A DNA stretch of 64,000 nucleotides from Nocardioides pocheonensis (lineage in GTDB: Bacteria; Actinomycetota; Actinomycetes; Propionibacteriales; Nocardioidaceae): positions 275,662 to 339,661 of the forward strand of contig NZ_RJSF01000044.1 of NCBI RefSeq assembly GCF_003725535.1, read 5' to 3'. Below are positions 1-64,000 of the stretch, one piece after another. The notes beneath the pieces were generated by a model. That model worked only from the letters and a program-made list of their open reading frames with translations. It did not search any database and was not told the origin of the DNA. The translations under genes were made by a program, and so were the position numbers. Each line of letters begins with the position of its first letter. The stretch's first letter is position 1.

Positions 1-71
1 GCTCCCGCCCCCGTTCGCGGGCGCCGTGCGGACCGGCCCACCCCAAGGGTCACCGACACCAGAAACCGTGC

Positions 72-123
72 GCCGCAGGCGCAAAGCCGAGCCGCAGGCG
101 CAAAGCCGAGCCGCAGGCGCACC
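72..123. repeat. 19-bp tandem repeat next to crgA
   Basis: A 19-bp unit beginning GCCGCAGGCG is repeated exactly at 72-90 and 91-109, with a third partial copy from 110. It lies just past the stop codon of crgA. It has no strong hairpin followed by a T-run, so it is not an evident terminator. No function can be assigned. Confidence 0.75.
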
Positions 124-133
124 TAGCGGAGCG

Positions 134-613
134 TCACTCCCACTTCGTGGCGTAGGTGAACCCGACCGCCATGAAGCCCACGCCGACGAGCAGGTTCATC
201 TGGTTGAGCTGGTCCATCACCGGGATGTGCACCGAGGCGTCCTGGCCGACGAAGTAGTAGGTGACGATCCAGATCAGGCCGATCAGGAAGCAGCCGAGCA
301 TGCCGACGACCACGCCGCGGCCGCGGCCCAGCGGGGTCTTCGGGTGGGCGGCCGCGATCAGGCCGGCGAAGATCAGCCCGAAGCCGATCACGTAGTTCCA
401 CTTCTTCAGGTCCGACATCCACGGCAGCGGGGTGTGCGGCTTCTTGATGCCCGGGAGCTTGACGTAGTTCGCGGCATCCATCGCCCAGTGGGTGTACACC
501 GTCATCCAGACGATCCCGGCCACCACCAGGAGAACGGCGATCGCGCAGCGCAGCAGCGACGTCTCGTAGCCGCTCACCGTCACGGTGGGCTTGCGGGCAG
601 CGGGCTTGGACAC
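134..613 (-). CDS. crgA: CrgA-like cell-division membrane protein, apparent tandem-duplicated form (159 aa)
   Basis: CrgA is a small actinobacterial septal membrane protein that interacts with FtsZ, FtsI and FtsQ and helps septum assembly. The GTG start at 613 has an AAGGAG site 6-7 bases upstream. The usual protein is about 80-95 aa with two membrane spans. This one is 159 aa with four spans (about residues 23-42, 72-88, 100-121 and 138-155). The two halves resemble each other: GIVWMTVY matches GLIWIVTYY, and WNYVIGFGLIFAG matches MNLLVGVGFMAVG. The C-terminal half ends in the typical CrgA tail ATKWE. The gene faces away from DUF881, as is common near pknB clusters. The family call is firm; the internal duplication is my reading of the sequence. 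Confidence 0.85.
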   Translation of the reverse strand: MSKPAARKPTVTVSGYETSLLRCAIAVLLVVAGIVWMTVYTHWAMDAANYVKLPGIKKPHTPLPWMSDLKKWNYVIGFGLIFAGLIAAAHPKTPLGRGRGVVVGMLGCFLIGLIWIVTYYFVGQDASVHIPVMDQLNQMNLLVGVGFMAVGFTYATKWE

Positions 614-734
614 GGCGGGCTCCTTGTGGTTCGGGTCGTCGGTTAGCGTAGTCACCGCCCGGGCCGGTCCGGGCAGGGGCCGACGCGTTTTGCCCGACGT
701 CGGCCGACCAGGGTGTCGAGAGGCAGGCACACAC

Positions 735-1514
735 GTGACCCACGAGGCGACCCGCGGGCGGGGTCGGCCGTCCCGTGTCTGGCACGGCGCGGCCGCGCTG
801 GCCTTCGTGGTCGCCGGCGCCTTGTTCGCCACGACGGCCCTGAGCGCGAAGGGACTGGACCTGCGGGCGGCGAGCATCACCGATCTCGACGGCGTGGTGC
901 GCCAGGAGAAGCAGCGGTCCGACGAGCTGCAGGGGAAGCTCGCCTCGCTGCACAAGCAGGTCGACGAGCTCGGTCGCCAGGTCAACGACACCAGCGTGAC
1001 CCGGCTGCAGGGCCAGGTCGACCAGCTGCGCGGTCCGGCGGGTCTCGACGCCGTGACCGGACCGGGGCTGACCGTCGTGCTCTCGGACGCACCGAAGAGC
1101 GAGATCGACAAGGCCCGCGCGGACGACCCGGCGAGCGTCGACCTCCTGGTGGTGCACCAGCAGGACATCCAGGCGGTCGTGAACGCGCTCTGGTCCGGCG
1201 GTGCGGAGGCGATGACGATCCAGGGACAGCGGGTGGTCTCGACGACCGGGATCAAGTGCGTGGGCAACACCGTCGTGCTGCACGGAGTGCCGTACTCACC
1301 GCCCTACCGGATCGCCGCGATCGGCGACCCCGCACAGCTCGAGAGCAGCCTCGACGCCAGCGACTACATCGACGCCTACCAGACCTTCGTCCAGCGCTAC
1401 AGCCTCGGGTACGACGTGCTCGCGAGCGGCCACCTGGAGCTGCCGGCGTACAAGGGCAGCACCACGCTCAAGTACGCCGAGCCCGGCGTCGAGTCCTCCT
1501 CGGGCCAGGGCTGA
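735..1514 (+). CDS. DUF881 family membrane-anchored protein
   Basis: The 259-aa protein has a short basic N-terminus, one membrane span (about residues 17-36), a predicted coiled coil with heptads of E, K, L and V (about 50-85), and a C-terminal DUF881 domain. Family marks are GPGLTVVLSDA, VVHQQDIQAVVNALW and GAEAMTIQGQRV. DUF881 proteins are regularly found next to crgA and a sortase in Actinomycetota, and a role in cell envelope or division is suspected but not established. The GTG at 735 gives a compact start just before the signal anchor; longer in-frame starts lack a convincing ribosome site. The YibE/F gene begins 6 bases after its stop, so the two are probably cotranscribed. Confidence 0.88.
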   Translation: MTHEATRGRGRPSRVWHGAAALAFVVAGALFATTALSAKGLDLRAASITDLDGVVRQEKQRSDELQGKLASLHKQVDELGRQVNDTSVTRLQGQVDQLRGPAGLDAVTGPGLTVVLSDAPKSEIDKARADDPASVDLLVVHQQDIQAVVNALWSGGAEAMTIQGQRVVSTTGIKCVGNTVVLHGVPYSPPYRIAAIGDPAQLESSLDASDYIDAYQTFVQRYSLGYDVLASGHLELPAYKGSTTLKYAEPGVESSSGQG

Positions 1515-1520
1515 TCCGGG

Positions 1521-2762
1521 GTGGGACACGGGCACTCGCACGTCCGCCGCGACGACCACGTGCACGTCGACGTCGCCCGCGGGCCGGTGACGGTCCTGCT
1601 GGGTCTCCTCGCGCTGTGCGCCGTCGCCACGGTCGTCGGCCTCGTGGTGCTCTGGCCGAACTCCGCCGCGGTCAGCAAGCTCCAGGACAAGGCGCAGTTC
1701 ACCGCACCTGGAGTCACGTTCCAGAAGGCACGGGTCGAGAAGGTCCAGGCCCCGTGCCGCACGAGCACGGAGAGCGCCCCGACCTGCGGCAACCTGGAGG
1801 CCGTGCTCACGACCGGGCCGGAGTCCGGCCGGACGCAGGTCGTCGGCGTGCCGCCGGCGGTCTCCCGGTCCGGCGTCGGCAAGGGCGACACGGTGCGACT
1901 GATGCGCGTGCCCGGCCAGGGTCAGGCGGCGTACACCTTCGACGAGGTGGTGCGGCTCAAGCCGCTGTGGCTGCTGGGTGCGTTCTTCGTGCTCGTCGTG
2001 GCGATCGTCGCCCGCGTGCGCGGCGTGCTCGCGCTGGTCAGCCTGGGGTTCGGCGGGTTCGTGCTGGTGCGCTTCATGCTGCCGGCGCTGCTGTCCGGCT
2101 CCGACGGTCTCGCGGTCTCCCTGGCCGGGTCGGCCGCGATCATGTTCGTGGTTCTCTACCTGGCCCACGGCCCGTCGGTGCGCACCAGTGCGGCGCTCGC
2201 GGGCACCCTGGCCGGCATCGGCATCACCGCGGCCGTGGGGCTGGTCGCCGTGCACGGGTCGAACCTCTCCGGCTCCGGCAGCGAGGACACCGCGCTGCTC
2301 TCCGCGTTCGCCGGGAGCGTGTCCTTCCAGGGGCTCCTGACCTGCGCGCTCGTGGTCGCCGGTCTCGGTGTGCTCAACGACGTCACGATCACGCAGGCCT
2401 CGTCGGTGTGGGAGCTGCGCGAGGCCGGCCCGGACCTGTCCCGGGGCCACCTCTTCACCAGCGCGATGCGGATCGGGCGCGACCACATCGCCTCGACGAT
2501 CTACACCATCGTGTTCGCGTACGCCGGCAGCGCACTCGCCGTGCTGCTGCTGCTCTCGCTCTACGACCGGCCGATCCTGGACCTGCTCTCCACCGAGGCG
2601 ATCGCCGAGGAGATCGTGCGCACGCTGGCCAGCGGGATCGGCCTCGTGCTCGCCGTGCCGGCCACCACCGCCATCGCCGTGATGACCGTCGCCGGGCCGT
2701 CGGCCGGCGAGCAGGACGGTGCACCGGTGCGTCACGGCGCCGGTCGGCGCTCGTCCCGGTAG
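1521..2762 (+). CDS. YibE/F-like multipass membrane protein
   Basis: The 413-aa protein has a His-rich cytoplasmic start (GHGHSHVRRDDHVHVDV), one early span, an extracytoplasmic domain of about 110 residues with a Cys pair (APCRT, PTCGN), and then about seven spans. The C-terminal half carries the YibE/F features: repeated small-residue helices, VLNDVTITQASSVWEL and IASTIYTIVFAYAG. Family members have no proven transport substrate. The His-rich N-terminus resembles metal-binding tails, but that does not establish metal transport. The start is GTG at 1521, directly after the DUF881 gene. Its 3' end overlaps the convergent gene at 2732 by 31 bases. Confidence 0.85.
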   Translation: MGHGHSHVRRDDHVHVDVARGPVTVLLGLLALCAVATVVGLVVLWPNSAAVSKLQDKAQFTAPGVTFQKARVEKVQAPCRTSTESAPTCGNLEAVLTTGPESGRTQVVGVPPAVSRSGVGKGDTVRLMRVPGQGQAAYTFDEVVRLKPLWLLGAFFVLVVAIVARVRGVLALVSLGFGGFVLVRFMLPALLSGSDGLAVSLAGSAAIMFVVLYLAHGPSVRTSAALAGTLAGIGITAAVGLVAVHGSNLSGSGSEDTALLSAFAGSVSFQGLLTCALVVAGLGVLNDVTITQASSVWELREAGPDLSRGHLFTSAMRIGRDHIASTIYTIVFAYAGSALAVLLLLSLYDRPILDLLSTEAIAEEIVRTLASGIGLVLAVPATTAIAVMTVAGPSAGEQDGAPVRHGAGRRSSR

Positions 2763-3349
2763 GCCGCGACCGAGCGCAGCGCGAGGGCGATCATCAGCAC
2801 GACCAGACCCTTCTCGAGGCCCCCGGAGTAGTTGCCGCGGTCGTGCAGCCCGGCGATCGGCGACAGCGCCACCCCGGTGGCGATGGAGAGCGGCTCCAGC
2901 AGCGCCATCAGCACGCCCACGCGTCGGGGAAGGACGCCTGCCCGGTACGTCGCCACTCCGGCGGGCACCATGGCCACCAGCCAGAGCAGCGCGCCCAGGG
3001 GAAAGCCCAGGGTGGCCAACGGCGCGATGTCCAGCACGGTCCCGAGGTCGCCGAGCAGGCCCAGGACCATCGCGAGGCCGAGCACGCCGAAGGCCACGTG
3101 GCCCCAGCGCCGGAGCCGGTCGCGCTGCGCCAGGTGCACCCCGGCGAGGGTCACCATCGTCAGCACCCACGGCACCATCACCAGCGCATCGCGGTAGTGC
3201 ATCTCCCCGCCGCGCACGGTCGAGTCCATGCCCAGCGCGATCCACGCGGCCGCAGCGACCACGCCGGCAGCACCGGCCCGGCGTACCCCTGCGTGCTCCG
3301 GACCGCCGGCAGTCGCCACGGCGTGTGGCGCCGTGCTCGGCGCGCTCAT
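2732..3349 (-). CDS. Multipass membrane protein of unknown function
   Basis: The 205-aa protein has about six hydrophobic spans (for example VVAAAAWIALGM, ALVMVPWVLTMVTLAGV, VAFGVLGLAMVLGLLG and LGALLWLVAMVPAGVATY) and an Arg-rich C-terminus. I do not recognise a family with confidence. It is the second gene of a two-gene unit: its ATG at 3349 overlaps the stop of the upstream gene (ATGA, 3346-3349). It sits divergently from a sensor-kinase gene, so it may be a target of that pair, as membrane genes beside NarL-type systems often are. This is inference from position only. Confidence 0.7.
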   Translation of the reverse strand: MSAPSTAPHAVATAGGPEHAGVRRAGAAGVVAAAAWIALGMDSTVRGGEMHYRDALVMVPWVLTMVTLAGVHLAQRDRLRRWGHVAFGVLGLAMVLGLLGDLGTVLDIAPLATLGFPLGALLWLVAMVPAGVATYRAGVLPRRVGVLMALLEPLSIATGVALSPIAGLHDRGNYSGGLEKGLVVLMIALALRSVAAYRDERRPAP

Positions 3350-3750
3350 CGTCGGCTCCAGGCCCGCGTGGGTGCGGCCAGCTGGAGAGCCGCGATCAGC
3401 AGGGTCGCCGACATGAAGACGTAGCCGGCGCTCTCGTCGAACACGACGATCTTCATCAGGTTGAACGCGGACAGCGCCACCAGCATGGCGACGCCGAGCC
3501 GGTGCCCGCGCCGGGAGCCGCGCAGCAGGCCGATGCCCGCGACCCACCAGAGCACGAGGGCGACGGGGAAGAGCGCGGCCGCGGCGTACCAGCCGCCGCC
3601 GGCATCGAGCGAGAAGAACGTGCCCGCGGTCGAGGTCAACGTGCCGAGCGCCAGCTGCAGGACCGCCGCGGCGGTGGCCGAGGGCGGGCGCCTGCGCGGT
3701 GGGTCCGGTGTCTCCTGCCCCGGGAGCGACGGGGTCACGGTGTCGGTCAT
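3346..3750 (-). CDS. Small membrane protein of unknown function
   Basis: The 134-aa protein has a hydrophilic, Pro/Arg-rich N-terminus (TPDPPRRRPP) and four predicted spans. I cannot name its family. The ATG at 3750 follows an AAAGGACC site on the minus strand. It is translationally coupled to the next membrane protein by an ATGA overlap. The divergent sensor-kinase gene starts 153 bases away, so one intergenic region serves both directions. Confidence 0.7.
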   Translation of the reverse strand: MTDTVTPSLPGQETPDPPRRRPPSATAAAVLQLALGTLTSTAGTFFSLDAGGGWYAAAALFPVALVLWWVAGIGLLRGSRRGHRLGVAMLVALSAFNLMKIVVFDESAGYVFMSATLLIAALQLAAPTRAWSRR

Positions 3751-3902
3751 GGCATGGGTCCTTTCGAGGTGGCCGGGCGTGTTCCCGGCGCGTCGTACGC
3801 TCGCGGTCCTGCCGTCCTCGCCGGATCAGGCAGCTCGTCCTGACCGCGGTCAGGACGAACAGACCCGGGACGACGGGACATGCTTCGGGCGATGATGAGC
3901 GC

Positions 3903-5945
3903 GTGGCGACGCTGGCGCAGGTGCGGTCGACCGGGGAGGACACGTCCGGTCACGGTCCGAGCCTTGCCCTTGCCGTCGTCCTGACCGCGGAGGTCGCGGT
4001 CGTGCTGGGCCTGCCGGCGGCCGCGTCCGGCTATGCCGACGGCTGGTTCTGGTGGATCCACGCTCCGGTGGCAGCACTCGCGTTCGGTACGCCGGCCGTG
4101 CTGCTCCTCCGCCAGGACCGCGGATCGCGGATCGGCTGGCTGCTCGGCGTGGTGGCTCTCGCGCTGGTGACCGCAGACTGCTTCGGGGCCTGGGCCTGGC
4201 TCTCGACGGTCGGCCGGCCCGGAAGCGTCCCGGGGGGCACCGGGGCCCTGTGGGTCGCGTCCGTGCTCTGGTTGCCCGCGTACTTCAGCCTGCCGACGGT
4301 GGTGCTGCTGCTGGCCCCGGACGGTCGGCTGCCCTCGCCTCGGTGGCGGCCGTTGCTGTGGTTCTCGCTGGCGGCGATCGCGATCGCGACGATCTTGAAC
4401 GCCACCGCTCCCTACACGACCGAGCCGGGTGAGGACACCATCATCCCGGGCCAGCTGGCGACGTCGAGGAACCCGTTCGAGTCCGTCACCGTGCAGCAGT
4501 GGTTCGGGTGGGCACCCGCGCTGCTCGGGGTCGCTGTCCTGCTCGCCGTGGCCGGGCTCGTCACGCGCCGCCGGCGCGCGGTGGGTCTCGAGCGCCGCCA
4601 GCTCGACGTCGTGCTCTGCGGGGCGGCCGCCACGTTGGCGCTGATGATCGCCGGTTTCGCCGTGCCTCGCCCGTGGTTCCTGCTGGTGGTCGCGGTGGCG
4701 TTGACGCCGTACCCCGTCGCGCTGGGTGTGGCCGCCGCGCGGCACCAGCTCTGGGACCTCGACGTCGTGGTCCGTCGCTCCGTGGTCTACGGGGTGCTCG
4801 CCGGGGCGGTGGTCGCGGCGTACGTGGTCGCGATCGTCGTGCTGGGCGGTGTGCTCGGTCGCACCACCGGTGCCCCGCTGCTGGCGACCGCGGTGGTGGC
4901 GGTGGGCGCGGCGCCGTTGCACGCGCGGATGCAGCGCGCCGTCGACCGCCGGCTCTTCGGCGACCGCAGCGATCCGGCGGCGGTGCTGCGACGGCTGGCG
5001 GCCCGACCGGCCGTGGCCGCCGGTCCCGACGCGGTCCTGGCCGACCTGGCCACGGAAGTCGGCGCCGGGCTGCGGATCCCGCACGCCCGGATCGTGACCG
5101 CCACCGGCCACCAGGGTGCGCGTGGCGGCGGGGGTGGTCCCGAGACCCGGATCCCCCTGCGCCACGGCGGTTCCGTGGTCGGTGAGCTGGTCGCGGCGTC
5201 GCGCGAGCCGGATCGGCCACTGGCGCGCCGCGACGAGGCCACGCTGCGCGAGCTCGCCGGGTACGTCGCCGTGGTGGTGCACAACCTGGAGCTGTCGGCC
5301 GATCTCCACCGCGCGCACGAGCGGACCGTGCTCGCCCGCGAGGAGGAGCGCCGGCGGTTGCGCCGCGACCTGCACGACGGCCTCGGGCCGGCGCTGGCGG
5401 CGATCGCGCTCCAGCTGGAGACGGTGCGCGACCTCGCCGACGGGCCGGAGACGCCGGCCGGCGCGCTCGCAGAGACGCTGCGCGCGCAGGTGCGCGACGT
5501 GGTCTCGCAGGTCCGCCGGCTGGTCGACGACCTCCGGCCGGCCATGCTCGACGACCTCGGTCTCGCTGCCGCCCTCCGGGAGCAGGCGAACCGACTGAGC
5601 TCTCCGCGGATGCCGATCGAGGTGGCGGTCGGCCCGCTTCCCGACCTGCCGGCCGCGCTGGACGTGGCGATCCTGCGCATCGTCGGTGAGGCGATGACGA
5701 ACGCCGCGCGGCACAGCGAGGCACGGCACTGCACGGTCTCGGTGCGAGCCGCCGAGGGCCTCGTGGAGCTGGTGGTGCACGACGACGGCCGCGGGATGCG
5801 CACTGCGACGAGGGACGACGGGCTCGGGCTCTCCTCGATGCGGGCCCGGGCCCTGGAGCTCGGCGGCTCGTGCACCGTCGAGTCGGCCGTGGGGGTCGGC
5901 ACGACCGTCCGTGCATTCCTGCCGGTCTCTGGGGAGCGGTCGTGA
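3903..5945 (+). CDS. NarL/DesK-type sensor histidine kinase
   Basis: This 680-aa kinase has about nine to ten membrane spans in its first 300 residues, a GAF-like segment (about 350-460), a HisKA_3 phosphoacceptor and an HATPase_c domain. The phosphoacceptor region RRDLHDGLGPALAAI places the modified His near residue 491. The ATPase domain shows the N-box NAARHSEA and the G-box DDGRGM, followed by GLGLSSMRARA. The membrane input domain with GAF and HisKA_3 matches large actinobacterial kinases whose signal is unknown. GTG at 3903 is the best in-frame start before the first span; its ribosome site is weak. It overlaps the response regulator by GTGA and forms a pair with it. Confidence 0.9.
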   Translation: MATLAQVRSTGEDTSGHGPSLALAVVLTAEVAVVLGLPAAASGYADGWFWWIHAPVAALAFGTPAVLLLRQDRGSRIGWLLGVVALALVTADCFGAWAWLSTVGRPGSVPGGTGALWVASVLWLPAYFSLPTVVLLLAPDGRLPSPRWRPLLWFSLAAIAIATILNATAPYTTEPGEDTIIPGQLATSRNPFESVTVQQWFGWAPALLGVAVLLAVAGLVTRRRRAVGLERRQLDVVLCGAAATLALMIAGFAVPRPWFLLVVAVALTPYPVALGVAAARHQLWDLDVVVRRSVVYGVLAGAVVAAYVVAIVVLGGVLGRTTGAPLLATAVVAVGAAPLHARMQRAVDRRLFGDRSDPAAVLRRLAARPAVAAGPDAVLADLATEVGAGLRIPHARIVTATGHQGARGGGGGPETRIPLRHGGSVVGELVAASREPDRPLARRDEATLRELAGYVAVVVHNLELSADLHRAHERTVLAREEERRRLRRDLHDGLGPALAAIALQLETVRDLADGPETPAGALAETLRAQVRDVVSQVRRLVDDLRPAMLDDLGLAAALREQANRLSSPRMPIEVAVGPLPDLPAALDVAILRIVGEAMTNAARHSEARHCTVSVRAAEGLVELVVHDDGRGMRTATRDDGLGLSSMRARALELGGSCTVESAVGVGTTVRAFLPVSGERS

Positions 5946-6631
5946 CGTCCCCGACCCGGGTCGTCGTGGCGGACGACCACCCGCTCTACCGCGACGGCAT
6001 CGTCGCGGCGGTCCAGGCGATCGGCACGGCCGAGGTCGTCGGGGTCGCGTCCGACGGTGAGGAGGCCGTGCGGCTGGCCGTGGAGCTCGAACCCGACGTC
6101 GTCCTGATGGACCTGTCGATGCCCGGCGTGAACGGGATCGAGGCCACCGGCCGGATTCGGGAGCAACGACCGCAGGTGGAGGTCCTCGTCCTCACCATGC
6201 TCGAGGGCGACGACTCCGTGCTCGCCGCACTGCGGGCAGGGGCGCGGGGCTACCTGGTGAAGGGCGCGGACCGCGCCGAGATCGCGAGCGCGCTCGAGGC
6301 GGTCTCACGTGGTCAGGCGGTCTTCGGCAGCGGCATCGCCGGCAACGTCCTGGCCAGGCTCGTCGACCCCCCGCGCGGACGCGGCGGCTCGGCGACCTTC
6401 CCGCAGCTCACCGAGCGTGAGCTGGAGGTGCTGGACCTGTTGGGGCTCGGCCTGAGCAATCGCGCGATCGCGCGCCGGCTCTTCCTCTCCGAGAAGACCG
6501 TGCGCAACCACGTCAGCAACGTGCTCGGCAAGCTGCCGGCCGCGAACCGCGAGGAGGCCGGCGACCTCGCCCGCGCCGCGCGCGGTGACGGGCGCGCTGA
6601 CGGGCGCGACGCGCGTGCGGACGGGCGCTGA
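5942..6631 (+). CDS. NarL/FixJ-family response regulator
   Basis: The 229-aa regulator has a receiver domain (about 5-120) and a LuxR-type DNA-binding domain (about 155-215). The phospho-acceptor is Asp57 in VLMDLSMPG, with the acidic pair DD near residue 12 and Lys in VKGADR. The helix-turn-helix reads [12 protein letters not shown], then [20 protein letters not shown]. The C-terminus is a short repetitive tail ([14 protein letters not shown]). It is cotranscribed with the kinase. Likely targets are the divergent membrane-protein pair and possibly its own operon. The 81-bp copy of the pknB 3' end begins 8 bases after its stop. Confidence 0.93.
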
Positions 6632-6638
6632 CCCTCCC

Positions 6639-6719
6639 GTCAGGGCGTCGCGGTCGGCGTCGGGATCGGCAGGGTCGGCGTCGGGCTGACCGGCGGGTGC
6701 GGCGCGTAGGTCGAGACCA
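6639..6719 (-). pseudogene. Second copy of the pknB 3' end (81 bp)
   Basis: These 81 bases match 9806-9886, the end of pknB, with three mismatches. On the minus strand they encode the same Pro/Thr tail (PPVSPTPTLP then IPTPTATP) and end in the same TGA. Upstream in the reading direction the match fades but can still be read as VVVSTY, close to the final PASTA strand of pknB (ILVSTY). No start codon or kinase domain remains. The copy separates the response regulator from the three-gene operon at 6929-9800, so that operon is flanked by direct repeats of a pknB piece. The stretch from 6720 to 6928 holds no other gene I can see. Confidence 0.85.
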
Positions 6720-6928
6720 CGACTGACCGTCGGCCCGGACGCCGCCTGGTCCGGTCCACGAGCGCCCACCGGTCGAGGAGCACCGGCTTGACCAGCGCGT
6801 TTGCCTGCACGTTCGCGCATTTCCACTTGATGAAGCGCGCCCGAGTTGACTCGTATTGCCACGAGCGTGCAGAGTGCGCTCACCGGGTCGGCCCGACGGA
6901 GGCGCCCGAGGAGAGCGGGAGTCGGAGC

Positions 6929-7528
6929 ATGGAAGTCTCGGGTAGTCCTCAGCGCACCCCCACCAGTGGCGAGCAGGTGTCCCGGCGCGTCCGCAGCCGG
7001 GTGCTGGTCGTGGCCGTTCCCGTCGCTGCGTTCGCGGCCTTCGGCTACGCCAGGTTCGGGGTCCTCCCCGGCAGCGGTCACCCGACCCACGTCGGCAAGG
7101 TCGATCCCCGGGTCGTGGCGCTGAACACCCCACACGTGCGCGACTACGGCGACGTGCCGCTGCCGGTGGACGCCCCGCCGGAAGGAGCGCTCGTCCGGGC
7201 GACCTCGTACGCCGACCCAGCCGCCAGCGGCGAGCACGTCGCCTTCGAGTACCCGAGGTTCACGATCGCGGTCTGCTCCCTCCGCACCACCACGGCGTCC
7301 GCGGATGCGTGTCGACCGCAGGACGGTGTGCGCGTGTTCCGCACGGCCACCGACGGCGCGCTCGTCACGACGTACGCGGTGTCCTCGAAGCTCGGGGTCG
7401 GGACCACCGACGCGCTGGCACGCCGAGCCGTCGACTTCTTCACGGGCGCGGCGCTGGCGCCGAGACCCGGCTGGATGAAGACCTACGTGTCGCGTGGGCT
7501 GACGGAAAGGTATGGATACGGCAGATGA
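6929..7528 (+). CDS. Membrane-anchored extracytoplasmic protein, unknown family
   Basis: The 199-aa protein has a short cytoplasmic start, one span (VLVVAVPVAAFAAFGYA, about 28-45) and an outside domain with two Cys (VCSLRT, ADACRP) that could form a disulfide. I do not recognise the family. The ATG at 6929 has GGGAG 7 bases upstream. It is the first gene of a three-gene unit with ATGA and GTGA couplings, so the three products probably work together at the cell surface. The unit lies between two copies of the pknB 3' end. Confidence 0.75.
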   Translation: MEVSGSPQRTPTSGEQVSRRVRSRVLVVAVPVAAFAAFGYARFGVLPGSGHPTHVGKVDPRVVALNTPHVRDYGDVPLPVDAPPEGALVRATSYADPAASGEHVAFEYPRFTIAVCSLRTTTASADACRPQDGVRVFRTATDGALVTTYAVSSKLGVGTTDALARRAVDFFTGAALAPRPGWMKTYVSRGLTERYGYGR

Positions 7529-8562
7529 CAACCAGGAACCATGCTCGGGGGATTCCAGTGGGATTGGCGGGAGTGCTGATCGCCGCACTGGTCTCATGGC
7601 CCTCGGCTGCCCACGCCGCCCAGCGAGGCGCCCAGGGTCGCAGCGTGGAGGAGCGGACCGCACGCGTCGACGCGCGGACCCTCCGCGCGGCGGCGCGCGA
7701 CGGCAAGGACACCGCCCACGAGAAGCAGGCCCAACGGGAGTTCCTCGAGGACAGCGCGGCGAACGGGATGTTGTACGACGCCGCGCAGGTGAACAGCGCC
7801 ACGACGGGCGACGTCACGACCGTGTGGTCGGACTCGGTCGATCTCGACCAGGTGCTCGTGACCGCGCCCGACGTCCCGGACGCCGACCAACCCGTGGCCG
7901 GGCTGGGTGCGATCGGGTCCAACAACCCCTCGGCCGCGGACCAGAAGCTGGCCAGGCTCGGGAGCTCGGGCCTCGGCAGCGTCACTGGTCAGTGGGGTGA
8001 TCGTGACGGTGGCACGGTGTCGGTGACCGTGGACGGCTACAAGCTGATCTCCGGCTGGGAGCGCTACCGCGTGCGCGAGTCGAAGACCGACCGAGACGTG
8101 TACTACTACGGCCACTGGGCGACCGCTGTCGGGAAGTCGGTCACCGGCTACGACAAGGCGCCGTACGTCGTCGACGTGCGGTCGCGCCCGAAGTCCGGGT
8201 ATCGCAGCACGTTCCTCCAGCTGCGCAACTACTGGCCGAAGGTGTCCCAGCCGAGCTGCTCGGGCGGAGAGATCGGCATCGACGTGCTGGGCTTCGGAGG
8301 CAGCCTGCCGCTGCAGAACTGCAGCTCGTTGTCACCGGATCCCGACCCGACCTCGATCACCATGAAGGTGGTGTGGAGCGCCGGCACCTGCAAGGACCAG
8401 ACCGTCGAGGGCGCCGACCTCGGCATGGCCGTCGACACGAAGCCCGGGTACAACGCCATCCTCAGCGACTACTCCTACGCGCGGTTCAACGATCACTCGA
8501 CCGCCTGCGACGTGGGCACGTCCGACGACATCCGCGTGATCTACGCAGATCCGGGGTGGTGA
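7525..8562 (+). CDS. Secreted protein of unknown function
   Basis: This 345-aa protein has a signal peptide (VGLAGVLIAALVSW, probable cleavage after AHA near residue 31). The mature part is hydrophilic, with a charged helical N-terminal segment (RVDARTLRAAARDGKDTA). It then has a domain rich in Tyr, Ser and Asp with four Cys (PSCSGG, QNCSS, GTCKD, TACDV) consistent with two disulfides. No enzyme motif is visible. It overlaps its neighbours on both sides (ATGA at 7525, GTGA at 8559). The context suggests a surface or exported module with the small anchored protein and the lipoprotein hydrolase. Confidence 0.75.
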   Translation: MTTRNHARGIPVGLAGVLIAALVSWPSAAHAAQRGAQGRSVEERTARVDARTLRAAARDGKDTAHEKQAQREFLEDSAANGMLYDAAQVNSATTGDVTTVWSDSVDLDQVLVTAPDVPDADQPVAGLGAIGSNNPSAADQKLARLGSSGLGSVTGQWGDRDGGTVSVTVDGYKLISGWERYRVRESKTDRDVYYYGHWATAVGKSVTGYDKAPYVVDVRSRPKSGYRSTFLQLRNYWPKVSQPSCSGGEIGIDVLGFGGSLPLQNCSSLSPDPDPTSITMKVVWSAGTCKDQTVEGADLGMAVDTKPGYNAILSDYSYARFNDHSTACDVGTSDDIRVIYADPGW

Positions 8563-9800
8563 GCCGGGGAACCGGCAGGATCTGGCCGGCGCGAGCGCTC
8601 ATCGCGTTCGCGCTGGCCGGTTCTCTCGTCCTCACCGGCTGCCAAGGAGGCGACAGCTCGGGCCGGAGCCGGGCAGGCACGGACGCGCACGGCGCCGATC
8701 CGTGCGACGCGCTGACCCGCACACGCTCGTTGTGCCGCACGATCACGCTGGGGGATCGCACCTTCCGGTACGCGCTGACGAGAGCCACCACCACGCGAAA
8801 GACCGCCGTGGTCGACGTGGGCGGCCCGGGAGTGGCGCCGCTCGGGTCGGCTTACCCGCGCGACCTGGTCCGCGACCTCGGCGCCGTCAACGTCCTGGTG
8901 ATCGACGAGCCGTGGACAACGGCCGCGCCGGTCGCCGGTTGCGACAGCGCCCTCACGCAGTGGTACGCCGACCTGCGGCTGCGCTGGCCGCAACCGGCCG
9001 ACGATGCGACGCTCCGCACCGTGGCCAGGACGTGCCGGTTGTTCGAGGGGGACGACCGCTGGACCCTCGGTCCGCACACCTACCGGGCGCTCGTCCGGGC
9101 CATCGCCGCGCGCGAGCACCTCGACCTCACCGAGTTCTACGGCTTCTCGTTCGGTTCGGTCCGGTGGGGCGCGACAGCGGACATGTTCAAGGGTGGCGTC
9201 CTGGTCAGCCCGTTCCCCACCGGCATGACGGCGGCCCGCTACCTGGCGCTCCGGGCCGGCGTCCGGCCACCGGCGATCGACCCGGACGTGCTGGGCATCC
9301 GGCCTCTTGGCCGCAGCCTCGACGTCGTGCCGCTCGACGTGGACGCAGCCCGGCTCGAGGCGCTCTATCTCGCTCCCGGCGCCCGCGACCGCATGTTCGC
9401 GGGCCGTGATCGCGCCACCCTCGTCGGCCGGCTCTCCGACCAGCTCCTGGGTCGCTACGGGACGGACTCGGTCTCCCACGCGTTGCTGGCCTATTGGGAC
9501 GGCACCTGCGGTGCCGTCGACTCCTGGCCGGCCGCCGGAGTCTCCCACCGGTACGGGCTCCCGGGCGAGCTGCTGCGGATCTGCTCGCTGCAGCAGGACA
9601 CGATGCCGATGGCGGGTTCGTACGCGTCCCGCCCGCCCACGTGTGTCGCGGTCGCCCGCGGCGACGGGATCGTGCCGGAGCGGGCGACGACGTGGCTGAC
9701 GTCGCGGCCGGGGTGGCCCGCTCCGATCGTCGTCGCCGGCGGGCACGCCACGTCTGCAGGCCTCACCGCCTGCCGGGCTCGCAGCCGCGCGGGCGGGTGA
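8559..9800 (+). CDS. Lipoprotein, alpha/beta-hydrolase-like
   Basis: The 413-aa product begins with a lipoprotein signal ending in the lipobox LTGC (Cys near residue 28), so it should be lipid-anchored outside the membrane. The fold resembles tripeptidyl-peptidase/TAP-like alpha/beta hydrolases. It has VDVGGPGVAP after the first strand, VLVIDEPWT, a nucleophile elbow GFSFGS (Ser), and a late GGHATSAG with a possible catalytic His. The Asp may lie in VARGDGIVPE. GTG at 8559 overlaps the preceding stop; GTG at 8556 is equally possible. The substrate is unknown. It ends 6 bases before the 3' end of pknB on the opposite strand. Confidence 0.8.
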   Translation: MSRGTGRIWPARALIAFALAGSLVLTGCQGGDSSGRSRAGTDAHGADPCDALTRTRSLCRTITLGDRTFRYALTRATTTRKTAVVDVGGPGVAPLGSAYPRDLVRDLGAVNVLVIDEPWTTAAPVAGCDSALTQWYADLRLRWPQPADDATLRTVARTCRLFEGDDRWTLGPHTYRALVRAIAAREHLDLTEFYGFSFGSVRWGATADMFKGGVLVSPFPTGMTAARYLALRAGVRPPAIDPDVLGIRPLGRSLDVVPLDVDAARLEALYLAPGARDRMFAGRDRATLVGRLSDQLLGRYGTDSVSHALLAYWDGTCGAVDSWPAAGVSHRYGLPGELLRICSLQQDTMPMAGSYASRPPTCVAVARGDGIVPERATTWLTSRPGWPAPIVVAGGHATSAGLTACRARSRAGG

Positions 9801-9806
9801 GGACTG

Positions 9807-11642
9807 TCAGGGCGTCGCGGTCGGCGTCGGGATCGGCAGGGTCGGGGTCGGGCTGACCGGCGGGGGCGGCTCGTAGGTCGAGACCAGGATCGTGATCGTC
9901 GACCCGGAGTTCTGCGGCGTACCCGCCTGCGGGCTCTGGCGCGTCACGGTCCCCTTCGGCTGGGTCGAGGCACCGTCGGGCACCGAGTCGACCTTGAACC
10001 CGGCGTCCTCGAGCAGCTTGGTCGCCTGGGCCTCGGTCTTGCCCACGACGTCCGGCACCGCCTTCGGGCCGTTGGAGTAGGTCAGCGTCACCACGGAGTT
10101 CGCCGAGACCTGCGTGCCCACGTCGGGGTTCACCGCGATCACGTCGTCCTTGTTCTCGTCGGAGTCCGCGCCCTTGAGCCGCACCCGCAGCCCGAGCGCG
10201 GTCAGCTGGTCCTTGGCGCTGTCCTTGTTGTCGCCGATCACGTCGGGGATCTGCACGTCCGGCTTGCCCGTCGACACCACGATCGTCACGGTCGACGCCG
10301 GGTCGACGGAGGCGTTGGCCTCCGGTGACTGCGAGATCACCCGGCCCTTCTCGATCGTGTCGCTCGCCTCGGAGGTCGCCTGCGGGGTCAGCCCGGCGTC
10401 GGTGAGGGTGGCCTCGGCCTGCGCCTGGGTCATGCCCACCACCGTGGGCACCGGCGTCTGGTTGGGCGACGAGCCGAGCAGCTTGGGGCCGAGCACCGCG
10501 GCGAGGGCGACCAGGGCGGCGAGCAGCAGGCCGAGCAGGATCAGGGGTGCGGTACGCCGCTTCTCCGCCGGCGGCTCGTCGGCCCGGTGACCGCCCGTGA
10601 CGACGGCGGTCGACGCCGTGTCGTGCACCGGCGCCGTGGTGGGGATGAAGGCGGTGGCCGCCTCGGCGGGGACCGGAGGCGCCTGCACGGGACGCCCGGC
10701 CAGGTAGCGGTCGATGTCCTCCTTCATCGCAGCAGCGCTCTGGTAGCGGTCCTCGACCCGCTTCGCGAGCGCCTTCATCACGATCGCGTCGATCTCCGGC
10801 GGCAGGTCGGCGTCCAGGGACGACGGGCGCGGTGGCTGCTCCCGCACGTGCTGGTAGGCGACGGAGACCGGGCTGTCGCCGACGAACGGGGGCCGGCCGG
10901 TCAGCAGCTCGAACAGCAGGCAGCCGGTGGAGTACACGTCGGATCGCGAGTCCACCTGCTCACCGCGGGCCTGCTCGGGCGAGAGGTACTGCGCGGTCCC
11001 CACCACGGCCGCGGTGGCAGTCATCGTGCTCTGCGCGTCGGCGACCGCACGGGCGATGCCGAAGTCCATCACCTTCACGTCGCCGGCCGGGGTGAGCATG
11101 ACGTTGCCGGGCTTGATGTCGCGGTGGATGATCCCGGCCCGGTGGCTGTAGTCGAGCGCAGAGAGCACGCCCGAGGTGATCTCGAGGGCCCGCTCGGGAA
11201 GGATCTTGCGGCCCTCGCGGAGGATGTCGCGCAGCGTGCGGCCGGCGACGTACTCCATCACGATGTAGGGCTGCGACACGTTGCTGCCGTCGGAGGCGAG
11301 CTCCTCGCCGGTGTCGTAGACCGAGACGATCGCGGTGTGGTTGAGCGAGGCCGCCGACTGCGCCTCGCGCCGGAACCGTGCCTGGAAGGTGGCGTCGCTG
11401 GCGAGGTCGGTGCGCAGCCGCTTGATCGCGACGGTGCGGCCGAGGCGCACGTCGGTGCCCTTGCGGACCTCGGCCATGCCGCCCCGGCCGAGCAGCTCGC
11501 CGAGCTCGTAGCGGCCACCGACCCGGTGCGGCGGCGGCCCCGGGTGCTGGCCGGATTGCTGGCCGTGAAGGTGGCCCTGGGGCTGGCCAGGGACCTGCCC
11601 GGGGTTCTCCCCCGTGTTGCGGCCGGTCGGCGCGTCAGACAT
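9807..11642 (-). CDS. pknB: Serine/threonine protein kinase PknB with three PASTA domains
   Basis: The 611-aa receptor kinase has a Pro/Gln/His-rich lead (1-40) and then the kinase domain. Visible motifs are GRGGMAEV (glycine loop), VAIKRL (Lys), HRDIKPGNV (catalytic loop), DFGIA and SPEQARG. A juxtamembrane part and one span (LILLGLLLAALVALAAV) are followed by three PASTA repeats starting VPTVVGM, IPDVIGD and VPDVVGK. PASTA domains bind muropeptides or lipid II, and the kinase phosphorylates cell-division and wall-synthesis proteins. Mycobacterial PknB has four PASTA repeats; here three are seen, then a Pro/Thr tail. GAGGAG overlaps the pknA stop and lies upstream of the ATG at 11642. It is last in the operon. 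Confidence 0.96.
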   Translation of the reverse strand: MSDAPTGRNTGENPGQVPGQPQGHLHGQQSGQHPGPPPHRVGGRYELGELLGRGGMAEVRKGTDVRLGRTVAIKRLRTDLASDATFQARFRREAQSAASLNHTAIVSVYDTGEELASDGSNVSQPYIVMEYVAGRTLRDILREGRKILPERALEITSGVLSALDYSHRAGIIHRDIKPGNVMLTPAGDVKVMDFGIARAVADAQSTMTATAAVVGTAQYLSPEQARGEQVDSRSDVYSTGCLLFELLTGRPPFVGDSPVSVAYQHVREQPPRPSSLDADLPPEIDAIVMKALAKRVEDRYQSAAAMKEDIDRYLAGRPVQAPPVPAEAATAFIPTTAPVHDTASTAVVTGGHRADEPPAEKRRTAPLILLGLLLAALVALAAVLGPKLLGSSPNQTPVPTVVGMTQAQAEATLTDAGLTPQATSEASDTIEKGRVISQSPEANASVDPASTVTIVVSTGKPDVQIPDVIGDNKDSAKDQLTALGLRVRLKGADSDENKDDVIAVNPDVGTQVSANSVVTLTYSNGPKAVPDVVGKTEAQATKLLEDAGFKVDSVPDGASTQPKGTVTRQSPQAGTPQNSGSTITILVSTYEPPPPVSPTPTLPIPTPTATP

Positions 11643-11657
11643 GAAGAGGTCTCCTCA

Positions 11658-12989
11658 TCAGTGTTTGCCCTTCCCGTGGCCCTTGTCGGGCCCTCCCCCG
11701 TGGTGCTTGGTCGTGCCCGGCTGCGGCTTCTGGACCGCACCCCAGACGTCGAGGCGGATGGTGGCGCCGGCCTTCACGCTGCCGGTCGGCGCGAGTGTCG
11801 CGACGGTGCCGACGGTGTGCCCGCCCGGGTTGGCGACGGTGACGACCCGGGTGTGCAGCCCGAGCGCCCCGAGAGCGGCCCGGACGTCGGCCACCGGCTT
11901 CCCGACGTACGCCGCCGGGTCGACGGTGACGTCGGCAGGTGCCGCCGATGAGACGTTCCCGGAGGGGGAGGAGGATCCCCCGGACGGTGTGTTGTCGGTC
12001 TCACCGCCACGCGAGGCGAGGGCGGTCACCACGGCGATGGCCACGACCGCGAGCACGGCGAGCGCGGCCCACAGGGCCGCACGGCGGCGGGCCAGTGTCC
12101 CGAAGCCGCCCGGCTCGGGCGCCACCGGCGGCGCGGCGGGCAGGGGTCCGGTGAGCAGCATGGTCTGCTCCGGGGCCAGGGCGTGCAGCGCTGCGGCCAG
12201 CTCGGAGCCGTCGGCGTAGCGCTCCTCGGGGCGCTTGGCCATCGCCCGACGCGTGACCTCGGCGAGACCGGCGGGCACGTGCTCGGGCAGCTCGGGCACC
12301 GGCTCGCGGATGTGTGCCAGCGCGAGCGCGACCGGGCTCTCCGCCTGGAAGGGCCGGTGGCCGGCCAGGCACTCGAACAGCACCACGCCCAGGCCGTAGA
12401 CGTCGCTGGCTGGAGTCGCCGTGTGGCCCTCGGCCTGCTCCGGGGAGATGTACGACGGCGTGCCGAGGAGCTGGCCGGTCTCGGTCAGTGCCATCCCGTC
12501 GCCGGCGCGGGCGATGCCGAAGTCGGTGATCTTCACGACGCCGTCCGGGGTCACCATGAAGTTGCCGGGCTTGACGTCGCGGTGCACGAGCCCGATCGCG
12601 TGCGCCGCGGCAAGGGCGTCGGCGGCCTGGGTGACCAGCAGCCGCGCCTGCTCGGCGTCCAGCGCCCGACCTCCGGCCAGCAGGTCGGAGAGGGTGCGGC
12701 CCTCGACGTACTCCATCACCAGGAACGGCGGGTGGTCCTCGTCGACGTCGCCCGCGCCGAAGTCGAACACGGTGGCGACGTTCGGGTGCTGCAGGGAGGC
12801 GGCGCTGCGGGCCTCCTGGAGGAACCGGGTGCGGAACCCCTCGTCGTCGGCGTACTCGTGCTTGAGGTACTTCACCGCAACGTCGCGGTGGAGCACCTCG
12901 TCGTGCGCGAGCCACACCTCGCCCATGCCACCGGTCGCGAGCCGGTGGCGGCGGGTGTAGCGCTCGGCGCGCTGGCCGGTGCCCATCAT
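11658..12989 (-). CDS. pknA: Serine/threonine protein kinase PknA with a single PASTA-like domain
   Basis: The 443-aa kinase has motifs ATGGMGEV, VAVKYL, HRDVKPGNF, DFGIA and SPEQAEG. One membrane span follows (ALWAALAVLAVVAIAVVTAL, about 308-327), then a Ser/Gly linker and one PASTA-like module (DPAAYVGKPVADVRAAL). The tail is rich in His, Gly and Lys (KHHGGGPDKGHGKGKH). PknA of Mycobacterium lacks PASTA, so this is a variant; its operon position between pbpA and pknB supports the name. Two ATGs (12989 and 12986) are possible; the first is given. It acts in cell-shape and division signalling together with PknB and the phosphatase PstP. Confidence 0.93.
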   Translation of the reverse strand: MMGTGQRAERYTRRHRLATGGMGEVWLAHDEVLHRDVAVKYLKHEYADDEGFRTRFLQEARSAASLQHPNVATVFDFGAGDVDEDHPPFLVMEYVEGRTLSDLLAGGRALDAEQARLLVTQAADALAAAHAIGLVHRDVKPGNFMVTPDGVVKITDFGIARAGDGMALTETGQLLGTPSYISPEQAEGHTATPASDVYGLGVVLFECLAGHRPFQAESPVALALAHIREPVPELPEHVPAGLAEVTRRAMAKRPEERYADGSELAAALHALAPEQTMLLTGPLPAAPPVAPEPGGFGTLARRRAALWAALAVLAVVAIAVVTALASRGGETDNTPSGGSSSPSGNVSSAAPADVTVDPAAYVGKPVADVRAALGALGLHTRVVTVANPGGHTVGTVATLAPTGSVKAGATIRLDVWGAVQKPQPGTTKHHGGGPDKGHGKGKH

Positions 12990-12996
12990 CGGCTCG

Positions 12997-14481
12997 TCAC
13001 GGGTTCAGCACCGCCTCCATGACCGACTTCGCGATCGGTGCCGCCAGTCCGTTGCCGGAGATCGCGTCGCGGTCGACGCCGGCGTCCTGCACGAGCACGG
13101 CCACCGCGATCTTCGGGCTGTCGGCCGGGGCGAAGGAGACGAACCAGGCGTACGGCGGCCGATTGGCCTCGCTCTGCGCGGTGCCGGTCTTGCCGGCGAC
13201 CTTGACGCCCGGGATCTGCGCGTTGACGGCGGTGCCGTTGTCGACGACGGCGACCATCATGTCGGTCAGCTTGCGGGCGGTCGCGGCCGAGACGGCATTG
13301 GCGGTCAGCGGCTGCGGATCGGTCTTGCCGAGCACCTCGAGGTCGTGCGAGCGCACCTCGTCGACCAGGTAGGGCTTCATCACGGTGCCGTTGTTGGCGA
13401 TGCCCGCGGCGACCATCGCCATCTGCAGCGGCGTGGCCGACACCTCCCACTGCCCGATCGCCGACAGCGCGGTCTGCGGGGCGTCCGGGTGCGGGAACTT
13501 GGCGGCGGCCTGCCGGGTCAGCGAGTCGTCGAGGTCGTGGAACCAGGTCTGCCCCCAGCCGAACTTCTCGGCCTGCTGCTGCAGGGCGTCGGCACCCAGG
13601 TCGAGCCCGATCGAACCGAAGGCGACGTTGCACGACACCTGGAGCGCGCGGGTGAGCGTGATCTTGGCGCCCCCGCAGCTGCCACCGTTCTCGTTGGGGA
13701 GCACGCTCGTGCTCTGCGGCAGCTTGAGGCTCGCTCCGCCCGGCACCATCGTGTCGGGCTGGTACTTGCCGCTCTCCAGGGCCGCCGCCGCGGTGACGAG
13801 CTTGAAGGTCGAGCCCGGCGGCAGCACGGTCTCGATCGCCCGGTTGTCCAGGGGGTTGAGGGCGTTGGCCAGCAGCGCCTTGTGCGCCTGGGACACCGCG
13901 GTGAAGTCGTGGCCGGCCAGCCGGTTGGGGTCGTACGTCGGGCTGGACACCATCGCGAGGACCTTGCCCGTGCTCGGCTCGAGGGCCACGACCGCTCCGC
14001 GGACGTTGTCGCCGAGGGCCCGCAGCCCGTCGTACGCGGCCTTCTGCGCCTTGGGGTTGATCGTCAGGCTGACGCTGCCGCCCTGCGGGTCGCCGCTGCC
14101 GAACAGGTCGACGACCCGGTTGACGAAGAGCTTGGAGTCGTTGCCCGAGAGCACGGAGTTCTGGGTCGCCTCGATGCCGCCGACGCCCCAGTCGCGGGAG
14201 AAGAAGCCGGTGATCGGGGCGTACATCCGGCCCTGCGGGTAGACCCGCTGGTACTTGTACTGGTCGTCGGACTTCTGGCTCTGGGCGACCTCCTTGCCGC
14301 CCACCACGATCGCACCGCGCGGACGGGAGAACGCCTCGTCGAGCACGCGCCGGTTGTCCGGGTGCTTGCTCAGCGAGGTGAGCGCGTCCGACTGCCAGTA
14401 CTGCAGGTAGGTGACGTTGATCAGCAGCGCCAGGAACAGCACCATGCAGCCGATCGCCAGGTTGCGGATGGGGCGATTCAT
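12997..14481 (-). CDS. pbpA: Class B penicillin-binding protein PbpA (transpeptidase)
   Basis: This is a 494-aa monofunctional transpeptidase that cross-links peptidoglycan outside the membrane. It has an N-terminal anchor (IGCMVLFLALLINVTYLQYW, about residues 9-28), a dimerisation-type domain (RGAIVV, RVYPQG) and a transpeptidase domain. Active-site motifs are STFK (nucleophile Ser), SCN (the SxN motif) and KTGTAQ. The ATG at 14481 overlaps the rodA stop (ATGA) and has GAGG upstream. It pairs with RodA, which makes the glycan strand, so the two act as a polymerase-transpeptidase complex controlled by PknA/PknB. Confidence 0.96.
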   Translation of the reverse strand: MNRPIRNLAIGCMVLFLALLINVTYLQYWQSDALTSLSKHPDNRRVLDEAFSRPRGAIVVGGKEVAQSQKSDDQYKYQRVYPQGRMYAPITGFFSRDWGVGGIEATQNSVLSGNDSKLFVNRVVDLFGSGDPQGGSVSLTINPKAQKAAYDGLRALGDNVRGAVVALEPSTGKVLAMVSSPTYDPNRLAGHDFTAVSQAHKALLANALNPLDNRAIETVLPPGSTFKLVTAAAALESGKYQPDTMVPGGASLKLPQSTSVLPNENGGSCGGAKITLTRALQVSCNVAFGSIGLDLGADALQQQAEKFGWGQTWFHDLDDSLTRQAAAKFPHPDAPQTALSAIGQWEVSATPLQMAMVAAGIANNGTVMKPYLVDEVRSHDLEVLGKTDPQPLTANAVSAATARKLTDMMVAVVDNGTAVNAQIPGVKVAGKTGTAQSEANRPPYAWFVSFAPADSPKIAVAVLVQDAGVDRDAISGNGLAAPIAKSVMEAVLNP

Positions 14482-15905
14482 CGCAGCCTCACCACCTGGG
14501 TCGCGTCCATCTCCTCCGGGTCGGCGAGCAGCTCCGGCGGCGGCCGCCGGGCGTGGTCGGAGATGCGCAGCAGCAGCGCCACGATGGCCCAGTTCGCCAC
14601 CAGGCTGGAGCCGCCGTAGGAGAGGAACGGCGTGGTGAGGCCGGTGAGCGGGATCAGCTTGGTGACCCCGCCGATGACCACGAACACCTGCAGCGCGAAC
14701 ACCACCGCCAGGCCCGCCGCGACCAGCTTGCCGAAGTTGTCGCGGCAGATCAGCGAGATCCGCAGGCCGCGCTCCACGAGGATCCCGTAGAGCACCACCA
14801 CCGCCATCAGACCGGTGAGGCCGAGCTCCTCGCCGATCGAGGCGGCGATGAAGTCGGAGAAGCCGAACGGCGTCAGCTGCGGGCTGCCCTGGCCCAGGCC
14901 CCGACCGGTCAGGCCGCCCCAGCCCATGCCGTAGAGGCCCTGCACGATCTGGTAGCCGCGGGCCTGGTGGAACGGGTCCAGCCACACGTCGACGCGATCG
15001 GTGACGTGCCCGACGAACAGGTAGCTGGCGTAGGCACCGAGGAGGAAGAGACCGCCGCCGACGACGAGCCAGCCCGGTCGCTCGGTGGCGACGTAGAGCA
15101 TCACCAGGAAGATGCCGAAGAACAGCAGCGAGGAGCCCAGGTCGTTCTGGAACACCAGGATGGCGAGGCTGAGCAGCCACATCGCCAGGATCGGGCCGAG
15201 GTCGCGGCCGCGGGGCAGGTCGACGAACAGGACCCTGCGGCCCGCGAGCGCGAGTGCGTCGCGGTGCAGCACCAGGTAGCCGCCGAACGCGATCACCAGC
15301 AGCACCTTGGCGACCTCGCCCGGCTGGAAGCTCATCGAGCCGAGGTGGATCCAGATGCGGGCGCCGTACACCTCGCGGCCGATGCCGGGGACCAGCGGGA
15401 GCAGCAGCAGGAGGATCGCGCTGAAGCCCGCGGTGTAGGTGAACGCCTGCAGCCGGCGGTGGTCGCGGAGCCCCACCAGCACGGCGATGAAGAGGGCGAC
15501 CCCGATGGTCATCCACATCAGCTGGGTGCGCGCGCCCGGGGACTTGTCGGGCGAGGCCAGGTGGATCCGGTAGATCATCGCCAGGCCGAGGCCGTTCAGC
15601 GCCGACACGATCGGCAGGATGATCGGGTCGGCGTACTCGGCGCGGAGCCGGATGGTCACGTGGGCGGCGACGACGAGCACGGCCAGCCAGGTGCCGTAGC
15701 CGATGATGTCGGCCGGCACGGTGCCGTCCACGCCGAGGCCCACGGCGGCGTACGCGCCGAGGCCGACCAGCAGGCTGAGCACGAGCAGGAAGAGCTCGGC
15801 GCCCCGGCGCCGGCGGTGGACGAACTCCATCAGCGGGCCGGGGCGCGGGTCGCGGCCGGCCGCCGAGGAGGGGCCGGTGCGCACGGACGCGCGCGGCGAG
15901 CTCAC
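14478..15905 (-). CDS. rodA: SEDS-family peptidoglycan glycosyltransferase RodA/FtsW
   Basis: The 475-aa protein has about 12 spans and belongs to the SEDS family, which polymerises lipid II into glycan. Conserved features are FQPGEVAKVLLVIAFGGYL, QNDLGSSLLFFGIF, GYQIVQGLYGMGWGG, FSDFIAASIGEELGL and the late TTPFLSYGGSSL. GTG at 15905 overlaps the pstP stop (GTGA); an internal ATG (MEFVHRRRRG) is another possible start. It is coupled to pbpA downstream. Confidence 0.95.
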   Translation of the reverse strand: MSSPRASVRTGPSSAAGRDPRPGPLMEFVHRRRRGAELFLLVLSLLVGLGAYAAVGLGVDGTVPADIIGYGTWLAVLVVAAHVTIRLRAEYADPIILPIVSALNGLGLAMIYRIHLASPDKSPGARTQLMWMTIGVALFIAVLVGLRDHRRLQAFTYTAGFSAILLLLLPLVPGIGREVYGARIWIHLGSMSFQPGEVAKVLLVIAFGGYLVLHRDALALAGRRVLFVDLPRGRDLGPILAMWLLSLAILVFQNDLGSSLLFFGIFLVMLYVATERPGWLVVGGGLFLLGAYASYLFVGHVTDRVDVWLDPFHQARGYQIVQGLYGMGWGGLTGRGLGQGSPQLTPFGFSDFIAASIGEELGLTGLMAVVVLYGILVERGLRISLICRDNFGKLVAAGLAVVFALQVFVVIGGVTKLIPLTGLTTPFLSYGGSSLVANWAIVALLLRISDHARRPPPELLADPEEMDATQVVRLR

Positions 15906-17437
15906 GGCGTGGCTCCGGGCGTCGTGGGGGCCGGTGTGGTCGCCGGCGTGGTGGCGCCCGCCGTCGGTGCCGGGGTGGCGGTCGCGCAGGGGTCGGCGAG
16001 GAGGTTGCTCGGGCTGCTGCTCGGGGTCGTCGCCGGCGTGCTGGGCGGGGTCGTCGGCGCCGTCGTCGGGCTGGGCGGCGGTGTCGTCGCGCCCGCGCTC
16101 TTCTTCCCTGCCGGGGCCGTCGCGGCCGGGGTCGGGGCGGGGGTCGGCGTGGGGGTCGGGGTGGGCGTCGGGCAGCTCACCTTGAGGTCGGCGATGATCC
16201 GGCGCGCGTCGCCGAGGCCCTCGGCGCTGATGCCGCTGCGCACGCGGCCGGCGTCGTAGGACTCGAGCTCGGCGAGGGTGAGACCCGTCCGCTCGGCCAC
16301 CCGGTGCGTGCGTACGCCGGGCAGCTCGGCCTTGACGCCCTTGAAGATCACCACGGTGCCGCCGTCGTCGGAGACGTAGTACTGCCCCTGCGACCAGGAG
16401 TACAACGCTCCCGCGCCGAGCCCGAGGAGCAGCACGAGCACGGCGAGCACCGCGAGCCGTCGCGCCCACCCGAAGCGGCGCGGTGGCCGTGGGGCGTAGC
16501 GGAGCTCCTCCGGGTCGAGGCCGCCGAGCTCCTCGTCCTCGAGACCGGTCAGGTCGGTCTCGTTGAGGTTGCCGGTCGCGTCGTTGGTGAGCTGACGGTG
16601 CGGCAACGTGGCCGCCGCTCCGACCACGGCCGGGGGTGCGGGGACGGCCTCACCGTCGCACACCTCGGCGAGGACCACGGTCACGTTGTCGGAGCTGCCC
16701 GCCTCGAGCGCGGCGCGCACGAGCGCACCGGCCGCCTCGTCGAGCGGCGCACCGGTGAGCAGCTGCGCCATCGTCTCCGGCTCGAGCACGCCCGAGCACC
16801 CGTCCGAGCACAGCAGCACGCGGTCGCCGGTCTCGACCGGGACGGAGAACAGGTCGGGGTCGGGCTCGTGCACGCCGTCGACGGCCTTGAGGATCAGGTT
16901 GCGGTGCGGGTGGACCCGCGCCTCCTGCTCGGTGATCCGGCCTTCGTCGACCAGGCTCTGGACCAGGGTGTGGTCGGTGGTGAGGCTGCGCAGGATGCCG
17001 CCGTGGAGGAGGTAGCCGCGGCTGTCGCCGACGTGGCCGACCTGCAGCTCGGTGCCGTCGAAGACCGCGGCGGTGACGGTGGTGCTGGTGCCCTCGAGCT
17101 CGGGGTGCGCCTCGACGATCTCGGCGAGCCGGTCGTGGGCGAGGTGGATCGTCGCCGAGAGCGCGCTGAGCGCGTCGTCCCCGGGAGGTACGTCGAGCTT
17201 CTTGATCGCGTCGACCGCGGCGCTGCTGGCGATGTCGCCGCGGGCCGCGCCGCCCACCCCGTCGGCGATCACGAGCAGGTTCGGGCCGGCGTACCCGGAG
17301 TCCTGGTTGTCGCGGCGCACGCGGCCGACGTCGGACAGGGCGGCGAACTCGAGGTGCAGCGCGGCTCCGGTCGCGGCGCCGGTGGTCGCGTCGGCACCGC
17401 TGTCCGGGCCGCTCCCCGGGCTCGTCTGGGAAGTCAC
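15902..17437 (-). CDS. pstP: PP2C-family Ser/Thr phosphatase PstP
   Basis: The 511-aa phosphatase reverses phosphorylation by PknA and PknB. The PP2C domain (about 30-265) has metal-binding motifs VRRDNQDSG, VIADGVGGAARG, GHVGDSRGYLL, LLCSDGCSG and GSSDNVTVV. A linker, a single span (LAVLAVLVLLLGLGAGALY) and an outside domain follow. The C-terminus is an unusually long low-complexity tail of Thr-Pro repeats plus Ser/Ala/Pro (PTPTPTPTPTPAPTP). The GTG at 17437 overlaps the fhaB stop. Confidence 0.95.
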   Translation of the reverse strand: MTSQTSPGSGPDSGADATTGAATGAALHLEFAALSDVGRVRRDNQDSGYAGPNLLVIADGVGGAARGDIASSAAVDAIKKLDVPPGDDALSALSATIHLAHDRLAEIVEAHPELEGTSTTVTAAVFDGTELQVGHVGDSRGYLLHGGILRSLTTDHTLVQSLVDEGRITEQEARVHPHRNLILKAVDGVHEPDPDLFSVPVETGDRVLLCSDGCSGVLEPETMAQLLTGAPLDEAAGALVRAALEAGSSDNVTVVLAEVCDGEAVPAPPAVVGAAATLPHRQLTNDATGNLNETDLTGLEDEELGGLDPEELRYAPRPPRRFGWARRLAVLAVLVLLLGLGAGALYSWSQGQYYVSDDGGTVVIFKGVKAELPGVRTHRVAERTGLTLAELESYDAGRVRSGISAEGLGDARRIIADLKVSCPTPTPTPTPTPAPTPAATAPAGKKSAGATTPPPSPTTAPTTPPSTPATTPSSSPSNLLADPCATATPAPTAGATTPATTPAPTTPGATP

Positions 17438-17919
17438 TTGCGCAGCTCCAGGATGGACTTGCCGATCCGGATCTGGGTGCCCAGCGAGATCGCGGTGGGC
17501 TGGGAGATCCGGCTGCTGCCCACGTAGGTGCCGTTGGTGGAGCCGAGGTCCTCGACATACCACTGGTCGCCGGAGCTGCCGATGCGGGCGTGCCGGGTGG
17601 AGACGTAGTCGTCGTCGAGGCGGATCGCGGCGTCGTTGCCGCGGCCGATCAGCAGCGGCGCCTTGTCGAGCGAGATCACCTCACCCTTGTTACCGCCCTC
17701 GACGATCGCCACCGCCGTCGGGGTGCCGCGCCGCGGCTTCGCCGGCTTCGTGCGGGTCTTGGCGGCCGTCTTCGCCGCGCGGCGCTCGGGTCGGCCGCCC
17801 TCGCGGGCGACGCGCGCGCCGAACATGTCCGAGCGGATCACGGAGATCGCCGAGAGCACGAAGATCCAGAGGATCGCCAGGTAGGCGAACCGGATCAGCA
17901 CCAGCGTGAGCTCGGACAT
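17434..17919 (-). CDS. fhaB: FHA-domain protein FhaB (FipA)
   Basis: The 161-aa protein has an N-terminal membrane span (LVLIRFAYLAILWIFVLSAI), a basic linker (TAAKTRTKPAKPRRG) and a C-terminal FHA domain that binds phosphothreonine. The domain marks are LLIGRGNDAAIRL, STRHARI and DLGSTNGTYVG. In mycobacteria FipA links PknA-dependent phosphorylation to FtsZ and FtsQ. It overlaps fhaA by one base (TGATG) and pstP by GTGA. Confidence 0.94.
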   Translation of the reverse strand: MSELTLVLIRFAYLAILWIFVLSAISVIRSDMFGARVAREGGRPERRAAKTAAKTRTKPAKPRRGTPTAVAIVEGGNKGEVISLDKAPLLIGRGNDAAIRLDDDYVSTRHARIGSSGDQWYVEDLGSTNGTYVGSSRISQPTAISLGTQIRIGKSILELRK

Positions 17920-18632
17920 CAGGCGTCGGTCCTCTGGTGGAAGGTCAAGGTGGTGTTGCCGATCCGGATCACGGCGCCGTCGGTGAGGGTGGCGTCCTCG
18001 ACCTTGCGGCCGTTGACCAGCACGCCGTTGGTGGAGCCGAGGTCGTGGACGCTCACCCGCGGCCCGTTGGCGTCCTCGGCGACCCGGAACTCCGCGTGCC
18101 GGCGGGAGACGCCGGGGTCGTTGACCCGCAGGTCGGCGTCGTTGCCGCGCCCGACGACCACGCCGGGAGCCGAGAGCGGCAGCCGCTCACCGTTGATCTC
18201 GACGATCGCCGTGGCCCGGCGTACCTGTGTCTCGGTCGGGTCCGGACCGGCCTGGCTGACCCGGGCGACCGCCTTGCTGCGGACGCGGAAGCGCCCGGTG
18301 GTGAGGTCGTCGGCCTGCTCGAGGCTGATCGTCACCGGCCCGGTGAACACGTAGGACTGGCCGGCGGCGTGCTCCTTGAGCATCGCGACCAGCTCCTGGT
18401 GGAGCGTCGGGCCGAGACCCTCGAGGCGTTCCAGGTCGGGGGCGGACAGCTCCACGTGGAAGTCGTTGGGCACGATCCGCCGGTCGCGGCTGAGGATCTG
18501 GGCCGTGTTGTCGACCTCGCGCGCCAGCGCGGCGGAGATCTCGACGGGCTGCACGGCACTGCGGAAGGTGCGCGCGAAGACGCCGGAGATGAGCTGCTCG
18601 AGCTTCTGCTCGAAGCGCTGCAGGCCTCCCAC
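17919..18632 (-). CDS. fhaA: FHA-domain protein FhaA with DUF3662 N-terminus
   Basis: The 237-aa protein starts with the DUF3662 domain (GGLQRFEQKLEQLISGVFAR and EISAALAREVDN), which binds the kinase-like domain partner and PknB targets in mycobacteria. It ends with an FHA domain (VVVGRGNDADLRV, SRRHAEF, DLGSTNGVLVNG). FhaA binds phosphorylated MviN/MurJ, linking PknB to lipid II export. GTG at 18632 has AGGAGG 4-5 bases upstream, which fixes this start; longer frames upstream run into the promoter. It is the first gene of the seven-gene operon down to pknB. Confidence 0.95.
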   Translation of the reverse strand: MGGLQRFEQKLEQLISGVFARTFRSAVQPVEISAALAREVDNTAQILSRDRRIVPNDFHVELSAPDLERLEGLGPTLHQELVAMLKEHAAGQSYVFTGPVTISLEQADDLTTGRFRVRSKAVARVSQAGPDPTETQVRRATAIVEINGERLPLSAPGVVVGRGNDADLRVNDPGVSRRHAEFRVAEDANGPRVSVHDLGSTNGVLVNGRKVEDATLTDGAVIRIGNTTLTFHQRTDA

Positions 18633-18764
18633 GCCGCCTCCTCCTCGTGCCGTGTCCGGTCTCGGTCTGCTCTTGGTCTGCTCGGGTGTGCTCTCGGTCC
18701 GCTGTTCGCTCGTGCTGCATGCTGGTGCCGGCTCCACGTGCGCTGATCCGGACGTCCCGCCGAT

Positions 18765-18770
18765 CGTATA
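18765..18770 (-). promoter_or_regulatory. Candidate -10 box for the fhaA-pknB operon
   Basis: On the minus strand the hexamer TATACG lies about 130 bases upstream of the fhaA GTG. No good -35 is visible at the right spacing. It is the most promoter-like A/T-rich spot in an otherwise GC-rich leader. This is a weak call by eye. Confidence 0.35.
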
Positions 18771-18810
18771 GGGACGCGCACGGCCGGTTCGCGCGCCGTG
18801 GCGGGGCGGT

Positions 18811-18840
18811 TTGGGAGGCCGGACGGGTCTGGGATAGCCT
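18811..18840 (+). promoter_or_regulatory. Candidate tRNA-Leu promoter
   Basis: TTGGGA (18811-18816) and TAGCCT (18835-18840) are separated by 18 bases. They end 13 bases before the mature tRNA-Leu 5' end, a usual layout for a stable-RNA promoter. This is judged by eye. Confidence 0.45.
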
Positions 18841-18853
18841 GAGCCCGCTTCAC

Positions 18854-18937
18854 GCGCGAGTGGCGGAATAGGCAGACGCGCACGGTTCAGGTCCGTGTGC
18901 CCGAAAGGGCGTGGGGGTTCAACTCCCCCCTCGCGCA
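18854..18937 (+). tRNA. tRNA-Leu (anticodon CAG)
   Basis: The acceptor stem GCGCGAG (18854-18860) pairs with CTCGCGC (18930-18936), with discriminator A at 18937. The anticodon stem is CACGG/CCGTG with loop TTCAGGT, so the anticodon is CAG (18888-18890). The long variable arm (CCGAAAGGGCG region) is typical of class II tRNA-Leu. The T-arm has GGTTCAA. CCA is not encoded. The 3' half is the insertion target of the island array that follows; this copy stays complete and presumably functional. Confidence 0.95.
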
Positions 18938-18943
18938 CGTGAG
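18916..18943 (+). repeat. Attachment core A (tRNA-Leu 3' end), left boundary of unit 1
   Basis: The 28 bases from GGTTCAACTC to CGCACGTGAG are found exactly at 36358-36385 and 47647-47674. They include the 3' strand of the T-arm and the acceptor stem of tRNA-Leu plus 6 bases past the tRNA. A tRNA 3' end repeated downstream is the standard mark of site-specific integration by a tyrosine recombinase. Copy A belongs to the complete tRNA gene. Confidence 0.9.
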
Positions 18944-19175
18944 TAGCCCCGGGTCCTTGTATCCGGGGCTTCGTCCGTATTTCGGTGCGGCTCCTTGGAA
19001 CGGTCACTTGGAATGCCTCGCGGTATTCGGTTGTCGCCGTTGCCGCGGCGTCGCTCGCTCCTCTCGGGTGTGTGGCCGTCTCAGTCACCTAAGTTGTCGC
19101 GGTGCCCGCGGGCGATCAATCCGCTTCAACTTTCTGAAGAATCCCGCAGCTACGGGCACCCATCGGGGTGCATGT
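18944..19175. other. Left end of unit 1 (LE1): iterons and palindrome
   Basis: This non-coding end resembles the left end of unit 2 (36386-36630). The most conserved piece, CGGTTGTCGCCGTTGCCG at 19028-19045, reads on the other strand as two 10-bp-spaced copies of the iteron seen in the right ends (GGCAACGG and ACAACCG). A palindrome-like site, GCACCC (19156-19161) and GGGTGC (19166-19171), lies about 210 bp from core A. Another matching piece is GGGCGATCAATCCGC (19110-19124). I read these as recombinase or excisionase arm sites. This function is inferred from geometry. Confidence 0.6.
18945..18970 (+). terminator. Hairpin after tRNA-Leu
   Basis: AGCCCCGG (18945-18952) pairs with CCGGGGCT (18963-18970), followed by a short TCGTCC run without a long T-tract. 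Related hairpins follow attachment copies B and C. It probably ends the tRNA transcript, and it travels with the attachment core. Confidence 0.65.
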
Positions 19176-19339
19176 CTCCCGAGCCGGTGACAGGGCAGGC
19201 TTTGCCAGCACGCTTGGTGGCGGAGGAGGCGCGTAAGCGGCATGCCTCGTGGTTGACGAGTGAGTCTCCGTCCACCCCGGAGGTTGTGGAAGCGCGCCAG
19301 CGCCACCGTGAAACTCTGATCGTTCGATCTGGGTCCTGA
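19172..19339 (+). CDS. Possible small ORF (55 aa) at the left end of unit 1
   Basis: ATG at 19172 opens a 55-aa frame (MSPEPVTGQALPARL, then EEARKRHASWL and EARQRHRETL). It is charged and helical in its second half. There is no clear ribosome site, and the ATG overlaps the palindrome of the left end. An excisionase-like role would fit the position, but no known motif supports it and unit 2 has no equivalent. It may be noise. Confidence 0.25.
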   Translation: MSPEPVTGQALPARLVAEEARKRHASWLTSESPSTPEVVEARQRHRETLIVRSGS

Positions 19340-19354
19340 GTGACGGCTGGGTTC

Positions 19355-20176
19355 TCACGCGTCGCGCAGAAAGTCCTCGACGAGTGCGGCCGCTGCGTGG
19401 CTCTCGTCGAGGAGGAACAGGTGGCCGGCTCCGTCGATCACTCGGAGCTGGGCTTGGGGGATGAGTGACGCGAGAATTCGGCCGTTGACTGGCCGAGCGA
19501 TGGGGTCGTCACCCCCCGTAATCACGAGTGTGCGCGCTTCCAGCTTGCGTAGCCAAGGCACACTGCTCCACCCGACGACGGCGCACAGCTGCCCGAAGTA
19601 GCCCCACCATGACGGCGGCCGTTGGAAGCCGGCGACCAGCGAACCCTCGCGAGCCGGGTCGAGCCGTGCTCGTCCGCCGTAGAGGTTGCTGGCGACGCGG
19701 CTCGCGTAAGAGGGCGACCAGTACCGCAGCGGGGTGAGCATGTGCACCAGTGCCGAAGGCTTGCCAGGGGGGCCTCCTATTCCGGGGCCGGTGGCCGCCA
19801 GGACGAGCCGGTGGAGTCGCGTCGGAGCGCGTCTGGCGAACTCTTGGGCGACGAACCCGCCGAAGGAGATGCCGAGGACGTGCGCACGGTCGATTTGGAG
19901 GTCGTCAAGGACGCCGACCGCGATGCGCGCCAGGCCTCGCATCCTTCTGGGAGGGAAGACCGCCGGCGTGGCCCCGGCACCGGGCAGGTCGAAGGTGATG
20001 ACCCGGAATCCGCGCGAGACCATCTGGCTTTCGAAGTCTCGCCACAGTTCGAGGCTGGCGCCGATACCCATGATGAGCAGTAGTGGTTCGCCGTTGGTGA
20101 GGCCTCGGACCGAGACCCTGACGTGTGCGCCTCGGATCCGTACCGTACGAATCGCGGCGAGGTTCTCTGAGCTCAT
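19355..20176 (-). CDS. Alpha/beta hydrolase, PHA-depolymerase-like
   Basis: The 273-aa alpha/beta hydrolase has the oxyanion-region motif LLLIMGIGASLELW, the nucleophile elbow GISFGG (Ser), a probable Asp in ITGGDDPIARP and the His in DGAGHLFLLDE. It most resembles intracellular medium-chain PHA depolymerases (PhaZ of pseudomonads), and the directly coupled PHA synthase upstream (ATGA, 20173-20176) supports this. An ordinary esterase is the alternative. It is the last gene of a long minus-strand series that begins at 35879. Confidence 0.75.
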   Translation of the reverse strand: MSSENLAAIRTVRIRGAHVRVSVRGLTNGEPLLLIMGIGASLELWRDFESQMVSRGFRVITFDLPGAGATPAVFPPRRMRGLARIAVGVLDDLQIDRAHVLGISFGGFVAQEFARRAPTRLHRLVLAATGPGIGGPPGKPSALVHMLTPLRYWSPSYASRVASNLYGGRARLDPAREGSLVAGFQRPPSWWGYFGQLCAVVGWSSVPWLRKLEARTLVITGGDDPIARPVNGRILASLIPQAQLRVIDGAGHLFLLDESHAAAALVEDFLRDA

Positions 20177-21867
20177 GTGTCGAGCACGTAGCTGCCAGGG
20201 GCGTCGATCAGCGGGCGAAATCGTGGTGTCCCCAGGGTCGGGGGCGCCGGCCCCATCTTCCCAGAGCGGGCGGCGAGCCACTGGGCGTAGTGGGGCCACC
20301 AACTGCCTGGCCGGGTTTCGGCGGATGCGACGAACTCGGCGGGGGAGGTCGGCTGGTGGGCTGAGGTCTGGAAGCTGGCTTTGGCATTCGTCGGCGGGTT
20401 GACGAGCGCCGCAATGTGCCCGCTGGTGGACAGCACGAACTCCGTCTTGCCGCCGAGGAGTGCAGTAGATCGGTAGCAGTTCTGCCATGGGGTGATGTGG
20501 TCGGTGCGCCCGCCGACGATGAAGGCGTCCGCCGTGATCTTGCTGAGGTCGACCGGGACGCCGAGCGCGGTCGCGTCGCCGGCGGTGACCAGCTTGTTGG
20601 CTAGGGAGAGCTCCAAGAAGTCGCGGTGCAGCTGTGCCGGCATCCGGGTCGTGTCAGAGTTCCAGAACAAGATGTCGAACGCCGGCGGCTTCTGCCCGAG
20701 CAGGTAGTTGTTGACCCAGTAATTCCAAATCAGGTCGTTGGGCCGCAGCCAAGCGAACACCTCGGCAAGGACCGCGCCGTCGAGATAGCCCACACGCTTG
20801 GAGAGGGCCGCCGCTGCAGCAGCCCGCTTGTGATCGACCAGCGCCTGCGCGGTCCCTGCACCCGCCTGGTCGAGGACTGTGACCGCCAGGGTCAGCGAGG
20901 CAAGTTCCCCACCGCGACCGGTTCCCGCCAGGTGCGCCGCGGCCATAGACGCGACGATTCCTCCCGAGCACGTGCCGTGGAGTCCAACGCGTTCGATGCC
21001 GGCGATCTCTCGCGCGGCGTCCATCGCCTCCAGGGCACCGTGGATGTAGGTGTCGAGGTTCCAGTCGGCGTGTCGAGCCGTGGGGTTGCGCCAGGAGATC
21101 ATGAAGACCTGCTGTCCTTGACCGAGCAGGAACTCCACGTAGCTGCGCCCCGGCGCGAGGTCAAGCACGTAGTACTTGTTGATCGTCGGCGGGACCATGA
21201 GCAACGGCACTTCCCGCACCTGCTCGGTGATCGGGGCGTACTGGATGAGCTCGAGAACCGGCGTCCGCAGGACGACCGATCCCTTGGTGGCGCCGATGTT
21301 GGTGCCGACCGCGAACTGGCTACTGTCCACCATGCTCGGGACGCGCGGCCGGCTGGACAGATCGTGCAGGAGGTTGCGCAGACCCCGCCCGAGGTTCGCG
21401 CCGCCGGTGTTGACGACTTCCTTGAGCGCCACGGGGTTCAAGAGCATGTTGTTGGATGGCGCGAGTGCGTCCACGAGGTTCTCGACGAAGAGCCGCACAC
21501 GCTTCTGAGCACGCTCCTCGAGCTCGGCGTCGTCGACCAGTTGCAGCGCCTTCTCCGCTGCGGCCAGGTAGGCCTGAACGGTACGGCGCAGCAGGCCGTT
21601 GTCGGTCCAGGCGGGATCGGAGAAGCGACGGTCGCGACTGGACGCGGAGATGGTGGAGGTGCCGGCGATAACGCGGGTGAGTTCCGCGGCCAGGTCCGCT
21701 AGCCGGCCGCCGGTCGTCCGTGGTCGCCGCGCCAATGCCGCAGCCCATCGGAGTAGCGCGGCGCCCGGCAGCACGTCGGGCACCCCGAGACGGCTGGCGT
21801 TGGCGAGAAGGCTGTCGAGGGGGACAGCGAGCTCGCGCTGGTCGAGCTGGACGTGCACTTGGCTCAT
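20173..21867 (-). CDS. phaC: Polyhydroxyalkanoate synthase (PhaC)
   Basis: The 564-aa enzyme polymerises hydroxyacyl-CoA into polyester granules. The lipase-like box is GTCSGG with catalytic Cys; the Asp is in VGGRTDHITPW and the His in STSGHIAALVNPP. Conserved PhaC features are PPTINKYYVLDL, VFMISWRNP, LDTYIHGALEAMD and DLIWNYWVNNYLLG. At about 560 aa it needs no PhaE or PhaR partner and fits class I/II synthases. It overlaps the depolymerase-like gene and sits in unit 1 of the tRNA-Leu array, so the polyester module appears to be mobile cargo. Confidence 0.93.
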   Translation of the reverse strand: MSQVHVQLDQRELAVPLDSLLANASRLGVPDVLPGAALLRWAAALARRPRTTGGRLADLAAELTRVIAGTSTISASSRDRRFSDPAWTDNGLLRRTVQAYLAAAEKALQLVDDAELEERAQKRVRLFVENLVDALAPSNNMLLNPVALKEVVNTGGANLGRGLRNLLHDLSSRPRVPSMVDSSQFAVGTNIGATKGSVVLRTPVLELIQYAPITEQVREVPLLMVPPTINKYYVLDLAPGRSYVEFLLGQGQQVFMISWRNPTARHADWNLDTYIHGALEAMDAAREIAGIERVGLHGTCSGGIVASMAAAHLAGTGRGGELASLTLAVTVLDQAGAGTAQALVDHKRAAAAAALSKRVGYLDGAVLAEVFAWLRPNDLIWNYWVNNYLLGQKPPAFDILFWNSDTTRMPAQLHRDFLELSLANKLVTAGDATALGVPVDLSKITADAFIVGGRTDHITPWQNCYRSTALLGGKTEFVLSTSGHIAALVNPPTNAKASFQTSAHQPTSPAEFVASAETRPGSWWPHYAQWLAARSGKMGPAPPTLGTPRFRPLIDAPGSYVLDT

Positions 21868-21907
21868 TCGTCATCTTCCTCGGCGAGTTCTGTCGAACGG
21901 GTCGGCT

Positions 21908-22756
21908 TCAACGGGGTCCGTCGACGAAGATGTCGAGTTCCAGCTCGTGTTCGGCCCCGTACTTCGTGAAGTCGGTGACGCCGGCGTCCCTGAGCACCTC
22001 GACATCCAGCAGCGTCCGGCCGGTGCAATGGCTGGCAGGGCGCTGCAGGATCTCCACAGCCGCGTCAGCCACGATGTCTGGTGTACGGGCACGCGCCATC
22101 GCCGCCTGGCCACCGAGGAGGTTCTCGACGGCCGCCGTGGCGATGATCGTCTCGGGCCACAGGCAGTTGGCCGCCACGCCCTGGGGGGCGTACTCGGTCG
22201 CCCATCCGAGGGTGAGGATCGTCATCCCGTATTTCGCCATGGTGTAGGCGGGGTGCCTGCCGAGCCATGCGGGGTTGAAGTTCAGTGGGGGTGCTAGCGA
22301 CAGGATGTGCGGGTTGTCACTCGCGAGGAGGTAGGGCAAGGCCGCTCGGGTGAACAGGTAGGTGCCTCGCAGTTGGATCTGCATCATCAGGTCGAAGCGT
22401 TTGAGCGGCAGGTCAGCGGTGCCAGCGATGGCGAGAGCGGAGGCGTTGTTGATGCAGACATCGATTCCTCCGAACTGCTCGACAGTCTCGCTCACCGCTC
22501 GTTCGACGCAGCTTTCATCCCGGACGTCGCCCACGATGGCCAGCGCCTTCCCGCCTGCTGCTCGGATCTGCTCGGCAGCCGAATGGACGGTTCCGGTCAG
22601 GCGGGGGTCGGGCGTATCGGTCTTCGCGAGGAGGGCGACGTTTGCGCCCTCCCGGGCGGCGGCGATCCCGATCGCCAGGCCGATGCCGCGGCTACCGCCG
22701 GACATGAGCACGGTGCGGCCCGTGAGTTGGCCCTTGGGCTGGTGGTCACGACTCAT
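21908..22756 (-). CDS. Short-chain dehydrogenase, HSDL2-like
   Basis: The 282-aa SDR has the nucleotide-binding motif GGSRGIGLAI, CINNASAL and the catalytic YTMAK. The C-terminal half (LWPETIIATAAVENLLGG) is typical of the HSDL2/AtuG-like subgroup, often linked to fatty-acyl or terpenoid-derived substrates. The substrate here is unknown. It overlaps the substrate-binding protein gene by 11 bases. A 40-base gap separates it from phaC, so one transcript is likely. Confidence 0.85.
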   Translation of the reverse strand: MSRDHQPKGQLTGRTVLMSGGSRGIGLAIGIAAAREGANVALLAKTDTPDPRLTGTVHSAAEQIRAAGGKALAIVGDVRDESCVERAVSETVEQFGGIDVCINNASALAIAGTADLPLKRFDLMMQIQLRGTYLFTRAALPYLLASDNPHILSLAPPLNFNPAWLGRHPAYTMAKYGMTILTLGWATEYAPQGVAANCLWPETIIATAAVENLLGGQAAMARARTPDIVADAAVEILQRPASHCTGRTLLDVEVLRDAGVTDFTKYGAEHELELDIFVDGPR

Positions 22757-23717
22757 CGACGTAGTCCGCGAGCTTGACGGGGTCCTTGAGGAACCCGTAC
22801 TTGGTCATCAGCTCGAGCTCATGCTGGGACGACTCGATCTTCAGGTCGGTGCCGAACGCAGGAAGTTTGGAGGTTCGGATGAGTCCCTCTGGCGCGCCGG
22901 TGATCTCGGCGATAGCGGTAATCAGGGCTTCCTTGTCGCTGCTCGCCAACTGGTTGCCGCGGGCCAGGACCGAGCGCAGTTTGTCGACGAGCTGGGGGTT
23001 CTCGGCCGCGAACTTCGCGGAGACGATGTTGTAGGCCTGGACTGGCTGCTCGCCGTAGGGCTCTGTCATGTTCTCGATGACGGTGTTGGTCTCCCCTGCC
23101 ATGGTCGCCGCCAGCGGGTAGAGCACGTGGCCGGCGTCGATCTGGCCCGAGCGCAGGGCCGCTGGCATTTCGGTCGCCGGGATGAGCACGAACTTGATCG
23201 AGTTCACGTCGACGCCGTCGTTCTCTAGGGTCTTGAGCAGCGCCGCGTGGTTGTTGTTCTGCAGCTGGATGAGGCCAACCTTCTTGCCCTCGAGGTCTTT
23301 CGGCTTGGTGATGCCGCTGTCCTTCATGGACAGGATCGACATGTCGTTGTTGACCATGTAGGTCGTCCCAATGATCTTCAACTTGAGGCCTTGTGCGAGT
23401 GCCTGGGCGAGGTTGCCCGGGTTGAGGGCGCTGAAGTCGATCGTGCCGTTGAGCAGGTTCGGGACGACGTCGGCCGGAGTGCGGAGCTCGACCTTCTTGA
23501 CCTTCAGCCCGCTGTCCTCGAAGTAGCCCTTGTCGAGGGCGAGCTGCCACCCCCCCAGCCCGGCGAACGGCAGCCAGCCGACCTTGAGCTCACCCGACTC
23601 GGACTTCGAGGTGGTGTCGTTGCCACCGCACGCGGTAGCCGCGAGGGCGAGGAGAAGTGCTGTGGCGATGGCGACGAGATTTCGGAGCGGCCGCCTGAAG
23701 GTGCTGCTGGTCAACAT
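22746..23717 (-). CDS. ABC transporter substrate-binding lipoprotein (NMT1/SsuA type)
   Basis: The 323-aa lipoprotein has signal and lipobox LAATACGG (Cys near residue 29) followed by a two-lobed NitT/TauT-type binding domain (LKVGWLPFAGLGGWQLALDKGYF, DFSALNPGNLAQALAQG, KKVGLIQLQ). It delivers an organic ligand to the permease pair at 24741-26359. NitT/TauT systems carry nitrate, sulfonates, taurine, thiamine precursors or aromatic acids; the ligand cannot be read from sequence. Confidence 0.9.
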   Translation of the reverse strand: MLTSSTFRRPLRNLVAIATALLLALAATACGGNDTTSKSESGELKVGWLPFAGLGGWQLALDKGYFEDSGLKVKKVELRTPADVVPNLLNGTIDFSALNPGNLAQALAQGLKLKIIGTTYMVNNDMSILSMKDSGITKPKDLEGKKVGLIQLQNNNHAALLKTLENDGVDVNSIKFVLIPATEMPAALRSGQIDAGHVLYPLAATMAGETNTVIENMTEPYGEQPVQAYNIVSAKFAAENPQLVDKLRSVLARGNQLASSDKEALITAIAEITGAPEGLIRTSKLPAFGTDLKIESSQHELELMTKYGFLKDPVKLADYVDES

Positions 23718-23823
23718 GTCGGTCCTCTTTGGTTAGATGGTGTCCCGCCGAGCTCGGGACGTGGGGTGGTCACCAGGTCGGTGCTGTGGGTGTCCGACTC
23801 GGCTTGGTTGGTGGAGCGTCGGA

Positions 23824-24744
23824 TCAGGAGTCGGGGTCCACGGATCGCTCGGCGACGATGAGCTCCAGCACACGCGTGCGGAGGTCGATGAAGCCGCCCA
23901 GTGCCTTGGTGTGGATCTGGTCGCGAGGCCGGGGAAGGTCGACATCGATCGTGGTGCGGACCCGCGTCGGGCGGTGGCTGAGAGCGATGACGCGGTCACC
24001 CAAGTAGACCGACTCGTCGATGTCGTGCGTGACGAGGATGATGGTCATGCCGGTCCTAGCGTGCACGTGGAGCAGGAGGTCCTCAAGGTCTCCTCGAACC
24101 TGCGCATCCAGGGAAGCGAAGGGCTCGTCCATCAGGAGCACGTTGGGCTGGAAGGCGAGGGCGCGGGCGATCGCCACCCGCTGCTGCATGCCCCCGGACA
24201 ACTGCCAGGGGTACTTGTCGCCGACGTCGGCGAGGCCTACCTCGGACAACGCCTTGGCCGCGCGCGCGGCCAACTCCCGCTTTGGCAGACCTGTGCCGCG
24301 CAGGGGGAACTCGACGTTGGCGCGCACCTTCTGCCATGGCATCAGGGACCGGGTGTACTCCTGGAACACCATGGCGACACCCGGGGTCACCCCGGAGGCG
24401 GGAGTTCCGTTGACGCGGACCTCCCCCGTGGTGGGGCGGAGCAGTCCCGACAGCGCCTTGAGCAGCGTTGTCTTGCCGCACCCGGAGGGTCCGACGATCG
24501 ACAAGAACTCCCCGGCACGCGCTTGGAAGCTGACGTCGCCAATCGCTGTGACAGCGCTTCGTCCTCGTCCGTATGTCACGCCGAGGTGGCGTGCCTCGAG
24601 GACGACGGGGCGCTCTTGGGCGTTCCGCGGCGCGGTCGCGGCCGAGTTCTGCTCCGAGGTCGGCTCGGAGGCGGTGGCGATGGGCATGGCGAACCCGCTT
24701 TCGGTAGGGGTGGGGCGGTCGTCGCGGTCGGAGGCCCGCATCAT
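23824..24744 (-). CDS. ABC transporter ATP-binding protein (NitT/TauT type)
   Basis: The 306-aa ATPase has Walker A GPSGCGKTT, Q-loop FQEYT, signature LSGGMQQRVAIARAL, Walker B VLLMDEPF and the H-loop THDI. An N-terminal extension of about 45 residues precedes the domain. The ATG at 24744 overlaps the permease stop (ATGA), which favours this start; an internal MPIATASEP start is possible. It powers uptake with the two permeases upstream. Confidence 0.92.
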   Translation of the reverse strand: MMRASDRDDRPTPTESGFAMPIATASEPTSEQNSAATAPRNAQERPVVLEARHLGVTYGRGRSAVTAIGDVSFQARAGEFLSIVGPSGCGKTTLLKALSGLLRPTTGEVRVNGTPASGVTPGVAMVFQEYTRSLMPWQKVRANVEFPLRGTGLPKRELAARAAKALSEVGLADVGDKYPWQLSGGMQQRVAIARALAFQPNVLLMDEPFASLDAQVRGDLEDLLLHVHARTGMTIILVTHDIDESVYLGDRVIALSHRPTRVRTTIDVDLPRPRDQIHTKALGGFIDLRTRVLELIVAERSVDPDS

Positions 24745-25520
24745 GGGGCCGTCCGTTCCAGCGAGCGGTACTGCCGGTGCCACCCGAGCAGCACGCGCTC
24801 CGCGAGCACGACGGTGCAGGTCAGGACGGACCCAACGAGGCCGATCATCAACAGCCCCGACCACGTCTCCTGAATGTCGAAGGACTGCTGGGCACTGATC
24901 ACGAGGTAGCCGAGGCCGGAGCTTGAAGCCAGCATGTTGGCGACGATCACGGTGCCGACCGCAGCCGCAACTGCGATGCGGACGCCCGCCATGACCTGCG
25001 GCATCGCGGCAGGGATGGTCACCCGGAGGAGGCGCCGGCGCGCTGACACGCCGTAGACGCGGGCGGTGTCGATCATGACCCGGTCGGCGGCGCGCACGCC
25101 GTCGGAGGTCGAGACGAGAATGGGCCATGTGGCGGCGAAGGCGACAAGTGCCGCCTCCATGCGCTGTCCGGGACCTAGGACGACGAGGCCGATAGGCACC
25201 AGGGCCACTACGGGCATGCTTCGGAGGAACTCAGTGATGGGTCGCAGATCACGACGGGCGCGCGCCGAGAGGCCGAGCGCGACGCCGGTGGCGATGCCAG
25301 TCACCACGGCTACCGCGAAGCCGACCCCCAAGGCCCGAACCGTCGGCAGCAGGTCGTCTTCCATTCGTTCGGTTGTCCATGTCTGCTGGAACCCATCGAC
25401 GATGTCCGATAGCGGTAGGAAGTACGGCGACGTGCTGCCGGCGCTGAGGATCCACCATGCGGCCACGAGGGTGACTGGGGCGGCGAGGCTCGTCGCGGGG
25501 CCGATCAGCTTCTTGATCAT
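24741..25520 (-). CDS. ABC transporter permease (NitT/TauT type)
   Basis: The 259-aa inner-membrane permease has about six spans and the EAA-type loop DTARVYGVSARRRLLRVTIPAA, which contacts the ATPase. It forms a heterodimer with the next permease. Coupled by ATGA overlaps on both sides. Confidence 0.9.
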   Translation of the reverse strand: MIKKLIGPATSLAAPVTLVAAWWILSAGSTSPYFLPLSDIVDGFQQTWTTERMEDDLLPTVRALGVGFAVAVVTGIATGVALGLSARARRDLRPITEFLRSMPVVALVPIGLVVLGPGQRMEAALVAFAATWPILVSTSDGVRAADRVMIDTARVYGVSARRRLLRVTIPAAMPQVMAGVRIAVAAAVGTVIVANMLASSSGLGYLVISAQQSFDIQETWSGLLMIGLVGSVLTCTVVLAERVLLGWHRQYRSLERTAP

Positions 25521-26359
25521 GACTGCGCCCCTCTCTGTGACACGTGCCAGCGCAGCGTCCGTCGTTCCAATGTGGTGAGCCCTAGCGCTACGACCAGGCC
25601 GATCAGTCCTGTCAGCAGCACCCGGGCGTAGAGCAGCGGGCGGTCTCCAACGACCGCGGCCCGTGCCATCTCCGCGCCCAGGCCCTCACCGCCGACGATC
25701 AGCGAGGTAGCGATCGCGAAGATGAGAGCGAAGGTGCCCGAGAGCCGCAGACCTGTCGACAGGTACGGCAGACAACTGGGCAGATCCACCAGGAGAACCC
25801 GGCGGATGTGGCCGACGCCGTACACCTTGGCCGTCTCGATGGCGACGGGGTCGACGTCGCGCATCCCGTACATGGCTTGGATCAGGAGCGGCCAGAGTGC
25901 AGCCAGCACGACGAAGGAGACCGTGAGGTCCTGTCCGATGCCGTAAATGAACAGCAGGATGGGCAGGGCGGCGATGCCCGGGATGGTCCGGACGAACTCC
26001 AGCGTCAGGTACGACATTCGGTAGGAGATTGACGACGCCCCCAGCAGCATCCCGACCGGGACGCCGATAGACACAACCACGAGCATGCCGAGAACCCATG
26101 CCTCCATCGACGCGCCGACCGCGGCCCAGAGCTCGGATGTCTGCAGGTCGCTGACGAGTGCCTGCAGGATGGCCGTGACCGGAGGGAAGTCCTCGCGGGG
26201 CAGGACGTCCAACACCGATACCGCCTGCCAACAGGCGGCCAGCGCCAATACGACTAGTGCCGGCTCGGCCCAACGGGACCACCGCCTCACTGCGCCGCTC
26301 CTCATCCCGCCCGTGCGCGGGTCGGCACTGGCGGTCGACACGACGGCCCGGGTGCTCAT
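25517..26359 (-). CDS. ABC transporter permease (NitT/TauT type)
   Basis: The 280-aa permease has six spans and the EAA loop ETAKVYGVGHIRRVLLVDLPS. It resembles the downstream permease in order of motifs (PGIAALPILLFIYGIGQ, VVLAALWPLLIQAMYGM). Its ATG at 26359 overlaps the stop of the acyl-CoA synthetase, so uptake and activation are made together. Confidence 0.9.
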   Translation of the reverse strand: MSTRAVVSTASADPRTGGMRSGAVRRWSRWAEPALVVLALAACWQAVSVLDVLPREDFPPVTAILQALVSDLQTSELWAAVGASMEAWVLGMLVVVSIGVPVGMLLGASSISYRMSYLTLEFVRTIPGIAALPILLFIYGIGQDLTVSFVVLAALWPLLIQAMYGMRDVDPVAIETAKVYGVGHIRRVLLVDLPSCLPYLSTGLRLSGTFALIFAIATSLIVGGEGLGAEMARAAVVGDRPLLYARVLLTGLIGLVVALGLTTLERRTLRWHVSQRGAQS

Positions 26360-27951
26360 GCCCGACCGCCGACGCTTGGGCGCTGACGGAGGTCCTTGCG
26401 CAGGATCTTGCCTGTGGCGGACTTCGGGATGGCGTCGAGGAACTCGACCTGGCGCACCTTCTTGTGCGGCGCCACCCTCTGAGCGACGTAGTCGATGACG
26501 TCGCTGTCGGTCAGGTGGGCTCCTTCGCGGACGACGACGAACGCCTTGGGCACCTCTTCGCCGTTGTCATCCTGCGCTCCGACGACGGCCGCGTCCTGCA
26601 CGCCAGGGTGGGTGAGCAGCAAGGCCTCGAGCTCGGCCGGCGGGACCTGGTAGCCCTTGTACTTGATGAGCTCCTTGAGCCGGTCGACGACGTGGATCGC
26701 GCCATCGGCATCGATCACGGCGAGGTCGCCAGTGTGCAGGTAGCCGTCCTTGTCGATCATCTCGAGCGTCGCCTCGGGGTTGCTCAGGTAGCCCGCCATC
26801 ACGTTGGGCCCCTTGACCCACAACTCACCCGGCTCCGAGGTTCCCGCGTCCGGTGGGGTCACCTCCTGTCCGGAGGAAGGGTCGACCAGCTTGTTGGTGG
26901 TGTTGGGCACGGGGAAGCCGACCGAGCTGCGCGCGAGGTCGTCGCGTCCGATGGGGACGACGTGGCTGACCGGGCTCAGTTCGCTCATGCCGTAGCCCTG
27001 GCGGACACGGGTGCCGAGGCGTCGTTCTACGGCTGCGGCAGTCTCACCGTCGAGTGGCGCGGCCCCAGAGAAGATCGAGTGCACCGACGTCAGGTCGAAG
27101 TCCTCGACGAGCGGATTCTTGGCGAGCGCCACCGCCACCGGGGGGGCGATGAAGAGATAGGTCAGGCGTTGGTCCTGGATCAGCCGAAGGCAGGCCTCGA
27201 GGTCGAAGCGCGGCATGGTGACCAGGTGTGCGCGGGCCCGCAACGCCAGGTTGAGCAGGACCGTCAGTCCGTAGACGTGGAAGAAGGGAAGGACGGCGAG
27301 CACCGCGTCGTCGCGTCGGATACCGATGACCTCGTCGCTTTGCGCCACGTTGGCCACCAGGTTGCGGTGGGTGAGCATGACGCCCTTCGGCACCCCAGTC
27401 GTTCCCGACGAGTAGGGCAGGACGGCGACCTGGTCGGGCGAGATGTCGACACGAGGTGCCGGTGCGCCTTGGGCGAGCAGCGCCGCGAAGTCGTCGTGGC
27501 CGGGCATGGCGTCGAGGACGATCAGCCGGTGGGTGGGGATACCGGCCTCGGCCGCAGCGCGGCTGGCCGCATCGAACAACGGCGAAACGGTGACCAGGAA
27601 CGTGGCGCCGGAGTCCTGGAGTTGCTTGAGGAGGTCCTGGGCGGTGTAGAGAGCGTTGACAGTCGTCACCGTGCCGCCGGCTCGGAGCACCCCATGGAAG
27701 ACGGCCGCGAACATCGGCGAGTTAGGGGAGTGGAGTGCCACCACGTCACCGATGCGCAGCCCCCGGGCGGCGAAGGCCCCGGCCACGGCCTCGATCTGGG
27801 CGACCAGGTCTCCGTAGGAGGTGGTGAGACCGGTGCTGCCATCGGTGATGGCCGGTGCAGAGGACTCGGCCGGGGTGATCGCGCCGAACAGGAAGTCGAA
27901 CACGGTGCACTCAGGTATCTCGACGTCCGGGAAAGGGCTGGCGATGGGCAT
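26356..27951 (-). CDS. Acyl-CoA synthetase (4-coumarate-CoA-ligase-like)
   Basis: The 531-aa AMP-forming ligase activates a carboxylic acid to its CoA thioester. Motifs are the P-loop YSSGTTGVPKGV, GYGMSELSPVSH, ELWVKGPNVMAGYL, TGDLAVID and the C-terminal PKSATGKILRK with the catalytic Lys. Its closest look is the 4CL/fatty-acyl ligase group. Coupling with an importer suggests it activates the imported acid. The substrate is unknown. Confidence 0.92.
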   Translation of the reverse strand: MPIASPFPDVEIPECTVFDFLFGAITPAESSAPAITDGSTGLTTSYGDLVAQIEAVAGAFAARGLRIGDVVALHSPNSPMFAAVFHGVLRAGGTVTTVNALYTAQDLLKQLQDSGATFLVTVSPLFDAASRAAAEAGIPTHRLIVLDAMPGHDDFAALLAQGAPAPRVDISPDQVAVLPYSSGTTGVPKGVMLTHRNLVANVAQSDEVIGIRRDDAVLAVLPFFHVYGLTVLLNLALRARAHLVTMPRFDLEACLRLIQDQRLTYLFIAPPVAVALAKNPLVEDFDLTSVHSIFSGAAPLDGETAAAVERRLGTRVRQGYGMSELSPVSHVVPIGRDDLARSSVGFPVPNTTNKLVDPSSGQEVTPPDAGTSEPGELWVKGPNVMAGYLSNPEATLEMIDKDGYLHTGDLAVIDADGAIHVVDRLKELIKYKGYQVPPAELEALLLTHPGVQDAAVVGAQDDNGEEVPKAFVVVREGAHLTDSDVIDYVAQRVAPHKKVRQVEFLDAIPKSATGKILRKDLRQRPSVGGRA

Positions 27952-27982
27952 GGGGATTCCTCGCAGGCTTCGGGGCTGGTGC

Positions 27983-29740
27983 TCAGCGCGGGATGATCGG
28001 GAGGAGGAGGCGCGCCGGGTGCTCCCCTCCTGTGCGCAGCGTGATCTTGGCCGCCGGAGCGGGGTCGGTCGTGTCGTAGACGGGGCGGTCGACCGGGTCG
28101 TCGTGGACGAAAGGCCCTGAGCCGCGCAGTTTGCCGCGGATGTTGGACAGCGTGCGGTCCCCGGCGTCCGCGTACTCGTAGTCGTGGCCCTGCACGGTCA
28201 CTGCCAGGCGGTACCCGGGCGGCAGCACCAGGGAGGTCGGCCAGATCTCGACATCGACCTCGTAGACCTCGCCCGGCACCAGGGGCTCGCGCACCTGGTG
28301 GGGATGGAAGGGGCGGTAGGGCAGGCTTCGCTCGGGGTCGAGCGCTCGGTGCGAGGCGCGCAGCCAGCCCTGGGCCGGCGGCGAGTTCGGGTCGATGGCC
28401 CCGGGGAAGGTCACCTCGCAGCCGTCCGGGTCGAAGACCCGCACCACCACGAACAGGTCCGCATCGTCGGTGTCGCTCGAGACGTACAGCGTCATCGCGG
28501 AGGGGCCGGTGATCTCGAGCGTCTGATCGGAGGTGGCCAGCTCGAAGGTGACGCCCTCACCCAGCTCGTCGTAGGTCACCTGCGCCGCGGCCGGTAGCCC
28601 GGGCGTCAGCTCGCCTCTGGTGGCGTCGAGGTAGAACTCGGTCCATTCAGTATCCGGCAGGGGCCACGCCTGTGCGGTCCGGTCCTCGAACGTCCCGTCG
28701 GCGTTGCGAACGCGTAGGAGGATCGGCGGCTGGTCGTCCCAGCCGTTGTCGACGCCCTTGAGGAAATGGTCGAAGAACCGCTGCTGCAGGTCCCGCCCGT
28801 ATTTGGTGTAGTACTCGACCCAGTGTCCGAGGCCGTGCATCTCCAGCCACTTCTGCTGGGAGCCCGCGTTGAGGAAGCCCTCGACATTGCCTCGCAGGTG
28901 AAGGCCGGCTCCGCCCCAGTTGCCCGCCGAGAGCAGGGGCACCTCCAGGAGAGACAGGTCCGGGGTTTGGGCGGCGTAGTACTCGTCGTCGAAGGCGTGG
29001 GCGCGGTGGGTCGCACCGTAGTCGCGGCGGTTGGCTCGCAGTGTGTCCTCGTCCAGTGCGTCGTCGCCGGTCACGCGCTGTCCTGTCACGGCGCTGACCA
29101 GGCCGCGGTCGTTCCCGTGCTGAACCGATACGACCTGCATCTCGTACCAGTTGCGGGTGAAGGTGGTGAGAATCCCGCCGTGGTGGCTGACCTCGCGATA
29201 GTGGTCGCAGGAGCCCTCCCACACGCAGATCGCGGCGAGGTGCGGCGGTCGCAGGACGCCCACCTGCCACTGGTTCATCGCGTAGTAGGAGATGCCTGAG
29301 AGACCGACCTTGCCGGTGCTCCAGGCCTGCGTCCCGGCCCATTCGATGCAGTCGTAGAGGTCCTGGGTCTCCTGGGGCGAGAACGGGTCGAGGAAGCCGG
29401 GCGAGCGGCCGGTCCCGCGGGTATCGACCCGGACGCACGCGTAGCCCAGCGGCACCCAGCGCTCGGGGTCGGCGACCTCCCAGTTCTGGAATCGATTGGA
29501 GGATCCTTCGGCCACCTCGGGGTGACCGGTCACGAGTTGCTCCCAGGCGGAGGTGTAGCCCTCCTGGAAGGCCAGCCCCTTGCCGTAGGGCCCGTGGCTC
29601 AGTAGGACCGGCGCCTGGACGTCACCTGCCGGCCGGAAGACGTCGGCGCGCAGCACCGCCCCGTCGCTCATCGTGATCGGGACATCCCAGTCGACCAGCA
29701 TCGGTCCCTGCTCGGTGACGATCGTCTCGGTCGTGTTCAT
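27983..29740 (-). CDS. CocE/NonD family hydrolase
   Basis: The 585-aa serine hydrolase of the X-Pro dipeptidyl-peptidase S15/CocE group has the nucleophile elbow GISYYA (Ser), an early VLLSHGPYGKG, an oxyanion-type VRVDTRGTGRSPG and a C-terminal jelly-roll domain (ELATSDQTLEITGPSAMTLY, GYRLAVTVQGHDYEYA). Members cleave esters or acyl bonds, such as cocaine esters and glutaryl-7-ACA. It could release the acid used by the ligase next to it; this is inference. No signal peptide is seen. It is divergent from the regulator at 29857. Confidence 0.88.
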   Translation of the reverse strand: MNTTETIVTEQGPMLVDWDVPITMSDGAVLRADVFRPAGDVQAPVLLSHGPYGKGLAFQEGYTSAWEQLVTGHPEVAEGSSNRFQNWEVADPERWVPLGYACVRVDTRGTGRSPGFLDPFSPQETQDLYDCIEWAGTQAWSTGKVGLSGISYYAMNQWQVGVLRPPHLAAICVWEGSCDHYREVSHHGGILTTFTRNWYEMQVVSVQHGNDRGLVSAVTGQRVTGDDALDEDTLRANRRDYGATHRAHAFDDEYYAAQTPDLSLLEVPLLSAGNWGGAGLHLRGNVEGFLNAGSQQKWLEMHGLGHWVEYYTKYGRDLQQRFFDHFLKGVDNGWDDQPPILLRVRNADGTFEDRTAQAWPLPDTEWTEFYLDATRGELTPGLPAAAQVTYDELGEGVTFELATSDQTLEITGPSAMTLYVSSDTDDADLFVVVRVFDPDGCEVTFPGAIDPNSPPAQGWLRASHRALDPERSLPYRPFHPHQVREPLVPGEVYEVDVEIWPTSLVLPPGYRLAVTVQGHDYEYADAGDRTLSNIRGKLRGSGPFVHDDPVDRPVYDTTDPAPAAKITLRTGGEHPARLLLPIIPR

Positions 29741-29818
29741 GAGTATCGCTGCTCTCTCGTCGGGGTGTGATCACGGTCTCAATCGCTCGCGCGGGCAGCA
29801 ATGTCTGCGACGCCAGTG

Positions 29819-29849
29819 TTCGGCGGCTGTGTGTGTTCTCCGCTACACT
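29819..29849 (+). promoter_or_regulatory. Candidate promoter giving a leaderless regulator mRNA
   Basis: TACACT at 29844-29849 is a good actinobacterial -10. It ends only 7 bases before the GTG at 29857, so transcription would begin at or next to the start codon and the mRNA would be leaderless. The -35 is weak (TTCGGC at 29819-29824, spacing 19). Confidence 0.45.
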
Positions 29850-29856
29850 CGCGGGA

Positions 29857-31629
29857 GTGAGCCGGCCGCCCGATGTGGACCTCCGGTCATGGCTGTCAGC
29901 CATCTCCGGACTGACAGCTGCGGTCAACGTTGGACACGACCTGCCTGAGCTTCTCGAGTTGGTCGCGGAGACAGCGCGCCACCTGCTTGACCTCGACTTC
30001 TGCGGCATCATGCTGCCCTCGGACGACGGGACCAGCTTGCGCATCGCCGCCGCGAGCGGCCTGCCGGGCGAGTACGTCGCCACGATCAACGAGACGCGAC
30101 CCATCGCGCTGGAACCCGATGCGTCCCGTGGCGCGCCGGCCAGCCGGGCGTTCCGCTCCGGGAAGCCGTCAAGCGTTTCCGACGTCGAGCTCGAACCGGT
30201 GTCGTCGTGGTCCCATGTCGCGCGCGAGCAGGGCTACCGCTCGATCCTCGCCGTCCCGCTCGTGACGACAGCTGGCGTCCTCGGCACCCTGAACAGCTAC
30301 CGGTCCGCGGTGCACCAGTTCACCACCGAGGAGGTCGAGCAGCTCGCTCTCCTGGCGGAGCACGCGGCGATCGCGATCAGGTCGGCCCAGGTGCTCGACG
30401 ACCTGCGTGAGCAGCACGAGCTGATCGTCCGCTCGGAGCAGATCCACGACCGCTTCGTGCGCATCGCCGCCGAGTCCGGTGGGGTGGCGGGGATCGCCAC
30501 GGCCCTCTGCGAGCTCGTTGGCTGCGAGGTGACCGTGCTCGACTCCGACGGCGAGGTTCTCGCGACCGAGCCCGCCCGACGGCCCGCCCCGGAGGCCCCG
30601 GTCGTGGTTCCTCAGCGCGAGGTGGGTGAGCGTCGGTTCGTCCGTGACGATGGTCCCGATGCCGTCGCCGACGTCGTCCTTGACGGCACGGTCGTCGCGA
30701 TCGTGCGGCTGGCGGGCCAAGCCGGGCGGCTGGACCCGCTCGGCGTCCGGGCCGTTGAGCACGCCTGTGTGGTGCTTGCGCTCGAGGTGCTGCGACAACG
30801 CACTGCGGCAGCGGTGGAGGCCCGGCTGCGTGGAGACCTCCTCATCGACCTCATCGGCGGTGCAGACCCGAACGCGAAGTCCGTCCGCGAACGCGCTCGC
30901 CTGATGGGGCACCAGTTGGCTGCGGAGCATCATGTGGTCGTGGCCGAGGCGCACGGCCGCGGGGTGAGTCCGGCAGGCGAGCCGGTGCGCGATGCGGTGG
31001 AGCTGGCACGACGAGCGGCCGCCGAGGCGCTCCGCCGGACCTCCCACCTGCGTCCCCGTCCCCTTATCGGGGCGTTGCGCGGGGTCGTGGTCGCGCTGTG
31101 GCCCTCGGAGATCACGACTCCCTCGGGGGAGGATGTGCTCCGTCGTGCCATCGCCGCCACCTATGGGGGAGCGACGTCGACGGTTGCCGTGGTGCCGCCA
31201 GCTGGCGCCGGCCTCGCTGCGGCGTACCGGACCGCCCGCGGTGCCCTCGCCTTCGCGGCGGCGGAGCCAGGATCCGATCGTGTGGTCACCCTCGACGACC
31301 TGGGCGCGGCCGGCCCGCTACTCCAGTTCGCCGAGCCTGCCGCGTTGCGCCGCTACGCCGACCGCACGGTGGGACCGGTCATCCGCTACGACGCCGACCA
31401 CGGGACCGACCTGCTGCGCACGCTCCGCGCCTACCTCGATGCGGACCTCGACCGCGCCGCGACGGCGGAGCTGCTGGTGGTCCACCCCAACACCGTGAGC
31501 CAGCGAATCCGGAGAGTGGAGTCGCTCACGGGCCTGAACCTGCGCTCGCCGCGGTCTGTGGTCGAGGCCCGCACCGCCCTGCTCCTGTCCGACGTCGCTC
31601 GCGCCGGGGAGCACGGCGTCGTCAATTGA
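29857..31629 (+). CDS. GAF-domain PucR/CdaR-type transcriptional regulator
   Basis: The 590-aa regulator has an N-terminal GAF sensor (about 15-180: LDLDFCGIMLPSDDG, REQGYRSILAVPLVTTAGVLGTLN), a linker helix (VLDDLREQHELIVRSEQIHDRF-like), a GGDEF-like CdaR segment and a C-terminal helix-turn-helix (LLRTLRAYLDADLDRAATAELL, VHPNTVSQRIRRVESLTG). Such regulators often activate catabolic operons on binding their inducer. It lies between two minus-strand catabolic blocks of unit 1 and is the only regulator there, so it probably governs both. Start chosen at the GTG just after the TACACT box; a longer GTG frame begins at 29767. Confidence 0.88.
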   Translation: MSRPPDVDLRSWLSAISGLTAAVNVGHDLPELLELVAETARHLLDLDFCGIMLPSDDGTSLRIAAASGLPGEYVATINETRPIALEPDASRGAPASRAFRSGKPSSVSDVELEPVSSWSHVAREQGYRSILAVPLVTTAGVLGTLNSYRSAVHQFTTEEVEQLALLAEHAAIAIRSAQVLDDLREQHELIVRSEQIHDRFVRIAAESGGVAGIATALCELVGCEVTVLDSDGEVLATEPARRPAPEAPVVVPQREVGERRFVRDDGPDAVADVVLDGTVVAIVRLAGQAGRLDPLGVRAVEHACVVLALEVLRQRTAAAVEARLRGDLLIDLIGGADPNAKSVRERARLMGHQLAAEHHVVVAEAHGRGVSPAGEPVRDAVELARRAAAEALRRTSHLRPRPLIGALRGVVVALWPSEITTPSGEDVLRRAIAATYGGATSTVAVVPPAGAGLAAAYRTARGALAFAAAEPGSDRVVTLDDLGAAGPLLQFAEPAALRRYADRTVGPVIRYDADHGTDLLRTLRAYLDADLDRAATAELLVVHPNTVSQRIRRVESLTGLNLRSPRSVVEARTALLLSDVARAGEHGVVN

Positions 31630-32461
31630 CCGGCCGCCGCTGGGCCCGGCAGAGGATATCTCGCGCCCGGACCTCCACCGGCCGGTCCACCATCGCGCCG
31701 TCGACGGCTCGAGCGCCGCCCTGGGCGCCGGTCTCGACGACGCGCTCGGCCCAGGCGACCTGGGCGGCCGTCGGGGCGAATCCCTGAGCCGCGGCCGCAA
31801 CCTGCCGCGGGTGGATGCACAACTTGCCGCGAAAGCCCAGCGACGCGGCGTGGTCGGCGTCCGACCGAATCAGTTCCACGTCGTCGATCATCGTGGTGAC
31901 GCCGTCGACCGGCCCTGTCAGTCCGGCGGCGGAGGACGCGAGCACGAGCATCGACCGGGCCGCTAGCAGCGTCGTGCGGTCATTCGGATCAACGCCGAGC
32001 GCACTGGCCAGATCGACGTTGCCCAGTGCCATCCGGCGCACTCCCGGCGCGGCCGCGATCGCGCCGGCGCCGAGCAGCCCGCGCGCGGACTCGACGAGGG
32101 CGACCACCTCGGTCCCTGGTCCCAACGTCGCAGTGACCGCCTCGACGTCCGCGGCGGACTCCGCCTTGGCCAGCATCACCGCCGGCGACGTGCCCCCCAG
32201 CGCTGCCAGGTCGGCCACTTGGTCCTCAGTACCTGTCGCGCTGATCCTCACGACGGCGTCGTTGCCGGCGGCGAGCCACGCGGCGACTTCCTGCCGCGCA
32301 AACGTCCGCTCCGACGGTGCGACGCCGTCCTCGAGGTCGAGGACGACCACGTCGGCGCCCGACGCGGCGGCTCGGGCAAATCGGTCCGGTCGGGCTCCCG
32401 GCACGAACAGGAACGTGGTCGCCCAGGAGAGGTCCCCGCCGGCCTCGCCGGTCGGGGTCAC
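31622..32461 (-). CDS. HpcH/HpaI aldolase / CitE-like lyase
   Basis: The 279-aa TIM-barrel lyase of the CitE family has FLFVPGARPDRFARAAASGAD, VVLDLEDGVAPSER, MLAKAESAADV, VALVESARGLLG (metal Glu) and LGFRGKLCIHPRQV. Members cleave or form C-C bonds of acyl-CoA such as malyl-CoA or citramalyl-CoA. Partnership with the CoA transferase two genes away fits a CoA-thioester pathway. It converges with the regulator (8-base overlap). It lies 4 bases into the isomerase-like gene upstream. Confidence 0.85.
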   Translation of the reverse strand: MTPTGEAGGDLSWATTFLFVPGARPDRFARAAASGADVVVLDLEDGVAPSERTFARQEVAAWLAAGNDAVVRISATGTEDQVADLAALGGTSPAVMLAKAESAADVEAVTATLGPGTEVVALVESARGLLGAGAIAAAPGVRRMALGNVDLASALGVDPNDRTTLLAARSMLVLASSAAGLTGPVDGVTTMIDDVELIRSDADHAASLGFRGKLCIHPRQVAAAAQGFAPTAAQVAWAERVVETGAQGGARAVDGAMVDRPVEVRARDILCRAQRRPVN

Positions 32462-32742
32462 GGGGTTGCCTCGAGATAGTGCTCTGCCAGGGCCTCGACC
32501 TGGATCGTCATGTGGGCGAAGGCCGGCAGATCGGCGAGGAGCTCATGTAGGCGGGAGGCGTCCGGCGCGGACCAGACACCGACGTTCGCCGTCGTCCCCG
32601 GTACTCGCCAGATCCGGCGGATCGTGCCCTGCTCACGATAGGCACGCCCGACCTTTCCCTCCTCGGCCAACACGGCGGTCCAACTGTCGTCGTCCATGCC
32701 CGAGGGGCGGGTGAGGACGATGCGCACGAGGTATTCAGCCAT
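32458..32742 (-). CDS. Muconolactone-isomerase-like ferredoxin-fold protein
   Basis: The 94-aa protein (MAEYLVRIVLTRPSGMDD start) has the size and pattern of muconolactone delta-isomerase (CatC): a two-strand/helix ferredoxin-like fold with RRIWRVPGTTANVGVWSAPDASRLHELLADLPAF. True CatC acts in the beta-ketoadipate pathway, but the other genes of that pathway are absent here, so it may isomerise another lactone. Start ATG 32742; a longer frame from 32766 is less likely. It overlaps the CoA-transferase stop by 8 bases. Confidence 0.8.
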   Translation of the reverse strand: MAEYLVRIVLTRPSGMDDDSWTAVLAEEGKVGRAYREQGTIRRIWRVPGTTANVGVWSAPDASRLHELLADLPAFAHMTIQVEALAEHYLEATP

Positions 32743-33895
32743 GGCTGTGCTCCCGAGTGCGTGCATGGAAGCCCTCCCCGGTGTGTTCCCCGAGAGCGGG
32801 CACGCGGGGCACCTCCTGCGCCCGATGGTCGGCGAAGCGGAACGGCGGCGCGACGACCGTGGCGGTTGCGCCGTGGGGCAGTTGCACCGGTCGCCAGCGG
32901 TGCTCCGCCACGAGCTGCGGGTGCGCCACTACGTCGGCGGTTCGGTTGAGCCGGCCCCAAGGAATCCCGGCACGGTCAAAGGCTGCGGCGAGCGCGCCGG
33001 ACGTCTGCCCTCGCACAGCCGATGCCACCGCGCCCTCCACCTCGTCGCGGTGTGCCAGCCGCCCCGAGTTCTTCTCCAGCCGGTCGTCGCCGGCCATGTC
33101 GTCCAGTCCCAGAACCTCGCACAGCAGTCGCCATTGCCGGTCGTTTTGAACTGCGACGTTGACAGTGACGCCGTCGGCAGCGACAAAGGGACCGTAGGGC
33201 GTGATGGTGGCATGCCGCGTCCCGGCCGGCTCGATGTCGACCCCGCCTTCTTTGTGGGCCAGCAGCAGGGGACTCATCCACTCGACCAGGACGTCGAACA
33301 TCGAGACGTGGATGCGTTCGCCCACACCGGTGGCGTCACGTGAGTGCAGCGCCGCGAGAATTGCGGTCGCGGCGTAGATGCCGCCGCCGAGGTCCGCCAG
33401 CGACACCCCAGGCTTGGCCGGTACGTCGGGCGTGCCGGTGTTGGCCGTCACCCCGGCCTCGCCCTGGACGAGCAGGTCGAACGCCTTGCGCTCACGGTAA
33501 GGGCCGTCGGGTCCGTAGCCGCTGATCTGGCACGTGATCAACCTGGGGTTGATCTCGGCCAGCTCCTGCTCGGACACGATGCGCTCGACCGCTCCCGGAC
33601 TGAGGTTGGAGATGAACACGTCCGCCTCCGTGAGCAGCCGGCGCAGCGCGGCGGCACCCTCGGTCGACTTCAGGTCCAGCGCGACTGATCGCTTGCCGTA
33701 GTTGAGCCACACGAAGTGCGACGCGACGCCGTCCACGAAGGTGTCGTAATCGCGGGCGAAGTCCCCGCCGTCCGGCCGTTCGACCTTGATCACATCTGCG
33801 CCGAGGTCGGCGAGGTGGCGCGAGCACAGCGGCGCTGCGACGGCCTGCTCGAGGGCGAGCACGCGCAGTCCCTGTAGTGGGCCGGTGCCACTCAT
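32735..33895 (-). CDS. CaiB/BaiF (class III) CoA transferase
   Basis: The 386-aa enzyme transfers CoA between carboxylic acids. Motifs are LRVLALEQAVAAPLCSRHLADLGADVIKVE, GKRSVALDLKS, VFISNLSPGAVERI and AFDLLVQGEAG with the catalytic Asp. It would load or recycle CoA for the CitE-like lyase. Overlaps both neighbours by a few bases, so it belongs to the same operon starting at 35879. Confidence 0.92.
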   Translation of the reverse strand: MSGTGPLQGLRVLALEQAVAAPLCSRHLADLGADVIKVERPDGGDFARDYDTFVDGVASHFVWLNYGKRSVALDLKSTEGAAALRRLLTEADVFISNLSPGAVERIVSEQELAEINPRLITCQISGYGPDGPYRERKAFDLLVQGEAGVTANTGTPDVPAKPGVSLADLGGGIYAATAILAALHSRDATGVGERIHVSMFDVLVEWMSPLLLAHKEGGVDIEPAGTRHATITPYGPFVAADGVTVNVAVQNDRQWRLLCEVLGLDDMAGDDRLEKNSGRLAHRDEVEGAVASAVRGQTSGALAAAFDRAGIPWGRLNRTADVVAHPQLVAEHRWRPVQLPHGATATVVAPPFRFADHRAQEVPRVPALGEHTGEGFHARTREHSHG

Positions 33896-34878
33896 AAGCC
33901 GAACCTCAGCACCGTGCCGACCGCTGGCTGCACGTAGCGCTCGGGCATCTCGCGCGAGAATGCCGTGTGCGTGTGCAGGCCGCTGCAGTGCATCGGCACG
34001 ACGTGGGAGACCTCGCGCTCGCGTAGGCCGGCGGCCGTGAGGTCGACGTTCTCCCGCGGTGTCGTCGGGAAGCCGAGGTGGAAGCCGCCCAGGACCGCGG
34101 TGACCGGACGCGGACCGCAGATCTCCCGGGCCCGGTCGATGGTGTTGAGGACGCCGGCGTGGGCGCAGCCCGTCAGGACGACCAGGCCCGCGTCCCTGAC
34201 GTCGATGACCAGGCCCTGCTCGTCGAGCACTTCGTCCAGACCGTAGGTCCCGTCGGAGCGCACTTGATAGAGGCCGGGGGCGTGGTCAGCCGGAGGCGGG
34301 ACCGGGCCCTCGAACGGCACGGAGCGCGGGATGAAACCGGTCGTGTAGATGCCGCAACCGAGGTCAAGTGCGCCTCCGCTGAGCACTGGCAGGCCGCCAC
34401 GTCGCTCTACGCCGTCGATCGTGAAGGTCTGGTTGTAGTACGCCGCGGTCCGCCCGTCGCCCATCACGGCGTACCTCGGCAGGAAGGCGCCGGAGCCGGT
34501 GGAGACCGGCATGGGCCGGTGGAGTGTGTCGAGGAAGGAGTACAGGCCGCCGTAGTGGTCGGGGTGCCCGTGGCTGATGACGACGTGCTGGATCTGGCTG
34601 GCGTCTACCTCCAGCACTCGCAGGTTGTGCAGCAGCACGGTCCCGGTCAGACCTGCGTCGAAGAGTACGACGGACTCGTGCCGGCCGCTGCGCGCGCGGA
34701 CGAGCAAGCTGATGCCGTTCTCCGCCTGGGGCGGGGTCATGCGTGAGTCGAAGTGGTCGATCAGCCCCGAGCGGACGCAGTGCCCGCCGTCCCCCAGGTC
34801 GAGGTCGGGCAGGAGCATGTCGACCCAGTTCTCGACCAGGATGGTGATCTCGACCGAGTCGGCCTGGAAGACGCTCAT
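33892..34878 (-). CDS. MBL-fold metallo-hydrolase
   Basis: The 328-aa metallo-beta-lactamase-fold protein has the metal motif HGHPDHYGG and further ligands in TGCAHAG and GGFHLG. It most resembles the group annotated as dihydropterin/ribofuranosyl-aminobenzene phosphate synthase-like, which includes uncharacterised hydrolases. A lactonase or ester hydrolase role would fit the neighbours but is not shown. The ATG at 34878 overlaps the cyclase stop by one base. Confidence 0.82.
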   Translation of the reverse strand: MSVFQADSVEITILVENWVDMLLPDLDLGDGGHCVRSGLIDHFDSRMTPPQAENGISLLVRARSGRHESVVLFDAGLTGTVLLHNLRVLEVDASQIQHVVISHGHPDHYGGLYSFLDTLHRPMPVSTGSGAFLPRYAVMGDGRTAAYYNQTFTIDGVERRGGLPVLSGGALDLGCGIYTTGFIPRSVPFEGPVPPPADHAPGLYQVRSDGTYGLDEVLDEQGLVIDVRDAGLVVLTGCAHAGVLNTIDRAREICGPRPVTAVLGGFHLGFPTTPRENVDLTAAGLREREVSHVVPMHCSGLHTHTAFSREMPERYVQPAVGTVLRFGL

Positions 34879-35879
34879 CAGAAGATCGCCAGCGGATTGA
34901 CCGGGGACCCAACGGCACCGGTGATCGGCAGGGGAGGAGCGGAGAAGAAGAAGTCGTAGCGGCCCAGCTCTGCGCACGTCTGAGCGAGCGCCTCCAAGTC
35001 GAAGATCTCGCCAATTGTCATTCCGGCGTTGACGAGGAGGATCAGGTGCAGCGGCTGGAAGATCCCCGGGGTGTCGTTGGGAAGCACCTCGGTGCCCCAG
35101 GTGTCCGCGGCCAGCGCCGCGATCTCGTTCTCCACGAACCAGTGGGCCGCGTGGACCCCGAGCCCCGGCGCCGGCCCAGAGTCGTACTCGCCCCAGCTGC
35201 CGGTTGCCCGCACTTGCGCGATCTGGCCCGTCCGGATTAGGACGATGTCACCCGAGCGAACGTCGACACCCTGTGCCGTTGCACAAGCCGCCAGCTCGAC
35301 GTCGTCGATCGACTGCCCCGCCTCGAGCCACTCGACGCCCCGGTAACGGGGGATGTCAAGCAGGATGCCGCGGCCGACAACTCCGTCGGCGATCCGGTCG
35401 ATGCTGTTGAGGGTCGCTCCAGTGCTGGTCACATGCTCCAGACCGTGACCGTTGTACATCTCACCGCGGTAGAAGATGTGCGCCAGGGCGTCCCACTGCG
35501 TGCCCGACTGCAGCGGCATCGATACCGCATCGTCGGTGTAGCGACACACGCCAAGGTGATCCTGAGCACCGAGCGCGATGTCTCCGCCGTCCTGCAACAT
35601 CCAATGCACCGGATTCGTGCGGCCGCCGAAACCGCCGGACTGAGGACCGTCGCTGTTGAACGGTAGGCCGCACGACACGACTCGCCCGATCCTGATCATC
35701 GAGGCGGCATAGATCAGAGCCTCGGCGGTGATGAAGTTGAGTGTTCCTCGCTGGTCGTCCTGACCCCACCGGCCCCAGTTGCGGTACCGGAGACAAAGAT
35801 CGTCGACGAGTGCGACCGACTCCTCCTCGGTGCTCGGCAGCACTCGCCCGACTGCGGGACTTGACCGGACTTCAGTCAT
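34878..35879 (-). CDS. Cyclase-family (PF04199) protein, Gln-variant active site
   Basis: The 333-aa protein belongs to the kynurenine formamidase/isatin hydrolase fold. The usual metal motif HxGTHxDxPxH appears as QSGTQWDALAH, with Gln at two His positions and Leu for Pro. Other conserved pieces are NWGRWGQDDQRGTLNF, GRGILLDIPRY, GDIVLIRTGQ and GAVGSPVNPLAIF. Its paralogue at 47851-48828 shows the same changes. It may hydrolyse a cyclic amide, ester or lactone. AAGGAGG lies 7 bases before its ATG, the strongest ribosome site in unit 1, and marks the operon head. Confidence 0.88.
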   Translation of the reverse strand: MTEVRSSPAVGRVLPSTEEESVALVDDLCLRYRNWGRWGQDDQRGTLNFITAEALIYAASMIRIGRVVSCGLPFNSDGPQSGGFGGRTNPVHWMLQDGGDIALGAQDHLGVCRYTDDAVSMPLQSGTQWDALAHIFYRGEMYNGHGLEHVTSTGATLNSIDRIADGVVGRGILLDIPRYRGVEWLEAGQSIDDVELAACATAQGVDVRSGDIVLIRTGQIAQVRATGSWGEYDSGPAPGLGVHAAHWFVENEIAALAADTWGTEVLPNDTPGIFQPLHLILLVNAGMTIGEIFDLEALAQTCAELGRYDFFFSAPPLPITGAVGSPVNPLAIF

Positions 35880-36200
35880 CTAGGGACGCCTCCTTGGTTC
35901 GGCACGCGGCCCGCGCTGACCGGAGCCTTTGCCGGAAACCCACGATGGCGCACCGGCGCACCAGGCGACATGTACGCGGAGACACAATCGGGCCGCCGAC
36001 CATGAGGCTCCTGACACCCTGTAGTCGTGGATTATCAGTGCCGCCTCGCAAACTGATCGTGCGCGGCCAACCCGGGTCGCCGTCGCCCTAGTCGCCTGGA
36101 GGCGAGCGCTTGGTATGCCGCGAACCCGAGCGCTTGGTATGCCGCGAACCGCTAGGGCTTGGTGCGTCTCGAATCGACCGTGCCGAGGCCGCGGAGTACG
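35880..36200. other. Leader of the unit 1 operon; no gene
   Basis: This stretch holds the ribosome site of the cyclase gene (minus strand) and presumably its promoter. I see no convincing promoter pair and no conserved ORF; minus-strand frames here are repetitive and look accidental. Confidence 0.5.
36103..36150. repeat. 24-bp tandem repeat near the right end of unit 1
   Basis: A 24-bp unit (CGAGCGCTTGGTATGCCGCG and four more bases) occurs exactly twice, at 36103-36126 and 36127-36150. A degenerate third copy (GCTTGGTGCGTCTCGAA) follows near 36157. It lies about 95 bp outside the palindrome of RE1. It could bind a regulator of the operon at 35879 or a recombination factor. Unit 2 lacks it. 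Confidence 0.75.
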
Positions 36201-36357
36201 GTGGTCTGAACCAGCCAGGGGCTGGTCCAACTGAAGATCGGCTGGTGCACCCCTGGGGTGCACGCCCCCGAGGCAACGGGAGGAAACCGGAGCCAACGGG
36301 AGCCTGGTTTCACGCTCAGGACGGCGGTTCGGGCGTGATCGAGCGTCGTGGTCCTAC
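36201..36357. other. Right end of unit 1 (RE1): palindrome and three 10-bp iterons
   Basis: This segment matches 47490-47646 closely. It has a perfect 9+1+9 palindrome GTGCACCCCTGGGGTGCAC at 36245-36263. Three consecutive 10-bp direct repeats follow at 36271-36300 (AGGCAACGGG, AGGAAACCGG, AGCCAACGGG), ending 58 bp from core B. Helically phased iterons beside an attachment core are typical of recombinase or excisionase arm sites. No ORF is present. Confidence 0.75.
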
Positions 36358-36385
36358 GGTTCAACTCCCCCCTCGCGCACGTGAG
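36358..36385 (+). repeat. Attachment core B, junction of unit 1 and unit 2
   Basis: This is an exact 28-base copy of the tRNA-Leu 3' end core at 18916-18943. The bases to its left (TCCTAC) differ from the tRNA, so no tRNA is encoded here. To its left are RE1 sequences, to its right the shared hairpin and LE2, as expected when two elements have inserted in tandem. Confidence 0.92.
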
Positions 36386-36630
36386 CGGCTTGGCCCCGGG
36401 TCCTCGGATCCGGGGCTTTGTCCATTTCGGGACCAGCTTCTTGAGCCGGCGGGCTGGAGAGCCTCCTATTGTTCGGTTGTCGCCGTTGCTGCGGCGCGGC
36501 CTCCTGAGGTGAGGTGCGGGCGCTTCTTCGGTCACCTATGTCGCAGCGCTGGCCTTGGGCGATCAATCCGCGGCAGGTTTTCGTCGGAGGATTTTCCAGG
36601 GTGCGGGGTCGTGCGCCCTCGGGGGTGCAC
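36386..36630. other. Left end of unit 2 (LE2): iterons and palindrome
   Basis: The layout is the same as LE1. CGGTTGTCGCCGTTGCTG at 36474-36491 holds two inverted iterons, 89 bp from core B. GTGCGCCC (36611-36618) and GGGTGCAC (36623-36630) form the palindrome about 226 bp away. The matching piece GGGCGATCAATCCGC is at 36557-36571. From 36631 to 36826 I see no gene; the next feature is the end of the LacI gene. Confidence 0.6.
36393..36416 (+). terminator. Hairpin beside attachment core B
   Basis: GCCCCGGGTCC (36393-36403) pairs with GGATCCGGGGC (36406-36416) with one G-T pair, followed by TTTG. It is the counterpart of the hairpin after tRNA-Leu. Confidence 0.6.
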
Positions 36631-36826
36631 GGGCCGGGCGGATCGAATGGCGTCACGGCGGATACAGCCTCGACGGACCTCGTCGATCACCGGGTGCATC
36701 GTTGCCCGTGCCAAGGACGGCGTTCGGCGGAACGCATTCAGATCGGGACCGAGGCCCGGAACGGACACCCGTGAGGAGCGGCTCGGTGCCCGCGCGGGCT
36801 TTTCCGCACGCTTTGTGGCGAACCCG

Positions 36827-37852
36827 TCAATTGCGTTGTGGGCGAGCCGGTCCGCTGGTGCCTCGGGACTTCAGGACTCCTTCGAAGAGCTTCTGAGTGT
36901 GTGGTCCGGCCTCGCCCTCGAGGCGCTTGATCAGCAATTCGACGCCGAGGCGACCCATCTCGCGCTCGTCTGCACTAACCGCGGTCATGGCCGGGGCGGA
37001 CATCAGGGCGGCCTGATCAGACATCGCGATCGCGACGACGGAAAGGTCGTCAGGGACACGCAGGCCGCGAGCGAGCGCGCCGGCCATGACTCCCGGCGCC
37101 GCTTGTTCATTGAAGGCGAGCACGCCGGTGAGCCGGGGATTCGCGTCGAGCAGACCGTTGATCAAGGCGCTTCCCGCAGTTGCAGTTGAGTCGCACGCGA
37201 CGGCCTCCAGCTCAAGCCCGAGCTCGGCGGCCACCCGTTCGGCCGCCTCCCGGGTCCGCACGGCTCCACCAAGCCCTGTCTCGACGACCGTCGCAGCCTG
37301 GTTGACCAGGGCGATGCTTCGATGGCCAAGGCCGGCGAGATGCTCCATCGCGACGCGGACGCAGTCGTCGAAATCGGTGTCCACCCAGTCCGCTTCGATC
37401 GCTCCGCCGGGGTGCCCGATCATGGCGAACGGGATGTCCGCGTCGTTGAGCACACTGATGCGCGGATCATCGAGGCGAACCTCCATGAGCAGCACTCCGT
37501 CGAGGAGCCCCTGCCCGACGAGAGCGCGCAGGGCGGCTAGCGACTGGGTCTCGGTGGTCCACAGCAGGAGGTGGTAATCCATCGACTGGGCGTGGTCGGA
37601 GGCGCCGAGTATGTAGCCGAGGCTGCTGATGTCGATCCCGCGGCCTCGACTGGGGAACACCAACGCGATGATCTTGCTCCGGCGCCCGCGCAGCCCTCGG
37701 GCAAAGGCGTTGGGCGTGTAGCGGAGCTCCTCCATCGCGGCCTCGATACGCGCACGCGTCTCGGCTGACACCGGCCGGGCGCCCGTGAGCACGTAGGAGA
37801 CCGTGCTCAGCGACACCCCCGCCTTGCGCGCAACGTCAGCCATCGTGTTCAC
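36827..37852 (-). CDS. LacI-family transcriptional regulator of the glucoside cassette
   Basis: The 341-aa repressor has an N-terminal helix-turn-helix (MADVARKAGVSLSTVSYVLTG) with hinge RYTPNAFARGLRG, and a periplasmic-binding-type sugar domain (VLAFNEQAAPGVMAGALARG, SVVAIAMSDQ). It is divergent from the sugar ABC genes. The intergenic region contains several CGAAACGTTT boxes overlapping a promoter, which are its probable operators. A di- or oligosaccharide inducer is expected. Confidence 0.92.
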   Translation of the reverse strand: MNTMADVARKAGVSLSTVSYVLTGARPVSAETRARIEAAMEELRYTPNAFARGLRGRRSKIIALVFPSRGRGIDISSLGYILGASDHAQSMDYHLLLWTTETQSLAALRALVGQGLLDGVLLMEVRLDDPRISVLNDADIPFAMIGHPGGAIEADWVDTDFDDCVRVAMEHLAGLGHRSIALVNQAATVVETGLGGAVRTREAAERVAAELGLELEAVACDSTATAGSALINGLLDANPRLTGVLAFNEQAAPGVMAGALARGLRVPDDLSVVAIAMSDQAALMSAPAMTAVSADEREMGRLGVELLIKRLEGEAGPHTQKLFEGVLKSRGTSGPARPQRN

Positions 37853-37926
37853 GTCGGTGGTTCGTCCCCTCGTCGGATGGCGCGATTCGAGTGCCGGTCC
37901 CTCGCGGCCCAGCGTTCGAGGTCCAA

Positions 37927-38027
37927 TCGTTTCGAACGACCCTACCGCAGGACTGTTGACAAGGCGTGACGCCGGTCACTACGTTGCTCGAAACGTTTAG
38001 TCGAAACGTTTGGACACATCGTTTCGA
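37927..38027 (+). promoter_or_regulatory. Promoter and LacI-type operators of the glucoside cassette
   Basis: TTGACA (37956-37961) and TACGTT (37980-37985) with 18-base spacing form a strong promoter for the rightward genes. CGAAACGTTT occurs at 37989-37998 and 38002-38011, a direct 13-base step just after the -10. CGTTTCGA lies at 38020-38027 and the palindromic TCGTTTCGAACGA at 37927-37939. LacI-family operators with a central CG and this form are common, so repression by the divergent LacI protein is likely, including self-control. Confidence 0.75.
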
Positions 38028-38074
38028 ATGGCAGGTCGGGATGTCGATTCGAAGCCGTCAACAGGAGGACGAAC

Positions 38075-39382
38075 ATGTTCAGGAGGATTCGGCGGGGCCG
38101 TACCCTCGCGCTCGCACTTGGCGCTGCCTCGGTGCTGGCCTTGGCGGCCTGTGGTGGCGGGAGCGGAGCCAGTGCGAGCGGCAAGACGTTCACGGTGTGG
38201 TGGTACGAGGACGCCGGGAACCCTCAGGATGCGGCCTGGCAGGACGCGCTGAAGGACTTCAAGGCGGCGCACCCCAACGTGAAGGTTCACTTCGAGCGGA
38301 AGGTCTGGCAGCAGATCCAGGATGCCGGGGCGATGATCCTGAACTCCAAGGACGCGCCCGACCTCCTCGAGTACAACAAGGGCAACGCCACCGCCGGCGC
38401 GGTGTCGTCCAAGGGCCTGCTCACCGACCTCACCTCGGAGGCGTCAAGTCAGGGCTGGGACAAGATCGCCGGATCTGCGCTGACCGTCGGCACCTACAAC
38501 AGCAAGGGCCTGATGGGTCCGGGGAAGCTGTACGGCATCCCGTCGTACGGCGAGTACGTCAGCTTCGCCTACAACGAGGACATGTTCGCCAAGTACGGCG
38601 TGAAGGTGCCGACGACCATGGACGAGCTCGACGCGGCCTTCGCGAAGTTCAAGTCCGAGGGGATCACACCGCTCGCAGAGAGCGCCGCTGATTACCCGGC
38701 GCAGCACCTGCTCTGGGGCCTGGCGCTGTCGTACGCGGACCATGGCTGGTTGAACGGCTACTTCGGCCTGAAGGCGCCGCTCGACACCAGCTCGGACAGC
38801 CCGCTGACCAAGGCGGCTGAGACGATCGCGGACTGGACTGCGAAGGGCTACATCGACAAGAAGTCGAGCGGCATGAAGCCGGAGGACGCTTGGTCGTTGT
38901 TCCGCAGCGGGAAGGCACCGATCACGTACGCCGGCACCTGGATGGCAGGCGACTTCCGGGACAACATCAAGTCGTTCAAGTGGGGCCAGTTCCTGATGCC
39001 CGGCTCCGGGATCAATCCCGGTTCCGGCGGCAACATCTGGGTCGTTCCCACGAAGGCCGACAACAAGGACCTGGCCTACGACTTCATCGGTCTGACCCTG
39101 GACAAGAAGCGCCAGGACCTCATGGCCAACGCGGGCGGCGTTGCGCTTCACGCGGATCCCGCCGACGTGAGCGACCCGACCGGCAAGATGGTGAACCAGA
39201 CCTTCTCCCAGCTGGTGTCCTCCGATGGCCTCGGGCTCTACGGCGACTGGCCAGTGCCGAACTTCTACCAGGTGATCCAGTCGAACACCCAGACCCTCGT
39301 GGCCGGGCGTCAGACCCCTGACGAGTTCATGAAGCAGCTCAAGACGGCGTACGACCAGGTGCAATCCACCGTGGGTGGTTGA
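38075..39382 (+). CDS. Sugar ABC transporter substrate-binding lipoprotein
   Basis: The 435-aa family 1 solute-binding lipoprotein has a signal and lipobox LALAACGGG (Cys near residue 26). The binding domain shows TVWWYEDAGNPQDAAWQDALKDF-like start, GKLYGIPSYGEYVSFAYNEDMF and AGTWMAGDF. It captures the saccharide fed to the two permeases downstream. No ATPase gene is in unit 2, so a shared MsiK-type ATPase elsewhere probably powers it, as is usual in actinobacteria. Confidence 0.93.
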   Translation: MFRRIRRGRTLALALGAASVLALAACGGGSGASASGKTFTVWWYEDAGNPQDAAWQDALKDFKAAHPNVKVHFERKVWQQIQDAGAMILNSKDAPDLLEYNKGNATAGAVSSKGLLTDLTSEASSQGWDKIAGSALTVGTYNSKGLMGPGKLYGIPSYGEYVSFAYNEDMFAKYGVKVPTTMDELDAAFAKFKSEGITPLAESAADYPAQHLLWGLALSYADHGWLNGYFGLKAPLDTSSDSPLTKAAETIADWTAKGYIDKKSSGMKPEDAWSLFRSGKAPITYAGTWMAGDFRDNIKSFKWGQFLMPGSGINPGSGGNIWVVPTKADNKDLAYDFIGLTLDKKRQDLMANAGGVALHADPADVSDPTGKMVNQTFSQLVSSDGLGLYGDWPVPNFYQVIQSNTQTLVAGRQTPDEFMKQLKTAYDQVQSTVGG

Positions 39383-39536
39383 CGCTCGCCACGACCGGGA
39401 ACGCCCCGCGCATCCACACGACGGATCGCAGCGGACGTTCTCAGAGGACGGGGACTGCTCCAAGCTCCCAATCCGGACCACTCCGGTGAGCGGTCCCCGT
39501 CCTTCCCTCTCCAGCCATCCGTCACGAAGGACAGCC

Positions 39537-40469
39537 ATGACCACCACTGCCACGATCGCTCGCGGAGCCGGCCGAGTCTCTCCACTGTCCCGGCAGGCGC
39601 GGAAGGGCTACCTGCGTTACCTGCTCCCGGGCGCCGTCGGGTTCCTCGCCGTCGTGTTCGTGCCGTTCCTGATGAACATCGGCATCAGCTTCACGAACTG
39701 GTCCGGCGTTGGCAGTCCGACGTTTGTCGGCCTCGAGAACTACCGGCGTCTCATGCGCGACCACTTCTTCTGGTCCGCTTTCGAGCACAGCATCTGGTTC
39801 ATCGTGGCGATGGCAATCGTGCCGACTGTCTTGGGCCTCTTCCTGGCCGCGGTCCTGTTCGACTACATCGAGCCCCGCTTCGGGCAGCGCGTCTCCAGTG
39901 TTCTGCGCGCCGGCTTCTACCTGCCGCAGGTTTTGCCGGTCGCTGTCGCGGGCGTTGTCTGGGGATGGATTCTCAACCCGTACGGCGCGATCAATGCGGC
40001 TCTGCAGCAGCTCGGGATCGACGATCCGCCGAACTGGCTCGGTGACTCTCGCTGGGCCCTGCCGTCGGTCATGTTGGTCCTGGTGTGGATGCAGCTGGGG
40101 TACGGACTGGTCATCTTCATGGCAGGGATGGCCCGCATCGATCCGCAATACCACGAAGCCGCGGAGCTCGACGGCGCCTCCTGGTTCGCTCGATTCAGAC
40201 ACGTCACGGTTCCCCACCTGCGACCGGAGGTCTTCGTCGTGCTGCTCACCACGGCGATCGCCGCCTTGAAGGTGTTCGGGCCGGTGTACGTGCTGACCAA
40301 GGGCGGTCCCGGCAACGCGACGAATGTCCCGTCCTACTACTCCTACTCGAACTTCTTCGGCTCCCTGCAGGTCGGCTACGGCGCTGCCGTCGCGACGATC
40401 CTGACCCTCGTCGTGATCGCCATGGCCATCGTGTTCATCCGGATCCAGTCCAAGAACGAAGGGGTGTAG
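39537..40469 (+). CDS. Sugar ABC transporter permease (MalF/UgpA type)
   Basis: The 310-aa permease has six spans and the EAA loop EAAELDGASWFARFRHVTVPHL. The ATG at 39537 has GAAGGA about 7 bases upstream. A 154-base gap with no gene separates it from the binding protein. It forms the channel with the next gene. Confidence 0.92.
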   Translation: MTTTATIARGAGRVSPLSRQARKGYLRYLLPGAVGFLAVVFVPFLMNIGISFTNWSGVGSPTFVGLENYRRLMRDHFFWSAFEHSIWFIVAMAIVPTVLGLFLAAVLFDYIEPRFGQRVSSVLRAGFYLPQVLPVAVAGVVWGWILNPYGAINAALQQLGIDDPPNWLGDSRWALPSVMLVLVWMQLGYGLVIFMAGMARIDPQYHEAAELDGASWFARFRHVTVPHLRPEVFVVLLTTAIAALKVFGPVYVLTKGGPGNATNVPSYYSYSNFFGSLQVGYGAAVATILTLVVIAMAIVFIRIQSKNEGV

Positions 40470-40474
40470 CAGCC

Positions 40475-41404
40475 ATGACGCTCACCAAGGAGGCGCGCAC
40501 CGTCACCATCGGCAGTCCACGCGTAGGGCGCAGAGCGCGTACTGGCTCGAGCCCCAAGCGCGCGGGCAGCGGCTCGCGCCATCGCCGCGGAGCGACCCGT
40601 TGGGTCACCCTGGGACTGCTCGCACTCGCCGCCGTCCTCGCACTGTTTCCGTTCATCCTGGCCGCCGTCAACGCGGTCAAAACGGCTGGCGACTATGCCG
40701 CACACGGTCCGCTGGCGATGCCCCACTCGTTCGACCTCAATGGCATCAAGACCTTCTGGCAGAACGTCGACTACACGAACAAGCTCACCAACAGCATCAT
40801 CATCAGCGGCTCGGTCGCCGTCGTCGGGACGCTGATCAGCTTGTTCAATGCCTACGCGCTGGGCATCGGGAAGGTCAGGGCACGACGATCACTCCTGCTG
40901 CTGCTGCTCCTTGCCACGACGGTTCCACAAGAAGCGCTCATCTACCCGCTGTACTACATGGCGAACAACACGGGCCTGTACAACACCAAGCTCGTCGTCA
41001 TCATCATCAGCTCCGTGATGTCGAGCGCGTTCGGCACCTACCTGATCGCCTCCACGCTTTCTGAGTTCCCCCGGGGGGTCTTGGAGGCGGCCCGGATCGA
41101 CGGAGCGAACCGCTGGCAGGTCCTGCGCATGATCGTTGTGCCGATCATCTGGCCCACCCTGACGGTCCTCATGACGTTCTTCTTCATCTGGACCTGGAAC
41201 GACTTCTTCCTTCCGCTGATCATGCTGCCCTCGAATGACAACCAGACGGTCTCCGTAGCCATGGGCAGCCTTCAGGGGCAGTACACGAGCTCGCCCACAG
41301 GCCTGGCCGCAGCGTCGTTGATGGGTCTCCTCCCCGCGGTCGCGTTCTTCCTGATCTTCCAGCGAACGTTGACGCGAGGAGCCGTGGCCGGCGCCGTCAA
41401 GTGA
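40475..41404 (+). CDS. Sugar ABC transporter permease (MalG/UgpE type)
   Basis: The 309-aa permease has six spans and the EAA loop EAARIDGANRWQVLRMIVVPI. The N-terminus is a long basic tail (PRVGRRARTGSSPKRAGSGS). It starts 5 bases after the first permease. GTG of the glycosidase follows 40 bases after its stop. Confidence 0.92.
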   Translation: MTLTKEARTVTIGSPRVGRRARTGSSPKRAGSGSRHRRGATRWVTLGLLALAAVLALFPFILAAVNAVKTAGDYAAHGPLAMPHSFDLNGIKTFWQNVDYTNKLTNSIIISGSVAVVGTLISLFNAYALGIGKVRARRSLLLLLLLATTVPQEALIYPLYYMANNTGLYNTKLVVIIISSVMSSAFGTYLIASTLSEFPRGVLEAARIDGANRWQVLRMIVVPIIWPTLTVLMTFFFIWTWNDFFLPLIMLPSNDNQTVSVAMGSLQGQYTSSPTGLAAASLMGLLPAVAFFLIFQRTLTRGAVAGAVK

Positions 41405-41444
41405 TCGCTTCAACCTCCCTCGAATACCAGAAAGGCACCACAAC

Positions 41445-43127
41445 GTGGCCCAGCCCACACCAGCCCACACCTCTCTTCACGACCAAGACCCGGACGCCTG
41501 GTGGCGCACGGCGGCGGTGTACCAGGTCTACATCCGCTCGTTCGCGGATGGGGATGGTGATGGGATCGGCGACATCGCGGGATTGCGTGCCCGGCTGCCC
41601 TATCTGGCTGAACTCGGCGTGGACGCGCTCTGGATCAACCCGTGGTACCCGTCGCCTCAGGCGGATGCGGGTTACGACGTCGCCGACTACCGCGGCATTG
41701 AACCGACGTACGGGACCCTTGCCGAGGCGGAGGCCCTGATCGACGAGGCGCATGCAGCGAACCTGCGGGTGATCCTCGACATCGTTCCCAACCACACGTC
41801 TTCCGCACACCGCTGGTTCCAGACGGCGCTTGCGGGTGATCAGGCCGCCCGGGCGCGGTACATCTTCAGGCCAGGCCGCGGCGAGCGCGGCGAGTTTCCT
41901 CCCAACGACTGGCACAGCCAGTTCGGCGGGCCCGCATGGACCCGGGTGTCCGATTCATACGGAACCCCAGGCGAGTGGTACCTGCACCTGTTCGCACCCG
42001 ATCAGCCAGATCTCAACTGGGAGAACGGAGAGGTTCGCGACGAGTTCGAGGACGTCCTCCGGTTCTGGTTCGACCGAGGCGTCGACGGATTCCGCATCGA
42101 TGTGGCACACGGGCTGAGCAAGACCCCAGGACTCCCGGACGCCGGCCTCCGCGATCGCGGTGCCCTCGACACAGCGGCGCATCCGGCCTGGGACCACGAC
42201 GACGTGCACGAGATCTATCGCAGCTGGCGCAAGATCGCGGACTCATACGCTCCGCCGCGAATCTTCGTCGCCGAGTCATGGGTGCCCACGAGCGAACGTC
42301 TGGCCCGGTACCTGCGTCCCGACGAGCTGCACCTCGCCTTCCAGTTCGACTTCCTGCAGGCACCTTTCCGCGCGGACCACCTGCGCGCGATCGCCGATGA
42401 GGCCATGAATGCCGTCGCCGACGTCAGCGCTCCCAGCACCTGGGTGCTGTCCAACCACGACGTCGTCCGGCACGTGACCCGCTATGCCCGAACCCAACCC
42501 GACCACCTCGTCGACAGGGTCTGGGAGCAACAGCGGTGGGCGACAGAGACACCCGACCTGGAGCTCGGGGTGCGCCGGGCCCGCGCGGCTCTCATGATGG
42601 TGCTCGCACTTCCCGGCAGCGCGTACCTGTACCAGGGCGAGGAACTGGGACTTCCCGAAGTTGAGCACATCCCAAGCGACCGACGGCAGGATCCCGTCTT
42701 TGAGCAATCGGGCAGGGCGCTCCCTGGGCGCGACGGCTGTCGCGTTCCGCTGCCGTGGGTGGGTTCCGCGCCCTCCTACGGGTTCAGCGCAGCAGATGCG
42801 GCGGCCGAGCCTTGGCTTCCCCAACCGGGCGACTGGGGACCTCTCACGGTGGCAGCCCAGGACCAGGACCCCGCCTCGACCTTGGGGCTGTATCGGGAGT
42901 GCCTGCGCCTACGCCGACAGGTCCTGCTGAGCAAGCCCTTCGCGTGGGTTGACTCCCCGAAGGAAACGCTGGCGTTCCGTCGGGGCGACGTCGAGTGCTG
43001 GCTCAACAGCGGTGCCGAGGTCGTACGGCTGCCGGCCGGGAACGTCCTCCTGAGATCCACGCCGGAGGGCGAAGACGGCGTGTTGCCCCCGAACTCGGCG
43101 GCGTGGGTGATGACGGTTGTCCCGTGA
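41445..43127 (+). CDS. GH13 alpha-glucosidase
   Basis: The 560-aa glycoside hydrolase family 13 enzyme has the four conserved regions: DIVPNHTS, GFRIDVAHG (nucleophile Asp), IFVAESWV (acid/base Glu) and LSNHDVVRH (Asp). The loop EHIPSDRRQDPVFEQSG fits oligo-alpha-glucosidases such as maltase, isomaltase or trehalulose hydrolases. No signal peptide, so it acts on imported sugar in the cytoplasm. GTG start at 41445 with GAAAGG upstream. Confidence 0.93.
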   Translation: MAQPTPAHTSLHDQDPDAWWRTAAVYQVYIRSFADGDGDGIGDIAGLRARLPYLAELGVDALWINPWYPSPQADAGYDVADYRGIEPTYGTLAEAEALIDEAHAANLRVILDIVPNHTSSAHRWFQTALAGDQAARARYIFRPGRGERGEFPPNDWHSQFGGPAWTRVSDSYGTPGEWYLHLFAPDQPDLNWENGEVRDEFEDVLRFWFDRGVDGFRIDVAHGLSKTPGLPDAGLRDRGALDTAAHPAWDHDDVHEIYRSWRKIADSYAPPRIFVAESWVPTSERLARYLRPDELHLAFQFDFLQAPFRADHLRAIADEAMNAVADVSAPSTWVLSNHDVVRHVTRYARTQPDHLVDRVWEQQRWATETPDLELGVRRARAALMMVLALPGSAYLYQGEELGLPEVEHIPSDRRQDPVFEQSGRALPGRDGCRVPLPWVGSAPSYGFSAADAAAEPWLPQPGDWGPLTVAAQDQDPASTLGLYRECLRLRRQVLLSKPFAWVDSPKETLAFRRGDVECWLNSGAEVVRLPAGNVLLRSTPEGEDGVLPPNSAAWVMTVVP

Positions 43128-43299
43128 CGGGGTCGCTCACGAACAGTCCCGAGCATGTGCCGGAGGCGCCGCTCGGGCAGACGCCGACGCTCAAACACCG
43201 GCAGGGCGTTGCTTGGTATCCGACCCTCAGGAGGATCAGATGAGGCACGAATCACGATGGGGCCCGGACCGTTTGATCGCATCGACCGGCTCTCTTCGA

Positions 43300-43488
43300 A
43301 TGGCTCCGGTCACGATGAAGGACGTCGCGGCCGCGGCCGGCGTCAGCATCAAGACTGTTTCTCGCGTCGTCAACGGTGAGGACCAGGTGAGTCCCGGAAC
43401 CAGGCAGGTTGTCGAGGACGCGGTCCTGCGCCTTGGGTATGTGAGGAATGAACACGCAGCCGCTCTCCGGCGCACGGTGGACCGGTAG
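43300..43488 (+). pseudogene. Truncated LacI-family regulator (DNA-binding part only)
   Basis: The frame from ATG 43300 encodes a normal LacI headpiece (VTMKDVAAAAGVSIKTVSRV, GYVRNEHAAALRR) and then stops at 62 aa. The sugar-binding domain is absent; after the stop no matching frame continues. It is a broken regulator left between the GH13 and GH3 genes. It could still bind DNA weakly, but LacI headpieces need the rest for dimerisation. The bases 43489-43703 hold no convincing gene, only a minus-strand open frame of uncertain meaning. Confidence 0.8.
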
Positions 43489-43703
43489 GCATGGCCGTTG
43501 TTGATCACCGCGGACCGCACCGTGCGACCGCTGCCGTTGGAGACGGGGGTGTTCTCGTCCCCCGGCTGCTGAGACACCACCCCGCGCGGGACCACGAGAG
43601 CGCCGAGCTCGGACCGGGCCGGTGACGATGTTCACGATGGAGGCGCGCGCGGGTCCCGGCGTAGCGGCACCACGACCAGGACGATGTGAACCTCAGGAGA
43701 AGC

Positions 43704-46007
43704 ATGCACCTCAACGCCCCGACGACCGTCGATGCGTCGGTCTACCTCGACCCGGCTGCGGCGGTGGACGAGCGTGTCGAGGACCTGCTCGCACGGATGA
43801 CTCTGCCGGAGAAGGTGGGTCAGATGCTGCAGCTGGACGCCAGGCAGGACCTGGTCGACACCGTGCAGACTCGACTGGCCGGCTCGGTCATCCACGCCTC
43901 CCCGACACGCATCGGGGAGGCGATGGAGCTGGCCCGCGGCACTCGGCTCGGCATCCCGCTGCTGTTCGCCGACGACTGCATCCACGGTCACTCGTTCTGG
44001 CCAGGGGCGACGATCTTTCCCACACAGCTGGGGATGGCATGCTGCTGGGACCCCGCGCTGCTCGAGCAGATGGCCCGGGTCACTGCGGTCGAAGTCGCCG
44101 CAACGGGCATCGTCTGGACGCTTTCGCCGGTGCTGTGCATCACCCGCGACCTGCGGTGGGGTCGGGTCGACGAGACGTTCGGAGAAGACCCGTTCCTCAT
44201 CGGCGAGCTCGGCGCAGCGATGATCCGCGGATATCAGGGCTACGGCCTGACCGACCCGACCGCCATCTTGGCCTGTGCCAAGCACTTCGCGGGCTATTCC
44301 GAGACCCAGGGTGGGCGAGACGCGAGCGAGGCCGACCTGAGCCCGCGCAAGCTGCGCTCGTGGTTCCTGCCGCCCTTCGAGCGAGCCGTCGAGGCCGGGG
44401 CCAGGACGTTCATGCTCGGCTATCAGTCGATTGACGGGGTCCCGGTCACGGCGAACCGCTGGCTTCTGAGCGACGTGCTCAAGCGGGAGTGGGGCTTCAC
44501 GGGCACGCTCACCACCGACTGGGACAACGTCGGGCGCATGGTGTGGGAGCAGCAGGTATGCGCAGACGACGTCGAGGCGGCATCCGTCGCCGTCCGGGCA
44601 GGCAACGACTTCGTCATGAGCACTCCCACCTTCTTCGAAGGCGCCCTCGAGGCCGTGCGCCGCGGGCAGCTCGACGAAGAGGAAATCGACGAAGCGGTGC
44701 GCCGCATCTTGCGGCTGAAGTTCGAGCTGGGCCTGTTCGAGAACCCGCGGGCCCCGGATCCTGAGCGGCAACGGGAGGTGATCGGGTGCGCCGAGCACGC
44801 TGACCTGAACCTCGCGGTGGCGCGCCGGTCCCTGGTGCTGCTGCGCAACGAGGGTGTGCTGCCGCTCGAAGGCGGACTGAGCTCGGGTGGTCAGGGTCGC
44901 GCCATTGCGCGCGGGGCGGCCCGCACCGTGGCGGTGATCGGTCCCAACGGAGACGATCCCCAGGCCATGCTGGGCGACTGGGCCGGGGCGTCGGGCCAGA
45001 CCGACTGGATGCCCGAGGGACACCCGCGCGGGTCCGTTGAGACCGTGCTCGACGGCTTCCGCGCCGTCGTGCCCACCGACTGGTCTGTTGCTCACGCGCG
45101 AGGGTGCGAGATCGAGGTCCTCGTTCCCGATCCCGCCGGCCCATTTCTCCCCGATGGCCAGCCCCGGCCGCCGATCTTCAGCCCTGCTCCCGTCGACCAG
45201 GACCTGCTGCAGCAGGCGGTCGCGGCGGCCCGGAACGCTGACTACGCCGTCGTGGTGGTCGGCGACACCATCGCGTTGACCGGTGAGTCGTGCTCGACCG
45301 CCACCCTCGACCTGCAGGGCGGCCAGATCGCACTGCTGGACGCGGTCGCCGCCACCGGGACGCCCATGATCGTGGTGCTCGTCCAGTCCAAGCCCAGCAC
45401 GCTGCCGACCTCTGCTCTCCAGGCTGCGGCGATCGTCGAGGCGTTCAACCCCGGCATGCGCGGTGGGCGCGCAATCGCGGAGCTCGTCCTCGGGCTCATC
45501 GAGCCCAGCGGTCGGTTGCCGATCTCGTTCGCGCGTCACGTCGGCCAGCAACCGGTCTACTACAACCAGGTTCGTGGTCAGCACGGCGACCGCTATGCCG
45601 ACCTCACCCAGGATCCTCTCTTCGCGTTCGGAGAAGGACTGAGTTACACCACCGTCAGCTACGACCAGTTGATCCTCCACACGGAGATCGTCTCGGCTGC
45701 TGGCGTCATCGAGGCGACGGCCGTGCTCACCAACACTGGGGGCCGCCCCGCCCTGGAAACCGTGCAGGCCTACATCAGTGACCTGACCACGAGCGTCACC
45801 TGGGCCGAGCAGGAGCTGAAGGGATACACCCAGGTGGAGCTACCTCCGGGGGAGACCCGAGAGGTGCCCCTCGCCATACCCGCTACGCGGTGCTCGCTGG
45901 TCGATGCCGCAGGCCGTCGCGTTGTCGAACCCGGTGCCTTCGAGCTCCGGGTCGGCCCGAGCTCACGGCGCCGCACCCACCTCGTCGCCGAGTTCCAGAT
46001 CTCATGA
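43704..46007 (+). CDS. GH3 beta-glucosidase/xylosidase
   Basis: The 767-aa glycoside hydrolase family 3 enzyme has the N-terminal barrel (MTLPEKVGQMLQ, GIPLLFADDCIHG, WGRVDETFGEDPFL, CAKHFAGYSETQGGRD), the nucleophile Asp in TLTTDWDNV, the second domain (SLVLLRNEGVLPL) and a fibronectin-III-like C-terminus (ELKGYTQVELPPGETREV). It removes terminal beta-linked glucose or xylose. No signal peptide. ATG 43704 has AGGAGA 5 bases upstream; a GTG at 43686 would add six residues. Confidence 0.93.
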   Translation: MHLNAPTTVDASVYLDPAAAVDERVEDLLARMTLPEKVGQMLQLDARQDLVDTVQTRLAGSVIHASPTRIGEAMELARGTRLGIPLLFADDCIHGHSFWPGATIFPTQLGMACCWDPALLEQMARVTAVEVAATGIVWTLSPVLCITRDLRWGRVDETFGEDPFLIGELGAAMIRGYQGYGLTDPTAILACAKHFAGYSETQGGRDASEADLSPRKLRSWFLPPFERAVEAGARTFMLGYQSIDGVPVTANRWLLSDVLKREWGFTGTLTTDWDNVGRMVWEQQVCADDVEAASVAVRAGNDFVMSTPTFFEGALEAVRRGQLDEEEIDEAVRRILRLKFELGLFENPRAPDPERQREVIGCAEHADLNLAVARRSLVLLRNEGVLPLEGGLSSGGQGRAIARGAARTVAVIGPNGDDPQAMLGDWAGASGQTDWMPEGHPRGSVETVLDGFRAVVPTDWSVAHARGCEIEVLVPDPAGPFLPDGQPRPPIFSPAPVDQDLLQQAVAAARNADYAVVVVGDTIALTGESCSTATLDLQGGQIALLDAVAATGTPMIVVLVQSKPSTLPTSALQAAAIVEAFNPGMRGGRAIAELVLGLIEPSGRLPISFARHVGQQPVYYNQVRGQHGDRYADLTQDPLFAFGEGLSYTTVSYDQLILHTEIVSAAGVIEATAVLTNTGGRPALETVQAYISDLTTSVTWAEQELKGYTQVELPPGETREVPLAIPATRCSLVDAAGRRVVEPGAFELRVGPSSRRRTHLVAEFQIS

Positions 46008-46066
46008 CCGGCCTCAGCTGGGCTGGTCGCTCGACCCGGTTCGACCCGTGAACAGCGAGGCCCACG

Positions 46067-47047
46067 ATGACCCGTCCTTCCACGCCCCTGGGGCTCGTCG
46101 CCGACATCGGTGGCACGAACGCTCGCTTCGCGCTCGCGGATCCGCGGACCAGGCTGCTGTCTCAGGAACTCACGTTGCCGACCAGCTCGGCGCGAAGGTT
46201 TGTCGAGCTTGTCGAGGACTATCTCGCCAAGGTCGGCGCCGACTCGGTCGATGCTGCGTGCTTCGCGATCGCCGGTCCGGTCAGCGGCGACCGCTGCACG
46301 CTGACCAACGCCGAGCTCGACTTCTCCATCGAGGAGACGAAGCGTGACCTCGGACTGAGCACGCTGCTCGTGGTCAATGACTTCGCCGCCGCTGCCCGGT
46401 CGATCCCTGAGCTGGGTCCGCAGGACCTGTTCCAGGTCGGAGAGGTTCGCCTCGACCTCGCGCGTGGTGCGGTCGCCGTCGGCCCCGGCACCGGGCTCGG
46501 TGTGGCGACCATCCTCCCGGATCACACGGGGTGGCGCGTCCAGCCCGGTGAAGGCGGACACGTGGCACTGGCGTGCCTCCACGAGGACGAGCTGGAGGTC
46601 GTCCGTGCGCTGCGCAAGAGCTGGGGCTATGCCAGTGCCGAAATGGTGCTCTCGGGACCGGGCCTGGTCCGCCTTTACGGGGCGCTCGCCGAGGCGCACG
46701 GCACCAGCGCAGTCGCTGACGTGCGGCCCGACGAGATCGTCGAACGCGCGCTGTCGAGCACGGATTACACGTGCGTGGCGACTCTTGGGATGTTCTGTGA
46801 GCTGCTCGCCACGGTCGCCGCGAATGCTGCTCTCACGACGGGGGCGACCGGTGGTGTGTTCCTGGCCGGGGGGATCGTCAAGAGGTTCCCCGAATTCCTG
46901 GCCCAGAGTGGCTTCCGTGAACGCTTCACCTGGCACCCTCACGCGGGCACGTACCTCGATCAGATCGCCACGGTGATCGTTATGGCCCCGGAACCGGGAC
47001 TCACCGGAGCTCTCCAAATCCTCGCCGATCACGAGCCCGCACGATGA
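46067..47047 (+). CDS. glk: Glucokinase of the Glk (PF02685) family
   Basis: The 326-aa kinase has VADIGGTNARFAL (phosphate-binding), AIAGPVSGD, TLTNAELDF, VVNDFAAAAR, GPGTGLGVA, EGGHVAL and a late GGIVKRFPEF. This is the hexokinase-type Glk common in proteobacteria and cyanobacteria; most actinobacteria use ROK glucokinases, so its presence suggests cassette cargo from elsewhere. It phosphorylates the glucose released by the GH13 and GH3 enzymes and closes the pathway. Confidence 0.9.
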   Translation: MTRPSTPLGLVADIGGTNARFALADPRTRLLSQELTLPTSSARRFVELVEDYLAKVGADSVDAACFAIAGPVSGDRCTLTNAELDFSIEETKRDLGLSTLLVVNDFAAAARSIPELGPQDLFQVGEVRLDLARGAVAVGPGTGLGVATILPDHTGWRVQPGEGGHVALACLHEDELEVVRALRKSWGYASAEMVLSGPGLVRLYGALAEAHGTSAVADVRPDEIVERALSSTDYTCVATLGMFCELLATVAANAALTTGATGGVFLAGGIVKRFPEFLAQSGFRERFTWHPHAGTYLDQIATVIVMAPEPGLTGALQILADHEPAR

Positions 47048-47259
47048 AATGGATCCTCGCCAGGCAGGACGCCGAGGCAGCGGACTCCGCGGCTTCCAGC
47101 CTGGTCCTCGTCCGTGGCAGTGTCGTTGGCCGCGCCGTCAACAGCGAGCAGATGCGCAGAGTGGGGGTCTGCGCGATGCGCCGACTGTGCGGCCCCCGAA
47201 TTTCGGTCCGGTTCTTGTGAGAATCCATCCACCAGGGAGAGGACTGGTGTGAGTTCCTG

Positions 47260-47470
47260 ATGGCTGCAGCGAAGAGGTCGAGCCCGGAGCAGATCGTGGC
47301 GTGGTCGGTGATGCGGAGAAGCTGCAGCTCCAGCGGTCGACGGTCCCTCAGGGTGCAAGAAGACTTGGGGTCAGCGAGCAGACGTTCTACCGATGGCGCG
47401 CCAAGTACGGCGGGTTGAAGGCGGACGAGGGGTCCGGCTGAAGAGGCTTGGAGCAGGAGTACGCGCGGCG
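47260..47470 (+). pseudogene. IS3-family transposase OrfA remnant
   Basis: The start reads MAAAKRSSPEQIV. After a frameshift another frame reads ARRLGVSEQTFYRWRAKYGG and LKADEG, a typical IS3 OrfA helix-turn-helix, and then a piece like LEQEYARR. Several frameshifts and a stop destroy it, and no OrfB remains. It lies at the right edge of unit 2, just outside RE2, and shows past transposon activity there. The bases 47048-47259 contain no other gene. Confidence 0.75.
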
Positions 47471-47489
47471 GTTCACGGTGCAGGCTAGG

Positions 47490-47646
47490 GTGGCCGCACC
47501 AGCAACCGGATTGGCTCAACGCAATATCGGCTGGTGCACCCCTGGGGTGCACGCCCCCGAGGTAACGGGAGGCAACCGGAGGCAACGGGAGCTCGGTTTC
47601 ACGCTCGGGCCGGCGGTTCGCGCGTGATCGAGCGTGGTGGTCCTAC
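47490..47646. other. Right end of unit 2 (RE2): palindrome and three 10-bp iterons
   Basis: This is the counterpart of RE1. The palindrome GTGCACCCCTGGGGTGCAC is at 47534-47552, 95 bp from core C as in RE1. Iterons AGGTAACGGG, AGGCAACCGG and AGGCAACGGG occupy 47560-47589, ending 58 bp from the core. The match with RE1 continues through CGTGATCGAGCGT and GGTCCTAC up to the core. Confidence 0.75.
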
Positions 47647-47674
47647 GGTTCAACTCCCCCCTCGCGCACGTGAG
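47647..47674 (+). repeat. Attachment core C, right boundary of unit 2
   Basis: This is the third exact copy of the 28-base tRNA-Leu 3' end core. To its left is RE2. To its right the shared hairpin follows, but not the LE iterons, so the DNA beyond is not another copy of the same element type. From 47705 to 47850 no gene is seen. Confidence 0.92.
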
Positions 47675-47680
47675 TGGCTG

Positions 47681-47704
47681 GCCCCGGGTCTTCGGATCCG
47701 GGGC
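47681..47704 (+). terminator. Hairpin beside attachment core C
   Basis: GCCCCGGGTC (47681-47690) pairs with the GATCCGGGGC end (47695-47704) with one G-T pair, followed by TTCG. Same family as the hairpins at 18945 and 36393. Confidence 0.6.
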
Positions 47705-47850
47705 TTCGTCCATTCCGCAGGCGTCGGTGGTTCGAAGCGCCCAGCAGGCTTCCTCGAGCCCCGGCCACGCTGCCGAGGGCGACGTCTGCGCATGGGTCTT
47801 CAGACCTGGATCGCAGCGCCCGGCGACGTGAAGTCTCGACGTAGGGCGTG

Positions 47851-48828
47851 TCAGCGCACGGCGACCGGGTTGACCGGCGCACCGACGGCGCCGGTGATCT
47901 TGAGGGGCGCGGCGGTGAGCAAGAAGTCGTGGTTGCCGTCGGCGGCGCAGGCCCCGGCGAGCGCATCCGGGTCCCACATCTCGCCGATGAAGAGGCCGAT
48001 GTGGGGGATCACCACCTGGTGGAGTGGCTGGAACGCGTCGTCGAACTCGTTCGGCCGAACCTCGAACCCCCACGTGTCCGTCGCGATCGCGGCGATCTCC
48101 GTGCGGTGCAGCCAGTCGACCGTGGTGAAGGACAGGCCGGGCGCGGAGCCTCCGGCGTACTCGCCCCAGCCCTCGCGTCGCGCGCGGGTGAGCTGGCCGG
48201 TCCGGACGACGACGATGTCGCCGCGACCCACGGCTGACGTGGGCCCCTGGGCGGCGATCGTTGCCTCCAGGTGCTCCTCGGTGATGGCGAAGCCGTCCGG
48301 GAGCTCACCGTCCTCGCCGAACGTCCTGCCGACGTCGAGCAGGACGCCGCGGCCGGCGATCCGGTCGGCCACCGTCTCGATGCCGGTCACTGCGTCCCCG
48401 AGACTGGTGACCACCTGCTCGGCGGGGCGGCCGTTCCAGGCGCGCCCGTGGTCGAAGATGTGGCCGAGACCGTCCCACTGCGTCGAGCACTGCAACGGCA
48501 TCGCGATCACGTCGTCAGCCCCGCCGATGCCGTGCGGGAAGCCTTGGACACCGGCGGCCGCATCACACCCGGTGTCGAGCATCGTGTGCACCGGGTTGGT
48601 GCGCCGGCGCCAGCCTCTCTGCGGTCCGTCCATGTCGAAGGACTGCGACAGCGAGTACGACGCACCGGTCCGCACCAGCGCCGCTGCCTCGCGCCGCTTG
48701 GCGTCGTCGAGGAGGTTCATCGTCCCGAGCACGTCGTCCGGCCCCCAGCGACCCCAGTTCGACACGCGGGCCGCTGCCTTCGCGATCGCGCCCTCCGGGT
48801 CGGTCCGGTCCAGGTCCTCCGGCCTCAC
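47851..48828 (-). CDS. Cyclase-family (PF04199) protein, paralogue of 34878-35879
   Basis: The 325-aa protein has NWGRWGPDDVLGTMNLLDD, the variant site QCSTQWDGLGH in place of HxGTHxDxPxH, GRGVLLDVGR, GDIVVVRTGQL and GAVGAPVNPVAVR. It is clearly related to the unit 1 cyclase, with the same Gln replacements. It is the last gene of the aromatic-catabolism operon and overlaps the hydrolase by ATGA. A hydrolytic step on a ring-cleavage product is plausible. Confidence 0.88.
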   Translation of the reverse strand: MRPEDLDRTDPEGAIAKAAARVSNWGRWGPDDVLGTMNLLDDAKRREAAALVRTGASYSLSQSFDMDGPQRGWRRRTNPVHTMLDTGCDAAAGVQGFPHGIGGADDVIAMPLQCSTQWDGLGHIFDHGRAWNGRPAEQVVTSLGDAVTGIETVADRIAGRGVLLDVGRTFGEDGELPDGFAITEEHLEATIAAQGPTSAVGRGDIVVVRTGQLTRARREGWGEYAGGSAPGLSFTTVDWLHRTEIAAIATDTWGFEVRPNEFDDAFQPLHQVVIPHIGLFIGEMWDPDALAGACAADGNHDFLLTAAPLKITGAVGAPVNPVAVR

Positions 48829-50003
48829 GAGGTCGCCTCGTCGAGCTCGGCGAAGGTGTCGGCCACCCAGTCGGCGATGTGGTCCCTGACGTGCGGGAGG
48901 TGGTCGAGCCCGATGTGCTCCGTGGCGCCCTCGTCGGGGGTGAAGACCCGCAGCTCACGCTTCGGGCTGCGCACCGCCTGGTCGTAGGAGCGGTGCGCGT
49001 ACTCGAGCGGGATCTGCCGGTCGTTCTGCCCGTGCACGACCAGGAACGGCACGGTGATCTGCTCCACCACCCCGTCGAGGTGCACCTGCTCGGCCTTCGC
49101 GATGAAGGCGTCGACGTCGCTCTCCCCCCAGACCCACAGCACGTGGTCCCAGTAGTGCGGGACGGGGTTCTCCCCCTCGCGCTCGAGCCGGCGCTTCTGC
49201 ACCGCGCCCCAGTCGTGGTTCGCACCCCAGGCCACGCACAGCGCGAGTCGCTTCTCGAACGCCGCCGCGCGGGGGGCGTAGTAGCCACCGAGCGACCAGC
49301 CCGCCAGCCCGATCCGGTCGCGGCGTACGTCGGCGCGGGTCTCCAGCCAGTCGACGCAGGCCGCGGCCCACACCTCGGTGTCGACCCGGGCGGTCAGCCC
49401 CCGCAGCCGCAGCGCCTCGCCGCTGCCGGGGCAGTCGACCATGAGCGTGGAGATGCCACGGGCGGCCATCTCCCGGTGGAAGCCGGAGCCGATCATCATC
49501 TCCTTGGTCGAGTCCAGCCCGTTCCACAGGATCATCACCGGCGTCGGCTCGCCGTCGACGGAGGCGTTGCAGAAGTACGCCGGCAGCGCGGTCTCCACGT
49601 CACCCTCGCGGTAGGGAACCTCGACCTTGGTGGTGGTCGGGTCGCTCAGCTCCAGCGACCGCACCAGCAGGTCGACGCTGCGCTGGTACTCGACGTTGCG
49701 GCCGGCGTCCGTCGCGCTCTGCATCCGCTCCGCCTGCGAGACGTGGACCGAGGCCCGGAAGTACTTCTGCGCGGCCGTGCGGAGGTGACGCGCCTTCTCC
49801 GCCTCCGCGGCCTGCTCCTCGAGCTGGTCGGCGACCCGCCGCCACGCCGCCATGAACTCCTTCGTGCCGACGTCGGAGCCCTGCGCGGCGAGCTCCCGCA
49901 GCGGGCGGCAGGCCCGGTCGACCTCGTCGATCATGCCTCCGCTGTTGAGCGTCGCGACGACGCCCAGGTTCCAGACGTAGTTGCCGGGGAAGTACTCGAA
50001 CAT
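48825..50003 (-). CDS. Alpha/beta hydrolase, DHPON-hydrolase-like
   Basis: The 392-aa enzyme has a helical N-terminal domain (about 1-130) and an alpha/beta hydrolase domain with GWSLGG (Ser), VVHGQNDRQIPLEY (Asp) and EHIGLDHLPHV (His). This layout fits 2,6-dihydroxypseudooxynicotine hydrolase of nicotine degraders, which cleaves a C-C bond, and relatives such as FrsA-type hydrolases. In an operon with a ring-opening dioxygenase a C-C hydrolase is expected. The true substrate is unknown. Confidence 0.85.
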   Translation of the reverse strand: MFEYFPGNYVWNLGVVATLNSGGMIDEVDRACRPLRELAAQGSDVGTKEFMAAWRRVADQLEEQAAEAEKARHLRTAAQKYFRASVHVSQAERMQSATDAGRNVEYQRSVDLLVRSLELSDPTTTKVEVPYREGDVETALPAYFCNASVDGEPTPVMILWNGLDSTKEMMIGSGFHREMAARGISTLMVDCPGSGEALRLRGLTARVDTEVWAAACVDWLETRADVRRDRIGLAGWSLGGYYAPRAAAFEKRLALCVAWGANHDWGAVQKRRLEREGENPVPHYWDHVLWVWGESDVDAFIAKAEQVHLDGVVEQITVPFLVVHGQNDRQIPLEYAHRSYDQAVRSPKRELRVFTPDEGATEHIGLDHLPHVRDHIADWVADTFAELDEATS

Positions 50004-50037
50004 GGTGATCCTTCGGTGGGGTGCGGTGGCGGGCTGC

Positions 50038-50787
50038 TCAGGTGGCCGGAGCGAGCGGCGGGCCGTCGGGCCGGAGGGCGTCGGAGACGGTCTTGGCGCC
50101 CGCGTGCGAGGAGGCCCCTCCGTCGACGGGCAGGTCGACTCCGCTGACGAAGGACGCGGCGTCGCTCAGCAGGAAGCACACGACGGCGGCCACCTCCTCG
50201 GGCAGGCCGACCCGACCGAGCGGGGCGGCGGCGATCGAGGCCTCGCGGAAGACTTCCGGCGCGGTCGCGGTCATGGCGGTGTCGATGAAGCCGGGGTGGA
50301 CGGCGTTCACGCGGATGCCCCTCGGTCCCAGCTCCAGGGCGGCGGCCCGGGTGAGCCCGCGCAGCGACCACTTGCTGGCGGTGTACGCGACCGGGTAGTG
50401 CCCCTGGAAGGCGGCGAGCGACCCGATGTTGACGACGGAGGCACCCGCGGGCATCAGCGGCGTCAGCGCCTGGATGCCCAGCAACGGACCGAGCACGTTG
50501 ACCGCGTGCGTGTCGAGGAATGCCTCAGGGGTGACGTCGCCGACCCGCGCGCGCCACGTCGTCCCCGCGCAGTTGACCAGGCCGTGCACGCCGTCGCCGG
50601 CGAGCGCGCTGGCCAGCGCCGCCCACTGCGCGGGTTCACGCACGTCCAGGGACCGCACGTCACCGGAGGCGATGCGGTCGACGGCGACCACCCGGGCGCC
50701 GGCCACTCGCGCGGCGTCGACCACCGCGGCTCCGATCCCGGACGCAGCCCCGGTGACGACGACGGTGCGCCCGGCCAGGCTGCTCAT
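50038..50787 (-). CDS. Short-chain dehydrogenase/reductase
   Basis: The 249-aa classical SDR has VTGAASGIGAAV, NCAGTTW, Ser in NIGSLAAF and the catalytic YTASK. The end FVSGVDLPVDGGASSH is typical. An NAD(P)-dependent alcohol/ketone step is likely. Its ATG overlaps the stop of the FAH-family gene; a 34-base gap leads to the hydrolase. Confidence 0.9.
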   Translation of the reverse strand: MSSLAGRTVVVTGAASGIGAAVVDAARVAGARVVAVDRIASGDVRSLDVREPAQWAALASALAGDGVHGLVNCAGTTWRARVGDVTPEAFLDTHAVNVLGPLLGIQALTPLMPAGASVVNIGSLAAFQGHYPVAYTASKWSLRGLTRAAALELGPRGIRVNAVHPGFIDTAMTATAPEVFREASIAAAPLGRVGLPEEVAAVVCFLLSDAASFVSGVDLPVDGGASSHAGAKTVSDALRPDGPPLAPAT

Positions 50788-51767
50788 CGCAGCACCTGCC
50801 GCGCAACCGCTGCGTCCCGGCGCCGGACGGCGGGGATCGTCGGCGCGGGGGCCGCGGTGGCGACCCGGTTGCTGAGGGAGCCGATGCCCTCGACCGTCAG
50901 AGTCACCAGATCTCCGTCTTGCAGCGCGGGTGGGTCCTGGGACCCGTTGCGGCCCCAGAGCTCGGCGAGGCAGCCGCCGTTGCCGACCGTCCCCGAGCCG
51001 AGCACGTCGCCGCACTCGACCCAGCTGTCCCTGGACGCGTACGCGATCATCGCCTCGAAGGTCCACCCCGCGTTGGCGAGCAGGTCACGGCCGACCACGA
51101 CGCCGTTGACCTCCGCGGTGCACCAGAGGTCGAGGAAGCCGTCGGCGTCCCGCTGCGGCTCGAGCTCGTCGGCGGTGACGATCCACGGGCCGAGCGTGGT
51201 GGCGAAGTCCTTGCCCTTCGCCGGGCCCAGCCGGACCTGCATCTCGCGCGACTGCAGGTCCCGCGCAGACCAGTCGTTCATGATCGTGTAGCCGAAGACA
51301 TGGTCGCGCGCCGCCTCGACGCTCAGCGACGTGCCAGGCGCGCCGACGACGACCGCGACCTCGAGCTCGAAGTCCCGCGCCCGGCACGCAGCGGGAAACG
51401 GGACGTCGACGTCCGGACCCAGGATCGTGTGCGGGTTGGTGAAGTAGAACGCCGGCGCGTCGTACCAGGCGTCCGGGACGCCCGCGTTGCCGTCGACGCT
51501 GCGCCGGACGCCGTCCACGTGCTCCTCGAAGGCGACGAAGTCGCGCACCGACGCCGGCTGCAGCGGCGCGAGCAGACGGACCGAGGACAGCGGTCGGGCC
51601 AGCTCCCGCCTGCGCGCGGCCTCGGCGAGGCGGGCGGCGGCGTCGATCCCGATCGCCACCACCTCGCGCATCGAGATCCCTTCGGGGAAGGCGAGCACGG
51701 TGTCGTTCACGACCACGCCGACGCGCGGCGCAGCGAGGCCGGCCGCGGCGAAGGTGGCGAGTCTCAT
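50784..51767 (-). CDS. Fumarylacetoacetate-hydrolase-family protein
   Basis: The 327-aa FAH-fold protein has VRDFVAFEEHV, the metal-binding ARDFELEVAVVVG, GYTIMNDWSARDLQ, GKDFATTLGPW and GDVLGSGTVGNG. Members hydrolyse or isomerise acylpyruvates at the end of aromatic ring-cleavage pathways. It follows the extradiol-type dioxygenase after 7 bases. Confidence 0.92.
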   Translation of the reverse strand: MRLATFAAAGLAAPRVGVVVNDTVLAFPEGISMREVVAIGIDAAARLAEAARRRELARPLSSVRLLAPLQPASVRDFVAFEEHVDGVRRSVDGNAGVPDAWYDAPAFYFTNPHTILGPDVDVPFPAACRARDFELEVAVVVGAPGTSLSVEAARDHVFGYTIMNDWSARDLQSREMQVRLGPAKGKDFATTLGPWIVTADELEPQRDADGFLDLWCTAEVNGVVVGRDLLANAGWTFEAMIAYASRDSWVECGDVLGSGTVGNGGCLAELWGRNGSQDPPALQDGDLVTLTVEGIGSLSNRVATAAPAPTIPAVRRRDAAVARQVLR

Positions 51768-51774
51768 CGGTGGC

Positions 51775-52755
51775 TCACACCGGTGGTGCGACGAAGACGC
51801 CGCGGTCGGGGTCGTTGAAGGACTGCTTGGCGACGAACTCGTTCATCGGGTTCGCGGTGCCCCACTGGTCGGTCACCTCGGGGTCGGAGAAGTCGTAGAG
51901 GTGCGGGTGCCAGGTGTCCTCGTCGAGCTCCTCGAGCTCGGTCGTGTACTCGATGGTGTTGCCGTGGGGGTCGAGGAAGTAGGTGAAGGTGTTGTTGCCC
52001 GCCAGGTGCCGGCCGGGCCCCCACACCTTCTCCACCCCGGCCCGCATCAACCGCCCACTGCCGCGCATGTACTCGTCGATGCCGCGCATCTCGAAGGAGG
52101 CGTGGTGCAGCGACACGTGCGGGCACCGCGCGATCGCGAGGCTGTGGTGCGCCGGGTTGGTCCGCATGAACCACATCACCTCGCCCATGTGGGGCGACCA
52201 CAGGGTGTCGGAGAGAGCGAAGCTGAGGTGCTGCTCGTAGAACGCGACGGTGGCCTCGGGGTTCGGCGCATTGATGACGACGTGCGAGAGCTTGACCGGA
52301 ATCGACTCCCCCTCCTCGATCCGGCGGTGTTGCCGCACGGCAACGTCCGAGGAGATCTCCACGGTCCGGCCGTCGTTGTCGAAGAACCGGAAGCCGTAGC
52401 CGCCGCCGGGGGTCTGCAGCGTGTCCGGCTCCGCGACCAGCCGTATGCCGGCCGAGGACAGCCGCTGCGCCATCGCGTCGACATCGCCCGCGGTGGCGGC
52501 ACCGAACGAGATCAGGTCGAGCCGCTTCTCGTCGGCCCGGCGCAGCCGCACGGAGTACTGCTCCGGCGATCCCTCGGCGGCGAGGAAGGCGATGCCCTCG
52601 TCGGTGACCTCCGGCGACAGCCCCCACATCTCGGTGTAGAAGTGCAGCTGCTTGTCGTAGTCGGGCACCGCGAGGTCGACGTGGCGCAGGTGGGTGATCA
52701 GTCGCTCCCCGCGCTCGTTCACCGGGGCGTTGACGGGGCTGTTGTCAGTGGTCAT
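51775..52755 (-). CDS. VOC-family extradiol dioxygenase
   Basis: The 326-aa protein has two glyoxalase/VOC modules. The first has HLRHVDLAVPDYDKQLHFY, the second KLSHVVINAPNPEATVAFY. Probable Fe ligands are the His in LSHVVI, the His in NPAHHSLA and the Glu in NTIEYTTE, as in 2,3-dihydroxybiphenyl/catechol 2,3-dioxygenases. It would open a dihydroxylated ring made by the FAD hydroxylase. Confidence 0.88.
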   Translation of the reverse strand: MTTDNSPVNAPVNERGERLITHLRHVDLAVPDYDKQLHFYTEMWGLSPEVTDEGIAFLAAEGSPEQYSVRLRRADEKRLDLISFGAATAGDVDAMAQRLSSAGIRLVAEPDTLQTPGGGYGFRFFDNDGRTVEISSDVAVRQHRRIEEGESIPVKLSHVVINAPNPEATVAFYEQHLSFALSDTLWSPHMGEVMWFMRTNPAHHSLAIARCPHVSLHHASFEMRGIDEYMRGSGRLMRAGVEKVWGPGRHLAGNNTFTYFLDPHGNTIEYTTELEELDEDTWHPHLYDFSDPEVTDQWGTANPMNEFVAKQSFNDPDRGVFVAPPV

Positions 52756-52781
52756 GAGCGTTCCTCGGTCGCAGGGTCTGG

Positions 52782-53912
52782 TCAGGCGGGGTCGGCGAGC
52801 AGGTGCGTGATCCGGCCCATCAGGCCCGGCACGTCTCCCTGGACACGGTCGAGGAGCCACTGGCCGAGCTGGACCGAGGCCTCGACGACCGTCTTCGCAC
52901 GCGGCAGCCGCCGCTCGGTGAAGGCGCTCCACACCGCGTCGGTCAGCTCGTCGTGCGCCAGCAGCACCTCGGCGAGCACCGCGGCGTCCTCGAGCGCCTG
53001 CGCCGCACCTTGGGCCAGGGTCGGAGGGCAGGTGTGCGCGGCATCGCCGATCAGGACGACCCGGCCCCGGTGCCAGGGGCCGTCGAGGACGTGGGTCTCG
53101 AACCGGGTGTAGTTGACCCGCGACGGGTCGGTCATCCGCTCGCGGATCTCGTCCCACGGACCGTGGTAGGCCGCGGCCAGGCCCCGCATGACGTCGAGCG
53201 ACTCCTCGGGGGAGAGCTGGCTGCGGTCCTGGACGTCCTCGACCAGGTAGGCGTACAGCGAGTCCGGGCCGGTCGGGCAGTAGCCGGCGATGTAGCACGG
53301 CCCGCCGTAGTAGAGGTCGGTGCGCGTCACCGAATCAGGCCGCGAGGCGAAGACCCGCCAGATCCCCATACCGGTGCTCTGCGGCTCGAGATTGATGCCG
53401 AGCTGGTGCCGCGTCCAGGACCGGATGCCGTCGGCGCCGACGACGAGGTCGTACCGCGCCGTCGACCCGTCGGCGAAGGTCACGTCGACCCCGGCGTCGT
53501 CCTGGGCCAGCGCCGTGCACGTCGTCGCGAACCTGACCTTGGCCCCCGCCCTGGAGGCACGGTCGACCAGGATGGCCGCCAGGTCGGGTCGGTACATGCC
53601 GAGCGTCGCGGGCAGGTCCGCGCCGCCGGTGCGGATCTCGGTGAGCTCGACGAGCAACGTTGCTGCCGGGTCCGGCGCGCGCAGGCCGAGGGTGTCGAAC
53701 GCGTAGCCGCGGCCGGCGACCTCGTCCCACACGCCGAGCCGGCGGAGCACCCGCAGCGCGTTGCCCTGCAGGGTGATGCCGGAGCCGAGCGCGCTGACGT
53801 CCGGCTTGACGTCGACGAGGTCGACCGAGACCCCGGCCTCGGCGAGGAAGGTGGCGGTCGCACAGCCGGCGGCGCCGGCGCCGACGACGAGCACGGATCG
53901 GACTGCGGGCAC
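52782..53912 (-). CDS. FAD-dependent aromatic hydroxylase
   Basis: The 376-aa class A flavin monooxygenase has the dinucleotide motif VLVVGAGAAGCATA, a DG motif in VVGADGIRSWTR and the second FAD motif RVVLIGDAAHTCPPTLAQGA. It uses NAD(P)H and O2 to hydroxylate an aromatic or heteroaromatic ring. GTG at 53912 has AGGAG 6 bases upstream, which favours it over the longer frame from 54038. It heads the operon and is divergent from the LysR gene. Confidence 0.9.
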   Translation of the reverse strand: MPAVRSVLVVGAGAAGCATATFLAEAGVSVDLVDVKPDVSALGSGITLQGNALRVLRRLGVWDEVAGRGYAFDTLGLRAPDPAATLLVELTEIRTGGADLPATLGMYRPDLAAILVDRASRAGAKVRFATTCTALAQDDAGVDVTFADGSTARYDLVVGADGIRSWTRHQLGINLEPQSTGMGIWRVFASRPDSVTRTDLYYGGPCYIAGYCPTGPDSLYAYLVEDVQDRSQLSPEESLDVMRGLAAAYHGPWDEIRERMTDPSRVNYTRFETHVLDGPWHRGRVVLIGDAAHTCPPTLAQGAAQALEDAAVLAEVLLAHDELTDAVWSAFTERRLPRAKTVVEASVQLGQWLLDRVQGDVPGLMGRITHLLADPA

Positions 53913-54060
53913 GACAGGCTCCTGGTGAGGTGGCGGGCTGACCGTCGTACGACGGAACGAGCGAACGACGGGGTGACGGGCACCACTGTGCGAGCCGCTC
54001 GAACGATCAGGGAAGTGCAGATCGGTGATCGATCTCATCCACCAGGTTTATGGTGACCTT

Positions 54061-54987
54061 GTGACCGAGCGGCCCCTCCGCAACCTCGACCTCAACCTGC
54101 TCCCGACGCTCGACGCCCTCCTCCGCGAGCGCAACGTCACCCGCGCCTCCGAGCAGCTCGGCCTCAGCCAGCCCGCTGTCTCCGCGGCCCTCGCCCGGCT
54201 GCGCCGGCACTTCGGCGACGAGCTGCTGCACCGCACGGGCAACCAGTACGAGCTCACGCCGCTTGCGCAACAGCTCCGGGGAGCGACCGAGGCGGCGCTG
54301 TCCGGAGTGCAGCGCGTGTTCGACGCCTCCCCTGCGTTCGATCCCGCGTCCTCGGACCGCACCTTCCGGTTGATGATGTCCGACTACGCGACCGCCGTCC
54401 TCGGCGAGCAGCTCGTGCGCCGCCTCGCGGACATCGCCCCCGGCGTGCGCCTGCAGCTGAACCAGACCGAGCCGACGTTCGTCGACAACGCGGCAGAGAC
54501 GCTTCGCAGCGTGGACGGCATGGTGCTGCCCCACGGGTTCCTCAAGGACATCCCGGTGGTCGACCTGTACGAGGACACCTGGGTCTGCGTGGTCAGCCCG
54601 GACAACGAGCGGGTCGGCGACGAGCTGACCATGGACGACGTCGCCACCCTCCCCTGGGTGATGCTGTGGAACCTCCCCACGGCGTTCGCCCCGGCCGCTC
54701 GTCAGCTCAACCTGCTCGGCGTCGAGCCGCTGGTCGAGATCACCGTGGACAGCTTCCTGACCGTGCCGTTCCTCATCGCCGGCACGCGACGCATCGCCGT
54801 GCTCCAGACGCGGCTGGCACACCGGCTCGCGGCGACGGCCGGGGTGCGCCTGCTGCCCTGCCCCTGGGACGCCATCCCGCTCAAGGAGGCGTTCTGGTGG
54901 CACCCCTCGCACCGTCGCGACCCGGCCCACCAGTGGCTGCGCAAGCTCCTGCAGGAGGTCGGCGAGGACCTGATGTCCGCGACGTGA
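54061..54987 (+). CDS. LysR-family regulator
   Basis: The 308-aa regulator has an N-terminal winged helix (LDLNLLPTLDALLRERNVTR, QLGLSQPAVSAALARLRRHF) and an effector domain (FRLMMSDYATAVLGEQL, VVDLYEDTWVCVVSPDN). The LNLLxxLDALL start puts it in the NodD/LinR/NahR-like group, usually activators of aromatic operons. It is divergent from the hydroxylase and so probably its activator. GTG 54061 gives the canonical length; GTG 54025 would add 12 residues. Confidence 0.9.
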   Translation: MTERPLRNLDLNLLPTLDALLRERNVTRASEQLGLSQPAVSAALARLRRHFGDELLHRTGNQYELTPLAQQLRGATEAALSGVQRVFDASPAFDPASSDRTFRLMMSDYATAVLGEQLVRRLADIAPGVRLQLNQTEPTFVDNAAETLRSVDGMVLPHGFLKDIPVVDLYEDTWVCVVSPDNERVGDELTMDDVATLPWVMLWNLPTAFAPAARQLNLLGVEPLVEITVDSFLTVPFLIAGTRRIAVLQTRLAHRLAATAGVRLLPCPWDAIPLKEAFWWHPSHRRDPAHQWLRKLLQEVGEDLMSAT

Positions 54988-54990
54988 CCT

Positions 54991-55017
54991 GCCGCTATCC
55001 ACGGGATGGATAGCGGC
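54991..55017. promoter_or_regulatory. Perfect inverted repeat between LysR and MFS genes
   Basis: GCCGCTATCCA (54991-55001) and TGGATAGCGGC (55007-55017) form an 11-bp perfect stem with loop CGGGA, 4 bases after the LysR stop. There is no T-run, so it may be an operator (possibly a TetR/GntR-like site) or a weak terminator. Confidence 0.6.
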
Positions 55018-55119
55018 ACCCAACATGTCTGACTTCCGCGCGGCGGCGGGTCGCGGCGACCCTCGTCGCCAGTGACGCCTGTCACGACCGGTGACCCGGT
55101 CCGACCCCACGGAGCCGCC

Positions 55120-56343
55120 ATGTCCGTCAGCAACGCCACCACGCCGTCGTACCGCTCTGCCCCGACCCGGCAGGCCGGGCGCCCCCAGGGCCTGCTGCTC
55201 ATGATGATGAGCTGCCTGCCCATCCTGGGCGCCGTCCTGCTCGCGCCCGTGCTGCCGAGGATGCAGGACCACTTCGGCAACACGCCGAAGGCCCAGGCCC
55301 TGGTACCGCTCTCGCTCACCGTGCCCGCCCTGATGATCGCGCTGCTGGCGCCGTTCGCCGGGCGCATCGTCGACAGGTTCGGGCGCAAGCGCCTGCTGGT
55401 CGCCGCCCTCGTGGTGTACGCCGCCTTCGGCACCGCACCGCTGTGGCTCGGCGGGCTCGAGGCGATCGTGCTCAGTCGCGTCGGCGTCGGGCTCGCCGAG
55501 GCAGCGATCATGACCTGCTGCACCACGCTGATCGCGGACTACTTCTCCGGACCGGCCCGTGACCGCTGGCTGGGCCTGCAGACCGTGTTCGCGTCGCTGT
55601 CGGCGACGCTCTTCTTCGCCCTCGGCGGTGCGCTCGGCGCCCACAACTGGCGCACGCCGTTCTGGCTCTACGCGTCGAGCCTCGCGTTCGCGGTGCTCGC
55701 CGCGACCCTGCTCTGGCAGCCTCGACCGCACGGCACCGCCGACGCCACGCGCCCGGACCTGCCACCCCTCCCGGTCCGCTCGCTGCTCGCCGCGTGCCTG
55801 GTCTCGCTCTTCGGTGGCATCGTCTTCTACACGCCGATCGTGGAGCTGCCGTTCCTGCTCGACCACGCAGGGGTCAGTGCCGTGCCCGTGATCGGCGCGA
55901 TCACCGCGCTGGCCTCGGCCGCCACCGCAGCCGGCGCGTTCACCTTCGGACGCATCTCCCGCAGGGGCACCGCGATCCTCCTCCCGATCGCCTTCGCTCT
56001 CGCCGGCGTCGGACTGGTGGTCGTGGGTGTCGGGGCTTCGGTGCCGGTGATCGTCGTCGGTGCGGTCGTCGCGTCCGCGGGCACCGGCGTGATGCTGCCC
56101 ACGCTGCTGGTCTGGGCGCTGTCGGGGCTGACCTTCGAGCAGCGTGGTCGCGGCACCGGCCTCTGGACGGCGGCGCTCTTCCTCGGCGAGTTCGTCTGTC
56201 CGCTGCTGGTGCTGGCCCTCGCCGCCGCGCTCGGCGGGCTCGGCGCAGCGGTCGCCCTCGTCGGAGCCGCCTCGCTCCTGGCCGCCGCGATCGCGCGGGC
56301 GGCTCTCACCGCACGTGCCGCAACGTCCCTCCAGACGCTGTGA
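55120..56343 (+). CDS. MFS transporter
   Basis: The 407-aa protein has about 12 spans and the MFS loop motif GRIVDRFGRKRLL between helices 2 and 3. It also shows VLSRVGVGLAEAAIMTCCTTLIADYF. It is likely the uptake or efflux protein for the aromatic substrate of the operon. ATG 55120 has GGAG 6 bases upstream. Confidence 0.9.
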   Translation: MSVSNATTPSYRSAPTRQAGRPQGLLLMMMSCLPILGAVLLAPVLPRMQDHFGNTPKAQALVPLSLTVPALMIALLAPFAGRIVDRFGRKRLLVAALVVYAAFGTAPLWLGGLEAIVLSRVGVGLAEAAIMTCCTTLIADYFSGPARDRWLGLQTVFASLSATLFFALGGALGAHNWRTPFWLYASSLAFAVLAATLLWQPRPHGTADATRPDLPPLPVRSLLAACLVSLFGGIVFYTPIVELPFLLDHAGVSAVPVIGAITALASAATAAGAFTFGRISRRGTAILLPIAFALAGVGLVVVGVGASVPVIVVGAVVASAGTGVMLPTLLVWALSGLTFEQRGRGTGLWTAALFLGEFVCPLLVLALAAALGGLGAAVALVGAASLLAAAIARAALTARAATSLQTL

Positions 56344-56453
56344 GGGGAGTCCAACCGGGCGCGCCGGTCCTCTGCGTGCCTTCCGTGGAGTCCTCCTGAC
56401 GGTCCAGGTGCTCGAACTCGCCGGCGTGAGAACGGCGTCCGGCGGAGTCGCCG

Positions 56454-56468
56454 CTCCCCCTCGCGCAC
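56454..56468 (+). repeat. Possible degenerate tRNA-Leu end (att remnant D)
   Basis: The 13 bases CCCCCTCGCGCAC match the last bases of tRNA-Leu and the next base. It lies 4 bases before a strong terminator, as an old insertion boundary would. No other part of the core, iterons or palindrome is present, so chance cannot be ruled out in GC-rich DNA. Confidence 0.35.
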
Positions 56469-56471
56469 AGC

Positions 56472-56504
56472 AGAAGGCCCCGGTCGGTCCGACCGGGGCC
56501 TTCT
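56472..56504. terminator. Strong bidirectional terminator
   Basis: AGAAGGCCCCGGTC pairs with GACCGGGGCCTTCT, a 14-bp perfect stem (16 if the loop bases pair), loop GGTCC. The A-rich left and T-rich right flanks make it work in both directions, for the MFS gene and for the convergent LPETG gene. Confidence 0.85.
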
Positions 56505-56533
56505 CCGTTCCACCGGTGTGGCCTGGTCGTGCC

Positions 56534-57385
56534 TCAGCCGACCTGCGCGGCCCGCCGGCCGCGGCGTACCAGACCGGTGCCCAGGCCGAGGGCCACCAGG
56601 GCCGCGAGGGCGAGCCCGAGCAGTGCCTGGCCGGCGCCGGTCTCGGGCAGCACACCGGTGGCCCGGTGCGCCGCGGCGGTGTGGGTCCGCACCTCGCCCC
56701 GCACCTGCCCGGTGGCGGGCGCGGAGACCAGGCTGGAGTCCGTGCCGGTGGCGACCGAGACCATGGTCAGCGACGGGGTGAGCTGGAGCTGCGGGGTCAG
56801 GTCCGACGTCTGGCCCGTGGTCTCGTCCGGGACCTGGCCGGGCAGGGGGCTGTCGGCGTCGCCCTCGGACCCGGTGGCCGGGCGGTCCTTGCAGTGGCCC
56901 GGTACGCCGACGCCGCGGTTGTCGTCCTCGCAGTCCGCGTCGTTGCCGGAGCCGTTGTTGCCGTCCTGGCTGCTGGTGTCCACGCCACCGGTGCCGCCGG
57001 GCTGGTCGACGCCGCCGTTGGTCATCCCGTCGGGATCGGCCTGCGCCTGGAAGTCGTTCGGCTTGGCCAGACTGACCGATGAGCCGGCCTGCGCGGAGGA
57101 CGCGGTCCCGGCCCGGGGCGTGCTCGTGTGGGCCGCGTGGTGGTGGCCGGTGGTCCCGTGGTCCACGTGCGTCGTGGTGGGTCGGTGTGCCTGGCCCGCT
57201 GCCGCGTGCGCCGACGGCGTCTCCGGGTGCGCCGCGAGTGCCGGCGCCGCGAACCCGATCGAGGCCGCTGCCACCGCGGCGGCGCCCGCCCGTGCGAGGG
57301 TCCGTGCGCGCAGCGGCCGGCTGTGCGTCCGGTCCAGCCGGTGCTGGGGGTCCTGACGGTGTTTCTGGTCCTGCCTGCGTGACAT
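56534..57385 (-). CDS. LPXTG-anchored surface protein
   Basis: The 283-aa exported protein has a basic Tat/Sec-like signal (RARTLARAGAAAVAAASIGF, cleavage near ALAAHP), a His-rich part (HVDHGTTGHHHAAH), an acidic Asn/Asp/Gly-rich middle with a Cys pair (NDADCEDD, GHCKDR) and a sorting signal LPETG, hydrophobic stretch, RRGRR. A sortase should link it to the wall, but no sortase gene is in the window. Its adhesion or structural role is unknown. Confidence 0.88.
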   Translation of the reverse strand: MSRRQDQKHRQDPQHRLDRTHSRPLRARTLARAGAAAVAAASIGFAAPALAAHPETPSAHAAAGQAHRPTTTHVDHGTTGHHHAAHTSTPRAGTASSAQAGSSVSLAKPNDFQAQADPDGMTNGGVDQPGGTGGVDTSSQDGNNGSGNDADCEDDNRGVGVPGHCKDRPATGSEGDADSPLPGQVPDETTGQTSDLTPQLQLTPSLTMVSVATGTDSSLVSAPATGQVRGEVRTHTAAAHRATGVLPETGAGQALLGLALAALVALGLGTGLVRRGRRAAQVG

Positions 57386-57853
57386 GTCCGCTCCCGTTGT
57401 CCCGTGCCGCCGCCGGGGTCTGGGATCGTTTCCAGGAGGTCCCGGACGACGGGTCTCGATGAGGTGTTGTGTCATCGGGAACGGGCGGTTCCGCCCCGGG
57501 GTCACGCGGCCGCGACGTGACGAGAAACACCGGAATGAGCGGGCCGCCACGGGGTACTTGGGCGGGTTTCGACGTGGCTGTGTCAGGAGCCGATTTCGGC
57601 CGGATGCGGGAGGCGGGCGGCCTGTCCGGGACCTTGGTCCTGAGGTTCCAACGTAGCGAAGCCGCGGCCCGGATGCGAACCGGCCGACGCTCGTCGCCGA
57701 CGTGCGGCCGACCGGGCGCAGCGGATCCGGACCGGCCTCTCAGTTCCGCGGTTTCCGGGACCGGCCGGGGCGGCCCGTGCGACAGTGAGCCGGTCTCGGG
57801 GACGCAGCGCGGAGGGCGTGGGCGGGCAACCGGTCAGGAAGTGGGTTGCCGCG
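57386..57853. other. Intergenic region without recognisable gene
   Basis: This 468-base divergent region should hold promoters for the LPETG protein and the acetyltransferase. I looked for a riboswitch-like leader on the minus strand and for small ORFs and saw none that I can support. Confidence 0.5.
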
Positions 57854-58354
57854 ATGAGCCACCTCGCGACGTCGATGACCACGCGGCTCGGCACGGTCAC
57901 CCTGCGGCCTGCGACACCTCACGACCGCGCCTTCCTCCGCGAGGTCTACGCCTCGACCCGCGACGACGAGCTGGCCCGCGCCGGCTCCCCCGCGGAGCAG
58001 CGGGAGACCTCCGTCCAGGTGCAGTTCGACCTCCAGGACCGGCAGTACCGCAGCAGCAACCCGCACGGCAGCTTCGACGTGGTCGAGGTCGACGGCTGCC
58101 GCGCCGGACGCCTGTACGTCGACCGCCGGCTCGACGACATCCGCATCATCGACATCGCGCTGCTCCCGGCGTACCGGCGGGCCGGGATCGGCAGCCGGCT
58201 GATCAACGGGGTGCTGGAGGAGGCGCGGATGTCCGGTCGGTCCGCGAGCCTGCACGTCGAGGTGCACGACCCGGCGGCCCGGCTGTACCGCCGGCTGGGG
58301 TTCGCGATGGTCGCCGACCGCGGCCTGTACCGGCTGATGGAGTGGCGGCCCTGA
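57854..58354 (+). CDS. GNAT-family N-acetyltransferase
   Basis: The 166-aa enzyme has the acetyl-CoA motif IALLPAYRRAGIGSRLI (RxxGxG type), the ASLHVEVHDPAARLYRRLGF region and the closing GLYRLMEWR. It acetylates an unknown small molecule or protein amine. Start ATG 57854; MTTRLG seven codons later is possible. Confidence 0.88.
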   Translation: MSHLATSMTTRLGTVTLRPATPHDRAFLREVYASTRDDELARAGSPAEQRETSVQVQFDLQDRQYRSSNPHGSFDVVEVDGCRAGRLYVDRRLDDIRIIDIALLPAYRRAGIGSRLINGVLEEARMSGRSASLHVEVHDPAARLYRRLGFAMVADRGLYRLMEWRP

Positions 58355-58395
58355 TCCTGGCGTCCTGAACCCGGGGCCCTAGGCTGCGACGGGTC

Positions 58396-59007
58396 ATGAG
58401 CACGCCACGCGTCGCGCCGCCGCACACCCCGCTGGAGGACGCGTTCGGCCTGTTCACCGGCGTGTTCGTGGCCTCGCTCGGGATCTACCTGATCCAGGCG
58501 GCGGGCGCCGTCACCGGCGGCACGGCGGGGCTCTCCCTGTTGCTGTCCTACGCCACCTCGGTGCCGTTCGGCGTGCTGTTCGTGCTGATCAACGTGCCGG
58601 CGTTCGCGGTGGCCGCGTGGCAGAAGGGCGCGTCGTTCACGCTGAAGTCCCTCGGCTGCGTCGTCGCAGTGTCGCTGGCCACGCGGGTGCAGGCGGACAT
58701 GCTCGACCTCGACGGCCTGCACGCGGCGTACGGCGTGGTGGCCGGCAACCTGCTGGCCGGGTCAGGGCTGCTGATCCTGTTCCGTCACGGCGCGAGCCTG
58801 GGCGGCTTCAACGTGGTCGCCCTGCTGATGCAGGAGAAGGTCGGCCTGCGGGCCGGCTACGTGCAGATGGCGCTGGACGTCGCGGTCGTGCTCGGCTCGG
58901 TGTTCGTCGTCGACCCCGGGCTCGTGCTGCTGTCCGCCCTCGGAGCCGTCGTCCTCAACCTGGTGCTCGCGCTCAACCACCGGCCGGGTCGCTACCTGGG
59001 GCTCTGA
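58396..59007 (+). CDS. YitT-family membrane protein
   Basis: The 203-aa protein has five to six spans with GLFTGVFVASLGIYLIQAAGAVTGGTAGLSLLL and LLILFRHGASLGGFNVVALLM, which fit the YitT/YczE group of uncharacterised transport-like proteins. The gene starts 41 bases after the acetyltransferase and may be cotranscribed. Confidence 0.82.
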   Translation: MSTPRVAPPHTPLEDAFGLFTGVFVASLGIYLIQAAGAVTGGTAGLSLLLSYATSVPFGVLFVLINVPAFAVAAWQKGASFTLKSLGCVVAVSLATRVQADMLDLDGLHAAYGVVAGNLLAGSGLLILFRHGASLGGFNVVALLMQEKVGLRAGYVQMALDVAVVLGSVFVVDPGLVLLSALGAVVLNLVLALNHRPGRYLGL

Positions 59008-59078
59008 GCCGCTCCACGCCGCCCTCCATCCGTCCGCTCCGCCTGTGCGCCGACCCGGCAGGGGGGCAGGATGGAGGC

Positions 59079-59516
59079 ATGAACGAGCTGCTCGAGCTGC
59101 CCTACGAGAAGTGCGAGGAGCTGCTGCGCGCGTCGATCGTGGGACGGGTCGCCTTCAGCACCGAGGAGGGCCCGCAGATCGTGCCGGTGAACTACACCAC
59201 CGTCGGCAACGCGGTGCTGTTCCGGACCACGCCCTACAGCCAGCTCGGCGCCCACGCCGCCGGAAGCCCCCTCGCCTTCGAGATCGACCACATCGACTAC
59301 GAGGACCACAAGGGCTGGAGCGTGGTCGCCCACGGGGTCGGCGAGCGCGTGAAGGACACGTCCGCCCTCGAGGACAGCACGCCGTTCTGGAACCCCAAGC
59401 CCTGGGCCGCCGGAGCCCGGGTCCTCTACATCCGACTGCCCTGGAAGACCCTGACCGGACGTCGGATCGGCGTTGGCTGGACCCGGGAGAACGAGCTGCC
59501 CGTACGCCGCCGCTGA
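59079..59516 (+). CDS. Pyridoxamine-phosphate-oxidase-fold protein
   Basis: The 145-aa protein with split-barrel fold has GRVAFSTEEGPQIVPVNYTT, VLFRTTPYSQLG, LAFEIDHIDYEDHKGWSVVAHG, typical of the actinobacterial flavin/F420-binding PNPOx-like group (Rv1155/DUF2470-like relatives). The cofactor is uncertain. ATG 59079 preceded by GGAGG one base away and AGG further upstream. Confidence 0.87.
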   Translation: MNELLELPYEKCEELLRASIVGRVAFSTEEGPQIVPVNYTTVGNAVLFRTTPYSQLGAHAAGSPLAFEIDHIDYEDHKGWSVVAHGVGERVKDTSALEDSTPFWNPKPWAAGARVLYIRLPWKTLTGRRIGVGWTRENELPVRRR

Positions 59517-59553
59517 CGCCGACCGGATCGGGCGGCCGGATCGGGCGACCGGT

Positions 59554-59862
59554 TCAGGCGTCCGGGTCGCCGTCGTGGCGCCGCACGAGGTCGGCGTAGT
59601 CCGGGTGGTCGTCGATCCAGCCGTGGATGAAGGGGCAGACCGGGACGACGTCGCGGTCGCCCTTGGCCCGGACGTCGTCGAGCGCGCCCCTGGCGAGCGC
59701 CGAGCCGACGCCCCTGCCCTTGGCCGCCTCGAACACCTCGGTGTGGGTGAACACGATCGAGGACCGGGTCAGGTGGTACTCCGAGAACCCGAGGAGCTCA
59801 CCGTCGATCCGCGCTTCGTACCGGCTCTCCTCGGGGTTGTCCGTGACCACGACGTCGCTCAT
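59554..59862 (-). CDS. GCN5-related N-acetyltransferase (YidJ/PF14542 type)
   Basis: The 102-aa small acetyltransferase has YEARIDGELLGFSEYHL, VFTHTEVFEAAKGRGVGSALARGAL and VVPVCPFIHGWIDDHPDYADLV. These fit the short N-acetyltransf_CG family, whose single domain has CoA and a conserved Cys (here in VPVCPF). Function unknown. Confidence 0.9.
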   Translation of the reverse strand: MSDVVVTDNPEESRYEARIDGELLGFSEYHLTRSSIVFTHTEVFEAAKGRGVGSALARGALDDVRAKGDRDVVPVCPFIHGWIDDHPDYADLVRRHDGDPDA

Positions 59863-59921
59863 GGCGCCCAACCTAGTGCCCGGCGAGGTCCGACGCGGGC
59901 ACCCGACGCCGTGCCTGCGGG

Positions 59922-61682
59922 TCAGCGGTCGTAGTAGTCCGTCCGGGCCTGGAGGGCGTGCTGGTCCTCGCCGGCCAGCCAGGTGTCCCTGGTCTGCAGG
60001 TCGGCCGGCAGCGGCACCCGACAGGCCGCGCCCTTGCAGTCCTTGTACTGCTCCCACAGCCGGGCCATCTCGTCCCGGACCGCGGCGTAGCGCGGGTCGG
60101 AGTAGACGCTGTCCAGCTCGTTGGGATCGGCCATCTCGTCGTACAGCTCCGCGTCGCCGTTGGCGTAGCGGACCAGCTTCCACCGCCCCACGCGCAGCCC
60201 GGACGTCGTCAGGCCGGTGGGCAGGTCGGTCCACCGCTTGCGGTGCACGTCCTTGATCAGTCCCTCGGTCACGACGGGGATCGTCCACGGCTGGTCCGGG
60301 CCGGTCATCTCGGGCAGGTTCGAGGAGCCGTCCATGTCCGGCAGCGGCTTCGCGCCGGCCAGGTCGAGCACGGTGGCGGTGAGGTCCATCGTGGTGATCG
60401 GGTGGTAGCGGATGCCCTGCTCGATGCCGGGTCCGGCCACCTGGAGCGGCACGTGGAGCACGGGCTCGTGGGCCTTGATCTTGCCCTCGCGCTGCCGGTG
60501 CTCGCCGAGGTAGTAGCCGTTGTCGGAGGTGAACACGATCACCGTGTTGTCGTACTCGCCGGTCGCCTTGAGGCGCTGGACGATCTTGCCGAACTCCACG
60601 TCCCAGGCGTAGATCGACTCCGCGCGCTGCCGGGCGACGTCGCGCAGCCGCTGCTTCTCGACCGGCACCATCTCGCGCCACTTGCGGATGTTCTGCGGCT
60701 TGTCGCTGACGTCGGCCTCGGAGGGACCGTGGAGCGGAACGCCCGGCGCGTGGGTGATCTGGCGGTCGAACCGGCCCTTGACCCAGTCCGGGCGCGCGGG
60801 GCTCGGGAACTGCTGCAGCCAGTACTTCGACTCGCGGTACGGCGGCGGGTCGTCGCTCTCGACCGGGTCGCCGATGTGCGGCGCGACCGGGGTCACCCAC
60901 ATGAAGAACGGCTTGTCGTCGCGGTGGTACTTGGTGATCAGGCCACGCACCTCGTCGCCGATCACCGTCGAGGAGTACTGCCCCGTGTGCGGCACCGTGC
61001 GTCCGTTGATGTTCTGGGTGAACGCGAAGTAGTTGTAGGTGTTGCCCCAGTTGGGCGACCAGCGAGGGAACGGCGTCTCGATCCCGACCATCCAGTCGGT
61101 CCAGCCCGCGGGCACGTAGTGCTCGGACGGGCCGCCGGTGACCCGCGACGGCTGGAGGCCGTACTGGTTGAGGTACTTGCCGACCAGCGCGGTGTCGTAG
61201 CCGGCGTCCTGCATCCGGCCGCCGATGGTCAGGTGGTCGTCGAGGGCGCCGAACCCGTACGGCGCCGTGTGGTAGAGCACCCCGTGGTTGTGGGCGTACT
61301 TCCCGAGCAGGAAGCTCGCGCGGGCCGGGCAGCACAGCGGGTACGGCGAGAACGAGTTGCGGAAGTCCAGGCCGCGGTCGCGCACGTAGCGGCGCGCGTT
61401 GGGGGCGAAGCGCAGCTCGTCGGAGCGCATGTCGTCGAGCATCACGACCATGATGTTCGGCTTGGTGGCCGACGCGGGGCCACCGACGGTCCGGCCGTTC
61501 GGGTGCTCGCCGGGCGGGGGGACCGAGACTCCTGCCCGGTGCCCACCGGTCGCAGCGTGGCCGGGTCGCCCGGCGTACAGCGCGACCAGCGCGGCCAGGC
61601 AGGCGAACGCCGCGACCGCCGCCACCAGGACGGTCCGCGTGCGCGCGTCGGTGGGACGGGTGAGCACGATGCATGAGAACAC
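59922..61682 (-). CDS. Exported or membrane-anchored sulfatase
   Basis: The roughly 586-aa alkaline-phosphatase-superfamily sulfatase has an N-terminal anchor (VLVAAVAAFACLAALVALYAG), NIMVVMLDDMRSDEL (metal Asp pair), the formylglycine motif CCPARASFLLGKYAHNHGV (C-x-P-x-R), FTSDNGYYLGEHR and LHVPLQVAGPG. It hydrolyses sulfate esters outside the membrane after a maturation enzyme converts the first Cys to formylglycine. The start is uncertain: GTG 61682 or GTG 61667. Confidence 0.88.
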   Translation of the reverse strand: MFSCIVLTRPTDARTRTVLVAAVAAFACLAALVALYAGRPGHAATGGHRAGVSVPPPGEHPNGRTVGGPASATKPNIMVVMLDDMRSDELRFAPNARRYVRDRGLDFRNSFSPYPLCCPARASFLLGKYAHNHGVLYHTAPYGFGALDDHLTIGGRMQDAGYDTALVGKYLNQYGLQPSRVTGGPSEHYVPAGWTDWMVGIETPFPRWSPNWGNTYNYFAFTQNINGRTVPHTGQYSSTVIGDEVRGLITKYHRDDKPFFMWVTPVAPHIGDPVESDDPPPYRESKYWLQQFPSPARPDWVKGRFDRQITHAPGVPLHGPSEADVSDKPQNIRKWREMVPVEKQRLRDVARQRAESIYAWDVEFGKIVQRLKATGEYDNTVIVFTSDNGYYLGEHRQREGKIKAHEPVLHVPLQVAGPGIEQGIRYHPITTMDLTATVLDLAGAKPLPDMDGSSNLPEMTGPDQPWTIPVVTEGLIKDVHRKRWTDLPTGLTTSGLRVGRWKLVRYANGDAELYDEMADPNELDSVYSDPRYAAVRDEMARLWEQYKDCKGAACRVPLPADLQTRDTWLAGEDQHALQARTDYYDR

Positions 61683-61867
61683 GGCGGAGGCACCCTTCGG
61701 AGAGGAACGACGAAAGTCTACCGTTGCACTACACAATGGCTCGTCCACAGGTGGGCCCCGAGAATTCACGTGTTCCTGCTGACGCCGGGGCGGAGGCCGG
61801 GATAGGAAGGACCTCACACGGCGCGCCGGCTCTCGGGGGCGTCGATCTTCTCGGAGGAGACACCGGC

Positions 61868-64000
61868 ATGTCCCAGCGCGTCCTTGCAGTCAGCCTGCGC
61901 GCCGCAATTGCTGCGGCGCTGGCCACCACCGGCTCGCTGGCGGCGGCCGGCACGTCGTCGGCCTCGACCACCGGCGCCGGCGTCGTGATCTCGGAGGTCT
62001 ACGGCGCCGGGGGCAACACCGGTGCGGCGTACGACCACGACTACGTCGAGCTGTTCAACCCGACGAACGCGCCGGTGAGCCTGGCCGGGATGTCGGTGCA
62101 GTACCGCTCGGCGACGGGCACCGGGAACCCGACGGGCGTCACTGCGCTGACCGGCTCGATCGGCGCGAAGAGCTACTACCTGGTCGCCGAGGGCAGCGGT
62201 GGGGCCAACGGCGCTCCGCTGCCGACGGCGAACGTCACCGGTGCCGTCAACATGAGCGCCTCGGCCGGGACGGTCTTCCTGGCCAACCAGGCGACGGCTC
62301 TGACCGCCCCGCCGACGGGGTCGGTCACCGGCAATCCCGCCGTCGCCGACCTGGTCGGCTTCGGCACCAGCAACACCTTCGAGGCTGCCGCAGCCCCTGC
62401 GCAGTCGGCCACGACCTCGATCGCCCGCGACGCCGCCGGCAAGGACACCGACAGCAACGCCGCCGACCTGGTCGCCGGGCCGGGCACGCCCGGTGAGGCG
62501 CCGGGTGGATCGGCGGAGCCGCCGGCCACGGCGCTGCCGATCGCGGACATCCAGGGCCCCACCGACGTGAGCCCGTACGTCGGGCAGGCGGTCTCGACCG
62601 ACGGGGTGGTCACCGCGGCGTACCCGACGGGCGGGTTCAACGGCTTCTACCTGCAGACCGGCGGCACCGGGGGTGACCTCGACCTCGGCACGCACACGAA
62701 GTCGGACGGGATCTTCGTCTTCTCCTCCGCGGCCGCCTCCGCGGTGCACCTCGGCGACCACGTGCAGGTGACCGGCAAGGTCGCCGAGTTCAACGGGCTG
62801 ACCGAGCTCGTCCCGGCCGCCGCGTCCGACGTCAGCGCCCTCGCCTCCCCGGCGCCGGCGGTGAAGCCGGCGACCGTGGCGTGGCCGCGGACCGACGCGG
62901 CCCGCGAGTCGCTGGAGGGGATGCTGGTCGACCTGCAGGGGCCGTTCACCGTCGCGGACAACTACAGCCTCAACCAGTACGCCGAGATCGGGCTCGCCTC
63001 GGGCACCGAGCCGCTGTGGCAGCCGACCGAGGTCGCCGACCCGCACGACGCCGCCGCGATCACGGCCGTGAACGCCGACAACGCGGCCCGCAAGGTCACG
63101 CTCGACGACGGTGCGACCACGAACTTCCTGACCACCGGCAAGAACACGGCGCTGCCGTGGCTCACCCAGGACCACCAGATCCGGGTCGGTGCGACGGCGT
63201 CGTTCACGGCGCCGCTGGTCGTGGACTACCGCAACGGGCTCTGGAAGCTCCAGCCGACCGGCCAGCTCACGGCAGCTGCCGCCGCGCCGGTGTCCTTCGC
63301 CCACACCCGCACCGAGGCGCCCGCCCCCGTCGGCGGTGATGTGCAGATCGCGTCGTTCAACGTGCTCAACTACTTCCCGACCACGGGCGCCGACTACGTC
63401 GCGTCGGGCGGCACCTGCACCTGGTACGACGACCGCGTCGGTGAGCACGTCACCGTGCGGGACTGCACCGGCCCGAACGGCGAGCCCGGTCCGCGCGGCG
63501 CGGCCGACGCCGGCGACCTGGCCCGCCAGCAGGCGAAGATCGTGCGCGCGATCAACGGCCTCGGTGCCGACGTCGTCTCGCTCGAGGAGATCGAGAACTC
63601 CGCGAAGTTCGGGCTGCCGCGCGACGCCGCGGTCAGCACCTTGGTCGACGCGCTCAACGCGGCCGCCGGCGCCGGCACCTGGAGCTACGTGTCCACCCCG
63701 TCGAACATCGGCGACCAGGCCGACGAGGACGTCATCCGGACCGCGTTCCTCTACCGCACCTCGGTCGTCGCCCCGGTCGGTGAGTCCGTCGTCGACGACG
63801 CTCCCGAGTTCGATGTGGCCCGCGACCCGCTGGCGCAGACCTTCCAGCCCGTCGGCCGCACGAGTGCCTCGCGCTTCGTGGTGATCGTCAACCACTTCAA
63901 GTCCAAGGGCTCCGGCCCCGACGACGGCACCGGGCAGGGCAACTCGAACCCCCAGCGGGTCGCGCAGGCCCAGCAGCTGGTCACCTTCGCCGACCAGGTC
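61868..64000 (+). CDS. Secreted ExeM/NucH-type nuclease with lamin-tail domain (3' end cut)
   Basis: The visible 711 codons begin with a signal peptide (VSLRAAIAAALATTGSLAAAG, cut near residue 30). A lamin-tail domain follows (GVVISEVYGAGGNTGAAYDHDYVELFN, about 35-160), then an OB-like part (IADIQGPTDVSPYVGQAVSTDGVVT). The endonuclease/exonuclease/phosphatase domain begins at VQIASFNVLNYFPTT with Glu in VVSLEEIENS and NHFKSKGSG. These enzymes degrade extracellular DNA. GGAGGA lies about 9 bases before the ATG at 61868. The gene runs off the window; no stop seen. Confidence 0.9.
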   Translation, partial: MSQRVLAVSLRAAIAAALATTGSLAAAGTSSASTTGAGVVISEVYGAGGNTGAAYDHDYVELFNPTNAPVSLAGMSVQYRSATGTGNPTGVTALTGSIGAKSYYLVAEGSGGANGAPLPTANVTGAVNMSASAGTVFLANQATALTAPPTGSVTGNPAVADLVGFGTSNTFEAAAAPAQSATTSIARDAAGKDTDSNAADLVAGPGTPGEAPGGSAEPPATALPIADIQGPTDVSPYVGQAVSTDGVVTAAYPTGGFNGFYLQTGGTGGDLDLGTHTKSDGIFVFSSAAASAVHLGDHVQVTGKVAEFNGLTELVPAAASDVSALASPAPAVKPATVAWPRTDAARESLEGMLVDLQGPFTVADNYSLNQYAEIGLASGTEPLWQPTEVADPHDAAAITAVNADNAARKVTLDDGATTNFLTTGKNTALPWLTQDHQIRVGATASFTAPLVVDYRNGLWKLQPTGQLTAAAAAPVSFAHTRTEAPAPVGGDVQIASFNVLNYFPTTGADYVASGGTCTWYDDRVGEHVTVRDCTGPNGEPGPRGAADAGDLARQQAKIVRAINGLGADVVSLEEIENSAKFGLPRDAAVSTLVDALNAAAGAGTWSYVSTPSNIGDQADEDVIRTAFLYRTSVVAPVGESVVDDAPEFDVARDPLAQTFQPVGRTSASRFVVIVNHFKSKGSGPDDGTGQGNSNPQRVAQAQQLVTFADQV

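Follow-up and report, generated by a model that had tools for sequence, protein, structure and literature searches.

Two tandem integrase-free units with conserved ends at a tRNA-Leu(CAG) gene of Nocardioides pocheonensis

How do two blocks of unrelated genes, neither with a recombinase of its own, come to lie one behind the other at a single tRNA gene? This question is raised by a locus of Nocardioides pocheonensis (contig NZ_RJSF01000044.1), of which we analyzed a stretch of 64,000 nucleotides, hereafter the window. The 3' end of its tRNA-Leu(CAG) gene forms a 28-bp core (GGTTCAACTCCCCCCTCGCGCACGTGAG) that recurs exactly at two further positions, with spacings of 17,442 and 11,289 bp (Table 1). 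An earlier note on this DNA had claimed that these repeats bound units of 17.4 and 11.3 kb whose ends share the same arrangement, and the sequence comparison agrees on both points: the right ends (36223-36399 vs 47512-47688) showed 90% identity over 177 nt, and the left ends matched in blocks at 72-75% (18990-19133 vs 36436-36580). A 378-base query around core 2 matched only the three cores in the whole genome (E<=0.001). The GC content was 0.682 and 0.666 in the units, compared with 0.725 and 0.720 in the flanks.

Table 1. Features of the locus (positions in the window; LE, left end; RE, right end)
Feature	Position	Strand	Basis
tRNA-Leu(CAG), integration target	18854..18938	+	ARAGORN; upstream side syntenic in 5/6 same-genus regions compared
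Core (attachment repeat) copy 1, tRNA 3' end	18916..18943	+	exact repeat
Unit 1, 17.4 kb, integrase-free	18944..36357	.	Pfam scan of proteins
LE of unit 1	18944..19177	+	LE profile match 18916-19177, E 1.2e-58 (this LE was among the copies used to build the profile)
Promoter-like motif TGATCG-N-TAGGTGACTGA in unit 1 LE, facing core	19081..19118	-	pattern match G000:C43:294742-294779(-)
RE of unit 1	36223..36357	+	RE profile E 1.8e-48; palindrome GGTGCACCCCTGGGGTGCAC at 36244-36263
Core copy 2	36358..36385	+	exact repeat
Unit 2, 11.3 kb, integrase-free	36386..47646	.	Pfam scan of proteins
LE of unit 2	36386..36637	+	LE profile E 1.3e-60
Transposase-like fragment between unit 2 cargo and RE	47186..47464	+	81% identical to DNA inside integrase-bearing element of G202
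RE of unit 2	47512..47646	+	RE profile E 2.5e-48; palindrome 47533-47552
Core copy 3, distal boundary	47647..47674	+	exact repeat
Probable displaced native tRNA terminator	47671..47717	+	similarity to 3' flank of tRNA in same-genus G078

The gene content proposed for the units, namely polyester and acyl-CoA catabolism in the first and glucoside use in the second, was confirmed by Pfam families. The cargo of unit 1 begins with a hydrolase, PhaC, SDR, an NMT1-type ABC transporter, an AMP-ligase and an S15 hydrolase, followed by a GAF/PucR regulator, an HpcH/HpaI aldolase, CoA-transferase III, a metallo-lactamase fold and a cyclase. Unit 2 encodes LacI, a sugar ABC transporter, GH13, GH3, glucokinase and a transposase-like fragment, which was so named from reading the sequence alone and holds a stop. 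No recombinase, relaxase or Rep family was found among 21 unit proteins (Pfam, 1e-5; a 94-aa predicted ORF at 32458-32742 lay outside the scan), and the only ORF of the units matched by a panel of 57 integrases was a translation, at 18897, of the tRNA region. These results agree with the claim that the units carry no integrase, relaxase or replication gene, an integrase inside either unit being one of the two findings named beforehand as speaking against the reading of the locus as stacked mobilisable elements. Phage families, such as a prophage satellite might carry, were also absent from the Pfam matches of the units, and none of the 14 Phage_integrase matches in the genome was on the window's contig. 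The other adverse finding, both gene blocks present in relatives as ancestral DNA, was not encountered in 335 genomes of the family, a weak test, since no more than 1-2 candidates were scored in each genome.

On the right side of the tRNA gene, apart from the bases directly behind the core, blastn showed no DNA of >=100 bases shared between the window and five left-syntenic same-genus regions (tblastx was too noisy for synteny), and thus the point where right synteny resumes was not located. G060 was considered as an empty site and discarded; ARAGORN detected no tRNA in it, left synteny was lacking, and it matched at the RE and core only. The region at core 3 is probably the displaced native terminator of the tRNA gene, given that 39 of 40 bases from 47671 (counted by eye) equal the 3' flank of the G078 tRNA. 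The fit score for a native terminator was 36.5 at core 3, 34.5 at core 2, which is nearly as good, and 23.5 at core 1. Other sequences follow the core in G084, G107, G110 and G081, and these neither back nor oppose this reading.

Besides the core, each unit possesses a conserved RE of about 135 bp and a conserved LE of about 235 bp. We found 34 RE copies in the DNA fetched, with homologous REs in both integrase-bearing and integrase-free units, and in the 17 copies that a single pattern matched, palindrome and core lay 93-95 bp apart. The core after the RE was followed by a full LE in 10 of the 34 cases, by a partial LE match in 17 and by no LE in 7. The search that the earlier note had recommended, for tRNA-Leu(CAG) sites with the core and end motifs in relatives, yielded RE-bearing DNA in 25 regions, of which 13 contained tRNA-Leu(CAG) within the same stretch and 12 had none inside the stretch fetched. 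The RE had no match in plasmids (blastn) and 0 matches, by exact pattern, in the viral_contigs of IMG/VR.

The LE of unit 1 comprises a terminator-like hairpin, a conserved block and a palindrome-like sequence, GGGCACCC..GGGGTGCA, at about 19154-19174, and that of unit 2 has an inexact promoter-like motif at about 36527-36565 (-) and the palindrome-like GTGCGCCCTCGGGGGTGCAC at about 36611-36630. The two LEs are 66% identical, and each is closer to an LE from another genome, suggesting that neither is a recent duplicate of the other. The relatives' DNA fetched contained 15 full LE copies (for 7 of them, the unit's distal end could not be located), and integrase-free units in 11 genomes have this LE. 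It was present in full in only 8 of the 14 delimited integrase-free units; a full copy was lacking in U5, U6, U11, U12, U13 and U14, the last of which had only a partial RE. A DNA search detected the LE in at least 9 of the 335 family genomes, a lower bound, as copies found by the profile (G256, G284, G300, G272) were missed. Across 8 genomes, the exact promoter-like motif had 6 matches, of which 5 lay in LEs and 1 in the integrase-bearing element I_G242, with 0 matches in G079, G202 and G178 (3 of the 8) and in the window's second LE. That it is a host-wide promoter was rejected, because exact matches were confined to LEs and I_G242 and a control pattern gave 0. The LE may be a copy of the DNA that precedes a small helper gene: both contain the motif, but the bases after it are not clearly homologous. 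The LE of the integrase-free units probably had a single origin and persisted through exchanges of cargo. An LE common to integrase-free units, whose promoter-like motif was present among the 8 genomes otherwise only in an integrase-bearing element, looks new.

We delimited 8 integrase-bearing elements with a homologous RE at tRNA-Leu(CAG), one of which (G012) has its integrase in two pieces. The integrase adjoins tRNA-Leu(CAG) in the relatives, and 8 other copies are 83-89% identical to that of G165, while every match to phage and plasmid records was below 60% identity. The left side of these elements is formed by a short LE of another type together with the integrase gene; the LE of window-type units is not clearly derived from this left end, whereas the RE is homologous. 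An integrase-bearing relative with the same ends, as had been anticipated, therefore exists with respect to the tRNA and the RE, but not the LE. Some of these elements carry a MobF relaxase and HTH_17-like small proteins, the relaxase being of the TrwC family in I_G165 and I_G242 and a homologue in I_G202. These three IME/ICE-like elements share the tRNA with the window units, and their REs are homologous, though more distant; they carry an integrase and a relaxase, neither of which was found in the window units. No close relative of this candidate helper integrase was found in the window's genome (best match 37% over a part), and the array may therefore be stranded at present.

Nucleotide identity indicates that two integrase-free units of relatives have moved recently between species. 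The Iet/AbiTii unit (U7 of G256, U9 of G284) is 98.5% identical over 7,720 bp in two species, compared with 76-87% for the chromosome left of the tRNA. The right edge of identity falls at the distal core; behind the left core, the two copies differ in roughly the first 30 bp. The preceding elements have integrase regions 84-85% alike and differ in size and most content. Between the Qat unit of N. abyssi (L219) and G178, identity is 100% along 7,679 bp, up to the core, and the adjoining L228 is 99.99% identical. Because N. abyssi and ChNu-153 have in common both the Qat unit and the right part of an integrase-bearing element, movement in cis is possible in this case. In addition, an integrase-bearing element of G079 and G256 shows 98.7-99.95% identity in two blocks of 20.7 and 4.2 kb, whose edges lie at the tRNA and core, and about 1.6 kb at the right end of an integrase-free unit of G288 is 94% identical to the G256 element.

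We consider it likely that the window units and their relatives are non-autonomous, CIME-like cassettes with metabolic or defence cargo, and that the integrase moving them is supplied in trans or, within a composite, in cis. Each cassette would consist of LE, cargo and RE between tRNA-Leu(CAG) cores. The tyrosine integrase of a related IME/ICE-like element at the same tRNA site would be supplied to it, recognise the core and GGGTGCAC-type repeats in the ends, and join core to core, whereby the cassette would be excised or inserted. A new cassette could enter at the tRNA core or at the core left by an earlier one, which would produce head-to-tail arrays. We infer action in trans, and transfer may occur by conjugation; the palindromes may serve as arm sites, and the promoter-like motif of the LE may also have a role. 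The earlier proposal of cis-mobilisable elements moved in trans is supported by the relatives' RE and integrase and by the sharing of U7/U9 between genomes with different neighbouring elements, whereas a cis composite fits the N. abyssi Qat case, and the trans reading is weakened because the helper's LE differs. The proposed collection of metabolic cassettes was too narrow, as related units carry Qat or Iet/AbiTii genes.

Classical decay and accretion, in which every unit descends from an integrase-bearing element, has independently lost the integrase and the transfer genes, and moves only in cis, in a composite with a functional neighbour, would account for the parts shared by N. abyssi and ChNu-153 and for the G288 unit. 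The broken integrase in G291 would represent an intermediate state, and CIMEs provide the precedent (PMC5704250, PMC8369830). However, independent decays would not produce the block common to the 15 LEs, which was not found beside the core in the integrase-bearing elements fetched, and U7/U9 is shared although the preceding elements differ; we regard this explanation as rather unlikely. That the units are old insertions, now inert, whose repeats were kept through overlap with the tRNA and terminator is very improbable: the missing helper integrase in the window's genome fits, but RE and LE are conserved outside the tRNA overlap too, and two related units are only 0-1.5% different between species. 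We found no point in favour of chance or assembly effects in ordinary chromosome, and the 177-bp right-end repeat, the same arrangement in other genomes, the GC drop and the failure to find the cargo blocks, as blocks, in 335 genomes of the family at the depth searched render it scarcely credible.

Compared with known systems, our cassettes come closest in kind to CIMEs, which are defined as having lost integration and transfer genes, kept attL and attR, and accreted in tandem at one site (PMC5704250), with TR1 of Streptomyces scabiei as an example (PMC8369830). As described in these sources for TR1 and for the CIMEs beside ICESt1-type ICEs in Streptococcus, the window units accreted in tandem, have neither integration nor transfer genes (Pfam, integrase panel), and retain attL and attR at the level of core, LE and RE. 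They have no integrase of their own, as an IME has, and the TraB, Rep and integrase of an AICE were not among the Pfam matches. Unlike CIMEs as outlined there, they have a special LE common to integrase-free units of 11 genomes and not found at the helper's left end, their cargo is unrelated, and one unit of this type is common to two species despite different neighbours. In Dehalococcoides, 15 ssrA islands without an integration module were suggested to be cis-mobilizable elements (PMC3146451). They likewise lie in tandem at one RNA gene with metabolic cargo, but a serine recombinase is involved and the account of the islands mentions no separate LE lineage, whereas here the integrase is a tyrosine one and defence cargo also occurs. 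Defective AICEs of Streptomyces, accreted with AICEs and proposed to be mobilised by a neighbour, share with our units the Actinobacteria and the tRNA site, but are described as keeping traB (PMC9513070), whereas the search of the window units gave no transfer gene. CIMEs and accretion are thus already known, also in Streptomyces and Dehalococcoides, and the suggestion that the arrangement may be undescribed does not hold for the kind; for this family it stands within the scope of our literature searches, which gave no description of such integrase-free units in Nocardioidaceae.

Recombinase-free units stacked between att repeats are also known from ccr-less SCC elements in composite SCC islands, a serine recombinase system, and the gene cassettes of integrons, with attC sites and IntI, offer an analogy only. 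A tentative extension, which we regard as conceivable rather than probable, is that a lineage of integrase-free satellites of tRNA-Leu IME/ICEs collects genes much as integrons do, but at a larger scale. With a single tRNA site, a travelling integrase family and ends of a standard type, the LE bearing a helper-type promoter or a motif that binds Xis and the RE an arm palindrome, operon-sized cassettes for metabolism or phage defence could be stacked and exchanged between species without a mobility gene. Integrase-based island finders would miss such units and so underestimate how often catabolic and defence operons are transferred in Nocardioides and its relatives; the conserved ends provide a simple signature for finding them. 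Near-identical natural cassettes in two species, a candidate helper integrase and a defined site together offer a testable system for recombination in trans.

The 28-bp core, which comprises the last 23 bases of the tRNA-Leu(CAG) gene and the next five bases, recurs exactly at the two further positions claimed in the earlier note, and it bounds two units whose ends share one arrangement. The right ends (REs) before cores 2 and 3 are 90% identical over 177 nt, core included, and the left ends (LEs) after cores 1 and 2 are 72-75% identical in blocks. Across the genome of 50 contigs (4.92 Mb), a 378-base query of these ends matched at the three core sites only. The GC content is 0.682 in unit 1 and 0.666 in unit 2, and 0.725 and 0.720 in the flanks. 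Two cyclase-family genes, one near the right boundary of unit 1 (inside it) and one immediately past the distal core, are 75-76% identical in blocks.

Features of the window and of loci in relatives (bare positions refer to the window; the others are genome:contig:position in numbered family genomes)
Feature	Position	Content
tRNA-Leu(CAG) gene	18854-18938	
Core 1	18916 (start)	
Unit 1	18944-36357	PhaC, SDR, NMT1-type ABC transporter, AMP-ligase, S15 hydrolase, GAF/PucR regulator, HpcH/HpaI aldolase, CoA-transferase III, cyclase
Cyclase-family gene, unit 1	34881-35879	
Core 2	36358 (start)	
Unit 2	36386-47646	LacI, sugar ABC transporter, GH13, GH3, glucokinase
Core 3 (distal)	47647 (start)	
Cyclase-family gene past core 3	47854-48828	
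Locus L189, with unit U7	G256:C87:940001-949000	IetA, IetS and AbiTii homologues
Locus L190, with unit U8	G178:C25:130001-140500	QatABCD homologues, kinase gene
L188	G200:C81:35001-55000	Integrase, relaxase homologue
Fragmented integrase	G291:C4:56425-57154	
Miniature unit	G212:C14:57554-57978	Partial RE
LE-like block	G300:C4:67395-67528	

Across both units, 21 proteins were scanned; their start sites are uncertain because the genes were taken from mechanical ORFs. The metabolic gene contents proved unrelated, with PhaC/CoA-type genes in unit 1 and sugar-utilization genes in unit 2. The reported lack of an integrase was borne out as well: among 14 integrase-free units, a panel of 57 integrases matched only the translated tRNA region of unit 1, and all 14 Phage_integrase matches in the genome lay off the contig of the window. 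These 14 were set down as integrase-free among 22 delimited units, the other eight having been selected for carrying an integrase. Neither cargo was found as a whole block in 335 family genomes, with one or two candidates scored per genome. The matches listed were one- or two-gene stretches of 65-77% identity, together with an 85% match to a transposase-like fragment. Synteny left of the tRNA gene was seen in five of six same-genus regions. In one of these, from G078, a terminator-like sequence 3' of the tRNA agrees in 39 of 40 positions with the DNA at the distal core (alignment scores 36.5 for core 3, 34.5 for core 2 and 23.5 for core 1). This fits a putative insertion that separated the tRNA from its native flank, although core 2 is nearly as good, and the comparison concerns this single region, the remaining ones having other, uninformative flanks.

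The earlier note had suggested looking for an integrase-bearing relative with the same ends. In nine genomes (G079, G165, G178, G200, G202, G242, G256, G272 and G284) an integrase of 433-454 aa adjoins tRNA-Leu(CAG), with 83-89% identity to that of G165 (PF00589, Pfam); those of G079, G178 and G256 are 99.8-100% identical to one another. Relatives at E<=1e-80 occur in 24 of 288 family genomes, and the genome of the window has no close one (best match 37%, partial length). Such relatives share the RE, which is homologous at tRNA-Leu(CAG), but not the LE, one block of which was not seen next to the core in the fetched integrase-bearing elements. The window REs are 89% and 91% identical to the RE of the G079/G256 element; those of the elements in G165, G242 and G202 are less similar (best match to any RE 80, 78 and 66%). 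With the G202 left end left out, eight of the integrase-bearing left ends carry GGGCGCAC and GGGTGCAC as direct repeats, and G165 and G034 have variants. A TrwC-family relaxase is present in the G165 and G242 elements and a homologue in that of G202, and the G165 element encodes two small HTH_17-like proteins, of which one passes the Pfam cut-off and the other falls slightly short of it. Incomplete integrases were found in G012 (two pieces), G034 (cut by the contig end) and G291 (fragments). The last, from Nocardioides sp. PD653-B2, is of the G165-type family, has a truncated RE nearby and appears to be a decaying element. At L188, the integrase that adjoins tRNA-Leu(GAG) shares 74% identity with the G165 one, an apparent change of target within the family.

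Searched across 294 family genomes, the 378 bases about core 2 matched bare tRNA genes as well. RE-only and LE-only searches matched at least 22 of 341 genomes (E<=1e-6; four of 26 genera) and at least 9 of 335 (E<=1e-4), respectively, own genome included; these are lower bounds because scoring was mostly confined to two candidates per genome. In the RE search our genome was the sole match within its genus. A profile search of fetched DNA revealed 34 RE copies in 25 regions, 13 of which include tRNA-Leu(CAG) within the fetched stretch; the core is followed by a full LE in 10 copies, by a partial match covering mainly core and terminator in 17, and by none in seven. One RE pattern, GGTGCACCCC.GGGG.GCAC, lies 93-95 bp before the core in the 17 copies that it matches. 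Fifteen full LEs, all aligned, were found in 11 genomes (14 unbroken, the G012 copy in two pieces); eight begin delimited units, and for the seven others no far end of the stretch was located. Of the 14 integrase-free units, eight start with a full LE and six do not. G288 holds an array of four units. G212 has a miniature unit of ~400 bp between two cores adjoining the tRNA, and the LE-like block without a core past the last core of the G300 array may be what is left of an older unit.

Two comparisons bear on movement between genomes taken as different species on the basis of collections with one genome per species. Over 7,720 bp, the integrase-free 7.5-kb unit U7 of G256 has 98.5% identity with U9 of G284; in stretches of the chromosome to the left of the tRNA the identity is 76-87%, and the preceding elements, of 27 and 113 kb, are 84-85% alike in their first 4 kb including the integrase. 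On the right, the identity between U7 and U9 ends at the core; on the left, the ~30 bp that directly follow the core differ, and the identity rises beyond them. The integrase-free U8 of Nocardioides sp. ChNu-153 (G178) recurs in N. abyssi SOB72, where 7,679 bp ending at the core (L219) are 100% identical, and the adjoining 8 kb (L228; 99.99%) holds the unit start and the right part of an integrase-bearing neighbour. The first case therefore fits a unit that may have moved alone, the second one that may have moved as a composite.

In the literature, CIMEs (cis-mobilizable elements) are described as having lost integration and transfer genes while keeping attL/attR (PMC5704250); 15 Dehalococcoides ssrA islands without an integration module were suggested to be CIMEs (PMC3146451), TR1 of Streptomyces scabiei is a named CIME (PMC8369830), and defective Streptomyces AICEs undergo accretion (PMC9513070). 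The window units, in which likewise no integrase was found, are of an already known, CIME-like kind. Among the papers listed on mobile elements and genomic islands of Nocardioides and Nocardioidaceae, none described this system, though one may exist beyond them. The finding is real, and the idea behind it mostly right, probably including the putative action of a helper integrase in trans. The notion of metabolic cassettes holds for both window units, but relatives also carry defence genes (Iet/AbiTii, QatABCD). What appears new is the occurrence, across the family, of integrase-free cassettes that have a left end of their own, hold metabolic and defence operons and move between species.

On its reverse strand, the LE carries the motif TGATCG-N(18-26)-TAGGTGACTGA. 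In eight whole genomes this pattern had six exact matches, five in LEs and one in the G242 element, and the reversed control none; three of the eight lacked an exact match to the pattern itself. The G242 copy lies upstream of a small ORF that, by reading, resembles the weaker HTH_17-like ORF of the G165 element. Looser forms (profile E-values 3e-4 to 1.7) lie upstream of similar small ORFs in G200 and G202, and in G079 upstream of what we take to be a SAF-domain operon. The motif resembles a regulated promoter, or a site for a regulator, belonging to the element family and retained in the LE, where it faces the core; we favour a putative site for the small HTH protein of the helper. Its presence in LEs of unrelated units speaks for a probable single origin of these ends. 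In many LEs the reverse strand past this motif continues with an AGGAGG-like sequence and then ACG CCG CAG-type codons; this may be a remnant or a leader reading frame that lacks a standard start codon.
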